Virus record (IMG/VR): IMGVR_UViG_3300024359_000006
Location: 24,350 to 88,349 of that record
Source of the DNA: a virus
DNA: 64,000 nucleotides
Reading direction: 5' to 3' (one strand)
Shown here: positions 1 through 64,000 of the stretch, piece by piece
Position numbering within the stretch: the stretch's first letter is position 1
Layout: every line of letters starts with the position of its first letter
Notes under the pieces: generated by a model
Seen by the model: the letters and a program-made list of their open reading frames with translations, nothing else
Told to the model about the DNA's origin: nothing
The model's database searches: none
Program-made: the position numbers and the translations under genes

Positions 1-264
1 GAAACACTTCTTTTTACAAGTAGTGGAGATGTATTAGGAAATACTAGATTCGGTGTTGATTTAGAACAAATGATATATGATTTTCAATTTAATGAATTTG
101 AAATAAAAAGAGTAATAGAAGATCAGATAGAGGAGTATTGTCCAAATTCTGGTAAATATAAGACTAAGGTAGATATTAATTTTACAAGAGGTGAAGTAAG
201 AGATATTGCTCAAATAAATATAACAGTAGACTCTAAGTATTTGATTGGAGTTTATGTAAATTAA
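1..264 (+). CDS. 25: Baseplate wedge protein gp25 (3' part)
   Basis: The frame is open from base 1, so the gene starts outside the window; the 87 visible residues end at TAA 262-264. The peptide LLFTSSGDVLGNTRFGVDLE followed by a predicted helix and a beta-rich C-terminus has the pattern of the GPW/gp25 family (a turn with G-E/D, then R-x-FG, then a helix with an E-x-R core). gp25 forms the core of the baseplate wedge with gp6. It lies 11 nt before gp6, the usual neighbour in contractile tails. The identification rests on family pattern and context; the N-terminus is not visible. Confidence 0.75.
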   Translation, partial: ETLLFTSSGDVLGNTRFGVDLEQMIYDFQFNEFEIKRVIEDQIEEYCPNSGKYKTKVDINFTRGEVRDIAQINITVDSKYLIGVYVN

Positions 265-275
265 AAGATTAAAGA

Positions 276-2129
276 ATGGCAGATTTTAAATTTTTAGATA
301 AGGCTAGAGTAACTGCTGGAAACATAGTAGAAGACTCTAGATCATATTTAAGTAGAGTCTATAAAAAGGCTGGTAATTATTTTACAACAGCTTCACCGTT
401 TTCTCAAATACTTGAGGTAATGGCTGAAATGAATGAGATGCTTATGTTCTATATAGAGGACTCTACTGTAGAGCAGAATATTTATACAGCTCAACAGCCT
501 GAATCTATTCACGGACTTGCAAGACTTGCAGGGCATGATGCTACTAGAGGTTTCGCGGCAACTGGAGAAATAAGATTTAGATGGAAGCCTGGTGTAACAG
601 AAGATGTTGCTGGAAGTAATTTAATAATTGAGCCAAATACTGAAATTCAATATGATAACAATGGTTTAATTTATTTTTTAAGAACTGATAAAGATGAGTT
701 CTTATTACCAAAGAGTAGTAACGATTGGGTTAGAGCAAATATTATACAAGGTAAATTAGAGTCTCAAACCTTAACAAGTACAGGTGAAAGTATGCAAAGC
801 TTTAATATTCAATCTAAAGGAACGACTGACCATGCTTTAGTAAAGGTAAGTGTTAATGGAGAACAATGGACAAAGTTTAATTCATTATACGAAATGTTAG
901 CCACTGATAAAGGTTGTTTAGTAAAGACTGGAATTAGTGGAGGAATGGATGTTTATTTCGGAACTGGTAACTTTGGTATAATTCCACCAAGTGGAGCTAC
1001 TATCGAAATAGAATATATTAAATGTGATGGTGCAGCTGGAAATCTTAACCAAGCAGGAGATCTTACATTTAAATGGTTAGGTGAAGGTAAGGACTCAACT
1101 GGAGATACACATGACCTAAACGAATTATTAGAAATGGAGACTTCAACTTCTCCTTTTATGGGAGCAGATCCTGAAAGTACTGAATTTACGAAGTTAATGG
1201 CACCACTTGCAAGCAAGAGTTTTGTACTTGCAAATCCAGATGCATATGAATATTTCTTAAGTAGATATGCGCAGTTTAGTTATTTAGATGCATATAATAC
1301 TACGAACGATGGTTATTTAGATGATGACAATGTTATTTATATTTTTGCAATTCCAGATTTAGAGAAAAGATTATTAAAAGGGACAGATTATTTTTCAGTT
1401 GACGAAAGCGAGTTTTTCTTTGGAAAAGACGAAACCGATAGAATGCTTGGTGTAATTGAAGATAGTGGGCAGCAAATGGTTACAAGTGAAGCAATATTTG
1501 TAGAGCCGGAAGCTGTTAAATATAGAATGGATATTTCTATTAGATGGTTTGAAGGATTTAAGCAACAAGATATTTTCAATGACATTAGAGCGGCTATCTC
1601 AAATTATCTAATAAAAATTGTACGAAGAGATAAACTACCTAAGAGTGATATTATTGCAATCATAGAAGGTATCGAAGGTGTAGATGCGGTAAATGTACAA
1701 TTTGTATCAAGTATTGAGGAGCAAGCAAGAAAGGATGGATTTTATAATTATACTGAAGTTACTGTAACGCCATCAACTCCTGAATTAGAAGGAGCAGATG
1801 GAGATCAAAAAAGACTTGTATTTTTTAAGAGAACTGAAGAAATTAAGAAGATAGTATTAGAAAATCCTGACTTATTAATACCAGTTACTGGAGATAAGCA
1901 AATAGAAGACTGGTATAATAAAATAGGACTTGACAGATATGGTGATATTATTTTAGACAAGCAAGAAGTTGCAATATTTAGAGGAGGCTGGGAAGATAGA
2001 GATGGAGAACTAGTAAAAGATGAGCCATCAATTGGAGAAATGGCTTCAATGTCTTTATACTTTGATAACCCACCTGTGCCAAGAACTATTTATAGTAGAG
2101 TACAGGCTGGAAATAGAAGCGCATTATAA
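276..2129 (+). CDS. 6: Baseplate wedge subunit gp6 (baseplate J-like)
   Basis: A 617-residue protein, close to T4 gp6 (about 660). The N-terminal third contains a helical block ending in a segment with A-RLAGHDATRG-AA-GEIRF, characteristic of gp6/baseplate J proteins; the middle carries a beta-rich domain and the C-terminal third an alternating alpha/beta domain (around residues 400-500, with SDIIAIIEGIEGVDAVNVQF). In T4, gp6 dimers make the ring around the baseplate hub. The gene follows gp25 and overlaps the next start by one base (TAATG), so translational coupling is likely. The start ATG at 276 is the only one upstream of the conserved region. Confidence 0.85.
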   Translation: MADFKFLDKARVTAGNIVEDSRSYLSRVYKKAGNYFTTASPFSQILEVMAEMNEMLMFYIEDSTVEQNIYTAQQPESIHGLARLAGHDATRGFAATGEIRFRWKPGVTEDVAGSNLIIEPNTEIQYDNNGLIYFLRTDKDEFLLPKSSNDWVRANIIQGKLESQTLTSTGESMQSFNIQSKGTTDHALVKVSVNGEQWTKFNSLYEMLATDKGCLVKTGISGGMDVYFGTGNFGIIPPSGATIEIEYIKCDGAAGNLNQAGDLTFKWLGEGKDSTGDTHDLNELLEMETSTSPFMGADPESTEFTKLMAPLASKSFVLANPDAYEYFLSRYAQFSYLDAYNTTNDGYLDDDNVIYIFAIPDLEKRLLKGTDYFSVDESEFFFGKDETDRMLGVIEDSGQQMVTSEAIFVEPEAVKYRMDISIRWFEGFKQQDIFNDIRAAISNYLIKIVRRDKLPKSDIIAIIEGIEGVDAVNVQFVSSIEEQARKDGFYNYTEVTVTPSTPELEGADGDQKRLVFFKRTEEIKKIVLENPDLLIPVTGDKQIEDWYNKIGLDRYGDIILDKQEVAIFRGGWEDRDGELVKDEPSIGEMASMSLYFDNPPVPRTIYSRVQAGNRSAL

Positions 2130-2398
2130 TGGGACTATACGACGATTTATACAGATATAAAAGAGAAAAGATTTATGACATTAAAAAGTCTGCCAAAGAT
2201 AATAAAAAGTATTTAGGCTATGATTATAAAAATGACTTAATAACTAATAGAGTTTCTAGGCACATTGTTAGAAATCAAACCATTCTTGATTTTTTACAAT
2301 TCTGTACTGACTATTATTACAATACTATTAAACAAATTCGTGTAATGAAAAATTGGAAAAATTACACAGCAAACAAAGATGATAAAAATATAAGATAA
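2129..2398 (+). CDS. Small protein between gp6 and gp7-like genes
   Basis: An 89-residue Lys/Tyr/Asn-rich protein (YKREKIYDIKKSAK near the N-terminus) with no signal peptide, membrane segment or motif I recognise. Its start overlaps the gp6 stop by one base and its stop overlaps the next start by one base, so it is translated within the baseplate operon and is probably a small baseplate component or assembly factor. That role is inference from position only. Confidence 0.6.
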   Translation: MGLYDDLYRYKREKIYDIKKSAKDNKKYLGYDYKNDLITNRVSRHIVRNQTILDFLQFCTDYYYNTIKQIRVMKNWKNYTANKDDKNIR

Positions 2399-5145
2399 TG
2401 TCAAAGTATTCATATTTAAGATTTTTTAATGGAGTTGAGAATGAATTAAACCTTGACTATGATTCTACAAATGAAAAGTGGAGTGGTGTTGTATATTTAC
2501 CTGAGGTTTCAGTAGGCCTTTATGAAACTTTAAACTTATTTATATTAGAAGAGCTTGTAGATGCTAATGGCCAAATAGTATATGGTAGACCTGTTTCTGT
2601 AGATAGTAATGGTAGTAATTTTAAATTTAGTTGGAAAGACGATAGGTATATTAGTAAAGATATTTTTATATATGGTACAAGTTTAGAAAACAATGCTGTA
2701 AAAATACAAAACCTAGATGGACTAAATATTCAAGTATTAGATCATACGGATGTTGTTTCAGTAATTGCAGGTTTAAAAACTGTAAATAATTTTACAAATG
2801 ATGCAATACAGGCTAACATTGCACTTTCATCTAAGGCTGAACAAAGACATCAAAGAACTTTATTAATTACAGATGATAGTGATGGACATGAAGTTGCTGA
2901 AATAATAATATATGGTGAAACTGTTGGAGAGGATGAAAGAATGCAGGACCTATTACAAAACATGGGTGCTACTCTTGATGATGGTGATTTTATAATTTTT
3001 AAAGAGCATGATATTAATGAAATGGGAATCGACTGGAGACTCATGAATCAAAAAAGAAGAGAGCTACTTTTAGAATTACACAATATTAAACCATTTATTG
3101 GAACTTATAAAGCTGTATTAAATGCAATTGATTTTTTCGGTTATAATAATATTACACTTAAAGAATATTGGCTAAATATAAATCAAGATAGCGATAGCTT
3201 TGGAAAACTAAAAGCAGTTTCAGTTCCAGATAAAAATGCTGGATTTAGTTATAAGAAAAGAAAGCAATTTAATTTGCCTTCTACTACAATGAAAAAAACA
3301 AGCAGATTTTCATTGGTTTATAAATTAAACGAGCCTAATGGATCATTTGATTATTGGGACATTCCTAATGTCGATGAGGTATTTGATTTTACACCGGAAG
3401 AGATTTTAATAAAATTATACGGTCTTAAGAATAAACTACAAAAAGAATACCTTCCACTTCAAGCAAAGATTGTAGATATTGTAGGAGAAGGAAGTTATTT
3501 TGATCAAAAGAATTTAAACGTTTGGAATAATCAACAACCTATTGTTTCATTCAATGAAGGTAAAGATGTTGAATTTAAGGTTTATCCAGAAGATAAACAA
3601 CTTTACGTTGAAGATTATGCACTTGTTTCAAATAATGATATTTTAATAGACAATGTAAATTTTGAACCTATTTCACTAGATGGTTTTGGAAATCTTAACG
3701 AAACTGAATATGAAACTTTATTATCAGATTTTGAAACATTTTACAATAACTACTATATAAATAAAAAGGAAACTTTTAACAATGACACAGATGGAGAGCA
3801 CTCAATTCCTGTAGGCTGTCCAATAATTTTAGAATGTACTTCACTTCCACAAGAATGGGAATTTGCAAACTTTACATGGTTTGATGCGTTAGATTCAACA
3901 GTTACTTGGGATAACTGGTGGAAGCAGCATGTTTATGAATTAGAATGGGTAGTTACTGGACCTAATAATTATTCGCAAAGTTTTAGAGGCAGTATTGGTT
4001 ATTATGAAACAGATGGCACGTTTCATCCTGGATATTTAAGGTTTCCAATAATTGTACCCTTTGAAGGAGACTACAGCGTAGAGCTAAGAATGTATGACCT
4101 TCAAGGAATTATGAGTTTTAGAAAAGAGTCAGACTTCTTTAACGTTAAGGTAAAGCCACTTGAAATATATGGAATTTATCAATGGAAAGAAGATAATAGA
4201 TGGAAAGATTGGAAAACTGATTGGAATAAAACAGGAGGTTATTGGGAATTGCCAACTGAAAATTTACAAAAGGTTGAAGATAGTTTCCAGTCTTTATACT
4301 TAACAATGGATAGGGCTAATTATGTACACAATGAAAGTCAAGGTAAAGTTTTTAGTACGGTTGAAAGATATGTAGATACAGATCCTGTTAATTTAACGGG
4401 TTATAGTGAAACTACTGGACCTTATGTTTGGAATGAAATGGATCCAGTCAGATGGGTAGATGGAAAATATAATTGGTGGGACGCTACTAGAATTGGTGCT
4501 GATTTGACGGCAAGTTTTAAAATAAATACAATTCAACAAGGCAGTGTTTTAACTATTACACATAAAAACCCTACCACACATTTAATTGAAACAGGAATTC
4601 ACACACTAGTTACTACAACTCCTACTAATAACTCAGATCTTTCAGGTTGGCAAGCAATTGCTGATGAATTAAATGCATCTACAGATTCTATTATTAGTAA
4701 GTTTAATTATAACCCAGTATTTGAAGATACTGATAATGATGATACCAATGACATATTTAAATTCTTAATATGTGTAGGAAAAGATTATTCTTTTAAATAT
4801 GATTTTGAAGAGGTGACATTAACTAATGGAACAATTTATGGTAAAACAAAATATGTTAGGTACAATCCTACATTTGATACTGTAAGAATTATTAACGGAA
4901 GTGCAGAGGTGGAAAGATCAACCCATGTTACATTTGCTTTAGATAAAACACAAATGCCTGGTATTAAAAAGCCAGTTTGGAGAATATATAAAGATAGTAG
5001 TCAAGAAGAACATGATATATATTATGATAATATGTGGATGACATATATCTTTAAGGACGCTGGAAACTATAAAATTTCAGCTGAAATAGAAGATACAAAT
5101 GGTAATAGAAATAAAACCATTAGAAACATGATAATAGTAAAATAA
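2398..5145 (+). CDS. Baseplate wedge protein, gp7-like, with PKD-like domains
   Basis: A 915-residue protein in the position of T4 gene 7 (gp7 is about 1030 residues). Residues about 200-260 contain a segment with RRELLLELHNIKPFIGTYKA followed by LNAIDFFGYNNITLKEYW, a pattern shared by gp7/gpI-type wedge proteins, where a helix, KxGT and a G-x-x-x-I-x-E-W turn recur. The C-terminal half contains at least two Ig/PKD-like beta-sandwich segments, one near residues 530-590 (FEGDYSVELRMYD) and one at the very end (DAGNYKISAEIEDTNGN). It probably links the wedge core to peripheral baseplate parts. The gp7 name is inferred from order and the segment above; an independent fold match would be needed to be certain. 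Confidence 0.55.
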   Translation: MSKYSYLRFFNGVENELNLDYDSTNEKWSGVVYLPEVSVGLYETLNLFILEELVDANGQIVYGRPVSVDSNGSNFKFSWKDDRYISKDIFIYGTSLENNAVKIQNLDGLNIQVLDHTDVVSVIAGLKTVNNFTNDAIQANIALSSKAEQRHQRTLLITDDSDGHEVAEIIIYGETVGEDERMQDLLQNMGATLDDGDFIIFKEHDINEMGIDWRLMNQKRRELLLELHNIKPFIGTYKAVLNAIDFFGYNNITLKEYWLNINQDSDSFGKLKAVSVPDKNAGFSYKKRKQFNLPSTTMKKTSRFSLVYKLNEPNGSFDYWDIPNVDEVFDFTPEEILIKLYGLKNKLQKEYLPLQAKIVDIVGEGSYFDQKNLNVWNNQQPIVSFNEGKDVEFKVYPEDKQLYVEDYALVSNNDILIDNVNFEPISLDGFGNLNETEYETLLSDFETFYNNYYINKKETFNNDTDGEHSIPVGCPIILECTSLPQEWEFANFTWFDALDSTVTWDNWWKQHVYELEWVVTGPNNYSQSFRGSIGYYETDGTFHPGYLRFPIIVPFEGDYSVELRMYDLQGIMSFRKESDFFNVKVKPLEIYGIYQWKEDNRWKDWKTDWNKTGGYWELPTENLQKVEDSFQSLYLTMDRANYVHNESQGKVFSTVERYVDTDPVNLTGYSETTGPYVWNEMDPVRWVDGKYNWWDATRIGADLTASFKINTIQQGSVLTITHKNPTTHLIETGIHTLVTTTPTNNSDLSGWQAIADELNASTDSIISKFNYNPVFEDTDNDDTNDIFKFLICVGKDYSFKYDFEEVTLTNGTIYGKTKYVRYNPTFDTVRIINGSAEVERSTHVTFALDKTQMPGIKKPVWRIYKDSSQEEHDIYYDNMWMTYIFKDAGNYKISAEIEDTNGNRNKTIRNMIIVK

Positions 5146-5159
5146 AAAAATAAAATAAA

Positions 5160-5708
5160 ATGGCGGTTACAGAAATTTTAGGAACAGATTCGCTTTCATC
5201 ATCGAGAATTACACTTAATGATAACTTTACTTCAATTGAAGATGAAATAACAAGCTTAAAGGGATATTTAGATCCAACAGCTTTAACTCTTTCAGGGGTT
5301 ACTATTTCGACTAGTCAAATTGCAATTGATGGAGGAACAGCAGTAAATGCTAGTTCAGCTACCTTTGGAGTTGCTAGTACGTTTAATAATGAAATTAATA
5401 TCGATGCAGGTATTACAAAGAGTAGTATTAGGAAAAGTTCTTCAGACGGGCTTACATCAATGCCTGTTAATCTTCAACATTCTAGTTATTTTGTAGATGT
5501 AGCGGATGGATCAATTCCACTAGCGTTACCAACAAGTACAATAGCAGGTAAAGAAATTACATTAATTGCAACATCAACTGGTGATATTGAAGCTACTAAT
5601 GTTGCAGGTGCAGCAAGTATTGCAATAGTGCAAAATGGAACACTTACTTTAAGATCAGATGGTACTTCATGGTACGTTATTGGTTCTTTTGGTGCAACGA
5701 TTGCGTAA
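5160..5708 (+). CDS. Small virion structural protein, fibre-associated
   Basis: A 182-residue protein rich in Ser, Thr, Ala and Ile. The N-terminus (GTDSLSSSRITLNDNF, then a short helix with IEDEITSLKGYL) resembles the attachment segment found on several small phage tail proteins; the rest is a run of short beta strands ending in a compact domain (IVQNGTLTLRSDGTSWYVIG), typical of fibre tip or collar domains. The leader is A-rich (AAAAAATAAAATAAAATG) with no Shine-Dalgarno sequence. It sits between the gp7-like gene and a series of large structural genes. Role as baseplate or fibre component is inference. Confidence 0.5.
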   Translation: MAVTEILGTDSLSSSRITLNDNFTSIEDEITSLKGYLDPTALTLSGVTISTSQIAIDGGTAVNASSATFGVASTFNNEINIDAGITKSSIRKSSSDGLTSMPVNLQHSSYFVDVADGSIPLALPTSTIAGKEITLIATSTGDIEATNVAGAASIAIVQNGTLTLRSDGTSWYVIGSFGATIA

Positions 5709-5725
5709 AAAAATTATAAGAATAA

Positions 5726-7654
5726 ATGGCTACATCATTAGTTAGAATACCTCAAATCCAAGGAGGAACAATGTACGCTTTTGCAAGTGGGACTAGAGAT
5801 TTGACAAGAGCTTTTAATAACCCAGATATTAAATTTGAGTTTAGTAAATATGCTCTTTTAGATATTCCTAATTTTGAAACTGCAGTTTCCGGTAAAAATA
5901 CAATGGATTTTACGAATATGTTAGATTATTCTGGTCTATCATACGTTTTAAAAGGAGATGCAGGTCATGATTTTGCTAACACCTTTCAAAACTATGCACT
6001 TAACTTAGAAGAAGAGCTTTTACAAGATGATGATTTTGACAGTACTTTATATGGTTCAGATGCAGAAAAAATATTTTTTAAATGGTTAAACACTATAGGT
6101 GCTATTAGATTTAGAACCGCTGATTCTAATGAGTCTGTAAATCCTGGCTTTTATACTGAAGAACAAAATGCGTCAGGCACTGGAACTGACTATGATAGAG
6201 TAGTTAAATATTTAGGCAGTATCGATGTAGGTAATGATATACAATATAAAGGTAATGCATACCACGAGGTATATATTAATGTTCCCTCAAGCGTAGGATA
6301 TACTCCAGCAGTATTATTTAACAATTCTCTTTATAATGCCTCTGGTAACAAGACTTACACAGAAGCTGAAATTAGCGGTAGAGCAAGTCAAACACACCCT
6401 GATCCTAATATGGATTTAGAAACTTTAGTGGATGTTGCAGGCGTAACTCCTTATTATGATGTTGATTCTAATACTACTTCTAATTTTGAAATTGATTGGA
6501 ACATTGCTAATTATAATGCAGTTGCTAATAATTCAGACATAAATAGTTTACAAGATTATGCTAAGCAAGGAGGAGACTTTAGGTTTAACGCAGTTCTTGT
6601 TTATTATGATTTATATAGTGATTCAGTATCTGCAAATAGAGAAACTAATCTCTATGGTGTATTAATATTGGATAATCCTCAAGATAATCCTGGTGCAGCA
6701 AACAGTTCTTATATTCCTGAACTTATTAAATATAAGCCAAATGAAATTACTGGCTTAAATGGAAATGCATTCGGTCTTAAATTAAATATTAAATTTAATT
6801 CATCTCTTGATAATGTTGGTGTTGAAGTTAACATTAATGACTTTACAACATTCTCAATGGATTTATTTATGGATACGACAAGTGCCCTAGAGAATGCTGC
6901 CAAATTATTATCAGATGCGAATGCAAGATATACTAGAATTAAAGGCAGAGTTGATGACTTAGAAAACTTAGTAATGTCGATGGACTCAAGTGCTGAAATG
7001 CTAAGCAGAATAAGTTCATTAGAAACAGATTTTCAAAATGCAAGTGCAAACCTTGCAGATAGCAACAGTTTATTAGAATTAATTACAAGTGCCAATGGAA
7101 GAATTAATCAACTTATTGATGGTACAATTCCATCTGAAGTACAATATAATACTGATATTTTATTTAATGGTCCTGGCATATTAGTTGACAAAACAGTTCC
7201 TAATAAAATTAAAATTAAAAACGATTTAAAAACATATGTATTTGGAAAGCCATTCTTATGGAATGAAAATACATTAAGTGTTTATAATGAAATTAAAGAT
7301 ACTAATCAGTTTAACCCATCAAATGCAACAGGTTTTGGAATATGGGCTAGACTAAAAGAATTTTCAAATCAACTTAGGTTAGTTGGTAAAACAATGGATC
7401 AAGGCGCAGATAATAATATTAATATATACATAGATGACAAACTTATAAATTGGAAAGATGGCCAAAGTTATAAGATTGTTTTTGAAAACTTAAATTTAAG
7501 CGGGAATAACATTAACGTTTATACTAATTGGAAAGCTGGATATGATAAACTAATTGGAAGTATATCAAACACACAAGTTGGAAACAATCCATATTTCGAA
7601 ATAGTTTGTATAAACGCTGCGATGTTTGAATTTGAAATAGATGTTATAAGATAA
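5726..7654 (+). CDS. Large baseplate/tail fibre structural protein
   Basis: A 642-residue protein of unknown family. The first 350 residues are mostly beta-rich with many Asn, Asp and Tyr; residues about 390-470 are predicted coiled coil (NAAKLLSDANARYTRIKGRV, then a second helical stretch), which suggests a trimeric stalk; the remaining part is a beta-rich C-terminal domain. No enzymatic motif is visible. Gene order (after gp6/gp7, before the other large fibre genes) would fit a gp9/gp10-type connector between baseplate and fibres, but no sequence similarity to T4 gp9 or gp10 was recognised. Confidence 0.5.
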   Translation: MATSLVRIPQIQGGTMYAFASGTRDLTRAFNNPDIKFEFSKYALLDIPNFETAVSGKNTMDFTNMLDYSGLSYVLKGDAGHDFANTFQNYALNLEEELLQDDDFDSTLYGSDAEKIFFKWLNTIGAIRFRTADSNESVNPGFYTEEQNASGTGTDYDRVVKYLGSIDVGNDIQYKGNAYHEVYINVPSSVGYTPAVLFNNSLYNASGNKTYTEAEISGRASQTHPDPNMDLETLVDVAGVTPYYDVDSNTTSNFEIDWNIANYNAVANNSDINSLQDYAKQGGDFRFNAVLVYYDLYSDSVSANRETNLYGVLILDNPQDNPGAANSSYIPELIKYKPNEITGLNGNAFGLKLNIKFNSSLDNVGVEVNINDFTTFSMDLFMDTTSALENAAKLLSDANARYTRIKGRVDDLENLVMSMDSSAEMLSRISSLETDFQNASANLADSNSLLELITSANGRINQLIDGTIPSEVQYNTDILFNGPGILVDKTVPNKIKIKNDLKTYVFGKPFLWNENTLSVYNEIKDTNQFNPSNATGFGIWARLKEFSNQLRLVGKTMDQGADNNINIYIDDKLINWKDGQSYKIVFENLNLSGNNINVYTNWKAGYDKLIGSISNTQVGNNPYFEIVCINAAMFEFEIDVIR

Positions 7655-7657
7655 TAG

Positions 7658-10600
7658 ATGGACACACAAAACTCATTTTCAGGAATAATCAAGCAATTCA
7701 CACAGATGAATGCCAATGCGTTAGAAACTTTTGAGCGTATTAATGAGGCAATGACTAGTGAAAAGGATGCTATTACAGTTTCAGTAGACTTATTCGGTAC
7801 GCCAGATGATGACGGCGTAACTACAATTAAAACTTATCAAATACCTTCGTTTGGGTTTATTGATAGAGAAATAAAAAGATTAGAAAATAATATTAAAGCA
7901 TTGAGTGGTGTTGGAACTGCAGATGCAACTGTACAGATGCCTGACGGTAGCTTTAAAAAGATTATTGCAAGAAAACTTAAAACTCCTGCAAGTGATTTAA
8001 CTTCAATTGCATTACCTACACAATTCGTAACTACAGATAATGACTTTTTTGAAGATTATTTAAATCCATTATTAACTGTTAAATTTGATGTTAGTAATCA
8101 AATTGTAGTAGATACTGAAAGAGTTTTAGTAAAAAGATATATTTTTCAAGCAAACGATGAATTTGCTGCAGCTTATTTTGATGACACTTATAATAATGTT
8201 GATGAGATTAATTATCAAACATTTGTAGAAGACTTAATAAGTAGTGGGGCAAATGCAACTATTGATGAACAGGTTAGAGACCTTCCTTTTAAATCAACTC
8301 AATACTATGGTGATTTTGATGTATTAGCAGTTGAAAATGCAGAAAGAGAATTTGTAGTAGACGGAACTCCAGTTATAAAAACAGTTAAACTATATACTTT
8401 AAATAAATTAACTTATACTGATGGAGATAAATCTTTAAATGATACTGAATTTTTATCAGTTGGTGATGAGCTACTTGTAAATAGCGGCAACAACAATACG
8501 AGGTATAGAATTGAAAATGTATATAACGGTACTAGTCAACTTGAACTAAGATTAATTGAAGGTTTTGACAGTATTAAAATTGGAACTAGTCAACTTAGAA
8601 TTTATAAATCTTTAGAAAACAAAGTAGATCTAAGCATTAATGTGGGATTTGATGAGAGACAAGTTGTATTCTTTAAAGCAATTGATCCTGATTCTAAAAT
8701 CATTGCAGAAAACTGGTCACCCGGTGTTGGTTTTTATTCTAATGATTTAACAATTGAGAACGAAGCTGGAGGAACTCAAACATTATCTGCTTTCTATAGA
8801 GATAGCGTTTCTGACTTTGGTCAATTTATTAAAGCCTTAAAAGAAGACTTTATTCCACCAGCAAATGTTGGTATTGTACCAGATCCAGTTGAATTAAATG
8901 TAGATAATTTTCAAGTTGTACAGATTAATACACACTTAACTGAAAATGACGCATTAGATAATATTAAAAAATTAAACACTGATAAAATAACAGTTAGTGA
9001 AAATTTAAAGAAATTAGATGACACTATTTCTAGTAAGAGAAGTGAAATTGCTACTAAGAAATATAGTTCACAAATACAAAAAAATAAAGATAAAAATACT
9101 CTAAACACTCTTATTGAAAAAAGAAGTAGTGAAGCTAAATTATATTCTTCAGTTGTTAATCAAATCCAAAGCATTAGCACAGATCAGAATGTAAAAGATA
9201 TTAAGCCTAAATTTAGAGTTAGAGGTTTTTGGAAAGTGCCTGAAGCAAAAACAAATGCGGATACGCTTCCACAAGAAATTGTTAAATTTAGTATTCAATA
9301 TAGATATGTTTCTGCAAGTGGTAAAACAAGTAACATTGAACAAATACCATTTACACAAGATAATAAAACTACAACTGCAAGTTTTTCAAACTGGAATCAA
9401 CTAGATACTCCAACTAGAAAGAGATTAAAGGATGTGACTACGGGTAAATATATTTGGACAACTGAAAGTATAGAAGATGGACAAGAAGTTAATTTTAATC
9501 AACTAGATCTTCCTATTAATTTAGGTGAAAATATTGAAATTAGAATAAAGGCATATTCAGAAGCTGGTTTTCCATCAACTCCTGTAACTTCAGATTGGAG
9601 TGAACCTATATTAATAGAATTTCCACAAGGTATGTTAGATACTTCTGATGTAATTAACCTTGTTGAGGAAAATAGCAAAGAAACTACTTATGTAAAACTT
9701 GTTGATGAATTAGATTCTAAAGGAGTTTACACACATATTGCTGATAGTTTTATTGCAAATGAAAAATATTTTACACATGGAGCCGGTAATATCGCTTCAG
9801 GTTTTTTATCTTCTGAACAAACTCCAATTAGTTTATTAGATAAATTAATAGATCTTCAAAAGGAAATAGATAGTCTTAAGGAACAATTAGAAAATGCCGA
9901 AGGTGAGTTATTGGCAACTATAGTAGATGAGGAAGGTAGAACAACCCAGGTTGAGGCAAACACTACTACTAAATTATTTGCAGGATATTATGTAGATGAG
10001 GTAGCTGACTTAAATATTAAGAAAGGAACAATTGTAACTAAGACTTTTAAATTATTATTAGAAAATAGTAAAGCAACTGACTTAGAATTAACTGCAAGAA
10101 TAATAGGAAATAGAAATGATGCAGTTTATCCATCTTCTTCTTCGGGAGACGAAGTTACTTTTGAAATGGGTACGCATGATTATAGCACAGGTACACCTGC
10201 TCTTGCTTCAAGAATTGAAAACGATACATATTACACAGTTGAAGGAAAATATGATTTAGTTCCTATTCAATATCAGAATATGACTACTATAGAAGCTAAC
10301 GCTGAAATATTTAACAATAAAGCTGCTATGCAATCTGCGCAGCGTAAAGGTCAATTTATATATGGTAGATATATGGATGTTACTGGTGAAAATCCATTAT
10401 ATTCAACATTGCCTCTAGATTATTTAACAGGAGATGATACTAGTTTGACAAACGGTACTAATAGATTTGAATATTTTGGAAAGGCTGCTACAGGTACTGA
10501 CGGTACTTCAACAAATGACTTCATATGGAAAGGTGTAAACGCTGAGGTAATTCAATTATCAAGTTTAACAAGTGGAGATTATGATGACTCTATTTATGTA

Positions 10601-11206
10601 CATGTTGATCACCCTACTGTATTTACAGGTACAACCTATCAGGCTACCTGGAACAACATCTCTCAATTTGCAACATTATCAACTGATGATAATTATTCTA
10701 ATCTACAGACACCTTACAGGTACGATAACAGTCAATTTTATCAGAGAACTATGAAAATGTCGTTTAGTGATAATGATCAATTTTTATTAGGAGGTAAATC
10801 TTGTGGAGCATATTTATTTATGTCACCTGCTAGAATCGGAAGTTTAGTAGTTGATGGAGATAATAAATTTGGAAAAAAGACAATAGGTAAAGTAGATAGT
10901 AAGCAGGTTAATTCCCAAGTTGCAAAATCCCCTAATATTACAGTTGATCTTGTTTTCCAATATAGAATGACTGATTATTTTGGAGTTACTGCAAGTGGAG
11001 GAGTTGATACTTCAACTGGTAGGGTTGCAGGTAAGAATACAAATCCTGTTTCTAATTTAACATATTCTAAAACAATTGGTTTAGATATATTTGATTCTAA
11101 TGAAAATCAATTTTCTTTTGATTTAGAAGTGTTTGCTAAATATAAGCCACAAGGATATAACTTAAACAATACTAAAACAGTTACTCTTACTAAAGCAGTT
11201 AGTTAA
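7658..11206 (+). CDS. Very large tail structural protein with coiled coils and Fn3-like segment
   Basis: A 1182-residue protein starting 3 nt after the previous stop. A Lys/Ser-rich coiled coil lies around residues 430-505, followed by a segment with RVRGFWKVPEAK and alternating hydrophobic strands that looks like an Ig/Fn3-type beta sandwich (about 510-660). A second coiled coil around residues 725-760 (DKLIDLQKEIDSLKEQLENA) precedes a long beta-rich C-terminal part. The organisation of stalk, sandwich, stalk and tip fits a baseplate-attached fibre or tail spike scaffold. Family not recognised; role inferred from architecture and position. Confidence 0.5.
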   Translation: MDTQNSFSGIIKQFTQMNANALETFERINEAMTSEKDAITVSVDLFGTPDDDGVTTIKTYQIPSFGFIDREIKRLENNIKALSGVGTADATVQMPDGSFKKIIARKLKTPASDLTSIALPTQFVTTDNDFFEDYLNPLLTVKFDVSNQIVVDTERVLVKRYIFQANDEFAAAYFDDTYNNVDEINYQTFVEDLISSGANATIDEQVRDLPFKSTQYYGDFDVLAVENAEREFVVDGTPVIKTVKLYTLNKLTYTDGDKSLNDTEFLSVGDELLVNSGNNNTRYRIENVYNGTSQLELRLIEGFDSIKIGTSQLRIYKSLENKVDLSINVGFDERQVVFFKAIDPDSKIIAENWSPGVGFYSNDLTIENEAGGTQTLSAFYRDSVSDFGQFIKALKEDFIPPANVGIVPDPVELNVDNFQVVQINTHLTENDALDNIKKLNTDKITVSENLKKLDDTISSKRSEIATKKYSSQIQKNKDKNTLNTLIEKRSSEAKLYSSVVNQIQSISTDQNVKDIKPKFRVRGFWKVPEAKTNADTLPQEIVKFSIQYRYVSASGKTSNIEQIPFTQDNKTTTASFSNWNQLDTPTRKRLKDVTTGKYIWTTESIEDGQEVNFNQLDLPINLGENIEIRIKAYSEAGFPSTPVTSDWSEPILIEFPQGMLDTSDVINLVEENSKETTYVKLVDELDSKGVYTHIADSFIANEKYFTHGAGNIASGFLSSEQTPISLLDKLIDLQKEIDSLKEQLENAEGELLATIVDEEGRTTQVEANTTTKLFAGYYVDEVADLNIKKGTIVTKTFKLLLENSKATDLELTARIIGNRNDAVYPSSSSGDEVTFEMGTHDYSTGTPALASRIENDTYYTVEGKYDLVPIQYQNMTTIEANAEIFNNKAAMQSAQRKGQFIYGRYMDVTGENPLYSTLPLDYLTGDDTSLTNGTNRFEYFGKAATGTDGTSTNDFIWKGVNAEVIQLSSLTSGDYDDSIYVHVDHPTVFTGTTYQATWNNISQFATLSTDDNYSNLQTPYRYDNSQFYQRTMKMSFSDNDQFLLGGKSCGAYLFMSPARIGSLVVDGDNKFGKKTIGKVDSKQVNSQVAKSPNITVDLVFQYRMTDYFGVTASGGVDTSTGRVAGKNTNPVSNLTYSKTIGLDIFDSNENQFSFDLEVFAKYKPQGYNLNNTKTVTLTKAVS

Positions 11207-11219
11207 TAAAACTAATAGA

Positions 11220-11228
11220 GATATATAA
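11220..11228 (+). promoter_or_regulatory. GATATATAA motif (candidate promoter)
   Basis: GATATATAA lies 37 nt before the ATG of the 1900-residue tail protein, in the 59-nt gap after the preceding gene. The same 9-mer recurs in other intergenic leaders of this window and I did not see it inside genes. It resembles the TATA-type late promoter of T4-like phages (T4 consensus TATAAATA), and a gp55-like sigma gene is present at 57.8 kb. Confidence 0.5.
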
Positions 11229-11265
11229 TCTTAAGTAATATTAAACTAAAAATAAAAACACAAAT

Positions 11266-14200
11266 ATGTTTGAAGGTGGAGATGACCCAATATTAGGTGG
11301 AGATGACACTGACTCAGGTTCTGGAGACGGCCCAACTGATTTTAACGACACTGATTCGGGTGCCGGTGGAACCCCAATAGGAGATGGTGGAGATAGCGGT
11401 GGAGACGCTGATGGGGATGGAGTAGCTGATAATAAAGATGCTTTTCCAAACGATCCAACTGAAACTGCTGATACAGATGGGGATGGTGTAGGTGATAACG
11501 CTGATGACTTTCCAACAGATCCTAACGAAGACACAGATTCAGATGAAGATGGTGTAGGTGATAACGCCGATGACTTTCCAACAGATCCTAACGAAGATAC
11601 TGATACTGATGGGGACGGTGTAGGTGATAACGCTGATGACTTTCCAACAGATCCTAACGAAGATACTGATACTGACGGGGACGGTGTAGGAGATAACACC
11701 GATGCATTTCCAAATGATTCAACTGAAACTTTAGATTCTGATGGAGATGGTGTAGGAGATAACACTGATTCATTTCCAACAGATCCTAACGAAGACACTG
11801 ATTCAGATGGAGATGGTGTAGGAGATAACGCTGATGCATTTCCAAATAATTCAACTGAAACTTTAGATTCAGATGGAGACGGTGTAGGAGATAACACTGA
11901 TGCATTTCCAAATGATTCAACTGAAACTTTAGATTCTGATGGAGACGGCGTAGGTAATAACGCTGATGCATTTCCAAATGATTCAACTGAAACTTTAGAT
12001 TCTGATGGAGATGGTGTAGGTGATAATGCAGATGATTTTCCAACAGATCCTAATCAACAAGTAGCACAAATTAATCCTAATTTAATACAACAGGTAGCTG
12101 AATCTTTAGAAAACTTAAATGGAACGTCTGATGGAAGCGATCCTTATAGTAGTTTAACTCCTTTTAAAATTAGAACAGATATAGAAAATAATGGAAGATA
12201 TGACAACATTTCAAAACCATTACTTAGAACAAATCCTAAAATAAGCACTAATATAAAGTTAATAGTTGAAAATGATCAAATGTATTTAGAAAGTTTTAAT
12301 GCGACTGATCAACTTGCTGCTTCTAATTATAAAAAATATTTAGTTAAAGAAACTGGATCATATTCATATGATGTTGCTAAATTTTGGAATAAAGATTCTA
12401 CACCAAATGATTTAGTTTATAAAGTAAAAAGAGATAATTCAGATTTTTCAGTATTAGATAGTTATGAAAAACAATTAGAAGAAACTTATAATTATGGTAC
12501 TTCTATAAATTATAATAAACTATATGATAGTGAATTTGCAATGTTAGCTCCAATTTGGCTAGATAAAAAAGTACCTTCTAAGTTTTTAATCTATAGGGTT
12601 AAAGATCCGATAAACACAAAGAATTATTCTAATTCTGAAAATTTAGATAGAATTAATGAAATGCTTAAAAATGCAACATTAATAAAGACAATTGATCTTT
12701 CTAATGACTCTGCTATAGGTAAATATATTAGAAATTATGTAAATGATGATAGTTTTCCAGACTCTCCATTAACTGTTTCATTTAATAAAGATGAACAAAC
12801 TTTTTATAATGGTATAGATTTAGAAAAAGGTGGCTTCACTAGTAAAGGAGAATTTCACTATAAAGATACTATTAAAACAGATAAACCTATTATAGAATAT
12901 AATGATTTTATAACTGAAGGTTTTTCTAGAAATAATTTAGCATGTGCAAACTTAGTTAATTTAGAATTTTTATTTGATGATGAAGAAGCTGAAGAGTTTT
13001 CTATAAATAGGTATTTTGGAATTTATGTAGATGAACATAAATTAGGAGGAGGATCCGTTGATAATATTAAAAACGATTTATTTACATTTAAAAAAGACAC
13101 ACTAATCAGTGAAATGGATTTAAGCGATGTTGGTTCCGGAACTTATATGTTACCTCATAATGTGTTTTATCAAAATATGCCAATGTTAGGTTGGATTAAA
13201 AGTTTTTCAAATTATCATAATATTAAAAATGGAGTATATTGGAATCGTAAAAATTATGAATTAAGAGCAGATACTAATAATACTGATTATAGTTTATTTA
13301 CAGGAATTAAAAAGACTAATAAAAACATAGAGATTATTGTTAATACAAGTGCAGCTTCTGATTTTATTAAAATTAAAATAATAGATAACCCATTAAATGG
13401 AGATGAGTTTAGACTTTTAAAATTAAAAAAACAAAGATTCACAATAAAGATTGTAGTTAATGAAAATACAGGGTCAGTAACATTAAATGATAATACTGGA
13501 TTTGGTTATACAAGACCTTCAGGCGCAACTGAATATGACACTCTTCTAGATTTAGTAAACAATTGGCCTATCAGTGTAGGTAATACTTTTGAAAAGTATG
13601 AACCTTCTTTAATTCAACGTGGCAATAAATACTTTATAGAACTTGTAGAAAAGCAATATAATTTTGAAGAAAACCATAGTATTTTTTGTTTAAATAACAA
13701 CTTAACAATATTAGATGTTAAAAAAACATACACTCATATTAATGTTGTAGAAAATACATTTATAGCCGATAACAACGTTGATAAAGGTAGATTTGAAAAT
13801 AATAGATTCTCAAATCAAGGTACTTTAAAGAATGTTGCAGATTCAATAAGTTCACTAATTAATAATTATACTTTATTTAGTTCTATTGTTTTAGAAAATG
13901 AAATTATAATTTATTCAGACGTTGACGGTTATAATAGAGAATTAGGAATTTTTGTTAAAAATTTATCTTCTTCTAATTTCATAGAAATAAATGAGGAATC
14001 CTCTAATAAAAACATAACTTCTAACTTTTTATTAAATAATGAAGTTTGGTATTTAAAAGGAGGAAGTAATGTAAATTCTTCAATTTATATTAATGAAGAT
14101 GATGAAGATGAAATCAGTATAGGTGAATATTTATTAGATATTGAAAATAGATTTAATGAGGTATTAGACATAGTAGATGATCCAAGAGAGATAAATTCTA

Positions 14201-16968
14201 ATTTTAAAAGAGTAATTCTTAAAGATAAAAACAATGGTATAGAAAATATTGTTAATGTTTATAAAGACTTTAAAATTGAATGGGGAATGTTTAGTGCATA
14301 TGATATTCATGATATGGATTTTGATTTTTATGATGAATCTAATTCTGATTTAAAAGAATTAGATTTAGAAGATGACATACTTTACCCATTTTCAAATGCA
14401 ATTGATGAACCTACTGGGCCTAATGGAGAAATGCCTTTAGATGCATATGCTGATGTTGAAAGGTTAAAGGAAGATTCTAATACTTATTTTTCTAATTTAA
14501 TAAACATATTAGAAGATGAAAACAGTTTACCTGAAGGAAACACAATGACTAGAATATCTAGTGAATTTGAAAGACTACAAGAAAATAATACAACGGAATT
14601 TGCTACAATCTCCAGAGTAGTTCCATATATTAATAAATGGTCTCTAAAGGATAGCTTAAACGTTAGAGAAAACCCATACTTTCTAAATTTAAATGAAGCA
14701 TTTGGTGAAACTAATTTTGCTGCTTCTCTAGAAAGTTTAGATAGAGACGAAACTAAAATGACACACGAATGGTTCTATATAGACGAATACCCTACATACT
14801 TAGAGTATTTTGATGTCGATAATACTTTTAGTTATTTAAAACCTTCACCCAATATTGAATTTAGTTTAGATCATTTTAAAGATATAAATTTTGATTATTT
14901 TAAAACATATTTTGTAGGGACTGGGGCAATGGTTGGTTCTGATGAAACATTTGCTCAAACTTCATTTGGAAAATCTAGAACTTTTAAAAAGTATACAATA
15001 ATAGAAGATGGAGGAGGTGAATCGTTTGCCTCAACAATATTTAAAGGTATTAGATTTATACCTAAAACTAGAAAAAAAATTGAAAATAACATAACTAAAG
15101 AATTTATTAAAAATAGTGAATTTAATGGTTATAGATTTTCAACCGTTTTAAAAACATCCTTTGATGTAAATTCTCCAAATGAATTAAAACTTAGAATAAT
15201 TCAAAATAAAAAATTTAAATTTGTTGTTTTAATTTTAGATTTAAATTTATCAGATGATAACTTTAGATGTTTAAATAGAAAATTATTATATGAACTAGAT
15301 CATAAGTTACAAGATCTTTATAACTATTCAAATAGCATAGTTTCGGGTGCATTAGATTTAAGTTCAGTTAATTTAAGTCAAGGTCAAAGCACTGTAATAG
15401 ATGGAATTACTCACAACAGTAGTAGTGTTCCTTCATTTACTTCACAAATACTTAAAGATCCTATAACTGGTTCTTATGGTATTTTAGAAGTTGAAGTTGC
15501 TGGAATAACATATGAACTAAACATAGACAATGTAATAAATGATAATAAAATTTCAGTTACTGGGGAAATGACAATAAATGGTGTTCCTCAACCTACTCAA
15601 TTTTATACATTAAATCAATATAAGTCTGCAAGCTATTCATATAGAGGTGGAGGTATTTTTGCACATTCATCTTTATTAAATTTATTATCTGCTGGAAATG
15701 TTGCAAATGTTTTAAATACTACTAACAATGCTGAATATTTAACAGTTAATGTTGATGGAAGTATTATTGAAAATACATTTTCTTTAGAAATGCAAGACGG
15801 TGTTGAAATAGTTAAAACTTCTAACTTATATCCTGAAATAGACATTAATAAACCTAAAGCATTTGGATTAACAAATGAATCTATTGGATATAGTATAAAA
15901 TCTAGAAACGAATATTTTGCTCTTTTAACTAGACAAAATGGAAAATATACCATAAATACTAAACCTATTATTACATTTAGTGAACCTTTTTCTATGCATA
16001 AAATTGAACCAGGTGACGGATATGATTGGAGCGATGTATATAGAACTCCAATTGGATATGTCTATAATTATAACATTGGTAATGCTGATGAAAATAAACT
16101 TGCAATAGAATTATATAAAAAACTAAATGGGTGTGGTGTATTATTTAACATAGGTGAAGTTAAATCACCTTTACATGACAGCCAATGGGGAAGTATTAAA
16201 AATCATTTTTTCCATAAAGTAAACGACATAGATACTAGTGGAGTTATAAAACTTTCAGAATCAGATGATTTATTACCTAAATATAATTTAATAAATGAAA
16301 TTGCTATTGAAAAGAAAAACAAAAATGTTTTCATGTCAAGATGGGAAGATACTTACTACATTAGATCAACCAGTGGAGGAGGTATTCAATATATTCCAGG
16401 AACTAAAAATATAGTTGAAGAAAAAAGTTATATGAGTTCAAGCGCTATAAAGTTAAATAAAGAATATGAAGTATTTAACTTTACACATGGAAGATATGAG
16501 GCTATTGAGGAGTTAAACAATATTAAATTATTAGGTGAATCTCAAAATGATATTAATTATATAGAAACTGAAAGAGAAGTAATAATGGATTTTTATATGA
16601 GGGAGGCCGTTGTTAAAAAACTAAGCAGTTTAGGTTTAAGTTATACAATGAACAGATTGGTAGAGGTTGAAAATAGTTTTGGTAGAATTGACACGTTAAG
16701 TGATGATATTAATGGATATGTTGCTGAAAATATAATACCTGCATTTTCAATAGATTCTATTAGATTAGCGGTATATGAAGGGAAAAAACAAATAACTACA
16801 ATTGATATTATTTCTGATCCCTCTAATTTAAATGTAAATGGATATATCTCAGATGGTAATTTTACTTATAAATTAGACCCTGTAAACCCTCTCAATTTTA
16901 GATTAATATATAATAAAAGAATAGGCTACTCTTATAAGATTAGACCTTTAATAAAAATAAAGTCATAA
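11266..16968 (+). CDS. Giant tail protein with thrombospondin type 3 (Ca-binding) repeats
   Basis: A 1900-residue protein, the largest gene in the window. After about 45 Gly/Asp-rich residues it has ten tandem repeats of about 21 residues with DxDGDGVGDN followed by DDFPTDPNE or DAFPNDSTE; these are thrombospondin type 3 repeats, which bind Ca2+ through the Asp side chains. The remaining roughly 1630 residues are Asn/Lys/Tyr/Glu-rich, with no recognised enzymatic motif. TSP3 repeats are common in Bacteroidota surface proteins. The gene sits among fibre genes, 2 nt before the collagen-like fibre gene. It is most likely a large fibre or baseplate-attached adhesin whose Ca-stabilised stalk lies near its N-terminus. 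Function inferred. Confidence 0.55.
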   Translation: MFEGGDDPILGGDDTDSGSGDGPTDFNDTDSGAGGTPIGDGGDSGGDADGDGVADNKDAFPNDPTETADTDGDGVGDNADDFPTDPNEDTDSDEDGVGDNADDFPTDPNEDTDTDGDGVGDNADDFPTDPNEDTDTDGDGVGDNTDAFPNDSTETLDSDGDGVGDNTDSFPTDPNEDTDSDGDGVGDNADAFPNNSTETLDSDGDGVGDNTDAFPNDSTETLDSDGDGVGNNADAFPNDSTETLDSDGDGVGDNADDFPTDPNQQVAQINPNLIQQVAESLENLNGTSDGSDPYSSLTPFKIRTDIENNGRYDNISKPLLRTNPKISTNIKLIVENDQMYLESFNATDQLAASNYKKYLVKETGSYSYDVAKFWNKDSTPNDLVYKVKRDNSDFSVLDSYEKQLEETYNYGTSINYNKLYDSEFAMLAPIWLDKKVPSKFLIYRVKDPINTKNYSNSENLDRINEMLKNATLIKTIDLSNDSAIGKYIRNYVNDDSFPDSPLTVSFNKDEQTFYNGIDLEKGGFTSKGEFHYKDTIKTDKPIIEYNDFITEGFSRNNLACANLVNLEFLFDDEEAEEFSINRYFGIYVDEHKLGGGSVDNIKNDLFTFKKDTLISEMDLSDVGSGTYMLPHNVFYQNMPMLGWIKSFSNYHNIKNGVYWNRKNYELRADTNNTDYSLFTGIKKTNKNIEIIVNTSAASDFIKIKIIDNPLNGDEFRLLKLKKQRFTIKIVVNENTGSVTLNDNTGFGYTRPSGATEYDTLLDLVNNWPISVGNTFEKYEPSLIQRGNKYFIELVEKQYNFEENHSIFCLNNNLTILDVKKTYTHINVVENTFIADNNVDKGRFENNRFSNQGTLKNVADSISSLINNYTLFSSIVLENEIIIYSDVDGYNRELGIFVKNLSSSNFIEINEESSNKNITSNFLLNNEVWYLKGGSNVNSSIYINEDDEDEISIGEYLLDIENRFNEVLDIVDDPREINSNFKRVILKDKNNGIENIVNVYKDFKIEWGMFSAYDIHDMDFDFYDESNSDLKELDLEDDILYPFSNAIDEPTGPNGEMPLDAYADVERLKEDSNTYFSNLINILEDENSLPEGNTMTRISSEFERLQENNTTEFATISRVVPYINKWSLKDSLNVRENPYFLNLNEAFGETNFAASLESLDRDETKMTHEWFYIDEYPTYLEYFDVDNTFSYLKPSPNIEFSLDHFKDINFDYFKTYFVGTGAMVGSDETFAQTSFGKSRTFKKYTIIEDGGGESFASTIFKGIRFIPKTRKKIENNITKEFIKNSEFNGYRFSTVLKTSFDVNSPNELKLRIIQNKKFKFVVLILDLNLSDDNFRCLNRKLLYELDHKLQDLYNYSNSIVSGALDLSSVNLSQGQSTVIDGITHNSSSVPSFTSQILKDPITGSYGILEVEVAGITYELNIDNVINDNKISVTGEMTINGVPQPTQFYTLNQYKSASYSYRGGGIFAHSSLLNLLSAGNVANVLNTTNNAEYLTVNVDGSIIENTFSLEMQDGVEIVKTSNLYPEIDINKPKAFGLTNESIGYSIKSRNEYFALLTRQNGKYTINTKPIITFSEPFSMHKIEPGDGYDWSDVYRTPIGYVYNYNIGNADENKLAIELYKKLNGCGVLFNIGEVKSPLHDSQWGSIKNHFFHKVNDIDTSGVIKLSESDDLLPKYNLINEIAIEKKNKNVFMSRWEDTYYIRSTSGGGIQYIPGTKNIVEEKSYMSSSAIKLNKEYEVFNFTHGRYEAIEELNNIKLLGESQNDINYIETEREVIMDFYMREAVVKKLSSLGLSYTMNRLVEVENSFGRIDTLSDDINGYVAENIIPAFSIDSIRLAVYEGKKQITTIDIISDPSNLNVNGYISDGNFTYKLDPVNPLNFRLIYNKRIGYSYKIRPLIKIKS
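11407..12057 (+). repeat. 63-bp tandem repeats encoding TSP3 motifs
   Basis: About ten in-frame 63-bp units inside the giant tail gene, each encoding DGDGVGDN plus DFPTDPNE or AFPNDSTE. Two unit types alternate (DPNED and STETL endings), which points to expansion by duplication. The long reverse-strand open frame over this region is a shadow of the repeat. Confidence 0.9.
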
Positions 16969-16969
16969 A

Positions 16970-18961
16970 ATGGCAATAAATATAAAAGAATTATTCGATG
17001 CTGACTCAGATAATATCAAGGTTGAAAAGACAAATTACAACTTTGATCAAGTTTTAGCAAATGGTGGAGGGCCAATTGGTCCTAAAGGAGTTCAAGGAAC
17101 TACCGGAAACGTAGGACAAAAAGGAGACGGAGGTGATAAAGGTGATAAAGGTGACGGTGGACAAAAAGGAGAACAAGGTGTTTCTTTAAATATATGGGAC
17201 AGTGATGTTAATTCATCCGTAGCTCCATTGTTTAATATACTAAGACCTTTTAATCAGTCTGGAACTATACCTAATCAAGCATTAACTTCTAGAATTATAT
17301 TAGGAGACGACACAAGTGTCTCTACTGCTCCTTCATATTCTCCAACCGCATTATTAAGTATGTTGTTAAAGGCAGATGATGCTCCAAACCATATTGAGCT
17401 AAAGGTAGATAATAGCAATGCTGCAATTTACAATATTAGAAGTGAATATTCTAACGGTAATGGTACTACTTTAAAAATAGTAGGAAGCGCTGCTGCTGTT
17501 CAAGGGGAAACTGTTAATATGACAATAAACCCTGGAAATAATATTACATTATTAGGTTCTACTTTAAATTTTGAAGGAAGTGGACTTATTGAAATATTGT
17601 CTAATGGATCTGCAATACAGATAGAAGGAAATCAAGGAGTGACGATCGATGGTCAGGATGGAGACATATTAATTGACAACACGTCAGGAGACAGCAACAT
17701 TGATATAAATTCTAATGAGGATTTAAACTTAGATGCTTCTGCGGTTAATATAATAGCAAATGGAGGTGGAGACAATTTAGATATTGCTATTACAGCAAAT
17801 GATGGAGAAGTTAATATTAAGGCTTTAAATGATAATGATGTTTTAATTGGAAATGCTGCCGGTACGGATTCTATTTATTTGGCGGCGAAAAGCTTAATAA
17901 GATTAAATACTCCTATTTTTCGAATAAATGCGACAACTAATGTTGATATTAATTCACCTGTATTAGATATTGATGTTTCAAATGCGACTAATATTACAAC
18001 TGCGAATACTAACGTAATTAACGTATCTAGTGCTTCTGGTTTTAATGATCTACAAGTAGAATCTGCATCTAAACTTAAAATAGAAAAGGAATTAATTACA
18101 GCTGACAAATCATTATTTTTTAGTGATAGTGATGGAGACCATGATGGCGATACTGATGGGGCTATTGATCCTACTGAAGTAAGTTCAGGTGATGGTATTA
18201 GATTTAAAGGAGGTGCAGCAGCAACCGGTGGGCCTGCTATAGGCTCTACAACTGCAGGCTTTTATCCTGCTCCGAATAATGGATCAACTGACGATAAAAG
18301 AACTCTTAGCGATTATTTCTTTGAAGATAATTTAGTAGATCCTATTACTGCAAATAAAAGATCAGATGCAGCAAGTGGAACTCTAAGCAGTGAACCCACT
18401 GGTAGCACATTTGACTCATTGCCTACAGGTTCTGGTGGAAGTAGTAGCGTTGTATCGTATGTAAAAATTGGAAATTCAATTAGTGTAAATGGAAGGTTTA
18501 CGTGTAGATCTCATACCTTATGGTCACTATATGATATTGATGGTAGCTTTAATAATAATTATTTTGTATTAAGATTTGATGAGACTTTTCCATATTTAAA
18601 TAGTGGAACTTCTCCTGTATATGCAAATATTGCTATCTCTACACAATTCGGTAGTGATCTAAACCTAGCGATAGGCCCAGGTACATCTGTTGATGTTTAT
18701 TTTGGATTTGTAGGAGTAATTTATCCTAATTCTAATACTATTCATTTTTATAAAAATGGTGTAAGAACAGTAAATGGTCAAAATCCTATAACTCCTATAC
18801 CATTGTCTCCTAAAGATTTAAGTAGAAATGCTTCAACGACATCGGATCAAAGTATTGACATTTCATTTTCATTTACCATGCCTACTATTTGGAATTCATA
18901 CAATAGAGAATATACAAGCGGTACTAGTATCAATGATGGTGATGGTAAATTAGGTGGTTAA
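16970..18961 (+). CDS. Tail fibre protein with collagen-like segment
   Basis: A 663-residue protein starting right after the giant tail gene. Residues about 34-72 are thirteen Gly-x-y triplets (GPI GPK GVQ, later GDK GDK GDG GQK GEQ), a collagen-like triple helix typical of trimeric phage fibres. Residues about 150-370 are repetitive Asn/Asp/Ile-rich strands (for example DILIDNTSGDSNIDINSNED) consistent with a beta-helix or repeated beta-prism shaft; the C-terminal 170 residues look like a globular beta-rich tip. It is therefore a candidate receptor-binding fibre. Trimerisation and receptor binding are inferred from architecture. Confidence 0.65.
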   Translation: MAINIKELFDADSDNIKVEKTNYNFDQVLANGGGPIGPKGVQGTTGNVGQKGDGGDKGDKGDGGQKGEQGVSLNIWDSDVNSSVAPLFNILRPFNQSGTIPNQALTSRIILGDDTSVSTAPSYSPTALLSMLLKADDAPNHIELKVDNSNAAIYNIRSEYSNGNGTTLKIVGSAAAVQGETVNMTINPGNNITLLGSTLNFEGSGLIEILSNGSAIQIEGNQGVTIDGQDGDILIDNTSGDSNIDINSNEDLNLDASAVNIIANGGGDNLDIAITANDGEVNIKALNDNDVLIGNAAGTDSIYLAAKSLIRLNTPIFRINATTNVDINSPVLDIDVSNATNITTANTNVINVSSASGFNDLQVESASKLKIEKELITADKSLFFSDSDGDHDGDTDGAIDPTEVSSGDGIRFKGGAAATGGPAIGSTTAGFYPAPNNGSTDDKRTLSDYFFEDNLVDPITANKRSDAASGTLSSEPTGSTFDSLPTGSGGSSSVVSYVKIGNSISVNGRFTCRSHTLWSLYDIDGSFNNNYFVLRFDETFPYLNSGTSPVYANIAISTQFGSDLNLAIGPGTSVDVYFGFVGVIYPNSNTIHFYKNGVRTVNGQNPITPIPLSPKDLSRNASTTSDQSIDISFSFTMPTIWNSYNREYTSGTSINDGDGKLGG

Positions 18962-18977
18962 TAAAATAAAAAAATAA

Positions 18978-19775
18978 ATGTTTAAAAGTTTAGAAATAAA
19001 GCCAATTCATTTTATAGCAACTATTTTATTGCTTATTATTTTACTAATGCATCAATGTAATAGGACTTCTAAAATAAAGGCTATTAATAAAGGCTTAGAG
19101 GTTAAAGTAGAAAGAGCGGGTCAAAATATTATCGCTAGTCAAGATAGTATAAAATATTATAAAAATGAAAATGACTTCTTAGTTAGCGAAATTACAGCAT
19201 ATGAGTTTACTGCAGAAGAATTAACAAATGACGCGAATGACTTATATGCAAAATACGAAAATGCACTAGGAGATATTAAAAAACTTAAAAAGGTAAATCA
19301 ATTGTTAAGTGCAGAAATTAATATTAAAGAAGTTGATACAGTTTACGCTTTTATAGAAAGTGATTCAGTTTTATATTTTAATGATTCTACAGTTTATGGA
19401 GATGGCAATTGGAGAAAATGGAATAGTAAGATTAGTCTGTTCGAAAAAGATAATAAATTAACAGGTGCATTGAATAGTTTTAGTTATGAACAAGGAATTA
19501 AACTATACTCAAGTGTTGAGGAAATTGATGGCATTAAAAAAATTAATATTGCTACAAAATATCCGGGCTTAACATTTAATAGTATTGAAGGAATTAGTCT
19601 CATTGAAGATGAGATAAATAAAGCAAAGGAAGAATATAAAAGTAGAGTTAAATTAGGTCTAGGAGTTGGCTATGGCTTAACTTTTACAAAAGACAATAGA
19701 GTTTATCATGGACCTCAACTTGGTTTATTTTTAACATATACTCCAAAGTTGTTCAATTTTAAAAGAGATAAATAA
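18978..19775 (+). CDS. Membrane-anchored coiled-coil protein, spanin candidate
   Basis: A 265-residue protein. Residues about 11-26 form a single transmembrane helix (FIATILLLIILLMHQC) with a basic N-terminal side, followed by a long helical/coiled-coil region (about 30-110), a beta-rich middle, and an amphipathic beta C-terminus (GLGVGYGLTFTKD, then GPQLGLFLTY) that resembles outer-membrane beta-hairpins. An inner-membrane anchor, periplasmic coiled coil and outer-membrane-like end fit a spanin that fuses host membranes at lysis. Similar proteins occur in phages of Bacteroidota (I recall a DUF6808 group, from memory). No lipobox is evident at Cys27. Alternative: a structural membrane protein. 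Confidence 0.45.
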   Translation: MFKSLEIKPIHFIATILLLIILLMHQCNRTSKIKAINKGLEVKVERAGQNIIASQDSIKYYKNENDFLVSEITAYEFTAEELTNDANDLYAKYENALGDIKKLKKVNQLLSAEINIKEVDTVYAFIESDSVLYFNDSTVYGDGNWRKWNSKISLFEKDNKLTGALNSFSYEQGIKLYSSVEEIDGIKKINIATKYPGLTFNSIEGISLIEDEINKAKEEYKSRVKLGLGVGYGLTFTKDNRVYHGPQLGLFLTYTPKLFNFKRDK

Positions 19776-19778
19776 ATT

Positions 19779-21779
19779 ATGGCAGAAAGTTCAAGATATT
19801 ACAAAATAGATAATGATATACTTTTAGAGTTTATCTATCACGATCAAGCAGATACCACTCCTTATGAGATAGACGTTGATGATAATGGTAGTGAGATGAA
19901 AATACTAAGTACCGATGAATCAAATCCTGCATTAACTAGACATCTTATAAATGAACTAGGCAGCGATGTTGTGAATTTCGATGTTACTGAAGATGGAGCT
20001 TATATATCAATTGAAGGATTTGCTGCAAGAACTCTGTTATTAGAAGTTGGAAAAACATATAAGTTTAATTTAAGTGCTCTTACTATTGCTGCTAACTTTG
20101 CAATTACTGGAACGAATAATGCTAGTGGATTAAGTGGAAACATATTCACATACATTCCAGCAAATACAGGAAATTTTGAATATTCTTTAACTAATTTCAT
20201 AGGTGGCAAAGTTACAGTTGGAAATGTTGCAAACCCATTATTTGCTACACCGGATGAAGAAACTGGTAATAGTATCATAACTGGCTCGGGAAGTATCGAA
20301 AGATACCATGCTGTAAATGTTAATGAAAATAAATATGCTCTTTTAGATAGTACTGAAGGATTTATAGATAGTGTAGAATGGACCGGTACTGATTCTACTG
20401 AATTATTAGCAAGTCAAACAAACGCTACAAATAATATTACTAAAATAAAATATGATAAAGTTAGACTTCATTTAAGAAGTGGTTTTAGTTTTGCAGCAAG
20501 AGGTTATGAGGGTTTTTTATTCGAAGTAAAAACTAATAGAACATCAGGAGTTCAAAACTTTTTAACTCAAATAGTTTATTTAAATACTTCAAGTTTTGAA
20601 ATTAAAAATCCAAGACCCTTTATATTAAGTGAAACTCTTTATAGTAATTTTATAGAAGTTAAACTACCAACATTAAAAGATCAGTTTGTAGATTTTAACA
20701 ATTTATTTTATGACAATGGTTCTGGCTCTAGTGACTTAGACCCTACTTCAAATTATGAAGTTTCTTTAAAATTAGTTGATGTTTTAGAAGATACTAATGG
20801 GACTGACTACATTTACACAGGAGACGAAACTAATTTCACAATTGCTAAAGAAGATGAATTCCAAGATTTTACAGTAGTTGTAGAAGAGGCAACTGATGGA
20901 GACTACTTTAAAATATATGGAGAGAAAGATAATAGTGCAGCAGACTTTGAGTCCTATATAATAAATAGAATATCGACAAGCTCAGATGACATTAGCGTTA
21001 TTTATGATATTATAGTAAATGAACAAATAGGCACAAGTTATATTGAAACATATTCAACTTCAATTACGCAAACTCAAGATTTTGAAGAGCCAATTCAATT
21101 TAGACCAATTATACAAAATGCAAATAACGCTGCAAGTTTTATGATTGATGTGACTATGAGAATTTACAATCAAACAGACAATACTCAAATTGTAAAGAGA
21201 GGAAGTTTAATCGGTAACAACGCGCCTAAATATGGTAAGAGAATGATGCAAGTAAATATAGCATCAAGTGCTAACTTAACTAGAGTATATAATACTCTTC
21301 CGGATTTACAAGCTTCAAGGAATGTTGCACAGGTGATTAATTCTAGTTTACCTAAAGCTCAAGTAAAGTATGCACCTGCATTTATTGAGAGATTAAATGT
21401 TGTAGTTAATGTAGGAAATGTAACAATAGATGATGGTCAAATTACTTCTATTAATAATCAAAGTGGTTTAGAAATATCACCATTTGATATGTATGTTAAA
21501 TTTAGTATTTCTAAAATCGACAATGGTGAAAGAAAGGCAATATCTTTTACTAATTTAAAAAATATAAAACTTAATTTTTCAGATGGCATTTATTTTAACA
21601 ATGTTACAAGTTTTAAAGATGTTGATTTAAGCAATGGAGAAGTCCTATTTAAGATAGATAAAGCAAATGCTAGTAAATTACAAGGTAAAGGTGGTCTAAA
21701 AGATAAAAAATATTATATTTCAATCGATAACGGAAGTACTGAAACTATGGTGTTTAAAGGTAAATATACAATAGTATGA
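19779..21779 (+). CDS. Large virion structural protein of unknown family
   Basis: A 666-residue protein, beta-rich, with a Tyr-rich N-terminus (SSRYYKIDNDILLEFIYHDQ). The first half has a repeated Gly/Asn/Thr-rich character seen in phage adhesin domains; the C-terminal half contains a longer helical stretch and a possible beta-sandwich (residues about 540-640). No catalytic motif seen. It overlaps the next gene start by four bases (ATGA), indicating translational coupling with the tail-tube-like protein. Probably a tail or baseplate component; function unknown. Confidence 0.5.
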   Translation: MAESSRYYKIDNDILLEFIYHDQADTTPYEIDVDDNGSEMKILSTDESNPALTRHLINELGSDVVNFDVTEDGAYISIEGFAARTLLLEVGKTYKFNLSALTIAANFAITGTNNASGLSGNIFTYIPANTGNFEYSLTNFIGGKVTVGNVANPLFATPDEETGNSIITGSGSIERYHAVNVNENKYALLDSTEGFIDSVEWTGTDSTELLASQTNATNNITKIKYDKVRLHLRSGFSFAARGYEGFLFEVKTNRTSGVQNFLTQIVYLNTSSFEIKNPRPFILSETLYSNFIEVKLPTLKDQFVDFNNLFYDNGSGSSDLDPTSNYEVSLKLVDVLEDTNGTDYIYTGDETNFTIAKEDEFQDFTVVVEEATDGDYFKIYGEKDNSAADFESYIINRISTSSDDISVIYDIIVNEQIGTSYIETYSTSITQTQDFEEPIQFRPIIQNANNAASFMIDVTMRIYNQTDNTQIVKRGSLIGNNAPKYGKRMMQVNIASSANLTRVYNTLPDLQASRNVAQVINSSLPKAQVKYAPAFIERLNVVVNVGNVTIDDGQITSINNQSGLEISPFDMYVKFSISKIDNGERKAISFTNLKNIKLNFSDGIYFNNVTSFKDVDLSNGEVLFKIDKANASKLQGKGGLKDKKYYISIDNGSTETMVFKGKYTIV

Positions 21780-22327
21780 TTTTAAATAGTAGAAATAATT
21801 TATTTGATTTTAGATTTAATAAGAATTTTATACCTAAAGAAATCGTAAAAAAGTATAAACCTTATTTAAATAAAATACCTGGAAATCTTTTTGAAGAGCC
21901 TATTGATTTTATTAATTATGGTATTCAAGGTATTAATTTACCAGGAGTTACCTTCGACCCTGTAAGCCAATCAGATAATGATGGAACTACTCGTTATTTT
22001 AGAGGTAAAATTCCAACACAAAATACTATTACTAGACAATTTACAGTTACAATGCAGCTAATGGATGGTTATATTAACTACTGGATGATGAATGACATTT
22101 TATTACATTATTATGCACCTACGACTAAACAAAAACATTTAGATGATTTAAAACTTAGAGTCTTAGATGCAGAAGGATTAGGAATAGCAAGTATTACATT
22201 TGAACAACCTATATTAAATCAAATAAGTGAGTTAACATTAAACATGGCTGAAAACGTTTCAGAATTTAATACATTTGATTTAAACTTTTATTATAATAAG
22301 TTTGAAATTAAAATGGACATAGATTAA
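21776..22327 (+). CDS. Tail tube fold protein (gp19/gp54-like)
   Basis: A 183-residue protein with the order of elements seen in T4 gp19 and gp54: a beta strand with INLPGV, a strand pair with RQFTVTMQLMDGYINYW, a helix, a strand with LRVLDAEG and IASITFEQP, and a final ISELTLNMAENVSEFNTFDL beta hairpin. Tail tube proteins stack as hexamers to make the DNA channel; gp54 starts tube assembly on the baseplate. It lies at the end of the baseplate region rather than beside the portal, which favours a gp54-type initiator or a tube-fold paralogue over the main tube protein. Not certain. Confidence 0.5.
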   Translation: MILNSRNNLFDFRFNKNFIPKEIVKKYKPYLNKIPGNLFEEPIDFINYGIQGINLPGVTFDPVSQSDNDGTTRYFRGKIPTQNTITRQFTVTMQLMDGYINYWMMNDILLHYYAPTTKQKHLDDLKLRVLDAEGLGIASITFEQPILNQISELTLNMAENVSEFNTFDLNFYYNKFEIKMDID

Positions 22328-22329
22328 AA

Positions 22330-22338
22330 GATATATAA
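22330..22338 (+). promoter_or_regulatory. GATATATAA motif close to a start codon
   Basis: The recurrent GATATATAA is only 3 nt before ATG 22342. If it is a -10-type promoter element, transcripts would begin at or past this ATG, so here it may serve a different role or be fortuitous. The same short spacing occurs before 55392 and 60900. Confidence 0.3.
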
Positions 22339-22341
22339 CTT

Positions 22342-22710
22342 ATGAAAACATTTATAGAATATTTAGAAGAAAACAGAGTTACTGAAAAGGAAATGCAACT
22401 TTTAACAGAAGGACTTCAACAAGAATGGACTCCTGAACTAGAAGAAAAAGTAGATAAAGCAGTTGATGAATTTTTAAACGAATACAGAGATAAAAATGGA
22501 GACTTAGATGTTGATAGATTTAATAATGAAATGACTAATGAAGGTCTTTTAGGTTCCATTGTAGGTGGTCTTGCTGGATTTGCTTTAGGAAAATCTATTG
22601 GAAAAATGGTAGCTAAAGTATTAGGTGTACAAAAAGGTATTCTATATGATTTATTAACTTCACGACTCGTTGGAACTGCAATCGGAGCTTCAATCGGTAA
22701 AAGGTTTTAA
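22342..22710 (+). CDS. Capsid-targeted glycine-zipper membrane protein (candidate)
   Basis: A 122-residue protein. The N-terminus MKTFIEYLEE matches the capsid-targeting pattern [FY]xx[FY][ILV]xE of T4 internal proteins, and LLTE|G at residues 21-24 is a gp21-like cleavage site. The C-terminal 50 residues form glycine-zipper helices (SIVGGLAGFALGKSIGKMV and RLVGTAIGASIGKRF), typical of proteins that insert in or pack against membranes. If packaged, it could help form an ejection channel or act on the host membrane on entry; this is inference. It overlaps no gene and is followed directly by the RuvC-like gene. Confidence 0.5.
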   Translation: MKTFIEYLEENRVTEKEMQLLTEGLQQEWTPELEEKVDKAVDEFLNEYRDKNGDLDVDRFNNEMTNEGLLGSIVGGLAGFALGKSIGKMVAKVLGVQKGILYDLLTSRLVGTAIGASIGKRF

Positions 22711-22711
22711 T

Positions 22712-23368
22712 ATGAATTTTATTACAATTGATTTTTCTTTAAACTCTCCTGGTATTTGTTTATTTAATGACAATACTAATCAATATCATTTTATTTCTTA
22801 TTTAAAAAGATCAGGTACAAAAAAGGCTATTAAGACACAGGAAGACTTAGCTTTAATGGAGGGTGTTACTCTTGTTTTTCAGCCGGATTGGGAAACTCAT
22901 GTTGATTATTCTAGTATTGAACTTGCTAAGATTAAACGTTATGATATTATGTCAAATAATATTATCGAACTAATTACAAAACATATAGATAAAGAAGACT
23001 CATTTAAGATAGCATTTGAAGGGGTATCTTATGGTAGTTCTGCTGGGACTAATAATATTATTGATATGGCAGCGGCTGCATCTATTCTTAAGATTAAACT
23101 TCTCAAATACTTTAAGCCTGAAGATATTTTAACAATAGCTCCTTCAACAATTAAAAAACATGCAGGTAAAGGTAATATGAATAAGCTAGCTTTATGGGAA
23201 GTTTTTATAAATAATTCTACTGGTGAAAAATTTCTCGAGGAGACAAAATTCTGGAAGTTCGCTAAAACCGTTGAATTCGGTAAATCTATCCCAAAGCCCT
23301 TTGATGACCTTGTAGACGCTTTCTACTTAAACTCCTTAATGAGAACCTTAGAACCTAATCTTCCCTGA
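22712..23368 (+). CDS. RuvC-like Holliday junction resolvase
   Basis: A 218-residue RNase H-fold nuclease. Visible acidic residues in the RuvC pattern are D7 in ITIDFSLNSPG, E103 in IAFEGVSYGSSAG and D198/D199/D202 in KPFDDLVDAFY. RuvC-type resolvases cut four-way junctions made during recombination-dependent replication, before DNA packaging. T4 itself uses the unrelated endonuclease VII (gp49), so this may be a functional replacement. The start is ATG 22712, one base after the preceding stop; an in-frame start at 22670 would overlap that gene. It precedes the gp32-gp61-uvsY-uvsW group. Confidence 0.7.
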   Translation: MNFITIDFSLNSPGICLFNDNTNQYHFISYLKRSGTKKAIKTQEDLALMEGVTLVFQPDWETHVDYSSIELAKIKRYDIMSNNIIELITKHIDKEDSFKIAFEGVSYGSSAGTNNIIDMAAAASILKIKLLKYFKPEDILTIAPSTIKKHAGKGNMNKLALWEVFINNSTGEKFLEETKFWKFAKTVEFGKSIPKPFDDLVDAFYLNSLMRTLEPNLP

Positions 23369-23493
23369 GGCTTAAATACTTAAGTTATATAGCCCGTTCT
23401 CTCTTTTGTTTCAGAAAATATAAAAAAAAATTAAAAAAAGTTTTTAGTCTATTTGGTTGAAACTATTCTAAAAAGAGATATATAATATTGTAT
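23369..23493 (+). other. Non-coding leader before the 43-aa gene
   Basis: 125 bases with no gene. It is AT-rich with an A-run (about 23418-23442) and ends in TTGAAA, 18 bases, then TATAAT (about 23457-23486), a near-canonical sigma70 pair overlapping the GATATATAA motif. No tRNA or strong hairpin was seen. Confidence 0.4.
23477..23485 (+). promoter_or_regulatory. GATATATAA motif with upstream TTGAAA
   Basis: GATATATAA lies 8 nt before ATG 23494. TTGAAA is 18 nt before the TATAAT within it, so a host sigma70-type promoter is possible here as well as a phage-specific one. The short distance to the ATG would give a nearly leaderless transcript. Confidence 0.45.
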
Positions 23494-23625
23494 ATGGAAA
23501 ACGATAAACTAAGTTCATATTTGAACACTAATTATCGGACCCTGTCTGAAGCAAACATAGGTGCAATAGCACAAACTAAGTCGGTTAGACGCGCAAACAA
23601 GGTTCATATTATGAAACTATTTTAA
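23494..23625 (+). CDS. Small 43-residue protein upstream of gp32
   Basis: A short open frame, ATG 23494 to TAA 23625, encoding a basic polar peptide (MENDKLSSYLNTNYRTLSEA at the start, ending HIMKLF). It directly follows a good promoter-like sequence and precedes the gp32 leader. It has relatively GC-rich codons (for example CGG, CGC, TCG) compared with its neighbours. Unknown function; it could also be a regulatory leader peptide. Confidence 0.45.
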   Translation: MENDKLSSYLNTNYRTLSEANIGAIAQTKSVRRANKVHIMKLF

Positions 23626-23664
23626 AGTTGACTATATAATATTATAAGTTTAAAGTATAAACGG

Positions 23665-23702
23665 TAAATTAAAGTAAATTAAAGATTAAAAGTAAATTAA
23701 AG
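23665..23702 (+). promoter_or_regulatory. Repeated TAAATTAAAG leader, candidate gp32 autogenous operator
   Basis: The 10-mer TAAATTAAAG occurs three times (23665-23674, 23675-23684, 23693-23702), with a related ATTAAAAG between, ending 2 nt before the gp32 ATG. T4 gp32 represses its own translation by cooperative binding to an unstructured leader containing UUAAA repeats. The same kind of repeat in the same place supports a conserved operator; an upstream pseudoknot could not be shown by eye. Confidence 0.6.
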
Positions 23703-23704
23703 TT

Positions 23705-24631
23705 ATGGAAGATTTTAACATTTTTAGCATTGGTGTCGAAGACATCAACACACATGAACAAGAGGTAAATACAACTGGAAACATGATGTATAAGCCTTCT
23801 GCCGATGATGGCAAAGACGGAACGTATAAAGCATTAATTAGATTCGTTCCTAATATTGAAAACCCAAGAAATTCATTAATTAAAAAATACGTAAACTGGC
23901 TAACAGGTCCAAACGGCGATTCTAAGTTGATTGATTCTCCAACTACAATTGGTGAACACTGTCCAGTTTCTGATGCATTTTTTAGATTAAGAAAATCAGA
24001 AAGCGCAGTTGATAGAAAGGCGTCTGATAAATTAAAAAGAAGAGAATCTTATGTAGCTCTTGTAAAAATTATCAAAGACCCTCAACAACCTGAATTAGAA
24101 GGTACTTATAAAATATTTAAATTCGGTTACAAAATCAAAGAAAAAATCGATGCGGAATTAAAGCCTAATTTTGGTGAGCCAACTCAAGTATTTGATTTAT
24201 TTGAAGGTAAAAACTTTGAATTAGTAATTACAAGACAAAACGATTATAATAACTACGACACTTCTAAATTCTCATCTTCAACATCTGCGGTCACTGTTAA
24301 AGGTAAAGCAGCAGAAAGAACTAAAGAAGATATGGATGCTATTAAAACTGAATTAGAAGGAGCCCCTTCAATGAAGCAGTTTGAATACAGACCATGGGAT
24401 GAAGACACAAGAAATTTCGTAAATAGCGTTCTTAAAATGTATTTAAACCCTGGTGAAGCAATAGATGCTGTAACTAATCAGTTTGAAACAAGCACTCCGG
24501 TACCTAAAGCTGAAAAGGCTACTTCAACTCCTAAAGCTGAAAAGGCTACTTCAACTCCTAAAGCTGAAAAGGAAGCAACACCAGCAGGTGGCGATGATTT
24601 AGAATCTTTTCTGAATGATCTCGAACTCTAA
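23705..24631 (+). CDS. 32: Single-stranded DNA-binding protein gp32
   Basis: A 308-residue gp32 homologue (T4 gp32 is 301). An N-terminal arm precedes an OB-fold core with RFVPNIENPRNS and KKYVNWLTGP, later YKIFKFGYKIKEKID, and the protein ends in an acidic tail (GGDDLESFLNDLEL), the part that in T4 contacts replication and recombination partners. A linker made of TSTPKAEKA repeats precedes the tail. Of the T4 zinc ligands only one Cys is seen (GEHCPVSDAFF), so the zinc site seems lost. gp32 coats single strands for gp43, gp61, UvsX and UvsY. Translation is probably self-regulated through the repeated leader. The primase start overlaps its 3' end. Confidence 0.9.
   Translation: MEDFNIFSIGVEDINTHEQEVNTTGNMMYKPSADDGKDGTYKALIRFVPNIENPRNSLIKKYVNWLTGPNGDSKLIDSPTTIGEHCPVSDAFFRLRKSESAVDRKASDKLKRRESYVALVKIIKDPQQPELEGTYKIFKFGYKIKEKIDAELKPNFGEPTQVFDLFEGKNFELVITRQNDYNNYDTSKFSSSTSAVTVKGKAAERTKEDMDAIKTELEGAPSMKQFEYRPWDEDTRNFVNSVLKMYLNPGEAIDAVTNQFETSTPVPKAEKATSTPKAEKATSTPKAEKEATPAGGDDLESFLNDLEL
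24503..24571 (+). repeat. 27-bp repeats in the gp32 linker
   Basis: Two full 27-bp units (24503-24529, 24530-24556) and a partial third, encoding PKAEKATST. They lengthen the flexible linker between the DNA-binding core and the acidic tail of gp32. Confidence 0.85.
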
Positions 24632-25697
24632 TATAGAATTAACATTAGAACTAAGAGAGAAGGTAAAAACACTAGTCAAAGAAGTAGTTGTAAAAACCCA
24701 CTCTAATCGCAATAAGCAAATGATAAAGGACATGTCAGGTAGATTAAACCTGGCATGTCCCTATTGCGGTGATTCTCACAAAGATGAAAATGCTAAAAGA
24801 GGCAACGTCTTTTGGAATAACTTAGGTTATTATTGTTTTAACTGTGACTACCACACTAACTTTTATTCTTTCTTAAAAGATTTCGGTATTCAACTGCCAG
24901 ATAAAATGGACGCTATTACTCTAATAGATTATATTAAGACAAATACACAGGTTAAAGACACTTCTGAAAAATTTACACCATTTGTATATGAAAAAATATT
25001 AGAGCTTTCAATTGAAATAGAAGACTTTTCAAAAGCAACTGGAGCAAAGCCTATTCAAATCGGGGATTGGATATGGTTTAAATTAAAGGAAAGGCTCTTA
25101 CACAAAAAACTAGATAGCTTTTTATTTAATCCAAGAGATCAAAGACTTTGGATTTTAAATAAATCCAATAATAATAAAATTATAGGTGCACAGTGTAGAA
25201 GAATGAAAGGGCATGGATCTAGATACTTAACATATGATCTAAGTAAAATACATGAAGCCATACTCAATAAACCTATTGAAATGGACGAGATGACTCGCCA
25301 ACAATTTAATAACGTGTCTACATTGTTTGGAGCATTAAAGGTTAATTTCCAAAATCCAGTTACAATATTCGAAGGCCCATTAGATGCAATGTTTATGAGA
25401 AACTCAATTGCATTATGTACAGTTGGAAGAGATACTACTAAATTAGACTATATTGATAGTAGTCGATATATGTTAGATAATGATGAAGCCGGCCTCAAAA
25501 AATCCATTGAAAAACTTAAATCAGGTAAAAAGGTATTTATGTGGACTAAATATCTAAAGGATAAAAAAATGGATAAATATACTATAAAAGATTTAAACGA
25601 CCTTGTAAAGGTTTGTTATAATGAAAAAATAAAGTTATCTCTGTCAGAGTTAGATGATTATTTTACTAACGATAAACTTGATATGAGATATGTTTGA
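24615..25697 (+). CDS. 61: DNA primase gp61 (DnaG type)
   Basis: A 360-residue primase (T4 gp61 is 342). The N-terminal zinc ribbon has C48, C51 (ACPYCGDS) and C74, C77 (YYCFNCDYH). A TOPRIM domain follows, with the conserved Glu in FEGPLDAMF (E253) and the metal-binding acids in LDNDEAG (D288, D290). It makes RNA primers on the lagging strand together with the helicase gp41. The gene overlaps the gp32 end by 17 nt and the next start by 8 nt. The order gp32-primase-uvsY-uvsW groups replication and recombination functions. Confidence 0.9.
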   Translation: MISNSNIELTLELREKVKTLVKEVVVKTHSNRNKQMIKDMSGRLNLACPYCGDSHKDENAKRGNVFWNNLGYYCFNCDYHTNFYSFLKDFGIQLPDKMDAITLIDYIKTNTQVKDTSEKFTPFVYEKILELSIEIEDFSKATGAKPIQIGDWIWFKLKERLLHKKLDSFLFNPRDQRLWILNKSNNNKIIGAQCRRMKGHGSRYLTYDLSKIHEAILNKPIEMDEMTRQQFNNVSTLFGALKVNFQNPVTIFEGPLDAMFMRNSIALCTVGRDTTKLDYIDSSRYMLDNDEAGLKKSIEKLKSGKKVFMWTKYLKDKKMDKYTIKDLNDLVKVCYNEKIKLSLSELDDYFTNDKLDMRYV

Positions 25698-25896
25698 TAT
25701 AGATATGGATGAGGAATTAGACAAGTTTTATAGAGATAAAAACAGGTTTAAAAATTTAAAGAAAATGTTAGATTTTAAATTTAACAAAGAAGATTTTGAA
25801 GGTAAAGGTATTAAGATGAGTCAACCTAAATTTAAAAAGAAATTGACTACATCGACGTTTATAAAAAGTAAAAGTAATAAGAAAGGACTATTTTAA
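25690..25896 (+). CDS. Small basic protein between primase and uvsY
   Basis: A 68-residue protein with an acidic N-terminus (MFDIDMDEELDKFYRDK) and a very basic second half ending KSKSNKKGLF. No family recognised. It overlaps the primase end by 8 nt and its stop overlaps the UvsY start by one base, so it is expressed with the replication genes. The short hydrophobic C-terminus could be a clamp-binding peptide, but that is speculative. Confidence 0.55.
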   Translation: MFDIDMDEELDKFYRDKNRFKNLKKMLDFKFNKEDFEGKGIKMSQPKFKKKLTTSTFIKSKSNKKGLF

Positions 25897-26339
25897 TGGA
25901 ACAACAAAAAGACACAAAGGCAAGTAAGATATTAAAGTTAGATGAAAAGTTAGGAGTACAGAGAGAAAGATGGACTAAAAAGATAACTGCACTTGCACAT
26001 GGTATTAAGACATTAAGTGGAATGGAAATTGTTATCGGTGATATTTTACATACAAGACAATTAATGGTAGAACAGTTAATGTATGTACAGCTTAAAACAA
26101 AAGAGCAGAAAAAACAAGTCGACATTAAATGGAAAGAGGCTTGGATAAGATATTACAACTATGATTATAAATTAACTGATAAAATAAAAGCACAATTTTT
26201 AGAAGCTGAATTAGCAGATGATAAAATGATTTTATCTCAGTTAGAAAATCAAGTTGAATTTTATAGAGAATCAATAAAGACTCTCGATAATATGGGATTT
26301 GCAGTACGTAATAGACTTGCAATTAAAGATCTCGTTTAA
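25896..26339 (+). CDS. uvsY: Recombination mediator UvsY
   Basis: A 147-residue helical protein (T4 UvsY is 137). The C-terminal part, VEFYRESIKTLDNMGFAVRN then RLAIKDLV, corresponds to the T4 UvsY end where LQYWGILLDF is followed by ALDAIKSRGFAIKHI. UvsY forms heptamers that load the UvsX recombinase onto gp32-covered single strands. The adjacent uvsW gene is the same neighbour as in T4, which strengthens the call. Confidence 0.7.
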   Translation: MEQQKDTKASKILKLDEKLGVQRERWTKKITALAHGIKTLSGMEIVIGDILHTRQLMVEQLMYVQLKTKEQKKQVDIKWKEAWIRYYNYDYKLTDKIKAQFLEAELADDKMILSQLENQVEFYRESIKTLDNMGFAVRNRLAIKDLV

Positions 26340-26355
26340 AAATTATGTTGAATGA

Positions 26356-27855
26356 ATGGAGCTTACTCTCACAGAGAATAAACAATATTTAAGAGTTGAT
26401 GAAGCATCTGAGCTTGAACTTGAACAACTAAACATATCACTAACTAAAAGAATCGACAGCTGGAGATTTAATCCTCTAGTAAAAAAAGGAATATGGGATG
26501 GGTACATTTCATATTTTAAAGATAATAAGTGGATTCCGGCAGGTTTATGGAGATATGTTTATAATGTTTGTAAAGAATATAGATTTGAACTTAATATTAA
26601 TGGCGTTAAAGAGCTGTTTGATAAGAATGTTACAGCATCTTATTTTGAGAAGTGGGCTTTGGCCTTCTTTGAAGGTTCAGAGATAACTCCTAGGGACTAT
26701 CAAATAGAAGCTGCGTATAATATCCTTAAGTTTAGAAAGTGTCTTAGTGAACTTGCTACGTCTGCAGGAAAGACATTAATTAGTTTCCTTACAGTTGCTT
26801 ATTTATTAGAACAAGAAAAGGCAAAGAAGATTTTATTCATTGTACCTAATGTTTCATTGGTTGTTCAAGCAACTGAAGATTTTTCAGACTATAATTATGC
26901 AAATAGGGTTAATATAAAAATTCAACAAATATTTAGTGGTAAAAAGATTAGAGATGGTAGAAATGTAGTGATAGGTACATATCAATCTCTCGTTAAAAAG
27001 AAGCAAGAATATTTTGATCAGTTTGATGCTGTTATAATTGATGAGTGTCACAAAATGAAAAGCCAATCTATTAAAACAATCTTACAGAAATGTGTAAACG
27101 CAGAATATAGATATGGTCTTTCAGGTACAATTCCTAAAGACGGCACATTAGATCGTTTAACATTGATGGCTTATACAGGTCCACTAATCAGTGAGGTGAG
27201 TGCTAGTTTCTTACAACAAGAGGGGTATATAGCAAATTGTAAGGTTAAAGTAATTGAAATGGATTATGCACCTGAAAGTGCTAAGAATGCCTTTACAGAA
27301 ATGGCTCAAAACAGATATGAAAACAAGGACTTATTTCAATTAGAACAAAACTACATAATTAATTCAGAACCAAGATTAAATTTTATATGTAAGGTTATTG
27401 GTAAAATACCAAGAAATAGTCTTGTACTTTTTCATAGGATTGAACATGGAAAAAAGGTTTATGAAAAACTTAGACAAGAAAGTAATAAAGCGGTCTATTA
27501 TGTAGATGGCGGCACAGACAAGGATATTAGAGAAGAGTATAAGAAAAAGATGGAAGCTGGAGATGAGGTTGCAATCGTTGCAAGTTATGGTACATTCTCT
27601 ACAGGTATATCAATTAAAAAAATTCACAATATCTTTTTTACAGAAAGTTTTAAGTCTGAGGTTATTATTAGACAATCAATTGGTAGAGGATTAAGACAAC
27701 ATCACTCTAAAAGTAGTGTTCTTATTATAGACTTTGTAGATGATTTGGCCACTACAGAATGGAGTAATTATTTAATGAAACACTCTAAAGCAAGACAATC
27801 AATATACAAAGAACAACAGTTTGAGTACAGTGTAAAGAAATTTCAATTTGAGTGA
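26356..27855 (+). CDS. uvsW: Recombination helicase UvsW
   Basis: A 499-residue superfamily 2 helicase (T4 UvsW is about 503). An N-terminal region precedes the Q-like motif (ITPRDYQIEAA), Walker A in ATSAGKTLISF (S136-T140), DECH box (D229-H232), LSGTIPKDGT (motif III region), and a second RecA-like domain with IRQSIGRGLRQ (motif VI). UvsW unwinds R-loops and branches Holliday junctions, switching T4 from origin to recombination-dependent replication. It follows UvsY and is followed by a new candidate promoter. Confidence 0.9.
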   Translation: MELTLTENKQYLRVDEASELELEQLNISLTKRIDSWRFNPLVKKGIWDGYISYFKDNKWIPAGLWRYVYNVCKEYRFELNINGVKELFDKNVTASYFEKWALAFFEGSEITPRDYQIEAAYNILKFRKCLSELATSAGKTLISFLTVAYLLEQEKAKKILFIVPNVSLVVQATEDFSDYNYANRVNIKIQQIFSGKKIRDGRNVVIGTYQSLVKKKQEYFDQFDAVIIDECHKMKSQSIKTILQKCVNAEYRYGLSGTIPKDGTLDRLTLMAYTGPLISEVSASFLQQEGYIANCKVKVIEMDYAPESAKNAFTEMAQNRYENKDLFQLEQNYIINSEPRLNFICKVIGKIPRNSLVLFHRIEHGKKVYEKLRQESNKAVYYVDGGTDKDIREEYKKKMEAGDEVAIVASYGTFSTGISIKKIHNIFFTESFKSEVIIRQSIGRGLRQHHSKSSVLIIDFVDDLATTEWSNYLMKHSKARQSIYKEQQFEYSVKKFQFE

Positions 27856-27865
27856 TATTTAAGGT

Positions 27866-27874
27866 GATATATAA
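27866..27874 (+). promoter_or_regulatory. GATATATAA motif (candidate promoter)
   Basis: Located in the 51-nt gap before ATG 27907. TTGAGT upstream (about 27849) and TATAAT within the site also give a sigma70-like pair. It would start transcription of the accessory head-cargo cassette. Confidence 0.5.
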
Positions 27875-27906
27875 TTATAATATAGTAATAAAAAAACATA
27901 ATAAAA

Positions 27907-28641
27907 ATGGAAACACAAATTCAATCATTTGCTACATTTTCTGAAACTAGAAAAGCAGCAATAGACACTAAGATAAAAGAAGAAGCGTCTACAAAGAGAA
28001 CAACTGAAGCTCAAAGATTTGCTGACTTATTAGCTGAGTATGAAGTAACCACTGTTGCTGAAATAGCTGAAGAACAAAGAACTGAATTTTTTGCTAAATT
28101 AGTTGGAGAAACTGATGAGGTAGAAACTGAAGGTAATGCATTTGGAGCAGCTGTTAAAAAAGCAAAAGAAGAAGATAAAGAAGAATTTAAAGTAGGCGGA
28201 GAAACTTACAAAGTAGAAGAATCAACAGTTACCGAAGCTAGAGCTAAATATGTAAATACACAAAAAACAGTAGATGGTAATCCATTAATATCTTTTAATA
28301 GCTCCACTACTAGAGCTAAATGGATTGATGAAAATAAATCAAATGTTATATCTGTACCTGATTCAACGGTTATTAATTCCGATCAAGGTAGAGTAGTAGG
28401 TTCTAGTAGAGGTCCTTATTACTTAATCGTAAAGGCAGATGTACTAGAAGAATCTAAAGTTGAAGAAGCTGAAGTTAAGTCTGATGAAGATTTTATGGAG
28501 ATGGCTATGACAATGTATAAAGAAGCATTCGGTGATGATTTTGACGAGGCTAAAGCTAAAGAAGCTGCTGAAGGAATGTTAAAGAAAGCTGATGGAGACT
28601 ATGGAGCTGCTGTAGGAATGTTACAATCATCTTTAGGATAA
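27907..28641 (+). CDS. Acidic putative head-associated protein, UBA-like C-terminus
   Basis: A 244-residue Glu/Lys/Ala-rich protein with a helical N-terminus, a beta-rich middle (residues about 90-185, GNPLISFNSSTTRAKWID) and a short acidic C-terminal domain (residues about 210-244, AKEAAEGMLKKADGDYGAAV then GMLQSSLG) whose A-x-x-M...GDY--AV-ML pattern resembles a UBA-type three-helix bundle. The composition recalls phage prohead core proteins. It opens the cassette of capsid-targeted genes, directly after a candidate promoter, but its N-terminus is not a clear targeting peptide (SFATFSE is a weak resemblance). Function unknown. Confidence 0.45.
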   Translation: METQIQSFATFSETRKAAIDTKIKEEASTKRTTEAQRFADLLAEYEVTTVAEIAEEQRTEFFAKLVGETDEVETEGNAFGAAVKKAKEEDKEEFKVGGETYKVEESTVTEARAKYVNTQKTVDGNPLISFNSSTTRAKWIDENKSNVISVPDSTVINSDQGRVVGSSRGPYYLIVKADVLEESKVEEAEVKSDEDFMEMAMTMYKEAFGDDFDEAKAKEAAEGMLKKADGDYGAAVGMLQSSLG

Positions 28642-28656
28642 AAATAAAATATAGAC

Positions 28657-29922
28657 ATGTTATTAACTTACGAACAATTTCTAGTCGAAAAGGCTCAGAT
28701 AGTAGAGGGTAATTTGATTTTAGAAGGAGGAGCTGCAGGCCACATGCCTCATCCCTTTGACTATAATGATTTAACTTTCCAAGATTTTAAAACCATTGTT
28801 ACAAATTCATTACAAGGTGAAATACATTTTGAAGAAGGACCTACTGAAAAAACAGATGGTCAAAACTTCTTTGTTACAGTAAAGGATGGTCAAGTTCTTT
28901 TCTCAAGAAACAAAGGGCAACTAATGGCACCTGTATCTTTAGATGGAGTTATTAAAATGTTCACGGGCCATGCATCAAAACTAGTAGAAGATACTTTTAT
29001 CTATGCTGCAACAGATTTAGAAGCTGCATTATTAAGTTTAAGCGATCACCAAGAATTTAACAATGGACAAAACTTTCTTAATATGGAGTTAATTTATTCT
29101 AAGAACCCTAATGTGATTAATTATGACAGAGATGTTATTCAATTTCACGGCATGGCAGAAACTGATGGCAAAGGTAATATAGTTAACATGTCACAGCAAA
29201 CAGGTGCAAAACTTGCAAGACTTCTTAAAGGTATAGAGGCAGATGTACAAAAGACATTTACAATTATTCCTCCACAAATACTTAAACTTCAGAAAAACAT
29301 AGATTTTGAAAAGAGACAAAGTTATTATCACAGTAAATTAAATGACTTAAGAGATGAGTTTAATTTATCAGACGGTGACGAAGTTAAAATGTATCATGAA
29401 GCATGGTGGAGAAGAGAAATTGAAAAAGATTTTGCAGATATTTCAAGTGATTTAAAAGAAGGTTTATTTTTAAGATGGGCATACAATGACAAGCAAACTA
29501 TGAATATGGTTGCTATGAAAAAGATTGCTACTCCCGAACAAATGAAAAAAATCAAAGAGTTTGATAAGATAAAAGGTAAAAAGTATAAGCAGAATATTTT
29601 ACCATTTGAAAACTTATTTTTAGAGTTAGGAAAAGATGTATTATTAAATGCAAGTAATTTTGTTGCTGCAAATCCTGATTTAGAAAAGAAAAACTTACAT
29701 GCTAAAATTAGAAAGGCAGCAGCTGACGTTAAACTTAACGGTGACTTAAAGCAAGTTGCTAAAATCGAAGCTGAATTAGAAAGATTAGAAAGTATTGGAG
29801 GTATCGAAGGTATTGTACCAACTGAGGGAATAGTCTTTAAATATAAAGGTAAGATTATGAAACTTACCGGCACATTTGCTGCAATTAATCAGCTTATGGG
29901 CATCATAAAATACGGAAGATAA
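28657..29922 (+). CDS. Capsid-targeted nucleotidyltransferase (RNA/DNA ligase-like)
   Basis: A 421-residue protein. The N-terminus (LTYEQFLVE) matches the capsid-targeting pattern and ILE|G at residues 21-24 a gp21-like cleavage site. The rest carries motifs of the ligase/nucleotidyltransferase superfamily: motif I EKTDG with K65, D67 and G68, a second element FSRNKGQ at 82-88, motif III MELIY with E144, and motif IV/V TEGIVFKYKGKIMKLTG with E390 and K397/K399/K402. In this family K of KxDG is adenylated. Similar KTDG proteins occur in marine T4-like phages (from memory, a DUF6267-type group). It may join or modify nucleic acid, possibly inside the host just after injection. Confidence 0.6.
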   Translation: MLLTYEQFLVEKAQIVEGNLILEGGAAGHMPHPFDYNDLTFQDFKTIVTNSLQGEIHFEEGPTEKTDGQNFFVTVKDGQVLFSRNKGQLMAPVSLDGVIKMFTGHASKLVEDTFIYAATDLEAALLSLSDHQEFNNGQNFLNMELIYSKNPNVINYDRDVIQFHGMAETDGKGNIVNMSQQTGAKLARLLKGIEADVQKTFTIIPPQILKLQKNIDFEKRQSYYHSKLNDLRDEFNLSDGDEVKMYHEAWWRREIEKDFADISSDLKEGLFLRWAYNDKQTMNMVAMKKIATPEQMKKIKEFDKIKGKKYKQNILPFENLFLELGKDVLLNASNFVAANPDLEKKNLHAKIRKAAADVKLNGDLKQVAKIEAELERLESIGGIEGIVPTEGIVFKYKGKIMKLTGTFAAINQLMGIIKYGR

Positions 29923-29929
29923 ATATACT

Positions 29930-31888
29930 ATGATAATTAATTATAATCAATTTATTTTAGAAAACGAAGATAAGGAATATGAGAAGTTAGATGCGAAAGC
30001 AGGTGACATGTCAAAAAAGTTAACCGATAAGGAGAGAGCACGTTATAAAGAATTAAGTAAAAAACATTTCCCAATAGTTATTAAAAAATTACCTGGAGAT
30101 GTTTATGAAATTAAGACAGTAGGTTTAGGATATACAGGCCCACAAGGAGATGTGTTAGCAGAATATTATAGAGAAGAAATTTTAGCAAAGGTAAAAAATC
30201 CAAAAGGTATTCACATGGATATTAGAAGAAATGATGGAGGACAACAGGCTCCAGCTAAGGCAATATTGGATTTTTTTGTAGATACACCTAAAGACGAAGA
30301 TGGAAATAGAAAAATTCCATTAGAACAACAAAGTAATTATTGGCCAACTGATGAATGGACAGATGAAGATAGAGAAAGAGGTTATCAATCGAAGACTAAT
30401 TATTTAGAAAGTAAAATAGAAGATAAGAATAAATTTACAAATATACCTACAGTGGTTTCCACAAGTGATTGGACATTTTCAGGAGGTGAATTCTTAACTG
30501 ACACTATAAAAAACTTTGGCAAAGACAACATTACACACGTTGGCTCTAATTCAGGAGGAGGAGCAAATAGAACGTCACATACTGCCGACGACATGGCATC
30601 AACTTGGCCAGATGAAGATCCAAATGCTGAAGGATTATCAGTTGATGAAAAGTTAGAAAGATCAATGAAAGTATTTGAAAAGTTTTATGTAGATAAAGAA
30701 AAAGCCAAAGAATGTAGAGAAGCAGTTATGAAAGATCCTAGTAAATATATTAAGGATGGAAAAATAAACGATAAAACAGTTCAAGACAAAATGCGTGAAA
30801 TTACAAAAGATTTTCATGTAGCATATTTTACAAGAGAAGATGGAAAAATTGAAGTAGCGACGCCTTATGGAAAATCTGATAGGATAGTAACTGATAAAGA
30901 TGGTAAGCCATTTGGACCTCCTTATGAATTTAAAGGAAATTGGGAAGGAACAGGAACAGGAAATGCAGTACCAGGAATAGGAATTACAGAAACAGATCCA
31001 GATACTGCTAAAAACAGCGCATTAGAATTACTATATACAAAGACTGGTCAGAAAGATCAGCTTGAAAAAATGAAATCAAATCCAAAAGAATTTGGTCTTA
31101 CTAAAGACGGCAAAGATGATTGGTATAAAAGAGGTACACTTGCAGATAGAGAAGCAGGTAGAGAACATAATTACCCAGGATATGCAGCTGAAGGAAAACA
31201 CCCTGAAATGTGGAAAGCTAGCCAAAAGGCAGCAAGTAAAAATATGAAAAACTGGAAAAGCATTCTTAAAAAAGCAGAGTCTAATAAAAATATAGATGAT
31301 AAATCTAAACCAGAGCCTGAAAATTGGTGGGAAGAATACAGTGATGAAGCAAAGGCCAAATATATTAAAAAACACGGAGAGGCTCCAGACGTCGGTAATA
31401 AAGTAAAACCAACTAATGAAAATAAAAGAAATATTATGAAAAAGGTTAAACTATTTGAAGAATTCTTAAATGAATCAACAATGAATAATTTTAAACCCGA
31501 GGTATTGTCTAATAGAGATAAAGTAGATATGAAGCTTTTTAAAAGTTTAATGCCTAGAACTGCTAAAACGGTTAAAGACGCTGATCGTAGAATTCAAACA
31601 TGGAAGGGTAATAAAATGTTTGTACATTATCAAGCATTTACAGTTCAACCAAATGGTAATAAACCAGATTTACCAACATATAAGTTCCATAATTCACAAT
31701 ATTGGTTAAACGATACTCAATTAGGTTGGGCAGGTAGAGCAGGTGAAAAGGTAAACATCACTTTATTAACAATAACTGATGTAACTGATCCTGATAATGA
31801 AAAAATGTTAGGAGAACTTTATGTTAATACCGATACATATTTACAAGAACACAATATAGTATTTAACGAGTTAAAGAAAATATCATAA
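29930..31888 (+). CDS. Capsid-targeted S41-peptidase-like protein with second cargo module
   Basis: A 652-residue protein. Residues 1-10 (MIINYNQFIL then E) match the capsid-targeting pattern. Residues about 55-200 have the order of an S41 (tail-specific/C-terminal processing) peptidase core: a VGLGYTG strand, DIRRNDGG (compare DLRxNxGG), and TFSGGEFLTDTIKNF with S184 in S-G-G-E as candidate nucleophile, followed by THVGSNSGGG. No PDZ domain is visible. A linker rich in Lys and Pro (300-500) leads to a second targeting-like peptide at residue 503 (MKKVKLFEEFLNES) and a 150-residue C-terminal domain ending ELKKIS. It looks like a fusion of two cargo modules, or two products from one gene. Peptidase activity is inferred. 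Confidence 0.5.
   Translation: MIINYNQFILENEDKEYEKLDAKAGDMSKKLTDKERARYKELSKKHFPIVIKKLPGDVYEIKTVGLGYTGPQGDVLAEYYREEILAKVKNPKGIHMDIRRNDGGQQAPAKAILDFFVDTPKDEDGNRKIPLEQQSNYWPTDEWTDEDRERGYQSKTNYLESKIEDKNKFTNIPTVVSTSDWTFSGGEFLTDTIKNFGKDNITHVGSNSGGGANRTSHTADDMASTWPDEDPNAEGLSVDEKLERSMKVFEKFYVDKEKAKECREAVMKDPSKYIKDGKINDKTVQDKMREITKDFHVAYFTREDGKIEVATPYGKSDRIVTDKDGKPFGPPYEFKGNWEGTGTGNAVPGIGITETDPDTAKNSALELLYTKTGQKDQLEKMKSNPKEFGLTKDGKDDWYKRGTLADREAGREHNYPGYAAEGKHPEMWKASQKAASKNMKNWKSILKKAESNKNIDDKSKPEPENWWEEYSDEAKAKYIKKHGEAPDVGNKVKPTNENKRNIMKKVKLFEEFLNESTMNNFKPEVLSNRDKVDMKLFKSLMPRTAKTVKDADRRIQTWKGNKMFVHYQAFTVQPNGNKPDLPTYKFHNSQYWLNDTQLGWAGRAGEKVNITLLTITDVTDPDNEKMLGELYVNTDTYLQEHNIVFNELKKIS
31436..31477 (+). 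other. Internal capsid-targeting-like peptide / possible internal start
   Basis: The in-frame ATG at 31436 (residue 503) begins MKKVKLFEEFLNES, almost the same as the true N-termini of the genes at 38644 and 38974. A separate 150-residue protein could be made by internal initiation, or gp21 could cut a fused precursor here. The A-rich upstream sequence (AATAAAAGAAATATT) is like other starts in this window. Confidence 0.5.
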
Positions 31889-31899
31889 AATTATAAGAA

Positions 31900-33738
31900 A
31901 TGGCATTACAGGATTTAAGAACATATTATGAGTCAGTTGAAAAAGAGGATTTTAATAATCTCTTAGCACAGAAATGTTTAGTTACTGAAAAGATTCAAGC
32001 AAGTAGTCTTCATGTAAGAAGAGAAGATAGACTCTTAGAATTTTATAAATCAGGTAATAAGCAGGCTCTTAATAAAATAGATAGAACAATTGTTTCTTAC
32101 TATGAAAAAGGTATAGGCCATTTTAAAGCATTATTAGACGAGACTATTCAACAGATGCCAAGTGATTGGAAATTTGGATTTGATTATATGGTTAGTGAAA
32201 AGACAGTAGACATTGAATATGATACACTTCCAAAAAATAGTCTTATATTAACACATATTCAAGTATTAAATGAAGACAGAACCCAGATTAAAAAAGTAAT
32301 TAGAGATCCTAAGATTTTAGAAAAATGGGCTAATCTTTTAGAAGTTCAATCGCCTGAGGTTGTTTATGAAGGCATCCTTTCAGATCACCAAAAGGAAAAG
32401 TTAGTTAATATACTGAGCTTACAAGGAGAGCAAGCAAAAATAGAATTACAAGATTTTGGTTTTTCTTATAGAGCATTTACAACATTTAACGAGTCAATTC
32501 ATAAGTCAATGTTAAACAATGATATTCATAAAGACATTGATGGATTAGTTGTAAGTTTTGTAGAGGGCAAATCATTAAAGAACTTTAAACTACAGAGTCC
32601 ATTAAAAGAAATTAAAGAACAAGAAGAAAGAAAGAGTTCGGATGCGTATCAAATTACCGTAGTAAAACTTATTGAATATTTTAATGCGTTTGATTTTAGT
32701 GAAATACAACTTGAAAGTAAAGAAGTTGATGAGAGATATTTAGAATTAATGACAGCAGGTTTTAATTCATTTATAAAAGATAATGGAGCAAGCTTTATTG
32801 GCATGAATTTTGATAGCGCAGAGTTTGCAAACAATGAAGCATTTGATTTAAATCCAAAAATGATAACAAATCAAGAAACTATTAGGCTTGTTAATGAATC
32901 AAGAGAAGTCGCAGAATTATTAAAAATAACATTAGGTACTTTTAGAAAGAAGAGACAGAAAGAAAATGGAGTTTTAGCAGGAGATGCATTTAATAGTTTA
33001 AACGGTATTATAGAAAAGATTGAAGCAAGAATTTACGAAAAAGTAGAGGAAGATAGTGTAATGGATTTTAAAACATTTAAAATTAACGATACACTTAAGG
33101 GACAAACAAATCCAATTAACGAAGGTTTAAAAGTAAACCATCCTGAAAGAGGAGCTAAAGAAGTTAATATGTTTGTTGGTAGGTTTCAGCCATTCACATT
33201 AGGACATGTTAAAGTCGTTGAACATTTGCATAAACAAAATGGACTTCCAACTGTTATATTTTTAGTTAAAGCTAAAAAGAAAAAGAAAGAAGACAGTTTT
33301 AAAAGACCATTTGATGAAACAATGCAGGTAAATATGATAAAACAGGTGATGAAGGAATATCCTATTGAGACAGTGTATGTTATAGATACCGCAGCAATTG
33401 ACAAAATGTTTAATGCTATGAGACCTAAGTATGAACCTGTATTATGGGGAACAGGTAGTGATAGAATGAAAACATATGGCTATCAAGTTAATAACCCAAA
33501 ATATAGAGGAGAATTAGGAGTTGAAGATAGCTTCAGATTAGAAGAAATTCCAAGGACAGACGATAACATTAGTGCAACAAAGGTAAGAAACGCTTTATTA
33601 GATGGAGACGAAAAGACATATAAGTCCATGACTCCAAAATCTATGCACAAAATGTATAAATTATTAAAACAAACAATGGAAGAAAGTGTTGAACTACAAG
33701 AACAAGTTTTAACATTTTCAGAATTTAAAAGCAAATAA
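31900..33738 (+). CDS. Ligase-like domain fused to NMN adenylyltransferase-type domain
   Basis: A 612-residue protein. Residues about 25-240 are ligase-like but with a degenerate motif I, EKIQASS (K31, then Q-A instead of D-G), then LLEFYKSG and DGLVVSFVEGKSLKNFKL in the motif IV/V position. Residues about 420-575 are a nucleotidylyltransferase with (T/H)xGH in GRFQPFTLGHVKVVE (T433-H436) and the second signature ISATKVR near 557-563, as in NMN adenylyltransferases of NAD salvage. It is in the capsid cargo cassette but its own N-terminus (MALQDLRTYYESVEKEDF) is not a clear targeting peptide. It may make NAD from NMN or transfer adenylate to another substrate. The ligase half may be inactive. 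Confidence 0.6.
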   Translation: MALQDLRTYYESVEKEDFNNLLAQKCLVTEKIQASSLHVRREDRLLEFYKSGNKQALNKIDRTIVSYYEKGIGHFKALLDETIQQMPSDWKFGFDYMVSEKTVDIEYDTLPKNSLILTHIQVLNEDRTQIKKVIRDPKILEKWANLLEVQSPEVVYEGILSDHQKEKLVNILSLQGEQAKIELQDFGFSYRAFTTFNESIHKSMLNNDIHKDIDGLVVSFVEGKSLKNFKLQSPLKEIKEQEERKSSDAYQITVVKLIEYFNAFDFSEIQLESKEVDERYLELMTAGFNSFIKDNGASFIGMNFDSAEFANNEAFDLNPKMITNQETIRLVNESREVAELLKITLGTFRKKRQKENGVLAGDAFNSLNGIIEKIEARIYEKVEEDSVMDFKTFKINDTLKGQTNPINEGLKVNHPERGAKEVNMFVGRFQPFTLGHVKVVEHLHKQNGLPTVIFLVKAKKKKKEDSFKRPFDETMQVNMIKQVMKEYPIETVYVIDTAAIDKMFNAMRPKYEPVLWGTGSDRMKTYGYQVNNPKYRGELGVEDSFRLEEIPRTDDNISATKVRNALLDGDEKTYKSMTPKSMHKMYKLLKQTMEESVELQEQVLTFSEFKSK

Positions 33739-33739
33739 G

Positions 33740-34750
33740 ATGAGTATAAGAACAGATTTTCAAATATTATTAAATAAAGCTATTAAAAGAGAAGATCTTT
33801 TAGTAGAAGGAAATATAGGTAAGTATCAATCACTAGGAAGTTTAAATAATTTAAAGGCAAAGCAACAAATGTTTGACCTTATTAACAAAGATTATTTTAA
33901 AGGAAAATCTCCTTTTTCAAAGAGATTAACTTTAACAGAAATAGATGATTCTACAATGCAAGAAGTTTTTACATTAATGAGTGAAGATATTGATGCAGCA
34001 AATACAATATTTAATTTAAAAAGAACAGGTATTGGTTCAGGTGAAATATTAATGGCATACCTTGTTGAAAACTTAGTAATAGGAGGAGGTAGTGCAGATG
34101 TAGACTTAAACTTATTCGATCCAAAGTCGGGTAAATTTTTAAGTGCTGGAATAGCAGAATTAAAAGAGGTTACAAGAACAAATGATGGTTTTTTAAAAGG
34201 TTGGAGAACAGGCGCAAGGCACGCTGCAATTAGAGCACAGGCTATTGCGGATATTAGAAATTTATATTTAGCAGTTAGGGATTCTATTACTGAATTAGAC
34301 CCTACTACAAAGGCTGGTCAAGCTGCAGCAATAAGTGCAGCAAAAGGAGAATATTCAGCACTACTTAAATATTTTGAAGACCTAGATGCAATACCAGCAG
34401 CAGCTGATAGAGATTTTAAACTTAAACAAGGTACAAAAGGTGAAATAATCGTAAAGTTTCAAGGGAATGTAATAGGTAATATTGGTGACGCAAAAACAAT
34501 TTCAGAAATTAATAAGATTTTAAGTCAAGATGTTAATACGAATGTAAAAACTTATAGGCAAATCGAAGAAGAAGTGGCAAAAGGGTTTGGAGATATAGAT
34601 GAAAAGTTTGTATTTATTAGAACTACAGGAAAATCTGAAAAGAAAAAGATACAAGGTATTTATTATAAGGAAAAATTACCTGATAATGCTAAAGAATTAA
34701 AAATATCAGAAGTCACTCAAAATACGATTAAAGTTAAAGTAAAAATTTGA
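33740..34750 (+). CDS. Cargo protein with possible PD-(D/E)XK nuclease core
   Basis: A 336-residue protein starting 1 nt after the previous gene. The N-terminus has a weak targeting-like stretch (RTDFQILLNK) and the exact gp21-like site LVE|G at residues 21-24, as in two other cargo genes. Residues about 105-160 read GSGEILMAYLV, then GGSADVDLNLF, then GIAELKEV, which fits the PD-(D/E)XK nuclease order (helix Glu, D, ExK). If real it would be a DNA nuclease delivered with the genome or acting in the head. The rest is unrecognised. The nuclease call is a hypothesis. Confidence 0.4.
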   Translation: MSIRTDFQILLNKAIKREDLLVEGNIGKYQSLGSLNNLKAKQQMFDLINKDYFKGKSPFSKRLTLTEIDDSTMQEVFTLMSEDIDAANTIFNLKRTGIGSGEILMAYLVENLVIGGGSADVDLNLFDPKSGKFLSAGIAELKEVTRTNDGFLKGWRTGARHAAIRAQAIADIRNLYLAVRDSITELDPTTKAGQAAAISAAKGEYSALLKYFEDLDAIPAAADRDFKLKQGTKGEIIVKFQGNVIGNIGDAKTISEINKILSQDVNTNVKTYRQIEEEVAKGFGDIDEKFVFIRTTGKSEKKKIQGIYYKEKLPDNAKELKISEVTQNTIKVKVKI

Positions 34751-34757
34751 TATATAA
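34749..34757 (+). promoter_or_regulatory. GATATATAA motif (candidate promoter)
   Basis: Located 28 nt before ATG 34786, overlapping the stop of the preceding gene. Same 9-mer as the other leaders. Confidence 0.5.
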
Positions 34758-34785
34758 TAGATAGGACAAAAAATAAAGAAAAAAA

Positions 34786-37239
34786 ATGGCAACATTCGAA
34801 GAATTTTTAAACGAAAGAAATATAACTCTTAAAAGAAGATATACTGAATCACACCCTTCCCAAACTGTAGGCAATTCAGCTAGAGTTAGAAATGCAATTA
34901 TCGAAGCATTAAAGGATGGCAAAATAACAGTTGAAGAATTTAATAATATAGTTAGTCAACACTCTTCTGCTCCATCAAAATGGACAAGAGGTAATAAAAG
35001 ATTTTTCAAAATAGAAGAAGATGGCGTAAGTCTTTCTAAATATGGAACAAAAATATTAAATAGCTTAGTTACTGAATCTATAGATGAAGGTTTAAATAAG
35101 TCAGATGTTACATATCAATTAGCAATAGATTATACAGGTAGAACTAAGCCGAAAATTACTAAACTTAATAAGAAAAGACTTGAAATTAAGTACGGTTATA
35201 AAATTAGCCCAGAAACGGTAATTGATTCTATCAAGAAGGTTCATCCAGAAGTAGAACTTAAACATGTTGAATGGTCAGATAAAATGTCAGGTGGAGGTTT
35301 TCACATATTTGATATTTTAGAATCTGCAGTTACTGAAGGAACATATGACTCAAAAGATCATATAGGATCTACATCAGATGGACAAGGTTCTAATGCTGAG
35401 ATTTATAAAAAAGGTAGAGGATATTATGTAGTTGTTAGTGGAGAGTATGATTATGACTTCGAGGCTAAGAATGACAAAGAACTAATAAATAAGTTAGAAG
35501 AATATGAATTTGATTCTTCTGATATTTTAGAATCAGCGATTAATAATATAGAAGAAAATATGATACATAATAATTTTAATGAATTCATTAATAAATCAAT
35601 TAATGAAAATAACGTACAGGATTTAGATATGGAAGATATGAATCCTAAAATGGCTAAGCAGCTATTAAACATGGCTAGTAAACAATATAAAAACGAATTT
35701 CAAGGATCTTATACTGTAGATAAAGGAAATAAAAAAATGAGGTTTGATACTTATAGTGCTTTATTAGCTATGGTAAAGCAAAAAGATTCTGGACCTTATG
35801 GTCCTTCATATGGTATTAATATTGGAGGAAATAATGAATTAGAAGATTTTGAAGGTAATGTTTTAGGTAAGCTAAATGATAAATCATTATCAAGTGCAAT
35901 TAGTAGTGTTGCAGCTGCTATGAAAATGGCAGCTAAAAACAGTAATGAATCAGTAGTTACTGAAGCCAGAGTAAGTGCAAAAAAGTTATTAAAATCAGTT
36001 GTAAATGGAGAAAGTAACTCAGTTGAAGGTATTAAACTTTCTAAAGAAATGGCCCAATCATTTTTAGAGTGGCTAGATCAATCAAGTTATGGTAGAAAAT
36101 TTAGCGATCTTCCATTTGATAAATTATTTAGTGCAGCATTTAATTGGGGTATTGAAAGATATGCTAAAGACAATAAACTGAAAAATGAATTAAAAGATTT
36201 AAAAACAAAGGCAAAAACAATGAAAGAATCAAAAATATACGAAAGTTTCAGTGAATTTGTTAATGAATCTTTAGAACTTAATGAAGCATTAAAGAGTTCT
36301 AAACTTAGAGGACTTCTTACTATGAAAAGAGGTAGTAAGGCAATTTTAAAAGCAATTTATGGCTTTAGTAAAATAGAATTAGACAAAATAACAGATGATC
36401 AAATAATAGATATTGATCCTAAATTAGGTAAAAAAGCAGAAGGTTTAGTTGTTTATTATACAACTCAAGAAAAAGACAACCCTTATGCTGATACTTCAAA
36501 ATCTACATATAATTCTGCTGGTAAAATTCCAGCAAATACAATACTTGCATTAGGTATGGGAAAAGACGTTGCATATGTTAAAAGAGATTATATTAAGAGA
36601 AAAATGACAATGTCTTTAACTACAGATCCTAGAAAATCATCTTATGATATTGGAATTAATAAAGAGTATAGAGGCTGGGACGCATCCGGTATTTATAATG
36701 TAAAAAGAGTAATTGATGTTGCAGACGCTGCATTTGTAATTAATACTAACGCTCTTCCAAATACTAAAGGAAAAATTGAAGACAGAGTAAAAGCTAAAGA
36801 AGGTGCATTAGCATTTAAATCTGATAAGGAATTTAAAGATGCAAACATAGCAAGATATAGAGAAATTCTACAAAAGAGAGCAAGTGAATTACCAATAGAT
36901 AAATTAGTAGAAGATGCAATTGATGATGCAACTAAGGTTATGAAAGATGGTTTAAAAAATCAAGAAAAAAATAAGTACGGAGAACTTATTGCAGGTGTAG
37001 GAAAGGACGGTAGAGCTTATAAATTAAATGACATTAGTAATTTTATAAATGGTTTAATTTCAGACTATGAAAGATGGTCAGGTTATATGGCAACAATTGA
37101 AGAGGCTGAAGCTAAATATGGTAAAGATTCTAGAGAATTTGAATGGGAAGCTAGATATTCTCAAAAAGAATCTGAGGAATACGCAAAGAGAATTAAAGAT
37201 AAATTAGCTAAACTTAAGAAAAGAAACTTAGCTTGGTAA
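34786..37239 (+). CDS. 817-aa capsid-targeted polyprotein candidate
   Basis: An 817-residue protein with targeting-like peptides at its N-terminus (ATFEEFLNE), at residue 259 (MIHNNFNEFINKS) and at residue 479 (MKESKIYESFSEFVNES). Between them are gp21-like sites: LVTE|S at 97, AVTE|G at 184, VVTE|A at 393, and LNE|A soon after the third peptide. Blocks of about 90-220 residues lie between these points. The last block (about 500-817) has a conserved-looking globular domain with YGELIAGVGKDGRAYKLNDI and a Lys-rich helical end. No known enzyme recognised. It reads as a precursor cut by the prohead protease into several internal head proteins; this is inference. It overlaps the next start by one base. 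Confidence 0.55.
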   Translation: MATFEEFLNERNITLKRRYTESHPSQTVGNSARVRNAIIEALKDGKITVEEFNNIVSQHSSAPSKWTRGNKRFFKIEEDGVSLSKYGTKILNSLVTESIDEGLNKSDVTYQLAIDYTGRTKPKITKLNKKRLEIKYGYKISPETVIDSIKKVHPEVELKHVEWSDKMSGGGFHIFDILESAVTEGTYDSKDHIGSTSDGQGSNAEIYKKGRGYYVVVSGEYDYDFEAKNDKELINKLEEYEFDSSDILESAINNIEENMIHNNFNEFINKSINENNVQDLDMEDMNPKMAKQLLNMASKQYKNEFQGSYTVDKGNKKMRFDTYSALLAMVKQKDSGPYGPSYGINIGGNNELEDFEGNVLGKLNDKSLSSAISSVAAAMKMAAKNSNESVVTEARVSAKKLLKSVVNGESNSVEGIKLSKEMAQSFLEWLDQSSYGRKFSDLPFDKLFSAAFNWGIERYAKDNKLKNELKDLKTKAKTMKESKIYESFSEFVNESLELNEALKSSKLRGLLTMKRGSKAILKAIYGFSKIELDKITDDQIIDIDPKLGKKAEGLVVYYTTQEKDNPYADTSKSTYNSAGKIPANTILALGMGKDVAYVKRDYIKRKMTMSLTTDPRKSSYDIGINKEYRGWDASGIYNVKRVIDVADAAFVINTNALPNTKGKIEDRVKAKEGALAFKSDKEFKDANIARYREILQKRASELPIDKLVEDAIDDATKVMKDGLKNQEKNKYGELIAGVGKDGRAYKLNDISNFINGLISDYERWSGYMATIEEAEAKYGKDSREFEWEARYSQKESEEYAKRIKDKLAKLKKRNLAW
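35560..35598 (+). other. Internal capsid-targeting-like peptide 1
   Basis: Codons for MIHNNFNEFINKS at residue 259 of the 817-aa protein, following IEEN and a possible domain boundary. The pattern position of the last Glu is Lys here (NK), so it is the weakest member. Confidence 0.4.
36220..36270 (+). other. Internal capsid-targeting-like peptide 2
   Basis: Codons for MKESKIYESFSEFVNES at residue 479 of the 817-aa protein, then LELNE|A, a gp21-like site. It begins with an in-frame ATG after a Lys-rich linker, like a normal cargo N-terminus. Confidence 0.5.
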
Positions 37240-37745
37240 TGAACGAAAACGTTACACCAGCAAATATTGGAGGTATGGGAAATCCTGCCTTTCCACAAGG
37301 TGGAGAAGTAGGAAGTGGAGATGTGCCAGCTGGTAAAGGAGATGCTAAGAAAGAGCAAAAGAAAAAGAAGAAAGAAAGAGAAGAATATCTTAAAAATAGA
37401 AAAGAAGAAATGGTACATACTACATTTAGTGGATTTATAAATGAAGCTAAAATTAAAGATGCTAGAAAAGATTTAGGCTATATTGCATTTCTTGAAGAAA
37501 TGGCAGAAATTAATAATAGAGACATTCAAAACGCATATGATGTTGCACTAAAAGTTTTACAAGATAAAGGTATGAGTGAAAAGGAAGCAATTGGATTTTT
37601 AAACTCACCACATGGAAAGTATATGGCAGAATATTTAATTCCAGGTCAAGATTATAGTCATGAAGCATTCTTAGACAAATTAGATGAATACTATAACGAA
37701 AGAATGTTGAAACAATATGCAAAGGATTTTAAAAACCTAGCATAA
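37239..37745 (+). CDS. Protein with MCP-like N-terminal motif and internal targeting peptide
   Basis: A 168-residue protein; start ATG 37239 overlaps the preceding stop (TAATG). Its N-terminus ANIGGMGNPAFPQGGE shares NIGGMG-x-x-AFP with the major capsid protein gp23 of this window (residues 59-69). A very basic stretch (KKEQKKKKKEREEYLK) follows, then a targeting-like peptide at residue 58 (MVHTTFSGFINEA) and a helical C-terminal domain of about 100 residues. The mixture of a capsid-protein-like arm and a cargo peptide is unusual; it may bind the capsid shell or core. It is followed by a strong terminator. Confidence 0.5.
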   Translation: MNENVTPANIGGMGNPAFPQGGEVGSGDVPAGKGDAKKEQKKKKKEREEYLKNRKEEMVHTTFSGFINEAKIKDARKDLGYIAFLEEMAEINNRDIQNAYDVALKVLQDKGMSEKEAIGFLNSPHGKYMAEYLIPGQDYSHEAFLDKLDEYYNERMLKQYAKDFKNLA

Positions 37746-37767
37746 GAATAAGTTAGTATTTATAATT

Positions 37768-37802
37768 AAAACCCAAGTTCTCGCAGATCTTGGGTTTTTT
37801 TG
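37768..37802 (+). terminator. Rho-independent terminator
   Basis: Stem AACCCAAG (37770-37777) with CTTGGGTT (37789-37796), an 11-nt loop and a T-run. It ends the transcript of the 34.8-37.7 kb genes. Confidence 0.85.
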
Positions 37803-37890
37803 TTAATAACTTTAGTAAAAAAGTTGCCTCAAAATTTTCACGGGTCAAAGATTATAGTTATATTAGTATTATAATTAAAACTTAAACTAG

Positions 37891-38166
37891 ATGAGCTATA
37901 CAAATTTTAACAGACATGAATCAATGAATTCAGAAACTAGAAAAGAAATCATGAACTTAATTAATGATTTAATAAATTACGATGAACAAATAGATAAAAA
38001 ATTAAGAAGATCTATTGAAAACAAATTATATGGTTTATTTGATGGTTATTTATATGATAAACTTCAATTGAATGCATTAGAATGTCCAAGTGATTTAGCA
38101 AGTAGAATTATGAAAATATATCATAAATGTGCAATGTACCCAAAGTCAAAAACAATTATATTTTAA
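37891..38166 (+). CDS. Small protein of unknown function
   Basis: A 91-residue protein, mostly helical (KEIMNLINDLINYDEQIDKK), with one Cys in a C-terminal helix region (IYHKCAMYPKSK). No family recognised and no targeting peptide. It stands alone between the terminator at 37.8 kb and a candidate promoter at 38.17 kb, with a 145-nt AT-rich leader containing GTTATATTAGTATTATAATT, possibly a promoter of its own. Confidence 0.5.
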   Translation: MSYTNFNRHESMNSETRKEIMNLINDLINYDEQIDKKLRRSIENKLYGLFDGYLYDKLQLNALECPSDLASRIMKIYHKCAMYPKSKTIIF

Positions 38167-38169
38167 TCT

Positions 38170-38178
38170 GATATATAA
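38170..38178 (+). promoter_or_regulatory. GATATATAA motif (candidate promoter)
   Basis: Located in the 38-nt gap between the 91-aa gene and ATG 38205, 26 nt before that start; it would drive three small capsid-targeted genes. Confidence 0.5.
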
Positions 38179-38204
38179 TATAATATTAAAAATAAAATAA
38201 CAAG

Positions 38205-38627
38205 ATGAACAATATTAAGAATTTTAACGACTTTATTAATGAGTCTCAAGAAATAAACGAAGGTACTCGTTCTCAATTTGGAAAAATTGATAAAAAAGGA
38301 AATATAACTTCAGTTTATATGCATTATGATGGTTATCCAGAAAACGTATTACCTATTTTAAGAAAAGGTTATAAAGGTGGAAAAAATGTAGATTATGTAC
38401 TTTCACAAGGAAGTGGTTCAGGTCTTGAAGTAAATCCTAAGAAAATTAACTTTTATAAAGATGATAGAGATTCTCAATCAACTGGTAATGTTGCAACAAT
38501 TGCAAATTATTTATCAGATGTAGAAGATGATGGTGGAGCAGAATACGTTTATTTATGGGATGAAAGATCAAAGCAATGGATGATGGCATCTTATGGTGAA
38601 AGAGACTTAAAGGTTGCAGAAGTTTAA
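38205..38627 (+). CDS. Capsid-targeted small protein with HYDGYPE domain
   Basis: A 140-residue protein. N-terminus MNNIKNFNDFINES matches the targeting pattern and INE|G at 17-20 a gp21-like site. The rest is one compact domain with SVYMHYDGYPENVLPIL, which resembles a family with (C/M)H(W/Y)DGY found in Bacteroidota and their phages (recalled, function unknown). It is the first of three tandem targeted genes between a candidate promoter and the terminator at 39.5 kb. Confidence 0.5.
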   Translation: MNNIKNFNDFINESQEINEGTRSQFGKIDKKGNITSVYMHYDGYPENVLPILRKGYKGGKNVDYVLSQGSGSGLEVNPKKINFYKDDRDSQSTGNVATIANYLSDVEDDGGAEYVYLWDERSKQWMMASYGERDLKVAEV

Positions 38628-38643
38628 AAAAATTAAAGTAACA

Positions 38644-38955
38644 ATGAAAAACGTAAAATTATTCGAAGAATTTATAAACGAAGATATTGACTCAAATAAA
38701 ATATTTGAATTAACTGAACTAGAAAAAAAAATTAATGGCTTTACAGGCCAAGCACAGGTAAAAGCTAAAGTTGGAGTAACGACATTTTCTGTTTCAAAAT
38801 ACATGATAGTGTTTGATTATGACGAAGCTAATAAAGATTTACCATTTGTATTTAGACCAGATATGAAATCTGCAAAAGTAGCAAAGGATAAATTAGAAAA
38901 AACTGACATGTTTACTCCTGAAATGAACTTAAGAATTGAAGAAATTAAATATTAA
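38644..38955 (+). CDS. Capsid-targeted small protein
   Basis: A 103-residue protein starting at ATG 38644 (16 nt after the previous stop; an upstream in-frame TTG at 38614 is less likely because the targeting peptide begins at 38644). N-terminus MKNVKLFEEFINEDID, nearly identical to that of the next gene, while the bodies differ. Predicted alpha/beta domain (VGVTTFSVSKYMIVFDYD). Probably an internal head protein; activity unknown. Confidence 0.5.
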   Translation: MKNVKLFEEFINEDIDSNKIFELTELEKKINGFTGQAQVKAKVGVTTFSVSKYMIVFDYDEANKDLPFVFRPDMKSAKVAKDKLEKTDMFTPEMNLRIEEIKY

Positions 38956-38973
38956 AATTAAAAAAACAAAGTT

Positions 38974-39429
38974 ATGAAAAATATAAAATTATTCGAAGAG
39001 TTTATCAATGAAAACGATATGATGGCTACAACGCCAGCAGAACTTAAAAAAATGGCTAAAAAATTTAAACAAATCCATTATGACATGGCCTCCGGTGATT
39101 TTGAAGAGGAAGATATAGATGCAAACTTTAAATTTATAACAGACTTTCTTGGAACAGACCAAATAGTTGAAATAGTTGGAGGAGACCATTGGGCTAATCA
39201 TTCTTCTGGAAAAGAATTAACAGACATTTATAATGATTTAATCACTAAGATTAAAAACAAGAAAGACCATGAATTAGATTCAGGAGCAGACTATGTTACA
39301 GGTACATTAAATGGAGCAAAGGTAGTTTGTCAATACGATGGTTACAGTACCCCTACTCATTTATCAATTATGATAAACGTTAATGACATTAAAAAGTTTG
39401 ACATTAAAACAACACCTTTTGTAGTTTAA
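38974..39429 (+). CDS. Capsid-targeted small protein
   Basis: A 151-residue protein. N-terminus MKNIKLFEEFINENDMM differs from that of the gene before it by one residue in the first 13, but the body is different: helical N-terminal half (ELKKMAKKFKQIHYDMASGD) and a beta-rich C-terminal half with YVTGTLNGAKVVCQYDGYS. The leader is A-rich without Shine-Dalgarno sequence. Last gene before the terminator at 39.49 kb. Confidence 0.5.
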   Translation: MKNIKLFEEFINENDMMATTPAELKKMAKKFKQIHYDMASGDFEEEDIDANFKFITDFLGTDQIVEIVGGDHWANHSSGKELTDIYNDLITKIKNKKDHELDSGADYVTGTLNGAKVVCQYDGYSTPTHLSIMINVNDIKKFDIKTTPFVV

Positions 39430-39477
39430 TATTAGGAAGGTATCATTAAAAAGTTAATAACTAATTAGTAATTTAAA

Positions 39478-39506
39478 GGAGATTGTATGAAACAATCTCC
39501 TTTTTT
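39478..39506 (+). terminator. Rho-independent terminator
   Basis: Stem GGAGATTG (39478-39485) pairs with CAATCTCC (39493-39500), followed by six Ts. It separates the cargo cassette from the nucleotide-metabolism genes. Confidence 0.85.
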
Positions 39507-39531
39507 AGTATATAAGTTTTAAAATAACTAT

Positions 39532-39801
39532 ATGAAAAGTATACTAGAAGAAGCAGATCAAATTATCAATCACAGAAGCGAAGAAAAAGAAAGACAATAT
39601 GGCCCTTTCAGCGAGGGTATGGATAGAGCAGCATCTATTTTCAATGGCATGACTGGCTTAGAAGTTACAGGCAGAGAAATGTACATGGCCCTAATAGCTC
39701 TTAAATTTTCAAGAGAAAGTTACAATCATAAAAGAGATAACCTCCTAGATGCAGTTGCGTATATTCAAGGATTAGACAATTACTTAAACGAAAAAGAATG
39801 A
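39532..39801 (+). CDS. MazG/DUF6378-like nucleotide pyrophosphohydrolase candidate
   Basis: An 89-residue helical protein with ADQIINHRSEEKERQYGPF, then MYMALIALKFSRES and DNLLDAVAYIQGLDNYL, matching the small phage DUF6378/MazG-related family (R..YG motif and an ALKxxR...DxxxDxxxY helix). These proteins probably act on nucleotides. It overlaps the glycosyltransferase-like gene by 4 nt and opens the nucleotide-metabolism group. Confidence 0.5.
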   Translation: MKSILEEADQIINHRSEEKERQYGPFSEGMDRAASIFNGMTGLEVTGREMYMALIALKFSRESYNHKRDNLLDAVAYIQGLDNYLNEKE

Positions 39802-40886
39802 AAATATTATTTACAGGCTGTACGGCCAAACAAACAGACGATGACGCTTGGAAAAGAGCAAGAGTTAAAAGAATAGATGATAGTAGTATTATCTGTAATT
39901 CATTAAGAAAACAAGGTTACACAGTAGACAGAAAGAAAGTTAAATGGGGAGATGATCTTTCAGAATATGGACTTGCTATTGTAGGCCTTGGTCAATTTGG
40001 TTCTAACAATTATTCAGGTGAAATCTTTAACGCATTATATGCAATTAATGAATGTGATAATGTTTTAGTTTTTCATGAAGATTGGAAAATTGACGGTACT
40101 ATGAAATCATTTAAATCAATGTTAGATGATGAAACTTACGAAAAGACTATAGCAAAGAAATGGAGTGACGGGAGACACTTTTATGGTGGAGTTGATAATC
40201 AACACTTTAATAAAGATGTTGCAAGACAGGTTATACAAGACATGGTAGATGCAAAATATGACGCCATTATACCGGCATTCGATTGGGGTAATAAACAACT
40301 TGTTAGAGATATTATTGGTAGTAAAAATATTTATAATATAGACCTTACTCCTTATGTCCTAGAGAATTGGAATATTTCAACAACATATACTTCTCAAATT
40401 AAAGAAAGAAAACATATGTTGGCTTCTCTTGTAAATCATAAGCCATGGGTAAATAGAAATAAATTATCATGGCCTGTAGATTATTTCGGTGCAAAGAGTA
40501 TTAAAGAGGCAAAGCAGTTAAAAACTGAAACTGATGTTTTTGAAGCTTGTGGAAAGTATTGGAGTATTTTATGTCCTGAATATCCTCATGCAGGAAGTGG
40601 CTGGTTTAGAATTAGATGGGTTTATGCTGCAATACAAAGGTCAGTATTACTTTCAAGTGAAAAAGATACAGAAGCATTAGGTCTTCCTAAAGTTAAAGTA
40701 GAATCATTAAGTAATACAGAATTAGAAGATTATGCAAATCAACTTTCAGAAACTGTACTTAGTTATATGTGGACAAAAGATGTATTTGATGTAAAAATAA
40801 AAGAGATAGTAGAAACAGTTGGAGAAAATCTTTCAATTAGTTCACAACCTACCACTGGAATTAGTAAACAAACTGCGTTGTTTTAA
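39798..40886 (+). CDS. Glycosyltransferase-like (GT-B type) protein
   Basis: A 362-residue protein with an N-terminal Rossmann-like half (MKILFTGCTAKQ, later YGLAIVGLGQFGS and NVLVFHEDWK) and a second half that resembles a GT-B sugar-binding domain, in a neighbourhood of nucleotide genes. T4 modifies hydroxymethyl-cytosine in its DNA with glucosyltransferases of this fold, so DNA base modification is possible. No sugar donor motif was confirmed. The last residues, KQTALF, resemble the end of the split polymerase (ASALF) and may bind the sliding clamp. It overlaps the upstream gene. Confidence 0.4.
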   Translation: MKILFTGCTAKQTDDDAWKRARVKRIDDSSIICNSLRKQGYTVDRKKVKWGDDLSEYGLAIVGLGQFGSNNYSGEIFNALYAINECDNVLVFHEDWKIDGTMKSFKSMLDDETYEKTIAKKWSDGRHFYGGVDNQHFNKDVARQVIQDMVDAKYDAIIPAFDWGNKQLVRDIIGSKNIYNIDLTPYVLENWNISTTYTSQIKERKHMLASLVNHKPWVNRNKLSWPVDYFGAKSIKEAKQLKTETDVFEACGKYWSILCPEYPHAGSGWFRIRWVYAAIQRSVLLSSEKDTEALGLPKVKVESLSNTELEDYANQLSETVLSYMWTKDVFDVKIKEIVETVGENLSISSQPTTGISKQTALF

Positions 40887-40909
40887 TAAAAATATAAAGA
40901 ACAAAAGAA

Positions 40910-41374
40910 ATGGCAAACGAAGATAATCAATGTGCAGATTTAGAGGTTAAAGACCACTACTCAGAAGGTAAAGATACTTTCGGCATGATTTACAATAAAC
41001 AAAGAGAATTGCAAAGTAGATTAGGTTTAAATTATGAAAACTTAACTCTTAAAGAAATTGCAGAAATGTGGATGGTAAATAAACATGCAATGTCAGATGA
41101 GCTTAATGAAATGTTTGATGCCTTAGGCGGTATTAATGATGGAATTGGTTCAGCTGCTTGGAAATATTGGAAACAGGATAATAAGAAAGCAGAAACAATG
41201 ACAGTTGCAGATTTATCAGAAGCTGATAGGTTAGAATTATTTTATGAATGGATCGATGGCCTTCATTTCTATATGAACTTTGCACTTGCAATTGGAATGA
41301 CTAGTGAGGATATTGTCAACCTTTATATGGCAAAACAAAAAGAGAATATTAACAGACAAGAAAGAGGATATTAA
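40910..41374 (+). CDS. dUTPase/dCTPase-like all-alpha NTP pyrophosphatase
   Basis: A 154-residue helical protein. The acidic motifs fit the dimeric dUTPase/MazG superfamily: HAMSDELNEMFDAL and YEWIDGLHFYMNFALAIG, the E-x-x-D plus HF pattern of the second metal site. T4 gp56 (dCTPase-dUTPase) belongs to the same superfamily and feeds base-modified DNA synthesis. It lies just before the polymerase N-half, whose ATG overlaps its stop (TAATG), and next to the glycosyltransferase-like gene. Confidence 0.55.
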   Translation: MANEDNQCADLEVKDHYSEGKDTFGMIYNKQRELQSRLGLNYENLTLKEIAEMWMVNKHAMSDELNEMFDALGGINDGIGSAAWKYWKQDNKKAETMTVADLSEADRLELFYEWIDGLHFYMNFALAIGMTSEDIVNLYMAKQKENINRQERGY

Positions 41375-42774
41375 TGCTATTAGATATTGAACAACGAGAT
41401 AAAGAAGTAATTGTAAGCTATTATAACACAGAAGGTGAAGTAGCCTTTAAAAGATACCCAGTTGGTCAATTTCAAAATTGGTATGTAACACATGACAAAG
41501 ATCGTTACAGACATGAAAGCGCACAAAATTGGGATGGTCGACCTGTTAAATTATCAAATGCAAGACAATATAATAAATTTTCTTTGATCTATTTTATAGA
41601 TCAACTTCCAGAAGCTGATAAAAAAGAAATACTTGCATATAATAAACCAAGAACATATTTCGTAGACATTGAAACAGAGATTGTAGATGGCTTCCCTAAA
41701 CCAGAAGAGGCTAAGACACGTATCCTGTCATTCTCTATCATTACACCAGAAAGAAAGGCTATAGTTTTAGGCTTAAAAGATTTGGATGATATGACAGGTA
41801 TGCAAGATGATACTAACAAATATTTTAAATCATTGGATAGTGATTGGAGTCTATCATATTATAAGTTTAAGAATGAATATGATATGGTTTATAACTTTAT
41901 TCATAAGTTTATGCCTAAGTTTCCAATGATGACAGGTTGGAACTTTATTAATTATGATTGGCAATATATTGTTAACCGATGTAAGAGACTACAAATTGAT
42001 ATTAGTGAATCTGCAAAAACAGGTGCAGTTGATAGAATGGATGGCAGACCACTTCATATGGGAATACTTGATTATATGCAATTGTATGATAAGTATGATC
42101 GTTCTGTAAAGGTTAAAGAATCAAATACCCTTGATTATGTTTCAGGTCAAATTGTAGGTCTTAAAAAGATTAAATACAATGGCGGCTTACAGGAATTGTA
42201 TGAAAAAGATTTTAGAAAATATATTTATTATAACATTGTCGATTCATGTTTGGTATATTATATAGATCAGAAGATTAAAGCAATGGATGTTCTTTTAACT
42301 CTTGCAAATATTACGCAAATGCCACTTTATAAAGCAGCAAGCCCAGTTGCTATGACAGAAGCATTAATGGCAAGAAAGCTTAAAGAACAAAATAAAATTA
42401 TTGCAACTGAAAGAAGAGATGACAATAGAAAAGACGGTAGTTATGCCGGCGCTTTTGTTAAAGAACCAATCGTTGGTTTTTATAGTGGAGTAAGTGCATT
42501 TGACTTTGCTTCTCTATACCCTTCAATTATGCGACAATTTAATATTTCTCCTGATTCTTTTGTTGAAACTGTACAAAAACATGAGATAGAAGAAAAAAGA
42601 AAAAATAAAGATTATATTGTTTGTGAAAATGGCGCAGTCTATACAACAGAAGATTCTGTCTTGAAAAGAATCCTCACCGACCTGTATAGTCAACGTAAGG
42701 AATATAAGGCAAAATCATTTGAATATTTTGAGAAGGCAAGATTAATTCGAAAAAAAATTAGTCAGCTAAAGTAG
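41374..42774 (+). CDS. 43A: DNA polymerase gp43, N-terminal half (exonuclease, motif A)
   Basis: A 466-residue protein matching the first half of family B polymerase gp43. Exonuclease motifs: ExoI VDIETE, ExoII GWNFINYDWQYI, ExoIII YNIVDSCLVYYID. Polymerase motif A is DFASLYPSIMRQF. The protein stops with RLIRKKISQLK, in the fingers region before motif B. Motifs B and C are in a separate protein at 47884. Both parts have intact frames and together cover the family, so this is a split enzyme. T4-like Aeromonas phages also have split gp43 genes. The start overlaps the preceding stop. Its stop is followed by a candidate promoter and terminator. Confidence 0.9.
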   Translation: MLLDIEQRDKEVIVSYYNTEGEVAFKRYPVGQFQNWYVTHDKDRYRHESAQNWDGRPVKLSNARQYNKFSLIYFIDQLPEADKKEILAYNKPRTYFVDIETEIVDGFPKPEEAKTRILSFSIITPERKAIVLGLKDLDDMTGMQDDTNKYFKSLDSDWSLSYYKFKNEYDMVYNFIHKFMPKFPMMTGWNFINYDWQYIVNRCKRLQIDISESAKTGAVDRMDGRPLHMGILDYMQLYDKYDRSVKVKESNTLDYVSGQIVGLKKIKYNGGLQELYEKDFRKYIYYNIVDSCLVYYIDQKIKAMDVLLTLANITQMPLYKAASPVAMTEALMARKLKEQNKIIATERRDDNRKDGSYAGAFVKEPIVGFYSGVSAFDFASLYPSIMRQFNISPDSFVETVQKHEIEEKRKNKDYIVCENGAVYTTEDSVLKRILTDLYSQRKEYKAKSFEYFEKARLIRKKISQLK

Positions 42775-42794
42775 TCAACTTTTGGGAGGTTGAA

Positions 42795-42803
42795 GATATA
42801 TAA
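42795..42803 (+). promoter_or_regulatory. GATATATAA motif (candidate promoter)
   Basis: Located 20 nt after the end of the polymerase N-half and followed within 60 nt by a terminator hairpin, so a transcript starting here could be very short; the next gene (nrdB) starts 112 nt downstream. Confidence 0.5.
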
Positions 42804-42807
42804 TCCA

Positions 42808-42858
42808 TCAACAACTACACCCAATCAGATGATCAAAATTAGATCATCTTTTGTTTTT
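42808..42858 (+). ncRNA. Candidate small RNA between promoter motif and terminator
   Basis: The segment between the GATATATAA motif and the terminator is about 50 nt and contains no open frame. It would encode a short RNA with a 5' tail containing CATCAACAACTACACCC and a 3' hairpin. Whether it is made is unknown. Confidence 0.35.
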
Positions 42859-42859
42859 T
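42827..42859 (+). terminator. Rho-independent terminator
   Basis: AGATGATC (42827-42834) pairs with GATCATCT (42842-42849), loop of 7, then TTTGTTTTTT. A second hairpin GGTTATT/AATAACC at 42864-42882 follows in the nrdB leader. Confidence 0.8.
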
Positions 42860-42915
42860 AACAGGTTATTAATGTAATAACCAGGAATGTAAAATTTAAA
42901 ATATATTAAATAAAT

Positions 42916-43914
42916 ATGAATATTTTCAAAGAAAGAATAGAATACAAGCCATTTGAATATCCAGAATATTATACAGAAGGTTGGCTTCCACAGGCTCAAG
43001 CGTTTTGGTTACATACTGAAATTCCAATGCAGAGTGATATAAAAGATTGGAAAGAAAACTTAATGCCACATGAAAGAAATCTTGTTGGTAATATTCTTTT
43101 AGGCTTTGCTCAAACTGAATGTGCTGTTAGTGATTATTGGACTACAATGGTTACTCATTGGTTTCCAAAACATGAGATCAAACAAATGGCCATGATTTTT
43201 GGTAGCCAAGAAACTATTCACGCCACAGCCTATTCTTATTTAAATGAAACTTTAGGTCTTGAAGATTTTGCTGCATTCCTACATGAGCCATCAATGGCAG
43301 ATAAGTTTGAACATCTTTCAGGAGTAGAAAATGATTATACACATGAGGATTTACAAAAGAATCCAGCAGCAAGAAGAGAAGTTGCAAGAAGTTTAGCAAC
43401 ATTTTCAGCATTTGCAGAAGGCGTAAGCCTTTATAGTTCATTTGCAGTCTTATATTCTTTTCAAATGAGAAACTTATTAAAGGGAATTGGTCAACAAATG
43501 AAATGGTCAGTTAGAGACGAATCATTACATTCAAAAATGGGTTGTAAATTATTTAGACACATGTGTGATGAATATCCTGAACTTAGAGAAGAAGTTAAAA
43601 ACGATGTAATAAGAGCTGCTGAGATTATGGTAGAAATGGAACATGCATTTATTGATAAGATATTTGAAATGGGAAATCTTGAAAATCTTAAAGCAAACGA
43701 TCTTAAAAACTTTATTTTAAGAAGAACAAATGAAAAACTTATTGAATTAGGTTATAACCAACATTTTGAATTTGATACAGAATCAGCAAAAGAACTTGAT
43801 TGGTTTTATCATTTAACAGGAGGAGTAGAACATAGCGACTTTTTTGCAATTAGACCAACTGCATATTCTAAAGCAGGTGAAGATGAGGTCTGGGACGAGG
43901 AGTCAATTTTTTAA
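42916..43914 (+). CDS. nrdB: Class I ribonucleotide reductase small subunit NrdB
   Basis: A 332-residue R2 protein. The six metal ligands can be read in family order: E68 (TECAV), E99 and H102 (QETIHATAY), E168 (FAEGV), E202 and H205 (DESLHSK), and the radical tyrosine position is Y106. The first ligand is Glu, where E. coli R2 has Asp. With NrdA it makes deoxyribonucleotides for phage replication. It lies between the two halves of the polymerase, after a small promoter-terminator unit, and 11 nt before NrdA. Confidence 0.9.
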   Translation: MNIFKERIEYKPFEYPEYYTEGWLPQAQAFWLHTEIPMQSDIKDWKENLMPHERNLVGNILLGFAQTECAVSDYWTTMVTHWFPKHEIKQMAMIFGSQETIHATAYSYLNETLGLEDFAAFLHEPSMADKFEHLSGVENDYTHEDLQKNPAARREVARSLATFSAFAEGVSLYSSFAVLYSFQMRNLLKGIGQQMKWSVRDESLHSKMGCKLFRHMCDEYPELREEVKNDVIRAAEIMVEMEHAFIDKIFEMGNLENLKANDLKNFILRRTNEKLIELGYNQHFEFDTESAKELDWFYHLTGGVEHSDFFAIRPTAYSKAGEDEVWDEESIF

Positions 43915-43925
43915 ATATATAAATT

Positions 43926-45761
43926 ATGGAATTATTTGTAGAACAAGAAGATTCACCTAAGGCTGATAAAATAGCCCAAAAACTAGGATGGATAAAAGGT
44001 ACTGACTATCCAGTTTGGGGCCACACTGAAATTTATTTAAAGACAATTTCTAAAGGATATTGTTTAGAAGGAGAAACACCAAAGGATGCTTATTGGAGAG
44101 TAGCAACCACTATTGCAAGAAGACTTAGAAGATCTGATATGGCTAGTAAGTTCTTTGATTATATTTGGAAGGGTTGGTTAAATTTAGCGTCTCCAGTACT
44201 TTCAAACACTGGTACAGAAAGAGGATTGCCAATTTCTTGTTTTGGAATTGATGTTGCAGATAGTATTCATGATATTGGTAAAAAGAATCTTGAAATGATG
44301 TTACTTGCAAAGAATGGTGGAGGAGTTGGAATTGGCGTAAATCAAATTAGACCTGCAGGAACTGAAATTACAGACAATGGAACTTCAGATGGTGTTGTAC
44401 CATTTTGTAAAATATATGACTCTACAATTCTCGCTACAAATCAAGGAGCAGTAAGAAGAGGAGCAGCCTCTGTTAATATAGATATTGAACATGATGATTT
44501 TTGGGATTGGTTAGAAATTAGAGAACCAAAGGGAGATATAAATAGACAATGTTTAAATATGCACCAATGCGTAATTGTTAGTGATGGCTTTATGCAAAAG
44601 GTACAAGAAGGAGATAAAGAAGCAAGAAAGAGATGGACTGCACTTATTAAAAAACGTAAAGCAACTGGAGAGCCATATATTATGTATAAAGGAAATGTTA
44701 ATAGAGCAAATCCTGAAGCATATACAAAGAATGGTTTAAAAGTTTACATGACAAATATTTGTAGTGAAATTACATTACATACTGATGAGAATCACAGTTT
44801 TGTTTGTTGTTTAAGTTCATTAAACCTTACAAAATATGACGAGTGGAAAAACACTGATTTAATTAGAACCGCAACGTGGTTTCTTGATGGTGTTATGGAA
44901 GAATTTATTCAAAAGGCAAAATACAGACAAGGCTTTGAAAATGCAGTTCGTTCTGCTGAAAAAGGTAGAGCACTTGGTCTTGGCGTCTTAGGTTGGCATA
45001 CATATCTACAAGAAAGAGGTATTCCATTCGAAGGTCTTACAGCACAGTTTGAAACAAGAAAGATATTTTCTCAAATTAAATTAGAGAGCGAAGCAGCAAG
45101 TAGAGAACTTGCAGTAGAATATGGAGAACCACTATGGTGTGTTGGTACAGGCATGAGAAATACACATTTAAGAGCAGTTGCACCTACGGTAACTAATTCT
45201 AAATTAAGTGGCAATGTTAGCCCAGGTATTGAGCCATGGGCCGCTAATGTATTTACTGAACAAACTTCTAAAGGTACATTTATTCGTAAAAATGTTTCAC
45301 TTGTAAGTTTCCTAGAAAAAATTGGTAAAAATACAAATGCAGTTTGGAACAAGATTCTTGAAGATAATGGTTCGGTTTACGGTCTAGATTTTATTGACAA
45401 CTACATGGTAGAGCATAACATGTGGGGAGGTAAAGTTATTGAAAAACTAGAATGGGAAAGTTTAGATAAAATGGAACAAACTAAATGGGTTGAAGCAAAA
45501 GAAGTATTTAAAACATTTAAAGAAATTAATCAACTTGAACTAGTTAAGCAGGCTGGAGTTAGACAACAATATATCGATCAATCTTGTAGTCTTAATCTTG
45601 CGTTTCCAAATACAGCAAGTCCAAAGTTTATTAATTTAGTTCATTTAGAAGCCTACAAACAAGGTATTAAGACTCTCTATTATATGAGAACTGAAAGCGT
45701 ATTAAGAGGTGATATTGCCTCAAGTGCAACTAGCGAAGATTGCGTATCATGCGATGGCTAA
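43926..45761 (+). CDS. nrdA: Ribonucleotide reductase large subunit NrdA (short form)
   Basis: A 611-residue catalytic subunit, shorter than E. coli NrdA (761) because the N-terminal ATP-cone is missing. Active-site cysteines are visible: C105 in LPISCFGID, C279 in TNICSEITL (thiyl radical position), C294/C295 in CCLSSLNL, and the C-terminal redox pair in SEDCVSCDG. GAVRRGAASVN and GRALGLGVLGWH are further family segments. Loss of the ATP-cone suggests the overall activity switch by dATP is absent, common in phage enzymes. Structured hairpins and a terminator follow. Confidence 0.9.
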   Translation: MELFVEQEDSPKADKIAQKLGWIKGTDYPVWGHTEIYLKTISKGYCLEGETPKDAYWRVATTIARRLRRSDMASKFFDYIWKGWLNLASPVLSNTGTERGLPISCFGIDVADSIHDIGKKNLEMMLLAKNGGGVGIGVNQIRPAGTEITDNGTSDGVVPFCKIYDSTILATNQGAVRRGAASVNIDIEHDDFWDWLEIREPKGDINRQCLNMHQCVIVSDGFMQKVQEGDKEARKRWTALIKKRKATGEPYIMYKGNVNRANPEAYTKNGLKVYMTNICSEITLHTDENHSFVCCLSSLNLTKYDEWKNTDLIRTATWFLDGVMEEFIQKAKYRQGFENAVRSAEKGRALGLGVLGWHTYLQERGIPFEGLTAQFETRKIFSQIKLESEAASRELAVEYGEPLWCVGTGMRNTHLRAVAPTVTNSKLSGNVSPGIEPWAANVFTEQTSKGTFIRKNVSLVSFLEKIGKNTNAVWNKILEDNGSVYGLDFIDNYMVEHNMWGGKVIEKLEWESLDKMEQTKWVEAKEVFKTFKEINQLELVKQAGVRQQYIDQSCSLNLAFPNTASPKFINLVHLEAYKQGIKTLYYMRTESVLRGDIASSATSEDCVSCDG

Positions 45762-45764
45762 AAT

Positions 45765-45787
45765 GTGTGGCGCTTCGGTGGCCACGC
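45765..45787 (+). other. Stable hairpin after nrdA
   Basis: GTGTGGC (45765-45771) pairs with GCCACGC (45781-45787) around a GC-rich loop with CTTCGGT. A weak ACCG/CGGG pair (45794-45810) follows before the terminator. The hairpin is followed by only three Ts, so it may protect the mRNA end rather than terminate. Confidence 0.5.
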
Positions 45788-45813
45788 TTTAGGACCGTTT
45801 AATTACGGGTTTA

Positions 45814-45846
45814 AGAGGGAGATCGTTCGCTACGCTCCCTCTTTTT
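45814..45846 (+). terminator. Rho-independent terminator after nrdA
   Basis: AGAGGGAG (45814-45821) pairs with CTCCCTCT (45835-45842), loop 13, then a T-run. It ends the nrdB-nrdA transcript. Confidence 0.85.
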
Positions 45847-45858
45847 ATAAAAAACAAT

Positions 45859-45867
45859 GATATATAG
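45859..45867 (+). promoter_or_regulatory. GATATATAG motif
   Basis: A variant of the GATATATAA motif, overlapping an upstream ATG and 7 nt before ATG 45875, the start preferred from the targeting peptide. Confidence 0.3.
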
Positions 45868-45874
45868 AAATATT

Positions 45875-47077
45875 ATGATTTTACAATATAACGAATTTTT
45901 AACAGAAAAAGAAGTTTCCATATCAAGAAGAAACTTTTATACAAAGGCTTTTCCACAATTTCTTAATGAAGATGAATTAGTCGAAGCCGCTAATTTAATA
46001 AATGAGGGTCTTTTTGATAATCTTTCTTTAGAAAAAATAGAAATGTTAAATGAGTCAGAACTTTATGAAAGTTTACTTTTAGAATTAAATTTAATACAAA
46101 GGCTAAAAGATAAAGCAACAGATGCATATCAAGTTGTAAAAGATAAAGGTAAAAAAGCTTTAAGTGCTATTCAACAAGGGGTGTTAGCAATTGGAGGTAA
46201 AATAGCCAATATTATTAAAAAGATTGTAGAAAATATTAAAGCAGTTGCTAAAAAAGCATTTGAAGCTGGTAAAAAATTAGCAAATAGCGCAAAGTCAAAA
46301 ATGATAGCAGCTTTTAAAAATGAATTAGATTCTGGAAAGACTAATGACAAAGATGCAATGAAAAACAAACTTAAATCTTTAAAAGACGATGTTCAAAATG
46401 GTAAAAAGGTAGGAAAACACGTTATAAAATGGTGTACTAAAGACGTTGCTAAGGAAACTGCTGACGCAATTATAAAAGGTGCAAAAGAAGATACTGATAA
46501 ATCAAAGAAAGATAAAGATACAAGTGAATCTATGGGATACAGAAGCATGGATTTATTTATGGAACATTCGTTATATAATACATTTTCAGCAGCAATTGAT
46601 GCAGGTGAAATGGATCTTAATGAAATAGAACAACAATTAAACGAAGCTGGAGATAAAAAAGCAGCTAAAATTCCATTTATTTCTACTATTGCAAAATTTG
46701 TCAATAAGTTTCCACCTTTTAGTATTCTAAAAACGCTTAAAGAAAAAGGAGCTGAGGTAACAGGAGGATTATTAGGAAATTTATCTAAAATGGCAACTAA
46801 AGTAATGGGAGCTCCAGGACCTTATAAGTTTTTAGCAGTTGCTACATTCATAGGTCTCGCTCTTGAAATAATAATGAAAGATACTATAAAAACCCTGACT
46901 ACAAGCGTAATTACTACACTGTTCTTTCCACCAGCTGCTCCATTTATTACTGCAGTGTTTAATGCAGCTTATGTACTTGCTGCAATCGCAGCTCTTGAAG
47001 TAGTTTTAGGTACTATTGAAGATAATGATGCAGATGATGCAAAGGCAGCAGCAAAGACATCCTCTAATAAAGCTTAA
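45875..47077 (+). CDS. Capsid-targeted membrane-active protein candidate
   Basis: A 400-residue protein if it starts at ATG 45875, where MILQYNEFLTEKE matches the targeting pattern (an in-frame ATG at 45857 adds six residues). LINE|G near residue 44 and LNE|A further down are gp21-like. The middle (about 70-150) is Lys/Ala-rich amphipathic helix (for example GKKLANSAKSKMIAAFKNEL), and the C-terminus has hydrophobic segments (LAVATFIGLALEIIM and FITAVFNAAYVLAAIAALEV). It resembles a packaged protein that acts on membranes or makes a DNA channel, but this is inference. It sits between nrdA and the clamp. Confidence 0.5.
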   Translation: MILQYNEFLTEKEVSISRRNFYTKAFPQFLNEDELVEAANLINEGLFDNLSLEKIEMLNESELYESLLLELNLIQRLKDKATDAYQVVKDKGKKALSAIQQGVLAIGGKIANIIKKIVENIKAVAKKAFEAGKKLANSAKSKMIAAFKNELDSGKTNDKDAMKNKLKSLKDDVQNGKKVGKHVIKWCTKDVAKETADAIIKGAKEDTDKSKKDKDTSESMGYRSMDLFMEHSLYNTFSAAIDAGEMDLNEIEQQLNEAGDKKAAKIPFISTIAKFVNKFPPFSILKTLKEKGAEVTGGLLGNLSKMATKVMGAPGPYKFLAVATFIGLALEIIMKDTIKTLTTSVITTLFFPPAAPFITAVFNAAYVLAAIAALEVVLGTIEDNDADDAKAAAKTSSNKA

Positions 47078-47093
47078 TTTTTATTGAAACAAT

Positions 47094-47128
47094 ATTAGTT
47101 TATTACATATAAATCTGTAAATAAACTA
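47094..47128 (+). promoter_or_regulatory. Inverted repeat in the sliding clamp leader
   Basis: TTAGTTTATT (47094-47103) and AATAAACTAA (47119-47128) form a perfect 10-bp inverted repeat with a 15-nt spacer, ending 11 nt before the clamp ATG. No T-run follows, so it is more likely an operator or translational control hairpin than a terminator. Confidence 0.5.
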
Positions 47129-47139
47129 AATTATTCAAG

Positions 47140-47883
47140 ATGAAATTACAAATCGATCGCATAGACCAGCATGCATTTACAAGTTTTGTTAATAGACTAA
47201 AGTTAATAGACTCTTTTATCTATTTCAAAATTAAAGATGGTCAAGTTATCTCAACAGCTTACTTACCACAAAGAGACGCTGTAAAACACCATTCAGTCCC
47301 ATTTGAAAGTATTTTTCAAACGGCCGAAGTACCTCAATTAGGTAAAGAATTAAAGGTTGCATTCTTCGATGCAGGTAGAATTATAGAAGCATTTAAACAA
47401 TTTGAGCACGATGCAATTCGCTGCGAGATTGAATTCATAGAGAATGAACAAGACTTAGTAGCTTCTACTTTTAGAATTTACAATGATGAGTTGGAAATTA
47501 CTCTAGCATGTTCAGAGCCATCTCTAGGCTTTAAAGATCTTACACCAGATCAAATCGATGCAATATTTGCAAAAGCGCCAGATTCTTTTCAATTTGGAAT
47601 TGATAACCACACTATCAATAAACTTAAATCTCTTTTTAATCTTGAAAAAGATGAGACATTCGATATTAAATCAAATGGAAAAGGTGTTGAAGTTAAAGGT
47701 AAGACATTTAATGTATTGGTTAGTCAATCACCAGAAGGAAATGGCGGCGCAACACTTTACAAAAAATACTTAACATTATTAGACAAGGAAGAGTACAACG
47801 TACACGTTTCTGCAAGCAAAGTTGTTTTTGATTCTAATGAGTCAGATACTTTATTAACAATATCAACTTGCCAAACAGCGTAG
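47140..47883 (+). CDS. 45: Sliding clamp gp45
   Basis: A 247-residue protein (T4 gp45 is 228) with the alternating beta/alpha organisation of processivity clamps: an N-terminal block with SFVNRLKLIDSFIYFKIKDG, a strand-rich middle (FRIYNDELEITLACSEPS), and a second domain with FQFGIDNHTINKLKSLFNLE and VHVSASKVVFDSNE. The call also rests on context: its TAG stop (47881-47883) is directly followed by the ATG of the polymerase C-half. gp45 tethers the polymerase and, in T4, activates late transcription with gp33 and gp55. The inverted repeat upstream may regulate it. Confidence 0.7.
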   Translation: MKLQIDRIDQHAFTSFVNRLKLIDSFIYFKIKDGQVISTAYLPQRDAVKHHSVPFESIFQTAEVPQLGKELKVAFFDAGRIIEAFKQFEHDAIRCEIEFIENEQDLVASTFRIYNDELEITLACSEPSLGFKDLTPDQIDAIFAKAPDSFQFGIDNHTINKLKSLFNLEKDETFDIKSNGKGVEVKGKTFNVLVSQSPEGNGGATLYKKYLTLLDKEEYNVHVSASKVVFDSNESDTLLTISTCQTA

Positions 47884-49092
47884 ATGGAAGTAACTGAAGC
47901 TGTAGAAGAAAACATAGATAATTTATCTATAGAAGAATTAGAAGCACTTGCTGCTGATTATGACATCATGAGTAATAAGTTCACGGCCTACGAACAGGCC
48001 GTGAAACTTTCGTTAAATAGTATCTATGGTGCATTCGGTAATAAGTGGTTTCATTTTTTTGATATTAACATTGCAGAATCAATTACTCTTCAAGGTCAAA
48101 ATGCTATTATTTATTCAGAAACAGTATTAAATAAATACTTTAATGATTTTTGGCATAAAGACACTAAGTTACATGAAGAACTTGGAATTAAGGTAAAAGG
48201 CAAGTTACATAGGCCATCTGTTATTTACATAGATACAGATTCTAACTACGTGCAATTTGGTGAAATGTATGATTCTGTAGAATGGTTAGATGAGTCTAAA
48301 AAAATGGATGTTACAACATTTACATTAGAAGTTTACAACCGTAGAATTAAGGAATTTATTTCTTTAGCGATGAAAAAATATGCAGTTGTTCATAATACTG
48401 ATAATTTCTTAGTATTTGAACTAGAATCTATTGCATACTCAGGTATTTGGATGAAAAAGAAAAAGTATATTCAAGATATTGCATGGGAAGATAAGCTTTC
48501 TGTAAAAGATAGACACCCTTCTCTTAAAAAGATTAAGACAATTGGCTACGATACTATTCAAAGTTCTACTCCATTATTTGCAAGACAAAAATTAGTAGAA
48601 GCACTTAAGTTATTGTTCACAAAGGGAACAAAGCCAGGTCCAGTTGAATTACAAGAAATGGTACAATTCTTAAAGCAATGTAAAACTGAATTTAAGCTTG
48701 TAAATATAGACGATATTTCTTTTAATAGAAGAACTAATAATATCCAACAGTATATTATTGACGATAATAAAGAATTTCAAATTGGACTTAAGTGTCCACC
48801 AAATGTAAAGGCTGCAGGTTTTTATAACTATCTCTTAAATAATAATTCTAAATACAAGAATAAGTATAAGATGATAGCAAATGGTGAAAAACTTAGGATC
48901 TATAATACAAAGCACCCTATTTGTGATACATTCGCATATTTACCAGGAGGGCATCCATATGAGATAGCACCTGAAATTGACTACGATACTCAATTTGGAA
49001 AATGCATGATTGATCCAATTAACAGAGTTCTTAAAGCAATAGGCTTACAAGAATTAGATACAAACCTAATATATGCTTCGGCATTATTTTAA
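47884..49092 (+). CDS. 43B: DNA polymerase gp43, C-terminal half (motifs B and C)
   Basis: A 402-residue protein carrying the remainder of gp43. It starts with an acidic helical stretch, then motif B QAVKLSLNSIYGAFGNKW and motif C VIYIDTDSNYV, with thumb features such as SGIWMKKKKYI and an end INRVLKAIGLQELDTNLIY ASALF comparable to the gp43 clamp-binding C-terminus. There is no intergenic base between the clamp stop and this ATG. The two polymerase proteins must assemble in the cell; no intein motif is seen at either junction, so protein splicing is unlikely. Confidence 0.9.
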   Translation: MEVTEAVEENIDNLSIEELEALAADYDIMSNKFTAYEQAVKLSLNSIYGAFGNKWFHFFDINIAESITLQGQNAIIYSETVLNKYFNDFWHKDTKLHEELGIKVKGKLHRPSVIYIDTDSNYVQFGEMYDSVEWLDESKKMDVTTFTLEVYNRRIKEFISLAMKKYAVVHNTDNFLVFELESIAYSGIWMKKKKYIQDIAWEDKLSVKDRHPSLKKIKTIGYDTIQSSTPLFARQKLVEALKLLFTKGTKPGPVELQEMVQFLKQCKTEFKLVNIDDISFNRRTNNIQQYIIDDNKEFQIGLKCPPNVKAAGFYNYLLNNNSKYKNKYKMIANGEKLRIYNTKHPICDTFAYLPGGHPYEIAPEIDYDTQFGKCMIDPINRVLKAIGLQELDTNLIYASALF

Positions 49093-49101
49093 AATAAACA
49101 C

Positions 49102-49257
49102 ATGAATATAGAAGACTACGTTTGCGAATTAGTGGCTGAAAACCCAAACTATACTGAATTAGGAAAAAAGGTTGCAATTCATTTTAGAGAACATTTCTCA
49201 GAAAAAATAAATGAAGCAGCTAAACAAAAAAGAATTAAAGACTATGAACCTTTCTAA
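49102..49257 (+). CDS. Small 51-residue protein
   Basis: A short open frame (ATG 49102 to TAA 49257) encoding MNIEDYVCELVAENPNYTEL and a Lys-rich helical end. It has A-rich leader bases before the ATG and overlaps the next small gene by 14 nt. No family recognised. It lies between the polymerase C-half and UvsX. Confidence 0.45.
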   Translation: MNIEDYVCELVAENPNYTELGKKVAIHFREHFSEKINEAAKQKRIKDYEPF

Positions 49258-49420
49258 AGAAGAACAAACCATATTACAAGAGTATGTTGCAATTCAAAAA
49301 GAATTTAATACTTTAAAAAATGAGATGAGTAATATTAAACAAAAGGCTGAAGTCTTAATAAAAGAATTAAACAATATTAGAGAAAAAGAATCTAAGTTAT
49401 TCGAAAAAATAAACAAATAA
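49244..49420 (+). CDS. Small coiled-coil protein upstream of uvsX
   Basis: A 58-residue protein from ATG 49244 (MNLSKEEQTILQEYVAIQKE); an in-frame ATG at 49211 would overlap the preceding gene more. A heptad-like pattern over the whole length suggests a coiled coil. It is 1 nt before the UvsX start, so a recombination accessory role is conceivable, not shown. Confidence 0.5.
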   Translation: MNLSKEEQTILQEYVAIQKEFNTLKNEMSNIKQKAEVLIKELNNIREKESKLFEKINK

Positions 49421-49421
49421 A

Positions 49422-50537
49422 ATGGCAAAAAAGAAAGTTGAATTTAATTTCAGTGATATTAACGCTGAATTAGCAAATATAAATCCATTAGGTAGTGTAA
49501 TGGAAAATAGTGATTTTAGTGAAGTTACAGAATATATTGACACAGGTAATTATCATTTAAATGCATGTGTAAGTGGTAGTTTATTTGGTGGATGGCCAAA
49601 CAGTAGAACTTGTGCATTAGCTGGCCCTTCTGGAACAGGTAAAACTTTCCTCATATTAAATAGTGTAAAACGTGCAATTGACATGGGTTACAATGTTATT
49701 TTTTATGATAGTGAAGCTGCTGTTGATAAACAATTAATGACAAAGTTTGGAATTGATTTAGCTAAGGTTAATTATCAACCGGTCAATACTGTACAAGATT
49801 TTAGACATTCAATCACAACGATCACAACTAAAATGCAAGAAGTAAAAAGAACAGGTGGTACAGTACCTAAGGTTATGATTATTCTTGATAGTGCTGGAAA
49901 CTTGGCAACTCAAAAAGAAATCAATGATGCAGTCAGTGGTAGTGAAAAGGCTGATATGACAAGAGCCAAAATTCTTAAATCTATTTTTAGAATTATTATG
50001 ACTCCATTGGCAGATCTTAAAATACCTTTCTTATTTACTAACCACACTTATATGACGCAAGGCTTTATTGCACAACAAATAGCAGGTGGAGGTACAGGTC
50101 CTGAATATGCAGCATCAATTGTTTTATTCTTAAATAAAGCACAACTTAAAGAAGGTACTGAGAAAACAGGAATTATAGTTACGGCGAAACCAAACAAAAA
50201 CAGATTTGCAAAGCCAACTCCAATTAAATTTCATTTACACTTTACTCAAGGAATGAATCCTTACGTAGGTCTTGAACAATATGTTTCATGGGATGTTTGT
50301 GGAGTTGATAGAGGAAGCTTTGATAAAAATGGAAAACCTGAACTTAAGGCAACTTCAAGAACTTGGATATGTAAGCACTTAGATAATCCAGTCTCAAATA
50401 AAGACTTCTTTACTGAAAAGGTATTTACAAAAGAAGTACTTGAAAAAATCAATGAGCACATTCAGCCACTGTTTAATTATAGTGCAATGTCAGAAGACGT
50501 TGACGTTGATGCAATATTAGAAGAGACTGCAGAATGA
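49422..50537 (+). CDS. uvsX: RecA-like recombinase UvsX
   Basis: A 371-residue recombinase (T4 UvsX about 390). Walker A is GPSGTGKT at residues 68-75, followed by the RecA strand YNVIFYDSEAAVD with the catalytic Glu, Walker B KVMIILDSAG, and loop segments (GGGTGPEYAASIV, ATP-binding core; IIVTAKPNKNRFAKP). It polymerises on single-stranded DNA with help of UvsY and gp32 for recombination-dependent replication. Its stop overlaps the next start by 4 nt. Confidence 0.9.
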   Translation: MAKKKVEFNFSDINAELANINPLGSVMENSDFSEVTEYIDTGNYHLNACVSGSLFGGWPNSRTCALAGPSGTGKTFLILNSVKRAIDMGYNVIFYDSEAAVDKQLMTKFGIDLAKVNYQPVNTVQDFRHSITTITTKMQEVKRTGGTVPKVMIILDSAGNLATQKEINDAVSGSEKADMTRAKILKSIFRIIMTPLADLKIPFLFTNHTYMTQGFIAQQIAGGGTGPEYAASIVLFLNKAQLKEGTEKTGIIVTAKPNKNRFAKPTPIKFHLHFTQGMNPYVGLEQYVSWDVCGVDRGSFDKNGKPELKATSRTWICKHLDNPVSNKDFFTEKVFTKEVLEKINEHIQPLFNYSAMSEDVDVDAILEETAE

Positions 50538-50830
50538 GTTTACAAATAAATGAAGATAAACTTCCTATTAAATATATTTTAGGAATACACGACACATTGC
50601 CTTCTTACCCAGATGGATTTGACATTTTATATGAAAAAATAAAAAGACACATTGGAGATACTAACCACAATTTCACAAAACATGCAAGTATGAAATATCA
50701 TTTAAAAAACGCAGATCCAGAAAGAGTGGATAAAGCTTTAGCAGAATTAGTTAAAGAAGGTTATATTGAACCGGTAAATGAAACAAAAGGTAAAGAGTCC
50801 TATAAAATAATAAACAACCCGTTTAATTAA
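50534..50830 (+). CDS. Small winged-helix-like protein
   Basis: A 98-residue protein; the second half (VDKALAELVKEGYIEPVNE and a beta wing ESYKIINNP) has the look of a winged-helix DNA-binding domain. No family name recognised. The overlap with uvsX (ATGA) and position before gp41 suggest a replication or recombination helper. Confidence 0.5.
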   Translation: MSLQINEDKLPIKYILGIHDTLPSYPDGFDILYEKIKRHIGDTNHNFTKHASMKYHLKNADPERVDKALAELVKEGYIEPVNETKGKESYKIINNPFN

Positions 50831-50836
50831 ACTAGT

Positions 50837-52153
50837 ATGGAATTTAGCCAAGATTATGAAAAAATGTTTTTTAGGTTTTCATTAGAAAAACCTAAATATT
50901 TACAGGCAATTAAGACAAGTTTTTATTCATCTGAAGAGATTGATATACTTTCAACTCTTGCTCTTAAGTTTTTTATGAAGTTTAATGAAACTCCTTCAAA
51001 GGAACAGTTAAGACTTCTTGTTAAAAATGCAAAAACGGCTAAAGATAAAATTAGTGATAGTATAATTAATTTAATATTTGAAGTAGACTTAGATCAATAT
51101 GATGAAGAGTGGCTAACATCTACTGCAGAATCATGGATTAAATGGAGAAACTTCGATACAACTCTTATTGACACTATTGAGTTTATTAAAACAACAACTG
51201 TAACTCCTGAAAATACTGATCATATAATTACAAAGGTTAAGACATTAATAAATGAAAGAAATAATCTTACATTTAACAGTGATCTTGGTCTTGATTTTTT
51301 CGATGCAGAATCACATGATCAAAAAGAGACTGATAAAATTAGTACAGGATATAACTTTTTAGATAGAGTATTAGGCGGAGGATATGACAAAGGCGGTAAT
51401 TTAGTAGTTTATGCGGGTGAACAGAATATTGGTAAATCCATTTTCTTAGCAAATGACGCAGCTCAATTCGTTAAGATGGGAACCAACACCGCCGTCATTA
51501 CCGCTGAAATGGCAGCACATAAATTTGTTAAAAGAATCGGAGCAAACCTTTTAGGTATTAACATTAGTGACTATAATGAAAAAGGTAAGAATAAAGATTT
51601 TATTAAAAGAAAATTAGAAACAGTAGGAAATGGATTTACTCCTCCAGGTAGTCTACATGTTAGACAATTCCCAACATCTCAAGCTACTGTGCTTGACATT
51701 GAAGCCTATCTTGCACAAATTGAAGAAGAAAAAGGAATTAAGTTAGGTGCAGTTGTTATAGATTATATTAACATCTTAGCAAATTATAGAAATCAAAACA
51801 CTGAAAATACTTATATGAAGATTAAGCAAATTGCAGAAGATCTTAGAGCAATGGGTATTAGAAATAATTGGCTAATCGTTACAGCAACTCAAATTACAAG
51901 AAGTGGTTACAACTCTTCAGATATTACAATGACCGATATTGCAGAATCTGCAGGTCTTTCTCATACTGCTGATGTTATGCTTGGAATTATTCAAGATGAT
52001 ATTATGAGAGCAGCAAATGAATACAGATTAAAAGTCCTTAAAATCAGAGATGGTGAAGGCAAGGGAACAAAATGCAAGTTAGATATTAACTACTCATATA
52101 TGAGATTAATGGAAACTGAAGAAATAACAATGAGTAATTTACACGCAATATAG
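50837..52153 (+). CDS. 41: Replicative DNA helicase gp41
   Basis: A 438-residue DnaB-type helicase (T4 gp41 is 475). A helical N-terminal domain is followed by the RecA core with Walker A GEQNIGKSIF (G194-S201), Walker B GAVVIDYINIL, and a DnaB-type segment TATQITRSGYNSSDI. It unwinds the fork 5'-3' as a hexamer and recruits primase gp61. Gene order uvsX - small gene - gp41 is close to the T4 arrangement (uvsX, 40, 41). Confidence 0.9.
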   Translation: MEFSQDYEKMFFRFSLEKPKYLQAIKTSFYSSEEIDILSTLALKFFMKFNETPSKEQLRLLVKNAKTAKDKISDSIINLIFEVDLDQYDEEWLTSTAESWIKWRNFDTTLIDTIEFIKTTTVTPENTDHIITKVKTLINERNNLTFNSDLGLDFFDAESHDQKETDKISTGYNFLDRVLGGGYDKGGNLVVYAGEQNIGKSIFLANDAAQFVKMGTNTAVITAEMAAHKFVKRIGANLLGINISDYNEKGKNKDFIKRKLETVGNGFTPPGSLHVRQFPTSQATVLDIEAYLAQIEEEKGIKLGAVVIDYINILANYRNQNTENTYMKIKQIAEDLRAMGIRNNWLIVTATQITRSGYNSSDITMTDIAESAGLSHTADVMLGIIQDDIMRAANEYRLKVLKIRDGEGKGTKCKLDINYSYMRLMETEEITMSNLHAI

Positions 52154-52155
52154 AT

Positions 52156-52599
52156 ATGAGAAATAAGCAAGATAAAATATTTGACAATAATTTTGAAGCT
52201 CCAGACACGGAGGGAAAGGGATCTATTAACTTTGATTTAGATCCAGCAGTAAGAGGTAATCTTTCAGAAGAAGAAAATATACACTACGAAATATTAGCCA
52301 GGGATATACATGATTTAATTGAAAATTCAAGATTTAAAAAATTCAACGTAATAAATGAATTTACAAGTGTAACTCGTCTTAAGAAAATAGACATCAATGA
52401 AGTTTATGGATTTATGGTAGATGAGTTAATTAAAAAATACTCAAGAATAGATTTATTTTCTGAGTTATGTAATTATTTTAATATACCTCCAAATAAATTT
52501 TATAACTCATTATCAAATGTTTATAAAGAAGATCTAATTATGGAATTAGATAAAAAAACAGGAGTTCTTTCAAGAAAAAATATTAACAAACTTTTTTAA
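52156..52599 (+). CDS. Protein between gp41 and gp47, unknown
   Basis: A 147-residue acidic protein, helical from residue 40 on (ENIHYEILARDIHDLIENSR, later DLFSELCNYFNIPPNKFYNS). No family recognised. It could be a helicase loader or a late-transcription cofactor by position, but there is no motif to support either. It starts 2 nt after the gp41 stop and ends directly before gp47. Confidence 0.45.
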   Translation: MRNKQDKIFDNNFEAPDTEGKGSINFDLDPAVRGNLSEEENIHYEILARDIHDLIENSRFKKFNVINEFTSVTRLKKIDINEVYGFMVDELIKKYSRIDLFSELCNYFNIPPNKFYNSLSNVYKEDLIMELDKKTGVLSRKNINKLF

Positions 52600-53721
52600 A
52601 TGATTAAGACAAGTGTTTTAAGTAAACCCGTAAAAAGGGTGTGGGTATTAGGCGATCTTCACTTTGGAGTTAGGTCTAATTCTATGGAATGGCTACAAAT
52701 TCAAAAAGATTTTTTTGAACAGCAGTTTATTCCCACATTAAAGAAATATGTAAAACCAGGTGATGTTTTGGTACAGGTAGGAGATACGTTTGACAACCGC
52801 CAGAGTATAAACATCAAAGTTTTAAACTATGCCATGGATCTATTCGAGAGGCTAGGTGAGATATTGCCGGTCCATGTAATTTGTGGCAATCATGATATTT
52901 GGGCTAAGAAGACAAATGAAATTACTTCAATAGATACTCTTAAATGGATCCCAAATGTACAAGTTTATACAGACCCTGTTGAGTATGTTTGGAATGATAG
53001 AAAAATACTACTAATGCCATGGAGAAGAGATTCAGCACATGAGGCAGAGACATTAGCAGACTATCCAATGAGTAAGATTGTATTTTGCCATTCTGAAGTT
53101 AGAGGTATTTACTTAAACGCAAAGGTAAAGAATCAGCATGGAAATGAAAGTAATATCTATTCAAAATACACGAGAGTATATAGCGGCCACATTCATTATA
53201 GACAAGAAAAGGATAAACTCTTAATGGTTGGTGTACCATATCAACTAACAAGATCTGATATGAATAACACTAAAGGATTTGATCTTGTAGATTTAAAGGA
53301 TATGCAAGAAACTTTCTTTGAAAATACAATATCTCCTCACTTTCTTAGGTATAATATTAAGATGTTATATGATATGCCACTTGAGAATTTTAAGGCACAA
53401 ATTAAAAATAATTTTGTAGATCTTTATGTTCCTTCTGAAATAGCAACATCATCTGCATTGTCTAATTTAATTAACAGAGTGCAAAAGATTGGAAGAAGAA
53501 TTGAGCCAAATATTTATCAAGAAGATAATTTTATAGACAAAGATTTATATGACTTAGATGAGATAGAAGAAATGCAAAAGAACTATAGTGTTATGGGACT
53601 TTGTGAAAAATACATAGATTCTTCTACATTTGATAACAAGTTAAAAAAACAGATTAAAGACAAATTAAACCAACTTTATAACGGTTGTGTAAATAATTAC
53701 GACTTAGACAATGAGAATTAA
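52600..53721 (+). CDS. 47: Recombination nuclease subunit gp47 (Mre11/SbcD-like)
   Basis: A 373-residue metallophosphoesterase. Motifs in order: LGDLHFG (D19, H21), VGDTFDNR, CGNHDIW, FCHSE and SGHIH, the five phosphodiesterase signatures binding two metal ions. With gp46 it resects DNA ends to give 3' single strands for UvsX. The stop overlaps the gp46 start by 11 nt. T4 gp47 is 339 residues, so the length fits. Confidence 0.9.
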   Translation: MIKTSVLSKPVKRVWVLGDLHFGVRSNSMEWLQIQKDFFEQQFIPTLKKYVKPGDVLVQVGDTFDNRQSINIKVLNYAMDLFERLGEILPVHVICGNHDIWAKKTNEITSIDTLKWIPNVQVYTDPVEYVWNDRKILLMPWRRDSAHEAETLADYPMSKIVFCHSEVRGIYLNAKVKNQHGNESNIYSKYTRVYSGHIHYRQEKDKLLMVGVPYQLTRSDMNNTKGFDLVDLKDMQETFFENTISPHFLRYNIKMLYDMPLENFKAQIKNNFVDLYVPSEIATSSALSNLINRVQKIGRRIEPNIYQEDNFIDKDLYDLDEIEEMQKNYSVMGLCEKYIDSSTFDNKLKKQIKDKLNQLYNGCVNNYDLDNEN

Positions 53722-55381
53722 TAGTATAGAATTTAAGAATTTTGCAAGTTATGGTAATCAAGTTCAAACAATTGAGTTTGAAGACCAAGCACAGTTATAT
53801 TTAACATTAGGTAAAAACGGACATGGCAAAACCACAATAGCTAATAGTATTATATATGCACTATATGGAAAGGTTGAAGGTGTAAAACTCGCTGATTTGC
53901 CAAATAGAATCAACAAAGAATTATGGGTTAAAATAAACTTACAATGTAAAGACATGTCAGTTGAGATAGAAAGAGGTCTTATGCCAAATAAGTTTAAAGT
54001 ATTAATCAATGGAGTAGAGTTTGATAAAGCAGGTAAAAAATCTGTACAAGAATATTTAGAAGATGAAATTTTTGGAATACCATATCATGTGTTTAAGAAT
54101 ATTATTATTTTAAGTATTAATGATTTTAAGTCTTTTCTGACTATGAATTCAAGTGATAAAAAACAAATCATTGATAAGATGTTTGGTTTTTCAGTTTTAA
54201 ACGATATGTTCAGGAATGTTAAAGAAGAACGCAAGCAAATTAAAATGGAAATAGATTCTTATGATTCTGAACTTAATCAGATTATGGAATCAATTTCTTC
54301 AGTAAGACTTAAACTAAATAACTTAGTTGAAGAGTCTCATAAGAAAGATAAAGCAAAGGTTGAAGCCTTAAAAGATGAACTATTAGAACATGGAGATAAT
54401 GTTAAGAAATTAAACGAGGCGAGAAGCCATATCGATGGTAAAATTGAAGGAGTAAGAGATGAAGCAAGTAGTATGGGTATTCAGCAGCGAGACCTTGAAC
54501 GAGAGAATCAATACCTACAGAAAAAAATTGAATTATACGAATCCGGTTTTTGTGGTTCATGTGAAACAAAGTTAGATACTGATTGGCACCAGAAAAAAGG
54601 AGATGAATTTAAAACACAGATTAAAAATAACTCTAAAAATTCAGGTAAATTAAAAGAAGAAATTACAATAGCTGAAGGAAAAGTAAGTGAATTAAGAAGT
54701 AAGAAAAAACAAGTTGAAACTAGAATTAATAACTTAAGGTACTCTATTAAAGATATTAAAGAAGCTTTAATTAAAATAAAGGAATCAACTCAAGACTCAA
54801 CTCAATTTCAACATTTAAAACAAATTATTGAAGAGTTTGAAAAGTCAGAAGAAAGCAAATCAGGTAAGAGAGAAGAGATAGCACAGCAAGATGCATTTAT
54901 GACAATCTTAGAAGAAGTCTTAGGAGATGATGGTGTAAAAAACCTTGCAGTACAAACTATATTACCAGGCTTAAATGCTAATATCGCAATGATGGCTCAA
55001 ACAATGCACCTTCCATTTCATATTAGATTTAATGAAAAGTTCGATTGTATTATTAATCATTTAGGGGAAGATATAAATCCTCTAACACTTTCAACAGGTG
55101 AAAGAAAGAAGGCTGACTTTATAGTTATTATTGCTATTATTAAAATACTAAAACTAAGGTTTCCACAACTTAATCTTATGTTCTTAGATGAGTTATTAAG
55201 TTCTGTAGATCAAGATGGAGTCTATAACGTACTTAAAATTCTTAATGAAGTAATTAAAGAAAACGGACTAAATACATTTGTGATTAATCATACGGAATTA
55301 CCTCATGAGATCTTTGATCAGAAAATACAGATTCATAGAGAGAATGGATTTTCAAAGTTTACTATTGAAAAAATAGAATGA
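53711..55381 (+). CDS. 46: Recombination ATPase subunit gp46 (Rad50/SbcC-like)
   Basis: A 556-residue SMC-like ATPase (T4 gp46 is 560). Walker A is GKNGHGKT at residues 34-41; a coiled coil on each side of a zinc hook CGSC (C281, C284) occupies the centre; the signature motif LSTGERKKADF and Walker B LMFLDELLSSVD are near the C-terminus. gp46 works with gp47 in end resection and host DNA degradation. Its TGA overlaps a GATATATAA motif before gp15. Confidence 0.9.
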   Translation: MRINSIEFKNFASYGNQVQTIEFEDQAQLYLTLGKNGHGKTTIANSIIYALYGKVEGVKLADLPNRINKELWVKINLQCKDMSVEIERGLMPNKFKVLINGVEFDKAGKKSVQEYLEDEIFGIPYHVFKNIIILSINDFKSFLTMNSSDKKQIIDKMFGFSVLNDMFRNVKEERKQIKMEIDSYDSELNQIMESISSVRLKLNNLVEESHKKDKAKVEALKDELLEHGDNVKKLNEARSHIDGKIEGVRDEASSMGIQQRDLERENQYLQKKIELYESGFCGSCETKLDTDWHQKKGDEFKTQIKNNSKNSGKLKEEITIAEGKVSELRSKKKQVETRINNLRYSIKDIKEALIKIKESTQDSTQFQHLKQIIEEFEKSEESKSGKREEIAQQDAFMTILEEVLGDDGVKNLAVQTILPGLNANIAMMAQTMHLPFHIRFNEKFDCIINHLGEDINPLTLSTGERKKADFIVIIAIIKILKLRFPQLNLMFLDELLSSVDQDGVYNVLKILNEVIKENGLNTFVINHTELPHEIFDQKIQIHRENGFSKFTIEKIE

Positions 55382-55388
55382 TATATAA
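55380..55388 (+). promoter_or_regulatory. GATATATAA motif close to a start codon
   Basis: Same 9-mer, overlapping the gp46 stop and 3 nt before ATG 55392, the short-spacing form. Confidence 0.3.
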
Positions 55389-55391
55389 TAA

Positions 55392-56165
55392 ATGGCAACA
55401 TATAATTTAAAATTCAATAGAGACGATAGTGTTATCAGACACCTTATAGTGGGTCTTTTAGCTGACTTAAATAAAAAGGTTAGTTTTTATAGACAACTTG
55501 ATAATGATACTCGATCAGAAATAGATGTCCCCTTTTATTATTCAATTACTGGAGATGCTGATTTTTTAAAAGATAATTTTCTTTTTTCAACAGCTAATGG
55601 CTTTGAATGTAGTCCAAATCCAGTTGGAGCAGATGGAAATTATGATGCAATTCCAAGAGGAGTTGTTAATCTTACATCAATGACAGTTGATCCATCAAAG
55701 CTTGTAAATAAGAGAAATGTTGGAGAGTACAGTAAGATGAATGATCAAGGTGTTTTAGAGGGGTATAGGGCAGAGTTTGAACTAATTCCTATGACATTTT
55801 CAATTGATATTGAAATACTCTTAAGTAGTCTCTTAGACATCTTTAAATGTACTGAACAATTAGTAAAGAAATTATATAAATCTAATCAATATAATGTAGA
55901 AGTCGGGCATTTAGAAGAAGGACTATATAGAATGGCAGCCTATTATGCAATGCCAGACGATTATGGTAAAGAAAGCCCAATTGAATATAGTTTTGACGAT
56001 AAAGGCAATTATAAAATAACATTCAGTATTGAGGTAAATTCATTTATGCCAGCAATAGATTTTGACACAGAGAGACATGCTGGAAATAGAATGTTTAAGA
56101 TAACTCACGCTTATTCAGATGAAAAACAACTTAACGAATCTTTAGATGAGGGTTTAGATATATAA
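55392..56165 (+). CDS. 15: Tail sheath stabiliser gp15
   Basis: A 257-residue protein (T4 gp15 is 272). It shows the gp15 pattern: LIVGLLADLNKKVSFYRQLD then EIDVPFYYS; an IPRGVVNLTSMTVD block; FELIPMTFSIDIEILLSSLL then DIFKCTEQL; and FSIEVNSFMPAIDFD. T4 gp15 has the corresponding LMGDLFSNIQIKRQ, RVPITYAS, ILPRINLHLVDFSYN and MIYELSIFTRYEDD. gp15 hexamers cap the tail tube and sheath and join the tail to the head. It is separated from the other tail genes and sits next to the recombination and head genes. Confidence 0.75.
   Translation: MATYNLKFNRDDSVIRHLIVGLLADLNKKVSFYRQLDNDTRSEIDVPFYYSITGDADFLKDNFLFSTANGFECSPNPVGADGNYDAIPRGVVNLTSMTVDPSKLVNKRNVGEYSKMNDQGVLEGYRAEFELIPMTFSIDIEILLSSLLDIFKCTEQLVKKLYKSNQYNVEVGHLEEGLYRMAAYYAMPDDYGKESPIEYSFDDKGNYKITFSIEVNSFMPAIDFDTERHAGNRMFKITHAYSDEKQLNESLDEGLDI
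56157..56165 (+). promoter_or_regulatory. GATATATAA motif (candidate promoter)
   Basis: Overlaps the last codons of gp15 and is 31 nt before ATG 56197; a second TATATAAAA lies between them. Confidence 0.5.
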
Positions 56166-56196
56166 TTAATATATAAAATAAATAAAAATATTAAAA

Positions 56197-57672
56197 ATGG
56201 CACAAGTTACAAAACAAATTATATCACCTGTATTCGTTACTGAAGCAGGAGATAGTTATATTGCATTAGATGGTAAAGCATTTTTAGTTGGTGAAAATAC
56301 AATTACTGAAGCAGAAATTACTACAGCTCCTGGTGAGTTTAGAAGTCTTGTTTTAGCATTAAACAATTTTACATTAACTAATGAAGGTTTAACATGGTTT
56401 AATGGAATTAATAGAATTAGATTCGTAAGAGAATCAAACAATTTTTTCGTTAACAATAGCGAAGTTTTAGCTGAAAGTTTAACAAATCATTTATTAGCAG
56501 CAGGTATTGTAAATTATACAAACAAAGCAAAAATTCAACTTTTTGAATATGCTGCAAAAAACATCAATAACTTCGTATCTCTTGATTTTGCTCAAAAAAT
56601 CGAAGAAGGACAGGTTAAATGTTATGTTATGAAATTAAACGAAGACTTCTACGTTTATAGAATGAATGAAGCAAATAAGATTTATAAGTTTGGTAAATTA
56701 GATGCAAATGCTGCATTTGATTATGTTAAAGAGCAAACAGGTTATGAAATAACTGATATGACTCAAGAACTTTTAGAAGGTGCAAGAAAACAGGCTGCTG
56801 AAAAATTAAATAAAATCAGTGTTCTAGAGCAAATGATAGCGTTCTTAAAAGATCAAAGAGGAGTTATTGCTGAGGCTGATAAATCAATTCAAGAAGTTAA
56901 AGAAGCTGATACATTAATTAACAGTGAAATTAAAAGATTAGAAGAAGAGGTTGAAGCTATTAAAAACGGTACTGAAAAAGTAGAAGAAAGTTGTGGAAAA
57001 TGTGGAACAGACGGATGTGTTTGTGAAACTGAAGCTACAACTAAAGAAACTGAAACTGAAGCTACAACTGAAGAAACTGAAGCTACAACTGAAGAAACTG
57101 AAACTGAAGCTACAACTGAAGAAACTGAAACTAAAGCTACAACTGAAGAAACTACTAACGAAGAAGCCGGAGATGAGGCTGGAGTTGAAGCTGAAGATAT
57201 TAAAAAAGACACAAAGGATATTACAACGCCCGATACAAAGGAAGAAGCAGATGATTCTGCACCAAGCGATGAAGGCGAAGAAGGTGCTAAAGAAGTAGTT
57301 AAAGAAGATAGAAAATCATTTGAAGAATTATTACAAATAGCAGAAGATGCTGCAGCTGATATTGAAGCTAATTTAAATGATTTATCAGAACCTAAAAAAT
57401 CCGAAGAAGATCAAGAAGAATTAGAAGCATCTATGGATGAAGCTACTAATGAAGCTGAGATTGAAGAAGAATTAGTAACTAGACAAGATGGCTATGTACC
57501 AGGAACTCTTAAATACAAAACTGAAGAATATGCAGAAGGTACGGAGGTTCAAATTGACGCTGAAGCTTATACAACATCTGGTCAAGATGAATCAATTACA
57601 GTATTTGCTGATGAAAAACCAATTAAAGTAAATAAAAGAGATGTTGAATTAGCTGACGGCGAAACAGTATAA
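56197..57672 (+). CDS. Acidic structural or scaffold-like protein with Cys cluster
   Basis: A 491-residue protein. The first 175 residues form an alpha/beta domain (GDSYIALDGKAFLVGENTIT), then a helical region, a four-Cys cluster CGKCGTDGCVC (C266, C269, C274, C276), a low-complexity TEATTEETE region of about 45 residues and a very acidic C-terminal part ending with a small domain (YVPGTLKYKTEEYAEGTEV). The cluster could bind a metal or form disulfides. Acidic, repeat-rich proteins near the capsid genes may be prohead core proteins; function here is unknown. Confidence 0.45.
   Translation: MAQVTKQIISPVFVTEAGDSYIALDGKAFLVGENTITEAEITTAPGEFRSLVLALNNFTLTNEGLTWFNGINRIRFVRESNNFFVNNSEVLAESLTNHLLAAGIVNYTNKAKIQLFEYAAKNINNFVSLDFAQKIEEGQVKCYVMKLNEDFYVYRMNEANKIYKFGKLDANAAFDYVKEQTGYEITDMTQELLEGARKQAAEKLNKISVLEQMIAFLKDQRGVIAEADKSIQEVKEADTLINSEIKRLEEEVEAIKNGTEKVEESCGKCGTDGCVCETEATTKETETEATTEETEATTEETETEATTEETETKATTEETTNEEAGDEAGVEAEDIKKDTKDITTPDTKEEADDSAPSDEGEEGAKEVVKEDRKSFEELLQIAEDAAADIEANLNDLSEPKKSEEDQEELEASMDEATNEAEIEEELVTRQDGYVPGTLKYKTEEYAEGTEVQIDAEAYTTSGQDESITVFADEKPIKVNKRDVELADGETV
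57025..57153 (+). repeat. GAAACTGAAGCTACAACT repeats
   Basis: In-frame short tandem repeats encoding ETEATTE within the acidic protein; the open frame in another reading frame here is a shadow. Confidence 0.85.
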
Positions 57673-57731
57673 AAAATTAAATAAAATTTGACGTTAAACT
57701 ACAAATCTCTCATTTAACTCAAATACAGTAG

Positions 57732-57765
57732 AAAAGATCAATTGGAAACAATTGATCTTTTTTTT
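57732..57765 (+). terminator. Rho-independent terminator
   Basis: AAAAGATCAATTG (57732-57744) pairs with CAATTGATCTTTT (57749-57761) around a GAAA tetraloop, followed by further Ts. It ends the gp15 and acidic-protein transcript; the gp55 gene starts 25 nt later, preceded by TATATAATATCTATAAAT, a likely promoter. Confidence 0.9.
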
Positions 57766-57789
57766 ATATAATATCTATAAATTTAAAAG

Positions 57790-58173
57790 ATGCCAAGAAA
57801 AAAGAATTATTTAAACAATAAAGACTTATATGCACAAATTGTACAATCGTTAGATGATGATAGATTAACAAGAGATGCAGAGAAAATGTTACAGTTACTT
57901 GCTGAAAAAGCAATTAATAGATTAACTTATGTAAATGAAGATGATAGAAAAGATTGTTTGCAATTCGCTCTATTAGATTTATTAAAATATTGGAGAAACT
58001 TTAACCCTAAATATACAAACGCATTTGCATACTTTACTGAAATTGCAAAAAGAGGTTATGCTAAAGGTTGGAATAAGCTTCATCCAAATAAAACAAAGGG
58101 AACTATCTCAATGGATAGAATAAATTCTGCAAACTCAAGAGAAGATGGCGGAGGCGGAATGTTTAATATCTAA
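57790..58173 (+). CDS. 55: Late transcription sigma factor gp55-like
   Basis: A 127-residue protein, shorter than T4 gp55 (185). YLNNKDLYAQIVQSLDD corresponds to T4 YVNNKELLQAIIDW, and the middle (DCLQFALLDLLKYWRNFNPK then FAYFTEIAKRGYAKGW) to T4 DGIEASIKGLHNFDET...AYITQACFNAFVQ. gp55 binds host RNA polymerase core and recognises the late TATA-type -10 promoter. T4 gp55 also has a clamp-binding C-terminus; here the end (GGGGMFNI) is short and unclear. The call supports looking for gp55-type promoters, such as GATATATAA. Confidence 0.75.
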   Translation: MPRKKNYLNNKDLYAQIVQSLDDDRLTRDAEKMLQLLAEKAINRLTYVNEDDRKDCLQFALLDLLKYWRNFNPKYTNAFAYFTEIAKRGYAKGWNKLHPNKTKGTISMDRINSANSREDGGGGMFNI

Positions 58174-58175
58174 TA

Positions 58176-58649
58176 ATGTCAATAAAAAACGTAAGACCAA
58201 CAAAGAACTCAGGCTTTAATCAAGGCTACTACAATCCACTATATCCTAAAAAATATGCTGGCAATCCACCTATAATATACAGAAGTTCATGGGAACTTAA
58301 GTTTATGAAGATGTGCGATAATAGAGAGGACATTGTATTATGGTCAAGCGAGCCAGTTGAAATAAAATACTGGAGTTCAATGGATAAAAAGGAACATTCA
58401 TATTTTCCAGATTTTTATATAAAGGTAAAGAAAGAAACAGGCTTTGAAGAAAGTCTCATTGAGATTAAGCCTGAAAGTCATATAGTAAAGCCTGAACCAC
58501 CTACTAAAAATTCAAAACAGGCATTAAAAAATTATAAATTCCTCGCAGAACAGTATGTTAAAAATAGAGATAAATATAAATATGCGCAGGAATGGTCTAA
58601 GTCAAGAGGATTTAGATTTGTTGTAATGACAGAAAAAAGTCTTAAATAA
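58176..58649 (+). CDS. 4: Head completion protein gp4 (TnsA-like nuclease fold)
   Basis: A 157-residue protein. QGYYNPLYPKKYAGNPPIIY then RSSWELKFMKMCDNRED, then VEIKYWSS, YFPDFYIKVK and SLIEIKPE make the T4 gp4/head completion pattern, with an endonuclease-like core (E in SSWELKF, D in FPDF, ExK in IEIKPE). T4 gp4 (gp50) acts after DNA packaging to allow tail joining. The gene overlaps the following start by one base (TAATG). Confidence 0.8.
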   Translation: MSIKNVRPTKNSGFNQGYYNPLYPKKYAGNPPIIYRSSWELKFMKMCDNREDIVLWSSEPVEIKYWSSMDKKEHSYFPDFYIKVKKETGFEESLIEIKPESHIVKPEPPTKNSKQALKNYKFLAEQYVKNRDKYKYAQEWSKSRGFRFVVMTEKSLK

Positions 58650-59233
58650 TGGGAAAGGTTAGAGAAGACATAAAGGAATTAATTAAAGAAGCAAAGAGTA
58701 AGACTAGAGCTAAAAGAGCTGCAGAAAATTGGTATCAAACTGGTAAAAAAACATCAGCTGAAAAAAGTGTACAGCCAATAGGTGGTAGGTTTCAGCCAGG
58801 AAAGGTATATATTTTTAGATATACACCAAAATACGCTAAAGAATTACCATGGTATGATGCAAACCCAGTCGTATTAGCACTTGATCCTGATGGAAATAAT
58901 GATGTTGGCATAAACGTTAACCTCTTACCAAGTGATGTTAAAGAAACTTTATTAGATAGAGTATATAGTACTTTTGAAAATGAAATTAAAAGAGAATCAA
59001 TAGGAGGAAGAAAGAACGATGCGCGCCGTCAAAGTCAGCTTTCAATAACATGGGAAGAAGCAAAGGGTTTTTTAGCAACTTATAAATTTGCAATTAGACA
59101 ATACATACCAGGTAGAAAGGTTGGACAGGCAGTGGTCAGTTATGAAAATTGGGCAAAGGTAGCACTTTGTGACTTTGCGGATTTAAATGGAACAACATAT
59201 ATTCAACTAGTAAATGAATTTAGAAACAAATAA
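58649..59233 (+). CDS. Conserved T4-like structural protein, unnamed
   Basis: A 194-residue protein with a basic helical N-terminus (KELIKEAKSKTRAKRAAENW) and a motif KVYIFRYTPKYAKELPWYD, P-VLAL, that occurs in a family I know from marine T4-like phages without being able to name it. In T4, genes near gp4 encode gp2 and gp3, which protect DNA ends and complete the tail, but no direct similarity was established. Probably a head or tail completion component. Confidence 0.45.
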   Translation: MGKVREDIKELIKEAKSKTRAKRAAENWYQTGKKTSAEKSVQPIGGRFQPGKVYIFRYTPKYAKELPWYDANPVVLALDPDGNNDVGINVNLLPSDVKETLLDRVYSTFENEIKRESIGGRKNDARRQSQLSITWEEAKGFLATYKFAIRQYIPGRKVGQAVVSYENWAKVALCDFADLNGTTYIQLVNEFRNK

Positions 59234-59274
59234 AAAAAATTGAATATATAAATTTATAAACGATATAAGAAATT

Positions 59275-60879
59275 ATGGCAGGTTTTGCAGATAAGGATCC
59301 AAGAAATGGTCCATTAAGTAATAAGAGACCTTTTAGGTTAAACAATACATTAAAGTTACTTTCATCATTCGGTATGAGATATGATGATATGATACTTAGA
59401 CAGTCTCAGGCGGTTGGTCCATTAGAAGATAAGTTTGGTTATGGCCAAATGAATCCAATGGGATTAGATAATGATGATATGTATGCAGCATTTGCTGCCT
59501 TGTCAATGGCCGATACTACAATGCGAAAAAACATTCCTTTTTTCGATCAACAATATGAAGTAAAAAGAGATGAACTTAGAAGTTTTTCAGTAAACGATGA
59601 GATTGAAGATATTTTAGATATACTATGTGACGAAACTATCGTATATGATAATAAAAACTTTTTTGCTTCTCCTGAAATCTTAGGAGTTGAAGTTGCAGAT
59701 GGAATTCAAAAAGATTTAAACAGATATTTTAGACAAATATACCATGCATTTGGATTTAACTCAGATCAATCTGCTTGGTACTATTTTAGAAAATGGTTAA
59801 TTGATGGTTATTTAGCATTTGAAATTATTTATTCACCTGATCAAAAGGAAATTATTGGTTTTAAAGAACTTGATCCAATTACATTAGTTCCGGGTTATAA
59901 TAAAGAAGATGGTAAAAAAGTATGGGTACAATTTAAAGATGATCCAGTAAAAGAAAGAACCTTATATGATTCTCAAATCATTTACCTTTCTTATTCTTCT
60001 ATAACAACAGCAGGTAGAGTCAGCTATGTTGAAAGACTTATTAGATCTTTTAACTTATTAAGAATTATGGAACATACTAGAATTATTTGGGCAGTGACTA
60101 ATAGTTCTTATAGAATGAAATTTGTTATACCAGTCGGTGGTAAATCTAAAACAAGAGCAAAACAATCACTTGCACAATTAATGAATTCATATAAAGAAGT
60201 AGTTGATTTTGATTGGGAGTCTGGTTCTATGACAACCGATGGTAAACCTATGCTACAATTTAATAAAGAATATTGGTTACCAAGTAAAGACGGTGACAGC
60301 CCTGAGATTGAAACATTAGATGCATCGGGTCCAGACCTTTCAGATACAGAAGCACTTAAATATTTTTCAGATAAACTTAAACATGTTTCTAAAATACCTT
60401 ATTCTAGATTCTTATATGAAGACGGTGGTGGAGATTTTAATCTTGCTGCTGATGGAATGATTAGAGATGAAATTAAATTTAGCAAGTTTGTAAAGAGACT
60501 AAGATCAGCTTTCCAAGAAATATTGGTTAAGCCACTATATTTACAAATGTGTATTGCATATAAAGATTTAGCAGAAGATCCAGGTTTTAAAACACAGGTT
60601 GCATTAAGATATAATAGAGATAATGACTTTGCAGCTTTAAAAGAAATGGAAATCATGGAAAGAAGACTTGATTTTGTTTCTACAATGAGAGACAGTTTAA
60701 TGACAACTAATCAAGAAACAATGGAAGAGGAATACTACTTTGATATGGAGTTCTTAGTTGATAGATACTTACAACTGAGCCCAGATGATATTGCTGCAAA
60801 TGCAGCAGCTAAGAAAAAGGCTGAAAAACAAGATGCAGAAGCTCCGGAACCAGAGGATCCAATGGGAATGGGAATATAA
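59275..60879 (+). CDS. 20: Portal vertex protein gp20
   Basis: A 534-residue protein, close to T4 gp20 (524). VKRDELRSFSVNDEIEDILD and ALLDE-type early segment, SAWYYFRKWLIDGYLAFEII, LDPITLVPGYN, and YFSDKLKHVSKIPYSRFLYE are typical portal patterns, and the C-terminus is Ala/Glu-rich. Twelve copies form the ring at the unique vertex through which DNA is packaged. It is followed by prohead core, protease, scaffold and capsid genes, as in T4. Confidence 0.9.
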   Translation: MAGFADKDPRNGPLSNKRPFRLNNTLKLLSSFGMRYDDMILRQSQAVGPLEDKFGYGQMNPMGLDNDDMYAAFAALSMADTTMRKNIPFFDQQYEVKRDELRSFSVNDEIEDILDILCDETIVYDNKNFFASPEILGVEVADGIQKDLNRYFRQIYHAFGFNSDQSAWYYFRKWLIDGYLAFEIIYSPDQKEIIGFKELDPITLVPGYNKEDGKKVWVQFKDDPVKERTLYDSQIIYLSYSSITTAGRVSYVERLIRSFNLLRIMEHTRIIWAVTNSSYRMKFVIPVGGKSKTRAKQSLAQLMNSYKEVVDFDWESGSMTTDGKPMLQFNKEYWLPSKDGDSPEIETLDASGPDLSDTEALKYFSDKLKHVSKIPYSRFLYEDGGGDFNLAADGMIRDEIKFSKFVKRLRSAFQEILVKPLYLQMCIAYKDLAEDPGFKTQVALRYNRDNDFAALKEMEIMERRLDFVSTMRDSLMTTNQETMEEEYYFDMEFLVDRYLQLSPDDIAANAAAKKKAEKQDAEAPEPEDPMGMGI

Positions 60880-60887
60880 AAATAGAT

Positions 60888-60896
60888 GATATATAA
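60888..60896 (+). promoter_or_regulatory. GATATATAA motif close to a start codon
   Basis: Same 9-mer 3 nt before ATG 60900, the third short-spacing case. Confidence 0.3.
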
Positions 60897-60899
60897 ACT

Positions 60900-61244
60900 A
60901 TGAAAATTAAAACATTTAATCAATTTATAACTGAGGCTCAATTAACATCTATTAAAGCAGGTGATGATAGTAAAGTAGAGGTCAGCGATCAAAAAACAGC
61001 AGATGGTAAAGTTATTTCTGCTCAAGAAATTTTAGGACAAATTATATCAGCAGATACTGAAGATGCGTTCAAGGCTTATTTCTATGAAAAATATGGTTCT
61101 ACTAAATTTGATACAGCAACAATGGGACAAATGATGTCAGCCTATCAAGATTATTATAAAGAACAAGCTGAAGAAGAGAAGGAAAAAGAAAAAGAAGAGG
61201 AAGGCGGAGATGAAGAAGACCCACTAACTGGAATGGATGTTTAA
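60900..61244 (+). CDS. Prohead core protein with capsid-targeting peptide (gp67/gp68 position)
   Basis: A 114-residue protein between the portal and the protease, where T4 has gp67 and gp68. N-terminus MKIKTFNQFITEA matches the targeting pattern and ITE|A a gp21 site. The C-terminus is strongly acidic (EEEKEKEKEEEGGDEEDPLT), as in T4 gp67. It is probably a scaffold core component cut by the prohead protease. Leader has only the short-spaced GATATATAA. Confidence 0.6.
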   Translation: MKIKTFNQFITEAQLTSIKAGDDSKVEVSDQKTADGKVISAQEILGQIISADTEDAFKAYFYEKYGSTKFDTATMGQMMSAYQDYYKEQAEEEKEKEKEEEGGDEEDPLTGMDV

Positions 61245-61264
61245 GAAAAAGACTTTAAGTTAAA

Positions 61265-61273
61265 GATATATAC
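61265..61273 (+). promoter_or_regulatory. GATATATAC motif
   Basis: Variant of the recurrent motif, 18 nt before the gp21-gp22 ATG; the 47-nt gap is otherwise A-rich. Confidence 0.4.
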
Positions 61274-61291
61274 AAAAAAGAAAAAAACAAA

Positions 61292-63190
61292 ATGGATAGA
61301 CTTATAAATAAGCCTAGCGATTATAATTTATTAATAGTTGAAAAATCTTCTAGTGTTTTAGAGCAAACAGGAGAAACAAAGGACTATGTTTTAGAAGGTG
61401 TTTTTGGTGAGATTGATGTTAAAAATAAGAATAACAGAATCTATACTGAAGATGAATATCTTCCACAAATTAAATCGTTACAAGACAAAATCGGAGGTTC
61501 TAAATTACTTGGTGAATTAGACCATCCTCAACAATTTGACATTTCTCTTAAAAACGTATCACACGTTGTCGAAGAGTTAAGGTATGATCAAGAAAACAAG
61601 AAAGTAATGGGTAAAATCAGATTATTAGATACTGATGCTGGTAAACAAGCTAAAGCATTAGTTGATGCTGGTGTACCATTACATATTAGTTCTAGAGCTG
61701 CTGGAGAAGTTTCAGAAGGCGGTAAAGTTAAAATCAAACAATTATTTACTTATGATTTAGTTGCAGATCCAGGATTTGAGAATGCACAATTAAACAGAGT
61801 TAATGAATCTTATGGTTTTGCTAACGATGAAAGCTTATTTATATATGAAGTATTTAAAAAAGAGATAAATAATAAAACAACAAACGAAAATAAAAAAGAG
61901 CAAACAATGGAAGAATTTGTAAAAACAGATGACTTCAACAATTACACTAAGTATTTGGCTGAGCAAATAAAAGGATTAAAGTCTACTCTTACAGAATTAT
62001 CAGAAACTTCAACTGAAGGATCTGCTACTACAAATGAAGACATTAAAACCGTAACTGCTCACAATGATCATATTGTTGAATCAATAAACAATTTAACAGA
62101 GTATGTTAAATACGTTGCAGAAAAAACTGATCAAAATATTCAATATTCAGAATATTTAGCAGAAAAAACTGATCAAAATATTCAATATGCTGAGCATATT
62201 GCTGAAAAGGCTGATCAAGGAATTTCTTATACTGAACATATTGCTGAATCAGTAACTAAATTAAAAGACTATAGCAATTATATTGCTGAATCTTATAATG
62301 ATGGTACAGAAACTAATGAAAAATTAGTAGAGTATGTTAACTATTTAAAAGATAACGTACAAAATGTTAGCGAATATGCTAATTATATTGCAGAGTCAAT
62401 CAATGAAAACCTAGTAGTTGAAGCTGATGATGTTACTGCTAAAGAATTTGATGCAGCTGATAAAGATAACGAACTTGAAAAAGTTGGTGATAATTCAGGA
62501 GAAGGCACGGTTGCAGATAAAACCGGCGATGCAGGAGTTGATGGTGAAGATGTAAAATCTGATCTAGAAGAAGTTGACAATGATGAAAAAAGACAAGCTA
62601 AAGGTAAAGACGCGAACAGTAAAGCTCCTACTAATTCAGGTGCTGATGGTGCTGATGATCCATTAGAATCTTATAAATCAGAAATATCTAGTAAATTAAC
62701 ATCTTTATTAGAATCTGCAAAGACAAAAGAAAATAATGATCCACATTTCTTTAAATTAGTTGGTTCATCTACTGCTGAAAAATATAATGCATTAAACGAA
62801 GATGCAAGAACAGTGGTAAGAACAGAAGTAGAAGGTGCAGGATTTTTAACTGAATCTCAGATAGTTAGAATTATTGAAAACACTATAACTGTTACTGAAG
62901 AAAATAACAATCAACCGTTAGTTCTTTCAGCAATGCCAACAGAATATAAAACAAAATGGGAAAATCTTTCTGAAGCTAAGAAAAATCAATTACTTGCACA
63001 GTCAAGAACTCACAAAGTTGAGACTGAATATCAAGTAAGAAACTTCTGGCAAACAAGAGACCTTAGAGAAACTGCACCAGTAATGGAAAAAGTTGCTATG
63101 GTAACTGAAAAGAAAGAGGTTGCTACTAAAACACTTCCTTATAACTTAGATGGTGTTGCAGAAGCAATGGCAAAAAGATTTAAAAAATAA
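61292..63190 (+). CDS. Prohead protease gp21 fused to scaffold gp22
   Basis: A 632-residue protein combining two T4 genes. Residues 1-200 are gp21: YTEDEYLPQIKSLQDKI, H78 in LLGELDHPQ, and S133/S134 in HISSRAAGE, the His and Ser region of the U9/S78 prohead protease fold. Residues 206-632 are scaffold-like: MEEFVKTDDFNNYTKYLAEQ, then helical 14-residue repeats with YxEYLAEKTDQNIQ, then an acidic middle and a helical end. Separate genes exist in T4 (212 and 269 residues). ATG at 61907 (residue 206) after AAAAAAGAGCAAACA may start a separate scaffold. gp21 cuts the core and capsid proteins during maturation. It precedes gp23. Confidence 0.75.
   Translation: MDRLINKPSDYNLLIVEKSSSVLEQTGETKDYVLEGVFGEIDVKNKNNRIYTEDEYLPQIKSLQDKIGGSKLLGELDHPQQFDISLKNVSHVVEELRYDQENKKVMGKIRLLDTDAGKQAKALVDAGVPLHISSRAAGEVSEGGKVKIKQLFTYDLVADPGFENAQLNRVNESYGFANDESLFIYEVFKKEINNKTTNENKKEQTMEEFVKTDDFNNYTKYLAEQIKGLKSTLTELSETSTEGSATTNEDIKTVTAHNDHIVESINNLTEYVKYVAEKTDQNIQYSEYLAEKTDQNIQYAEHIAEKADQGISYTEHIAESVTKLKDYSNYIAESYNDGTETNEKLVEYVNYLKDNVQNVSEYANYIAESINENLVVEADDVTAKEFDAADKDNELEKVGDNSGEGTVADKTGDAGVDGEDVKSDLEEVDNDEKRQAKGKDANSKAPTNSGADGADDPLESYKSEISSKLTSLLESAKTKENNDPHFFKLVGSSTAEKYNALNEDARTVVRTEVEGAGFLTESQIVRIIENTITVTEENNNQPLVLSAMPTEYKTKWENLSEAKKNQLLAQSRTHKVETEYQVRNFWQTRDLRETAPVMEKVAMVTEKKEVATKTLPYNLDGVAEAMAKRFKK
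61907..61909 (+). promoter_or_regulatory. Candidate internal start for the scaffold (gp22) product
   Basis: In-frame ATG in the protease-scaffold gene, preceded by AAGAG at a spacing of about 6 nt, one of the better ribosome binding sites in the window. If used, it would yield a 427-residue scaffold without the protease domain. Confidence 0.4.
62118..62210 (+). repeat. 42-bp repeat in the scaffold region
   Basis: GCAGAAAAAACTGATCAAAA plus following bases occurs twice 42 bp apart and a diverged copy follows, encoding YLAEKTDQNIQY. This 14-residue periodicity continues in diverged form to about residue 380 of the fusion protein. Confidence 0.75.
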
Positions 63191-63197
63191 TAAACAA

Positions 63198-63242
63198 TCG
63201 ACGATTTGGTGACAGAAGCAGAAAGCCGAAATAATAAGTCGA
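63198..63242 (+). other. Possible hairpin in the gp23 leader
   Basis: TCGAC (63198-63202) and GTCGA (63238-63242) with inner TTTGG/CCGAA (GU allowed) can pair. It lies in the 84-nt gap before gp23 and no terminator-like T-run follows. May stabilise the gp23 mRNA 5' end. Confidence 0.35.
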
Positions 63243-63274
63243 AATTAAACAAACAAAAAATAGAAATTTATAAA

Positions 63275-64000
63275 ATGGCAAATTTAATAAATGAAGCTGA
63301 AATCAGAGCAACATGGTCTCCAATTATCGAGAGCGCTACTGGTATCAACGAAGCTTCAAAATTAGCATGGATGTCTGAGTACTGTCATAATCACAAACTT
63401 TATGAAGACGCAAACATCATGTCACTTTCAAACAATCCAGGTCCTATGAATATCGGTGGTATGGGTGCAGTAGCATTCCCATCTGATTTTGGTGGTATCG
63501 GAGCTGCAGGTACTGCAGATGGTTCAGGTGACAAGTCTCCAACTTTACTTCCTTTAGCGATGCAAGTTGCAGCACAAACAATCGGTTTAGATTTAGTTCC
63601 AGTTGTACCAATGGCTGGTCCTATGGGTCTTTTATCTTACTTAGACTTCGTATACGAAGGTGGTAGATTAGACAACGCTGAAGCTCCATTATACATCAAA
63701 ACAGCTAATGCAGCTGCAGGTAACGATGTATTAGCAGGTACTTCAAGAATCGATGGTAAAAACATCTTAAGAATTGAAGACGAGATAGATACACAAGGTG
63801 GTGAAACTTCTATCGCATCTAGATATGCGGATGCAGAATTAGTTGCTGCATTAGAAGATCATATCCCAGGATTCGTAGGTCAATCAAGTGGTCAACCATT
63901 TGACAGAGCTACAGGTGAATCTACGGCTGACAATTTAATGGGTCTTTCTTTATTCTCTAAAGCAATTGAAGCAAAAACTTACCAAGTTGCTGCTGCGGTT
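63275..64000 (+). CDS. 23: Major capsid protein gp23 (5' part)
   Basis: The frame is open from ATG 63275 to the end of the window (242 residues visible). MANLINEAEIRATWSPIIES, LAWMSEYCHNHKLYED, GPMGLLSYLDFVYEGG and AALEDHIPGFVGQ fit gp23 of T4-like phages, with HK97-type fold expected. INE|A at residues 24-27 is a gp21-like site; T4 gp23 is also cut by gp21. The NIGGMGAVAFP motif (59-69) is shared with the 168-residue protein at 37239. It follows the protease-scaffold gene, as in T4. Confidence 0.9.
   Translation, partial: MANLINEAEIRATWSPIIESATGINEASKLAWMSEYCHNHKLYEDANIMSLSNNPGPMNIGGMGAVAFPSDFGGIGAAGTADGSGDKSPTLLPLAMQVAAQTIGLDLVPVVPMAGPMGLLSYLDFVYEGGRLDNAEAPLYIKTANAAAGNDVLAGTSRIDGKNILRIEDEIDTQGGETSIASRYADAELVAALEDHIPGFVGQSSGQPFDRATGESTADNLMGLSLFSKAIEAKTYQVAAAV

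Follow-up and report, generated by a model that had tools for sequence, protein, structure and literature searches.

A probable T4-type capsid-targeting tag on many unrelated proteins, and putative capsid-cargo polyproteins, in uncultured T4-like phages

Judged from sequence, one short address peptide is shared by dozens of unrelated proteins in a group of uncultured T4-like phages. The tag, its enrichment at N-termini, the unrelated bodies behind it, the modular rearrangement of these bodies, joints lying near the motif [ILV]xE and a set of T4-type head genes are all observed, and together suggest (with a probability of roughly 0.77) capsid-cargo polyproteins, i.e., internal head proteins of the T4 type at an unusual scale that would be tagged, cut by a protease and injected.

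Within the window (the whole 64,000-nucleotide stretch of viral DNA analysed), all 13 copies of [FY]xx[FY][ILV]x(E/K) listed in the original prediction are present, nine at N-termini (starts 22342, 28657, 29930, 34786, 38205, 38644, 38974, 45875 and 60900) and four internal (31436, 35560, 36220 and 37410), with only the copy at 35560 (FNEFINK) ending in K rather than E. Across 54 greedily called ATG open reading frames (ORFs) of at least 60 aa, the strict pattern [FY]xx[FY][ILV]xE was found within the first 20 residues in 9, vs. a mean of 0.124 and a maximum of 3 for shuffled N-termini (2000 shuffles). Beyond the first 20 residues, the same ORFs hold 16 strict copies (shuffle mean 2.5, maximum 9): five in the scaffold half of the protease ORF, three internal tags, one second copy in the 45857 ORF, and seven others. 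Across 13 records, the density of hits in the N-terminal 25 residues is 8.3 times that in the remainder (115 in 39,501 positions vs. 167 in 477,107). This check against shuffles had been set beforehand, and the outcome then named as refuting, i.e., no enrichment at N-termini, is not what is seen.

Tagged proteins are numerous in several related genomes: 13 of 251 in the matching 205-kb record (G001), 24 of 325 in a 256-kb relative (G011; shuffle 0.72, maximum 5), where thirteen lie inside a run of fifteen consecutive genes, 22 of 649 in the 462-kb megaphage LR756500 (shuffle 2.67, maximum 8), and 12 of 140 in the first 140 kb of LR756501 (shuffle 0.42). The known capsid-targeting sequences come from a handful of T4 proteins, and T4, S-PM2, KVP40 and HTVC008M have 0 to 3 tagged proteins each. 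The same scan picks up two T4 proteins opening with MKTYQEFIAE, which we take to be IPII and IPIII; this count is inside the shuffle range taken alone (mean 0.52, maximum 4), and compares with 13 to 24 in our three longest records. The 115 tagged proteins of the 13 records fall into 57 body families, and when 55 representative bodies were aligned, conservation was confined to the tag (MKxIKxFExFxNE, with the Glu invariant). The T4 internal proteins (IPI-III) are small and basic, whereas the bodies here are mostly not basic (pI above 8 in 35 of 115, and below 8 in 8 of 10 window bodies), and some are enzyme-like. Small size and basic charge belong to those three T4 proteins and do not define the signal. 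A PADLOC search with 55 tagged proteins gave one weak match only.

The head genes of the window are as follows:
59275..60879, + strand: portal protein, T4 gp20 type (PF07230, 1.2e-72)
60900..61244, + strand: tagged acidic core-like protein between portal and protease (from tag and position)
61292..63190, + strand: prohead protease (S77) fused to a scaffold half (PF03420 5.1e-11, 42.9 bits, cut-off 27; phrog_207 1.9e-38)
63275..64000, + strand: major capsid protein, named from position and resemblance; start only, running off the window (read from G001 87628-89034)

By the sequences of its portal, its S77 prohead protease fused to scaffold and its major capsid protein (N-terminus MANLINEA..., N-arm MNIGGMGAVAFPS), the window phage is T4-type. 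By reading, the protease ORF has GEL[ND]HP and SSR stretches in common with T4 gp21; unlike in T4, protease and scaffold form one ORF, and the scaffold half carries tag-like 14-residue repeats with YxxYIAE. The 60900 protein sits where T4 has the core proteins gp67/gp68, a position with tagged members in 7 of the 13 records (the window's own counted). Mutations of the IPIII capsid-targeting sequence have assigned residues 4 and 7 to targeting and residues 8 and 10 to processing (PMC9026906), and the tag matches the spacing at all four (aromatics at 4 and 7, a hydrophobic residue at 8, Glu at 10), with the motif starting 1-3 residues later than in IPIII in many tagged proteins. The T4 gp23 propeptide ends in the same pattern (FGSFLTE), and [ILV]xE is close to the T4 gp21 motif. 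This four-position match, the tag on the gp67/gp68-position protein and the recurrence of the heptapeptide in the scaffold support its reading, as originally proposed, as a T4-type capsid-targeting sequence (aromatic residues plus Ile/Leu/Val-x-Glu); the suspicion of a general core-binding signal is strengthened as well.

The candidate cargo genes, all on the + strand, are:
22342..22710, +: tagged protein, 122 aa (MKTFIEYLEE), with a glycine-zipper-like C-terminal stretch (Pfam Gly-zipper_Omp 6e-05, 23.3 bits, under the cut-off of 25; G005 ortholog 86%)
27907..28641, +: protein with a variant tag (METQIQSFATFSE)
28657..29922, +: tagged protein, 421 aa, RNA-ligase-like candidate
29930..31888, +: tagged two-part protein, 652 aa, S41-peptidase-like (Pfam Peptidase_S41 8.6e-05, 22.6 bits, under the cut-off of 24), then the internal tag at 31436 and a C-terminal module
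31900..33738, +: NMN-adenylyltransferase-like protein with an N-terminal extension, within the cargo cluster (phrog_3041 9.1e-17; PF01467 4.1e-08; PDB 1f9a 2.6e-04)
34786..37239, +: tagged polyprotein, 817 aa, with modules A1 (34816-35079), A2 (35089-35325), A3 (35338-35535), tag 35560, B (35611-35952), C (35965-36216), tag 36220 and D (36286-37236), edges set by eye
37239..37745, +: cargo protein, 168 aa, with an N-arm, the tag at 37410, then a body
38205..38627, +: tagged protein, 140 aa, PHROG 1987 body (phrog_1987 8.9e-16)
38644..38955, +: tagged protein, 103 aa (MKNVKLFEEFINE), body without assignment
38974..39429, +: tagged protein, 151 aa (MKNIKLFEEFINE), body without assignment (C25 peptidase 20.6 bits, under the cut-off of 23)
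45875..47077, +: protein with two tandem tags (YNEFLTE, FPQFLNE), C-terminal part hydrophobic-looking by eye (G004 ortholog 58%)

Cargo membership of the 31900 protein is uncertain because it has no N-terminal tag.

Modules of ~50-320 residues have been gained, lost, reordered and moved between tagged genes. Orthologs of the 817-aa protein measure 678, 706, 866, 1104 and 1170 aa with differing module sets, and residues 111-183 of the 27907 protein form a module 96% identical to one within the 1170-aa ortholog (DNA identity 95.9% over 245 bases). The C-terminal module of the 29930 protein is a separate tagged gene in G005 (31830-32300, 94%), the G005 counterpart of the 38205 protein has two more modules between tag and body, and a body similar to that of 38205 lies, by reading, inside a large polyprotein in G011 and G015. 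Relatives of the 37239 protein, whose N-arm resembles that of the major capsid protein (NIGGMGxxxFP), have one module inserted after the tag or one added at the end. All four modules tested are common to different genes, at 88-97% DNA identity. The internal tags look like former N-termini: D, the last module of the 817-aa protein, occurs in two contigs as a separate unit preceded by a tag. The internal copies are marks of module joints in polyproteins, a point the original prediction missed. By reading, neither a full tag nor a Met is present at most joints; these have just a short linker that closes with [ILV]xE.

In 21 tagged proteins, 69 of 116 breakpoints (not independent among related proteins) lie within 6 aa of an [ILV]xE, vs. 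25.3 expected and a maximum of 37 in 300 random sets; the other 47 are away from any such site. When each of the 20 residues was tried as the third one, Glu was the strongest near breakpoints, and [ILV]xT was also raised (26 vs. 12.5 expected, above the random maximum of 21). The control of 95 other proteins stayed inside the random range (80 of 387 breakpoints near [ILV]xE vs. 63). Module D has an [ILV]xE no more than 7 aa upstream in 50 of its 55 distinct contexts, vs. 22% of random upstream positions. Internal [ILV]xE[AGS] sites are in modest excess in G001 (tagged 18 vs. 9.2; other proteins 177 vs. 135) and G005 (tagged 14 vs. 8.0; other proteins 101 vs. 66.5), and not in excess in the tagged proteins of LR756500 (7 vs. 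11.2 expected), so the polyprotein form is not general. The AlphaFold2 model of the 817-aa protein is poor (pLDDT 43.6) and has no bearing on a beads-on-a-string picture.

As for activities, none of ten window proteins scanned against Pfam reached a cut-off, so that the “enzyme-like domains” originally proposed are well founded mainly for the relatives, whose tagged bodies include recognisable enzymes. With bodies this unrelated, and those enzymes, a cargo system delivering several activities, as first suggested, is the best reading. The 28657 protein is probably an RNA-ligase-like nucleotidyltransferase: K65, D67 and G68 are invariant in 15 sequences and KTDG is found in 17 (motif I, KxDG), and in a structural comparison of its AlphaFold2 model (pLDDT 72) RNA ligases take the best ten rows, at Z 5.3-6.3, a range that may mean a mere common arrangement. 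Foldseek gave a best E of 0.9, and the sequence had no match in the PDB. Among its 41 relatives, 39 have a strict tag before EGGAAGHM, with 24 distinct upstream sequences. One single-domain tagged zincin was seen (PF18818 8.4e-04, under cut-off).

Under the capsid-cargo reading, each cargo protein would carry a 10-13-residue tag, with aromatics that attach it to the scaffold core and a terminal Ile/Leu/Val-x-Glu at which the prohead protease cuts, a specificity assumed from T4. As the tag resembles the scaffold repeats, cargo probably enters the core by mimicking one. After assembly, the protease would strip the tags and split the module strings at their [ILV]xE linkers, which would leave many small proteins among the DNA, to be injected with it. 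Recombination at the linkers is the probable route by which cargo genes gain, lose and exchange modules, so that the injected repertoire could change fast. Core binding, packaging, cutting, injection and a role of tagged proteins against host defence are what we infer from these patterns. It is an even bet whether the scheme extends further, with the head-maturation protease serving as a polyprotein protease, effector cassettes between linkers forming a library that recombination reshuffles, packaged as strings via scaffold-mimicking tags and freed singly in the capsid before injection, and the cargo being partly a tagged, ready-made RNA repair kit acting ahead of the expression of any phage gene; such a kit would comprise ligase-like, kinase-like, and 2H phosphoesterase or 3'-phosphatase proteins, all tagged.

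If true, one peptide rule would predict, from the genome alone, the cell-entering proteins of many uncultured large phages, and yield a list of first-response counter-defence candidates with function mostly not assigned. It would also reveal a phage polyprotein system with module exchange at protease sites, and its natural tags and linkers could be used to load a phage head with several proteins; the resemblance of the tag to the scaffold repeats offers a testable model of capsid targeting. To our knowledge, evolution of an injected repertoire by module exchange at protease sites has not been described.

Head targeting could also be T4-like while the multi-module proteins stay whole, their [ILV]xE linkers being gene-fusion relics or flexible joints as in uncut polyvalent proteins. 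The virion RNA polymerase of N4 goes into the head unprocessed and the plasmid proteins ArdC and TraC1 are transferred at full length, although P1 DdrB is cut before packaging (all in PMC5512222), and fusion via stop loss would account for internal tags resembling former N-termini. We nonetheless consider this unlikely, since relic tags would decay, yet [ILV]xE is kept before module D (50/55) despite differing neighbours, and most joints have only the short linker, where new modules were inserted repeatedly. A little less likely still, internal ATGs may be translation starts that yield nested tagged proteins, as in T4 gene 21 with its internal start, and no cut polyprotein: an in-frame Met opens all four internal tags of the window, and two tagged parts are separate genes elsewhere. 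This leaves unexplained the majority of joints, and at the few with a Met it is compatible with cutting.

Finally, it is highly improbable that the peptide is a signal for some other kind of sorting or assembly (membrane, tail), or that it works as an RNA or DNA element in expression or recombination. Tagged genes are also found at a distance from the head genes, linker codons are slightly more alike than usage predicts (295/416 vs. 231.5), and codons depart at some tag positions (second-position Glu GAA in 51/53, first Phe TTC in 23/71). However, codons at the invariant Glu (68 GAA, 16 GAG) and at the second Phe equal genome usage, so selection acts on the protein and the peptide is what is conserved. 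The pattern is also present in the scaffold and in the protein at the gp67/68 position, and coincides with the T4 sequence mapped by experiment.

Compared with known systems, the capsid-cargo reading is closest to T4, where IPI, IPII, IPIII and Alt have a short N-terminal peptide with aromatics, Ile/Leu and Glu at the same spacing, alongside a portal, S77 protease and capsid protein of the same type; unlike in T4, several proteins here are polyproteins built of modules and contain internal tags. T-even phages, too, are described as having diverse bodies that follow a single conserved tag (PMC3012670). The polyvalent proteins of phages and conjugative elements (Iyer et al., 2017, PMC5512222) likewise combine many small domains per polypeptide, are DNA-borne and act in host conflict; their criterion is 2 to 15 diverse domains, and up to 11 modules (only putatively domains) occur here in one polypeptide (G017 2499-6011). 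Their processing, as discussed in the parts of that paper drawn on here, is mainly by built-in zincin peptidases, whereas the joints here show the motif of the prohead protease together with a T4-type tag, and it is at these joints that modules pass from one tagged gene to another; two polyproteins scanned for published polyvalent-set domains (e.g., MPTase-PolyVal) had none. In the giant phages SPN3US and phiKZ, many head proteins are cut after a short Glu-ending motif by a diverged gp21-type protease and ejected, but their propeptides are mostly much longer than the T4 sequence with no single shared heptapeptide, and the sections of PMC5694885 used here do not mention shuffled polyproteins. 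For P1, the N-terminal 30 residues of DarB suffice for head packaging, and the Dar N-termini, unlike those here, are described as without a common consensus in the portion of PMC9024508 consulted.

Some tag-like items absent from the original prediction also lie in the window, namely the scaffold repeats (61943-62395), a second copy at 45950, and the variant tag SFATFSE on 27907-28641.

All 13 copies of the aromatic pattern listed in the original prediction were found at their positions, nine of them as protein N-termini. The strict tag ([FY]xx[FY][ILV]xE) occurred in the first 20 residues of 9 of 54 greedy ORFs vs. 0.124 in shuffles, and across 13 records its density in the first 25 residues was 8.3 times that in the rest of the proteins. 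Shuffles preserving N-terminal composition rule out chance as the source of the tag. The proposed kinship with the T4 capsid-targeting peptide also held, since the spacing (aromatic-x-x-aromatic-[ILV]-x-Glu) is that of the IPIII targeting and processing residues. In PMC9026906, amber-suppressor tests assign IPIII targeting mainly to residues 4 and 7 and processing to residues 8 and 10, and T4 gp21 cleaves after L/I-x-E. The pattern used here also admits V, and is thus wider than the T4 motif. Applied to T4, the scan recovered two proteins opening MKTYQEFIAE, presumably IPII and IPIII, and no others.

The 115 tagged proteins from the 13 records fell into 57 body families (including a topoisomerase-like match, LR756500 165332, by eye a likely chance occurrence). 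With this match and G011 199513 (a gene that runs over the edge of the fetched stretch) omitted, representatives of the other 55 families could be aligned only as MKxIKxFExFxNE, with an invariant Glu and the second aromatic in at least 90%. For the conserved Glu and for the second Phe, codon use was that of the genome, so that selection acts on the peptide, and a DNA or RNA element in its place is rejected on these two positions; codon use departs from the genome's at a few others in the tag. One protein of G001 (the 205-kb record matching the window), at 149872-150456, carries a variant tag, MKLFEEFIQD, with Asp at the cutting position; according to PMC9026906, Asp at IPIII position 10 allowed targeting and blocked processing.

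In the panel compared, the tag is not a trait of T4-like phages in general, S-PM2, HTVC008M, Mel-JY01 and pT24 being at shuffle level.

Tagged N-termini per ORFs (G003, G004 and other records are fragments)
G001: 13/251; shuffle mean 0.68
G002: 7/152
G003: 2/100; shuffle maximum 2; fragment
G004: 4/107; fragment
G005: 9/98
G011 (256-kb relative): 24/325; shuffle mean 0.72, maximum 5
G014: 8/111
G015: 4/94
G016: 4/49
G017: 6/34
G018: 6/61
G019: 6/48
LR756500 (462-kb megaphage): 22/649; shuffle mean 2.67
LR756501 (LR756501.1, 735 kb), first 140 kb: 12/140; shuffle mean 0.42
T4: 2/254; shuffle mean 0.52, maximum 4
KVP40: 3/388; shuffle maximum 3
S-PM2: 1/236; shuffle level
Mel-JY01: 1/237; shuffle level
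pT24: 1/281; shuffle level
HTVC008M: 0/183; shuffle level

With twelve in the first 140 kb of LR756501, dozens of tagged proteins may be present in the largest huge phages. A position-weight scan placed 17/251 proteins in G001 and 4/254 in T4 above the 0.1% shuffle threshold, with only four of the 17 G001 matches independent of the training set, which contains G001 tags. An array in G011 (193196-200277, locus L189) bore the strict tag on 13 of 15 consecutive genes and a variant on one more.

The window spans bases 24350-88349 of its 88,349-base IMG/VR virus record, and its protease-scaffold and 817-aa protein match the 204,977-base record G001 at 100%. Judging from its genes, this phage is T4-type, with a gp23-type capsid protein read directly from the sequence, UvsX, DNA polymerase, SbcC/D-like proteins, ribonucleotide reductase, a DNA end protector, and two head genes:

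portal, PF07230
61292-63190, prohead protease, PF03420, above cut-off

Between the portal and protease genes, in the position that gp67/gp68 occupy in T4, lies a tagged 114-aa protein whose family has tagged members in 7 of the 13 records, including G001. Protease and scaffold share one reading frame (61292-63190), whereas they are separate genes in T4. The scaffold half consists of 14-residue repeats of the kind YSEYLAEKTDQNIQ, and holds the seven-residue tag pattern five times in strict and eight times in loose form. No comparable repeat series was seen in T4 gp22 (named here by its position), and the last residues of the T4 gp23 propeptide are FGSFLTE. From these sequences we infer that the tag imitates the scaffold repeat. 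Separately, the major capsid protein (63275 onward) has an N-arm, MNIGGMGAVAFPS, to which the N-terminus of one cargo protein (37239-37300), NIGGMGNPAFPQGG, is similar; this N-terminus may be a second, shell-directed signal.

Some tagged proteins are modular. Five close orthologs of the 817-aa protein (34786..37239) are 678, 706, 866, 1104 and 1170 residues long. Twenty-one modules, taken from this protein, its orthologs and a few others, were placed by BLAST, and their order differed between records.

Module orders in the 817-aa family
Window phage: A1-A2-A3-B-C-D
G005: A1-A2-A3-C-D
G002: A1-A2-A3-B-D
G019: A1-A3-F-A2-C-J-D
G017: A1-E-F-A2-G-H-C-I-J-K-D
G018: A1-M-A2-H-N-E-C-L-J-D
G011, G014: M-A1-D
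G015, G016: recognised modules A1 and D only

Several modules also occur in other genes: E and L in the G005 ortholog of the protein starting at 38205, G in window protein 27907-28641, J in G001 141388, and C and X1 in G011 87544. Four shared modules compared across non-homologous genes were 88-97% identical in DNA, which shows recent exchange. Searching seven reference phages for module D gave no match, which does not by itself demonstrate absence, and an AlphaFold2 model of the 817-aa protein (pLDDT 43.6) was too poor to test a beads-on-a-string form.

Because the 21 module edges had been picked by eye at [ILV]xE, the joints were tested from BLAST ends. The test covered 21 tagged proteins, which either had the strict tag among their first 30 residues or belonged to the 37239 family. 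The density of [ILV]xE sites is by itself a weak test. Internal breakpoints, which are not independent among related proteins, lay within 6 residues of [ILV]xE in 69 of 116 cases vs. 25.3 expected (maximum 37 in 300 random sets), and in 95 other proteins in 80 of 387 vs. 63, inside the random range. When all 20 amino acids were swapped into the third place, Glu ranked top (2.7x), followed by Thr (2.1x; 26 vs. 12.5 expected, exceeding its random maximum of 21) and Ser (1.4x); Thr and Ser occur inside the linkers themselves (ESAVTEA, ESVNEA). The residue after the site Glu was Ser or Ala at 43 of 75 sites. Codons were identical in 295 of 416 shared-residue pairs in linkers vs. 231.5 expected (control, 1806 of 3422 vs. 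1701), a slight rise weakly consistent with recombination at linkers.

In viral contigs, a module D profile matched 112 relatives; the best 80 of them, once repeats were dropped, gave 55 contexts, of which six are truncated at a contig end. Within this set, 19 to 853 residues preceded D, the strict tag opened 39 of the 49 complete proteins, and in 50 of 55 contexts [ILV]xE lay no more than 7 residues upstream of D, vs. 22% of random upstream positions; in all five others the match started inside D. On contig L280, D is a stand-alone gene made of strict tag and D (L281 is alike with a variant tag), and G005 encodes the latter half of the 652-aa protein (29930..31888) as a tagged gene of its own, so that internal tags are best read from these arrangements as former N-termini. 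A 680-aa protein of G001 (132449-134491) contains two internal MKNLETLESFINEA copies, each starting with Met, and is apparently an in-frame fusion of two tagged genes.

In the proposed pathway, the tag would bind the scaffold core. The prohead would close round core and cargo, a step known for T4. The prohead protease would then, as the motif suggests, cleave after the Glu of tags and linkers, and once DNA is packed the cargo would be injected, as T4 head cargo is. According to PMC3012670 and PMC9391042, T4 IPI can act against the GmrSD host defence and IPIII is required on E. coli ECOR17; by analogy, the likeliest role of the tagged cargo would be action against host defence. The signal is not new, as a single conserved tag on diverse T-even internal proteins is already described in PMC3012670. 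In the open literature searched, we saw no account of an expanded set of tagged proteins in these phages, of arrays of tagged genes, or of shuffled polyproteins joined at prohead-protease sites.

The predicted enzyme-like bodies stood up mainly in relatives, in which tagged bodies passed curated Pfam cut-offs; in the window, none of ten scanned proteins scored at or above cut-off. The nearest families were S41 peptidase for 29930 (22.6 bits, cut-off 24), C25 peptidase for 38974 (20.6, cut-off 23) and glycine zipper for 22342 (23.3, cut-off 25). In the G011 array, a P-loop kinase (AAA_33 40.7 bits, Zeta_toxin 35.4 bits), a 2H phosphoesterase with two HxT motifs (2_5_RNA_ligase2 30.1 bits, Acb1 28.3 bits) and an acetyltransferase (GNAT 31.6 bits) reached theirs. 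The protein starting at 28657 has 41 relatives, 39 with the strict tag before EGGAAGHM (of the other two, one has Leu for the first aromatic and one lacks an upstream frame). The first ten rows of a structural second look with its 17-row model (pLDDT 72) were all RNA ligases (fungal Trl1, Naegleria ligase), at Z 5.3-6.3, where values below 8 possibly reflect just a common arrangement; the alignment begins at the KTDG motif. Foldseek alone gave E 0.9, and a PDB sequence search no match with E below 0.1. The modelled fold thus makes an RNA-ligase-like protein likely, though not proven.

Among the matches listed for the 55 representatives (25 of 38 families), DUF2201, leucine-rich repeats and PNK3P (2.4e-21) had one member each. 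LR756500 317088 most likely accounts for the PNK3P match; among solved structures it matched polynucleotide kinase-phosphatases (3e-05) and, better, HisB phosphatase (1.7e-10). The fungal tRNA ligase Trl1 combines ligase, kinase and 2H activities, and one might speculate that the tagged ligase-, kinase- and 2H-like proteins serve RNA repair. PDB sequence searches with the S41-like, kinase-like and 2H proteins gave no match at the limits set, and PADLOC a single weak match among 55 proteins. The G011 2H phosphoesterase matches the anti-CBASS Acb1 family. Two tagged proteins, 22342-22710 (glycine zipper) and 45875-47077 (hydrophobic by eye), have seemingly membrane-like C-terminal stretches and are candidates for an ejection channel. 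Finally, an NMN-adenylyltransferase-like protein (31900-33738) has an extra N-terminal part with ligase-like motifs by eye and a PINE/G joint, and its C-terminal LTFSEF is a tag lookalike at the wrong end.
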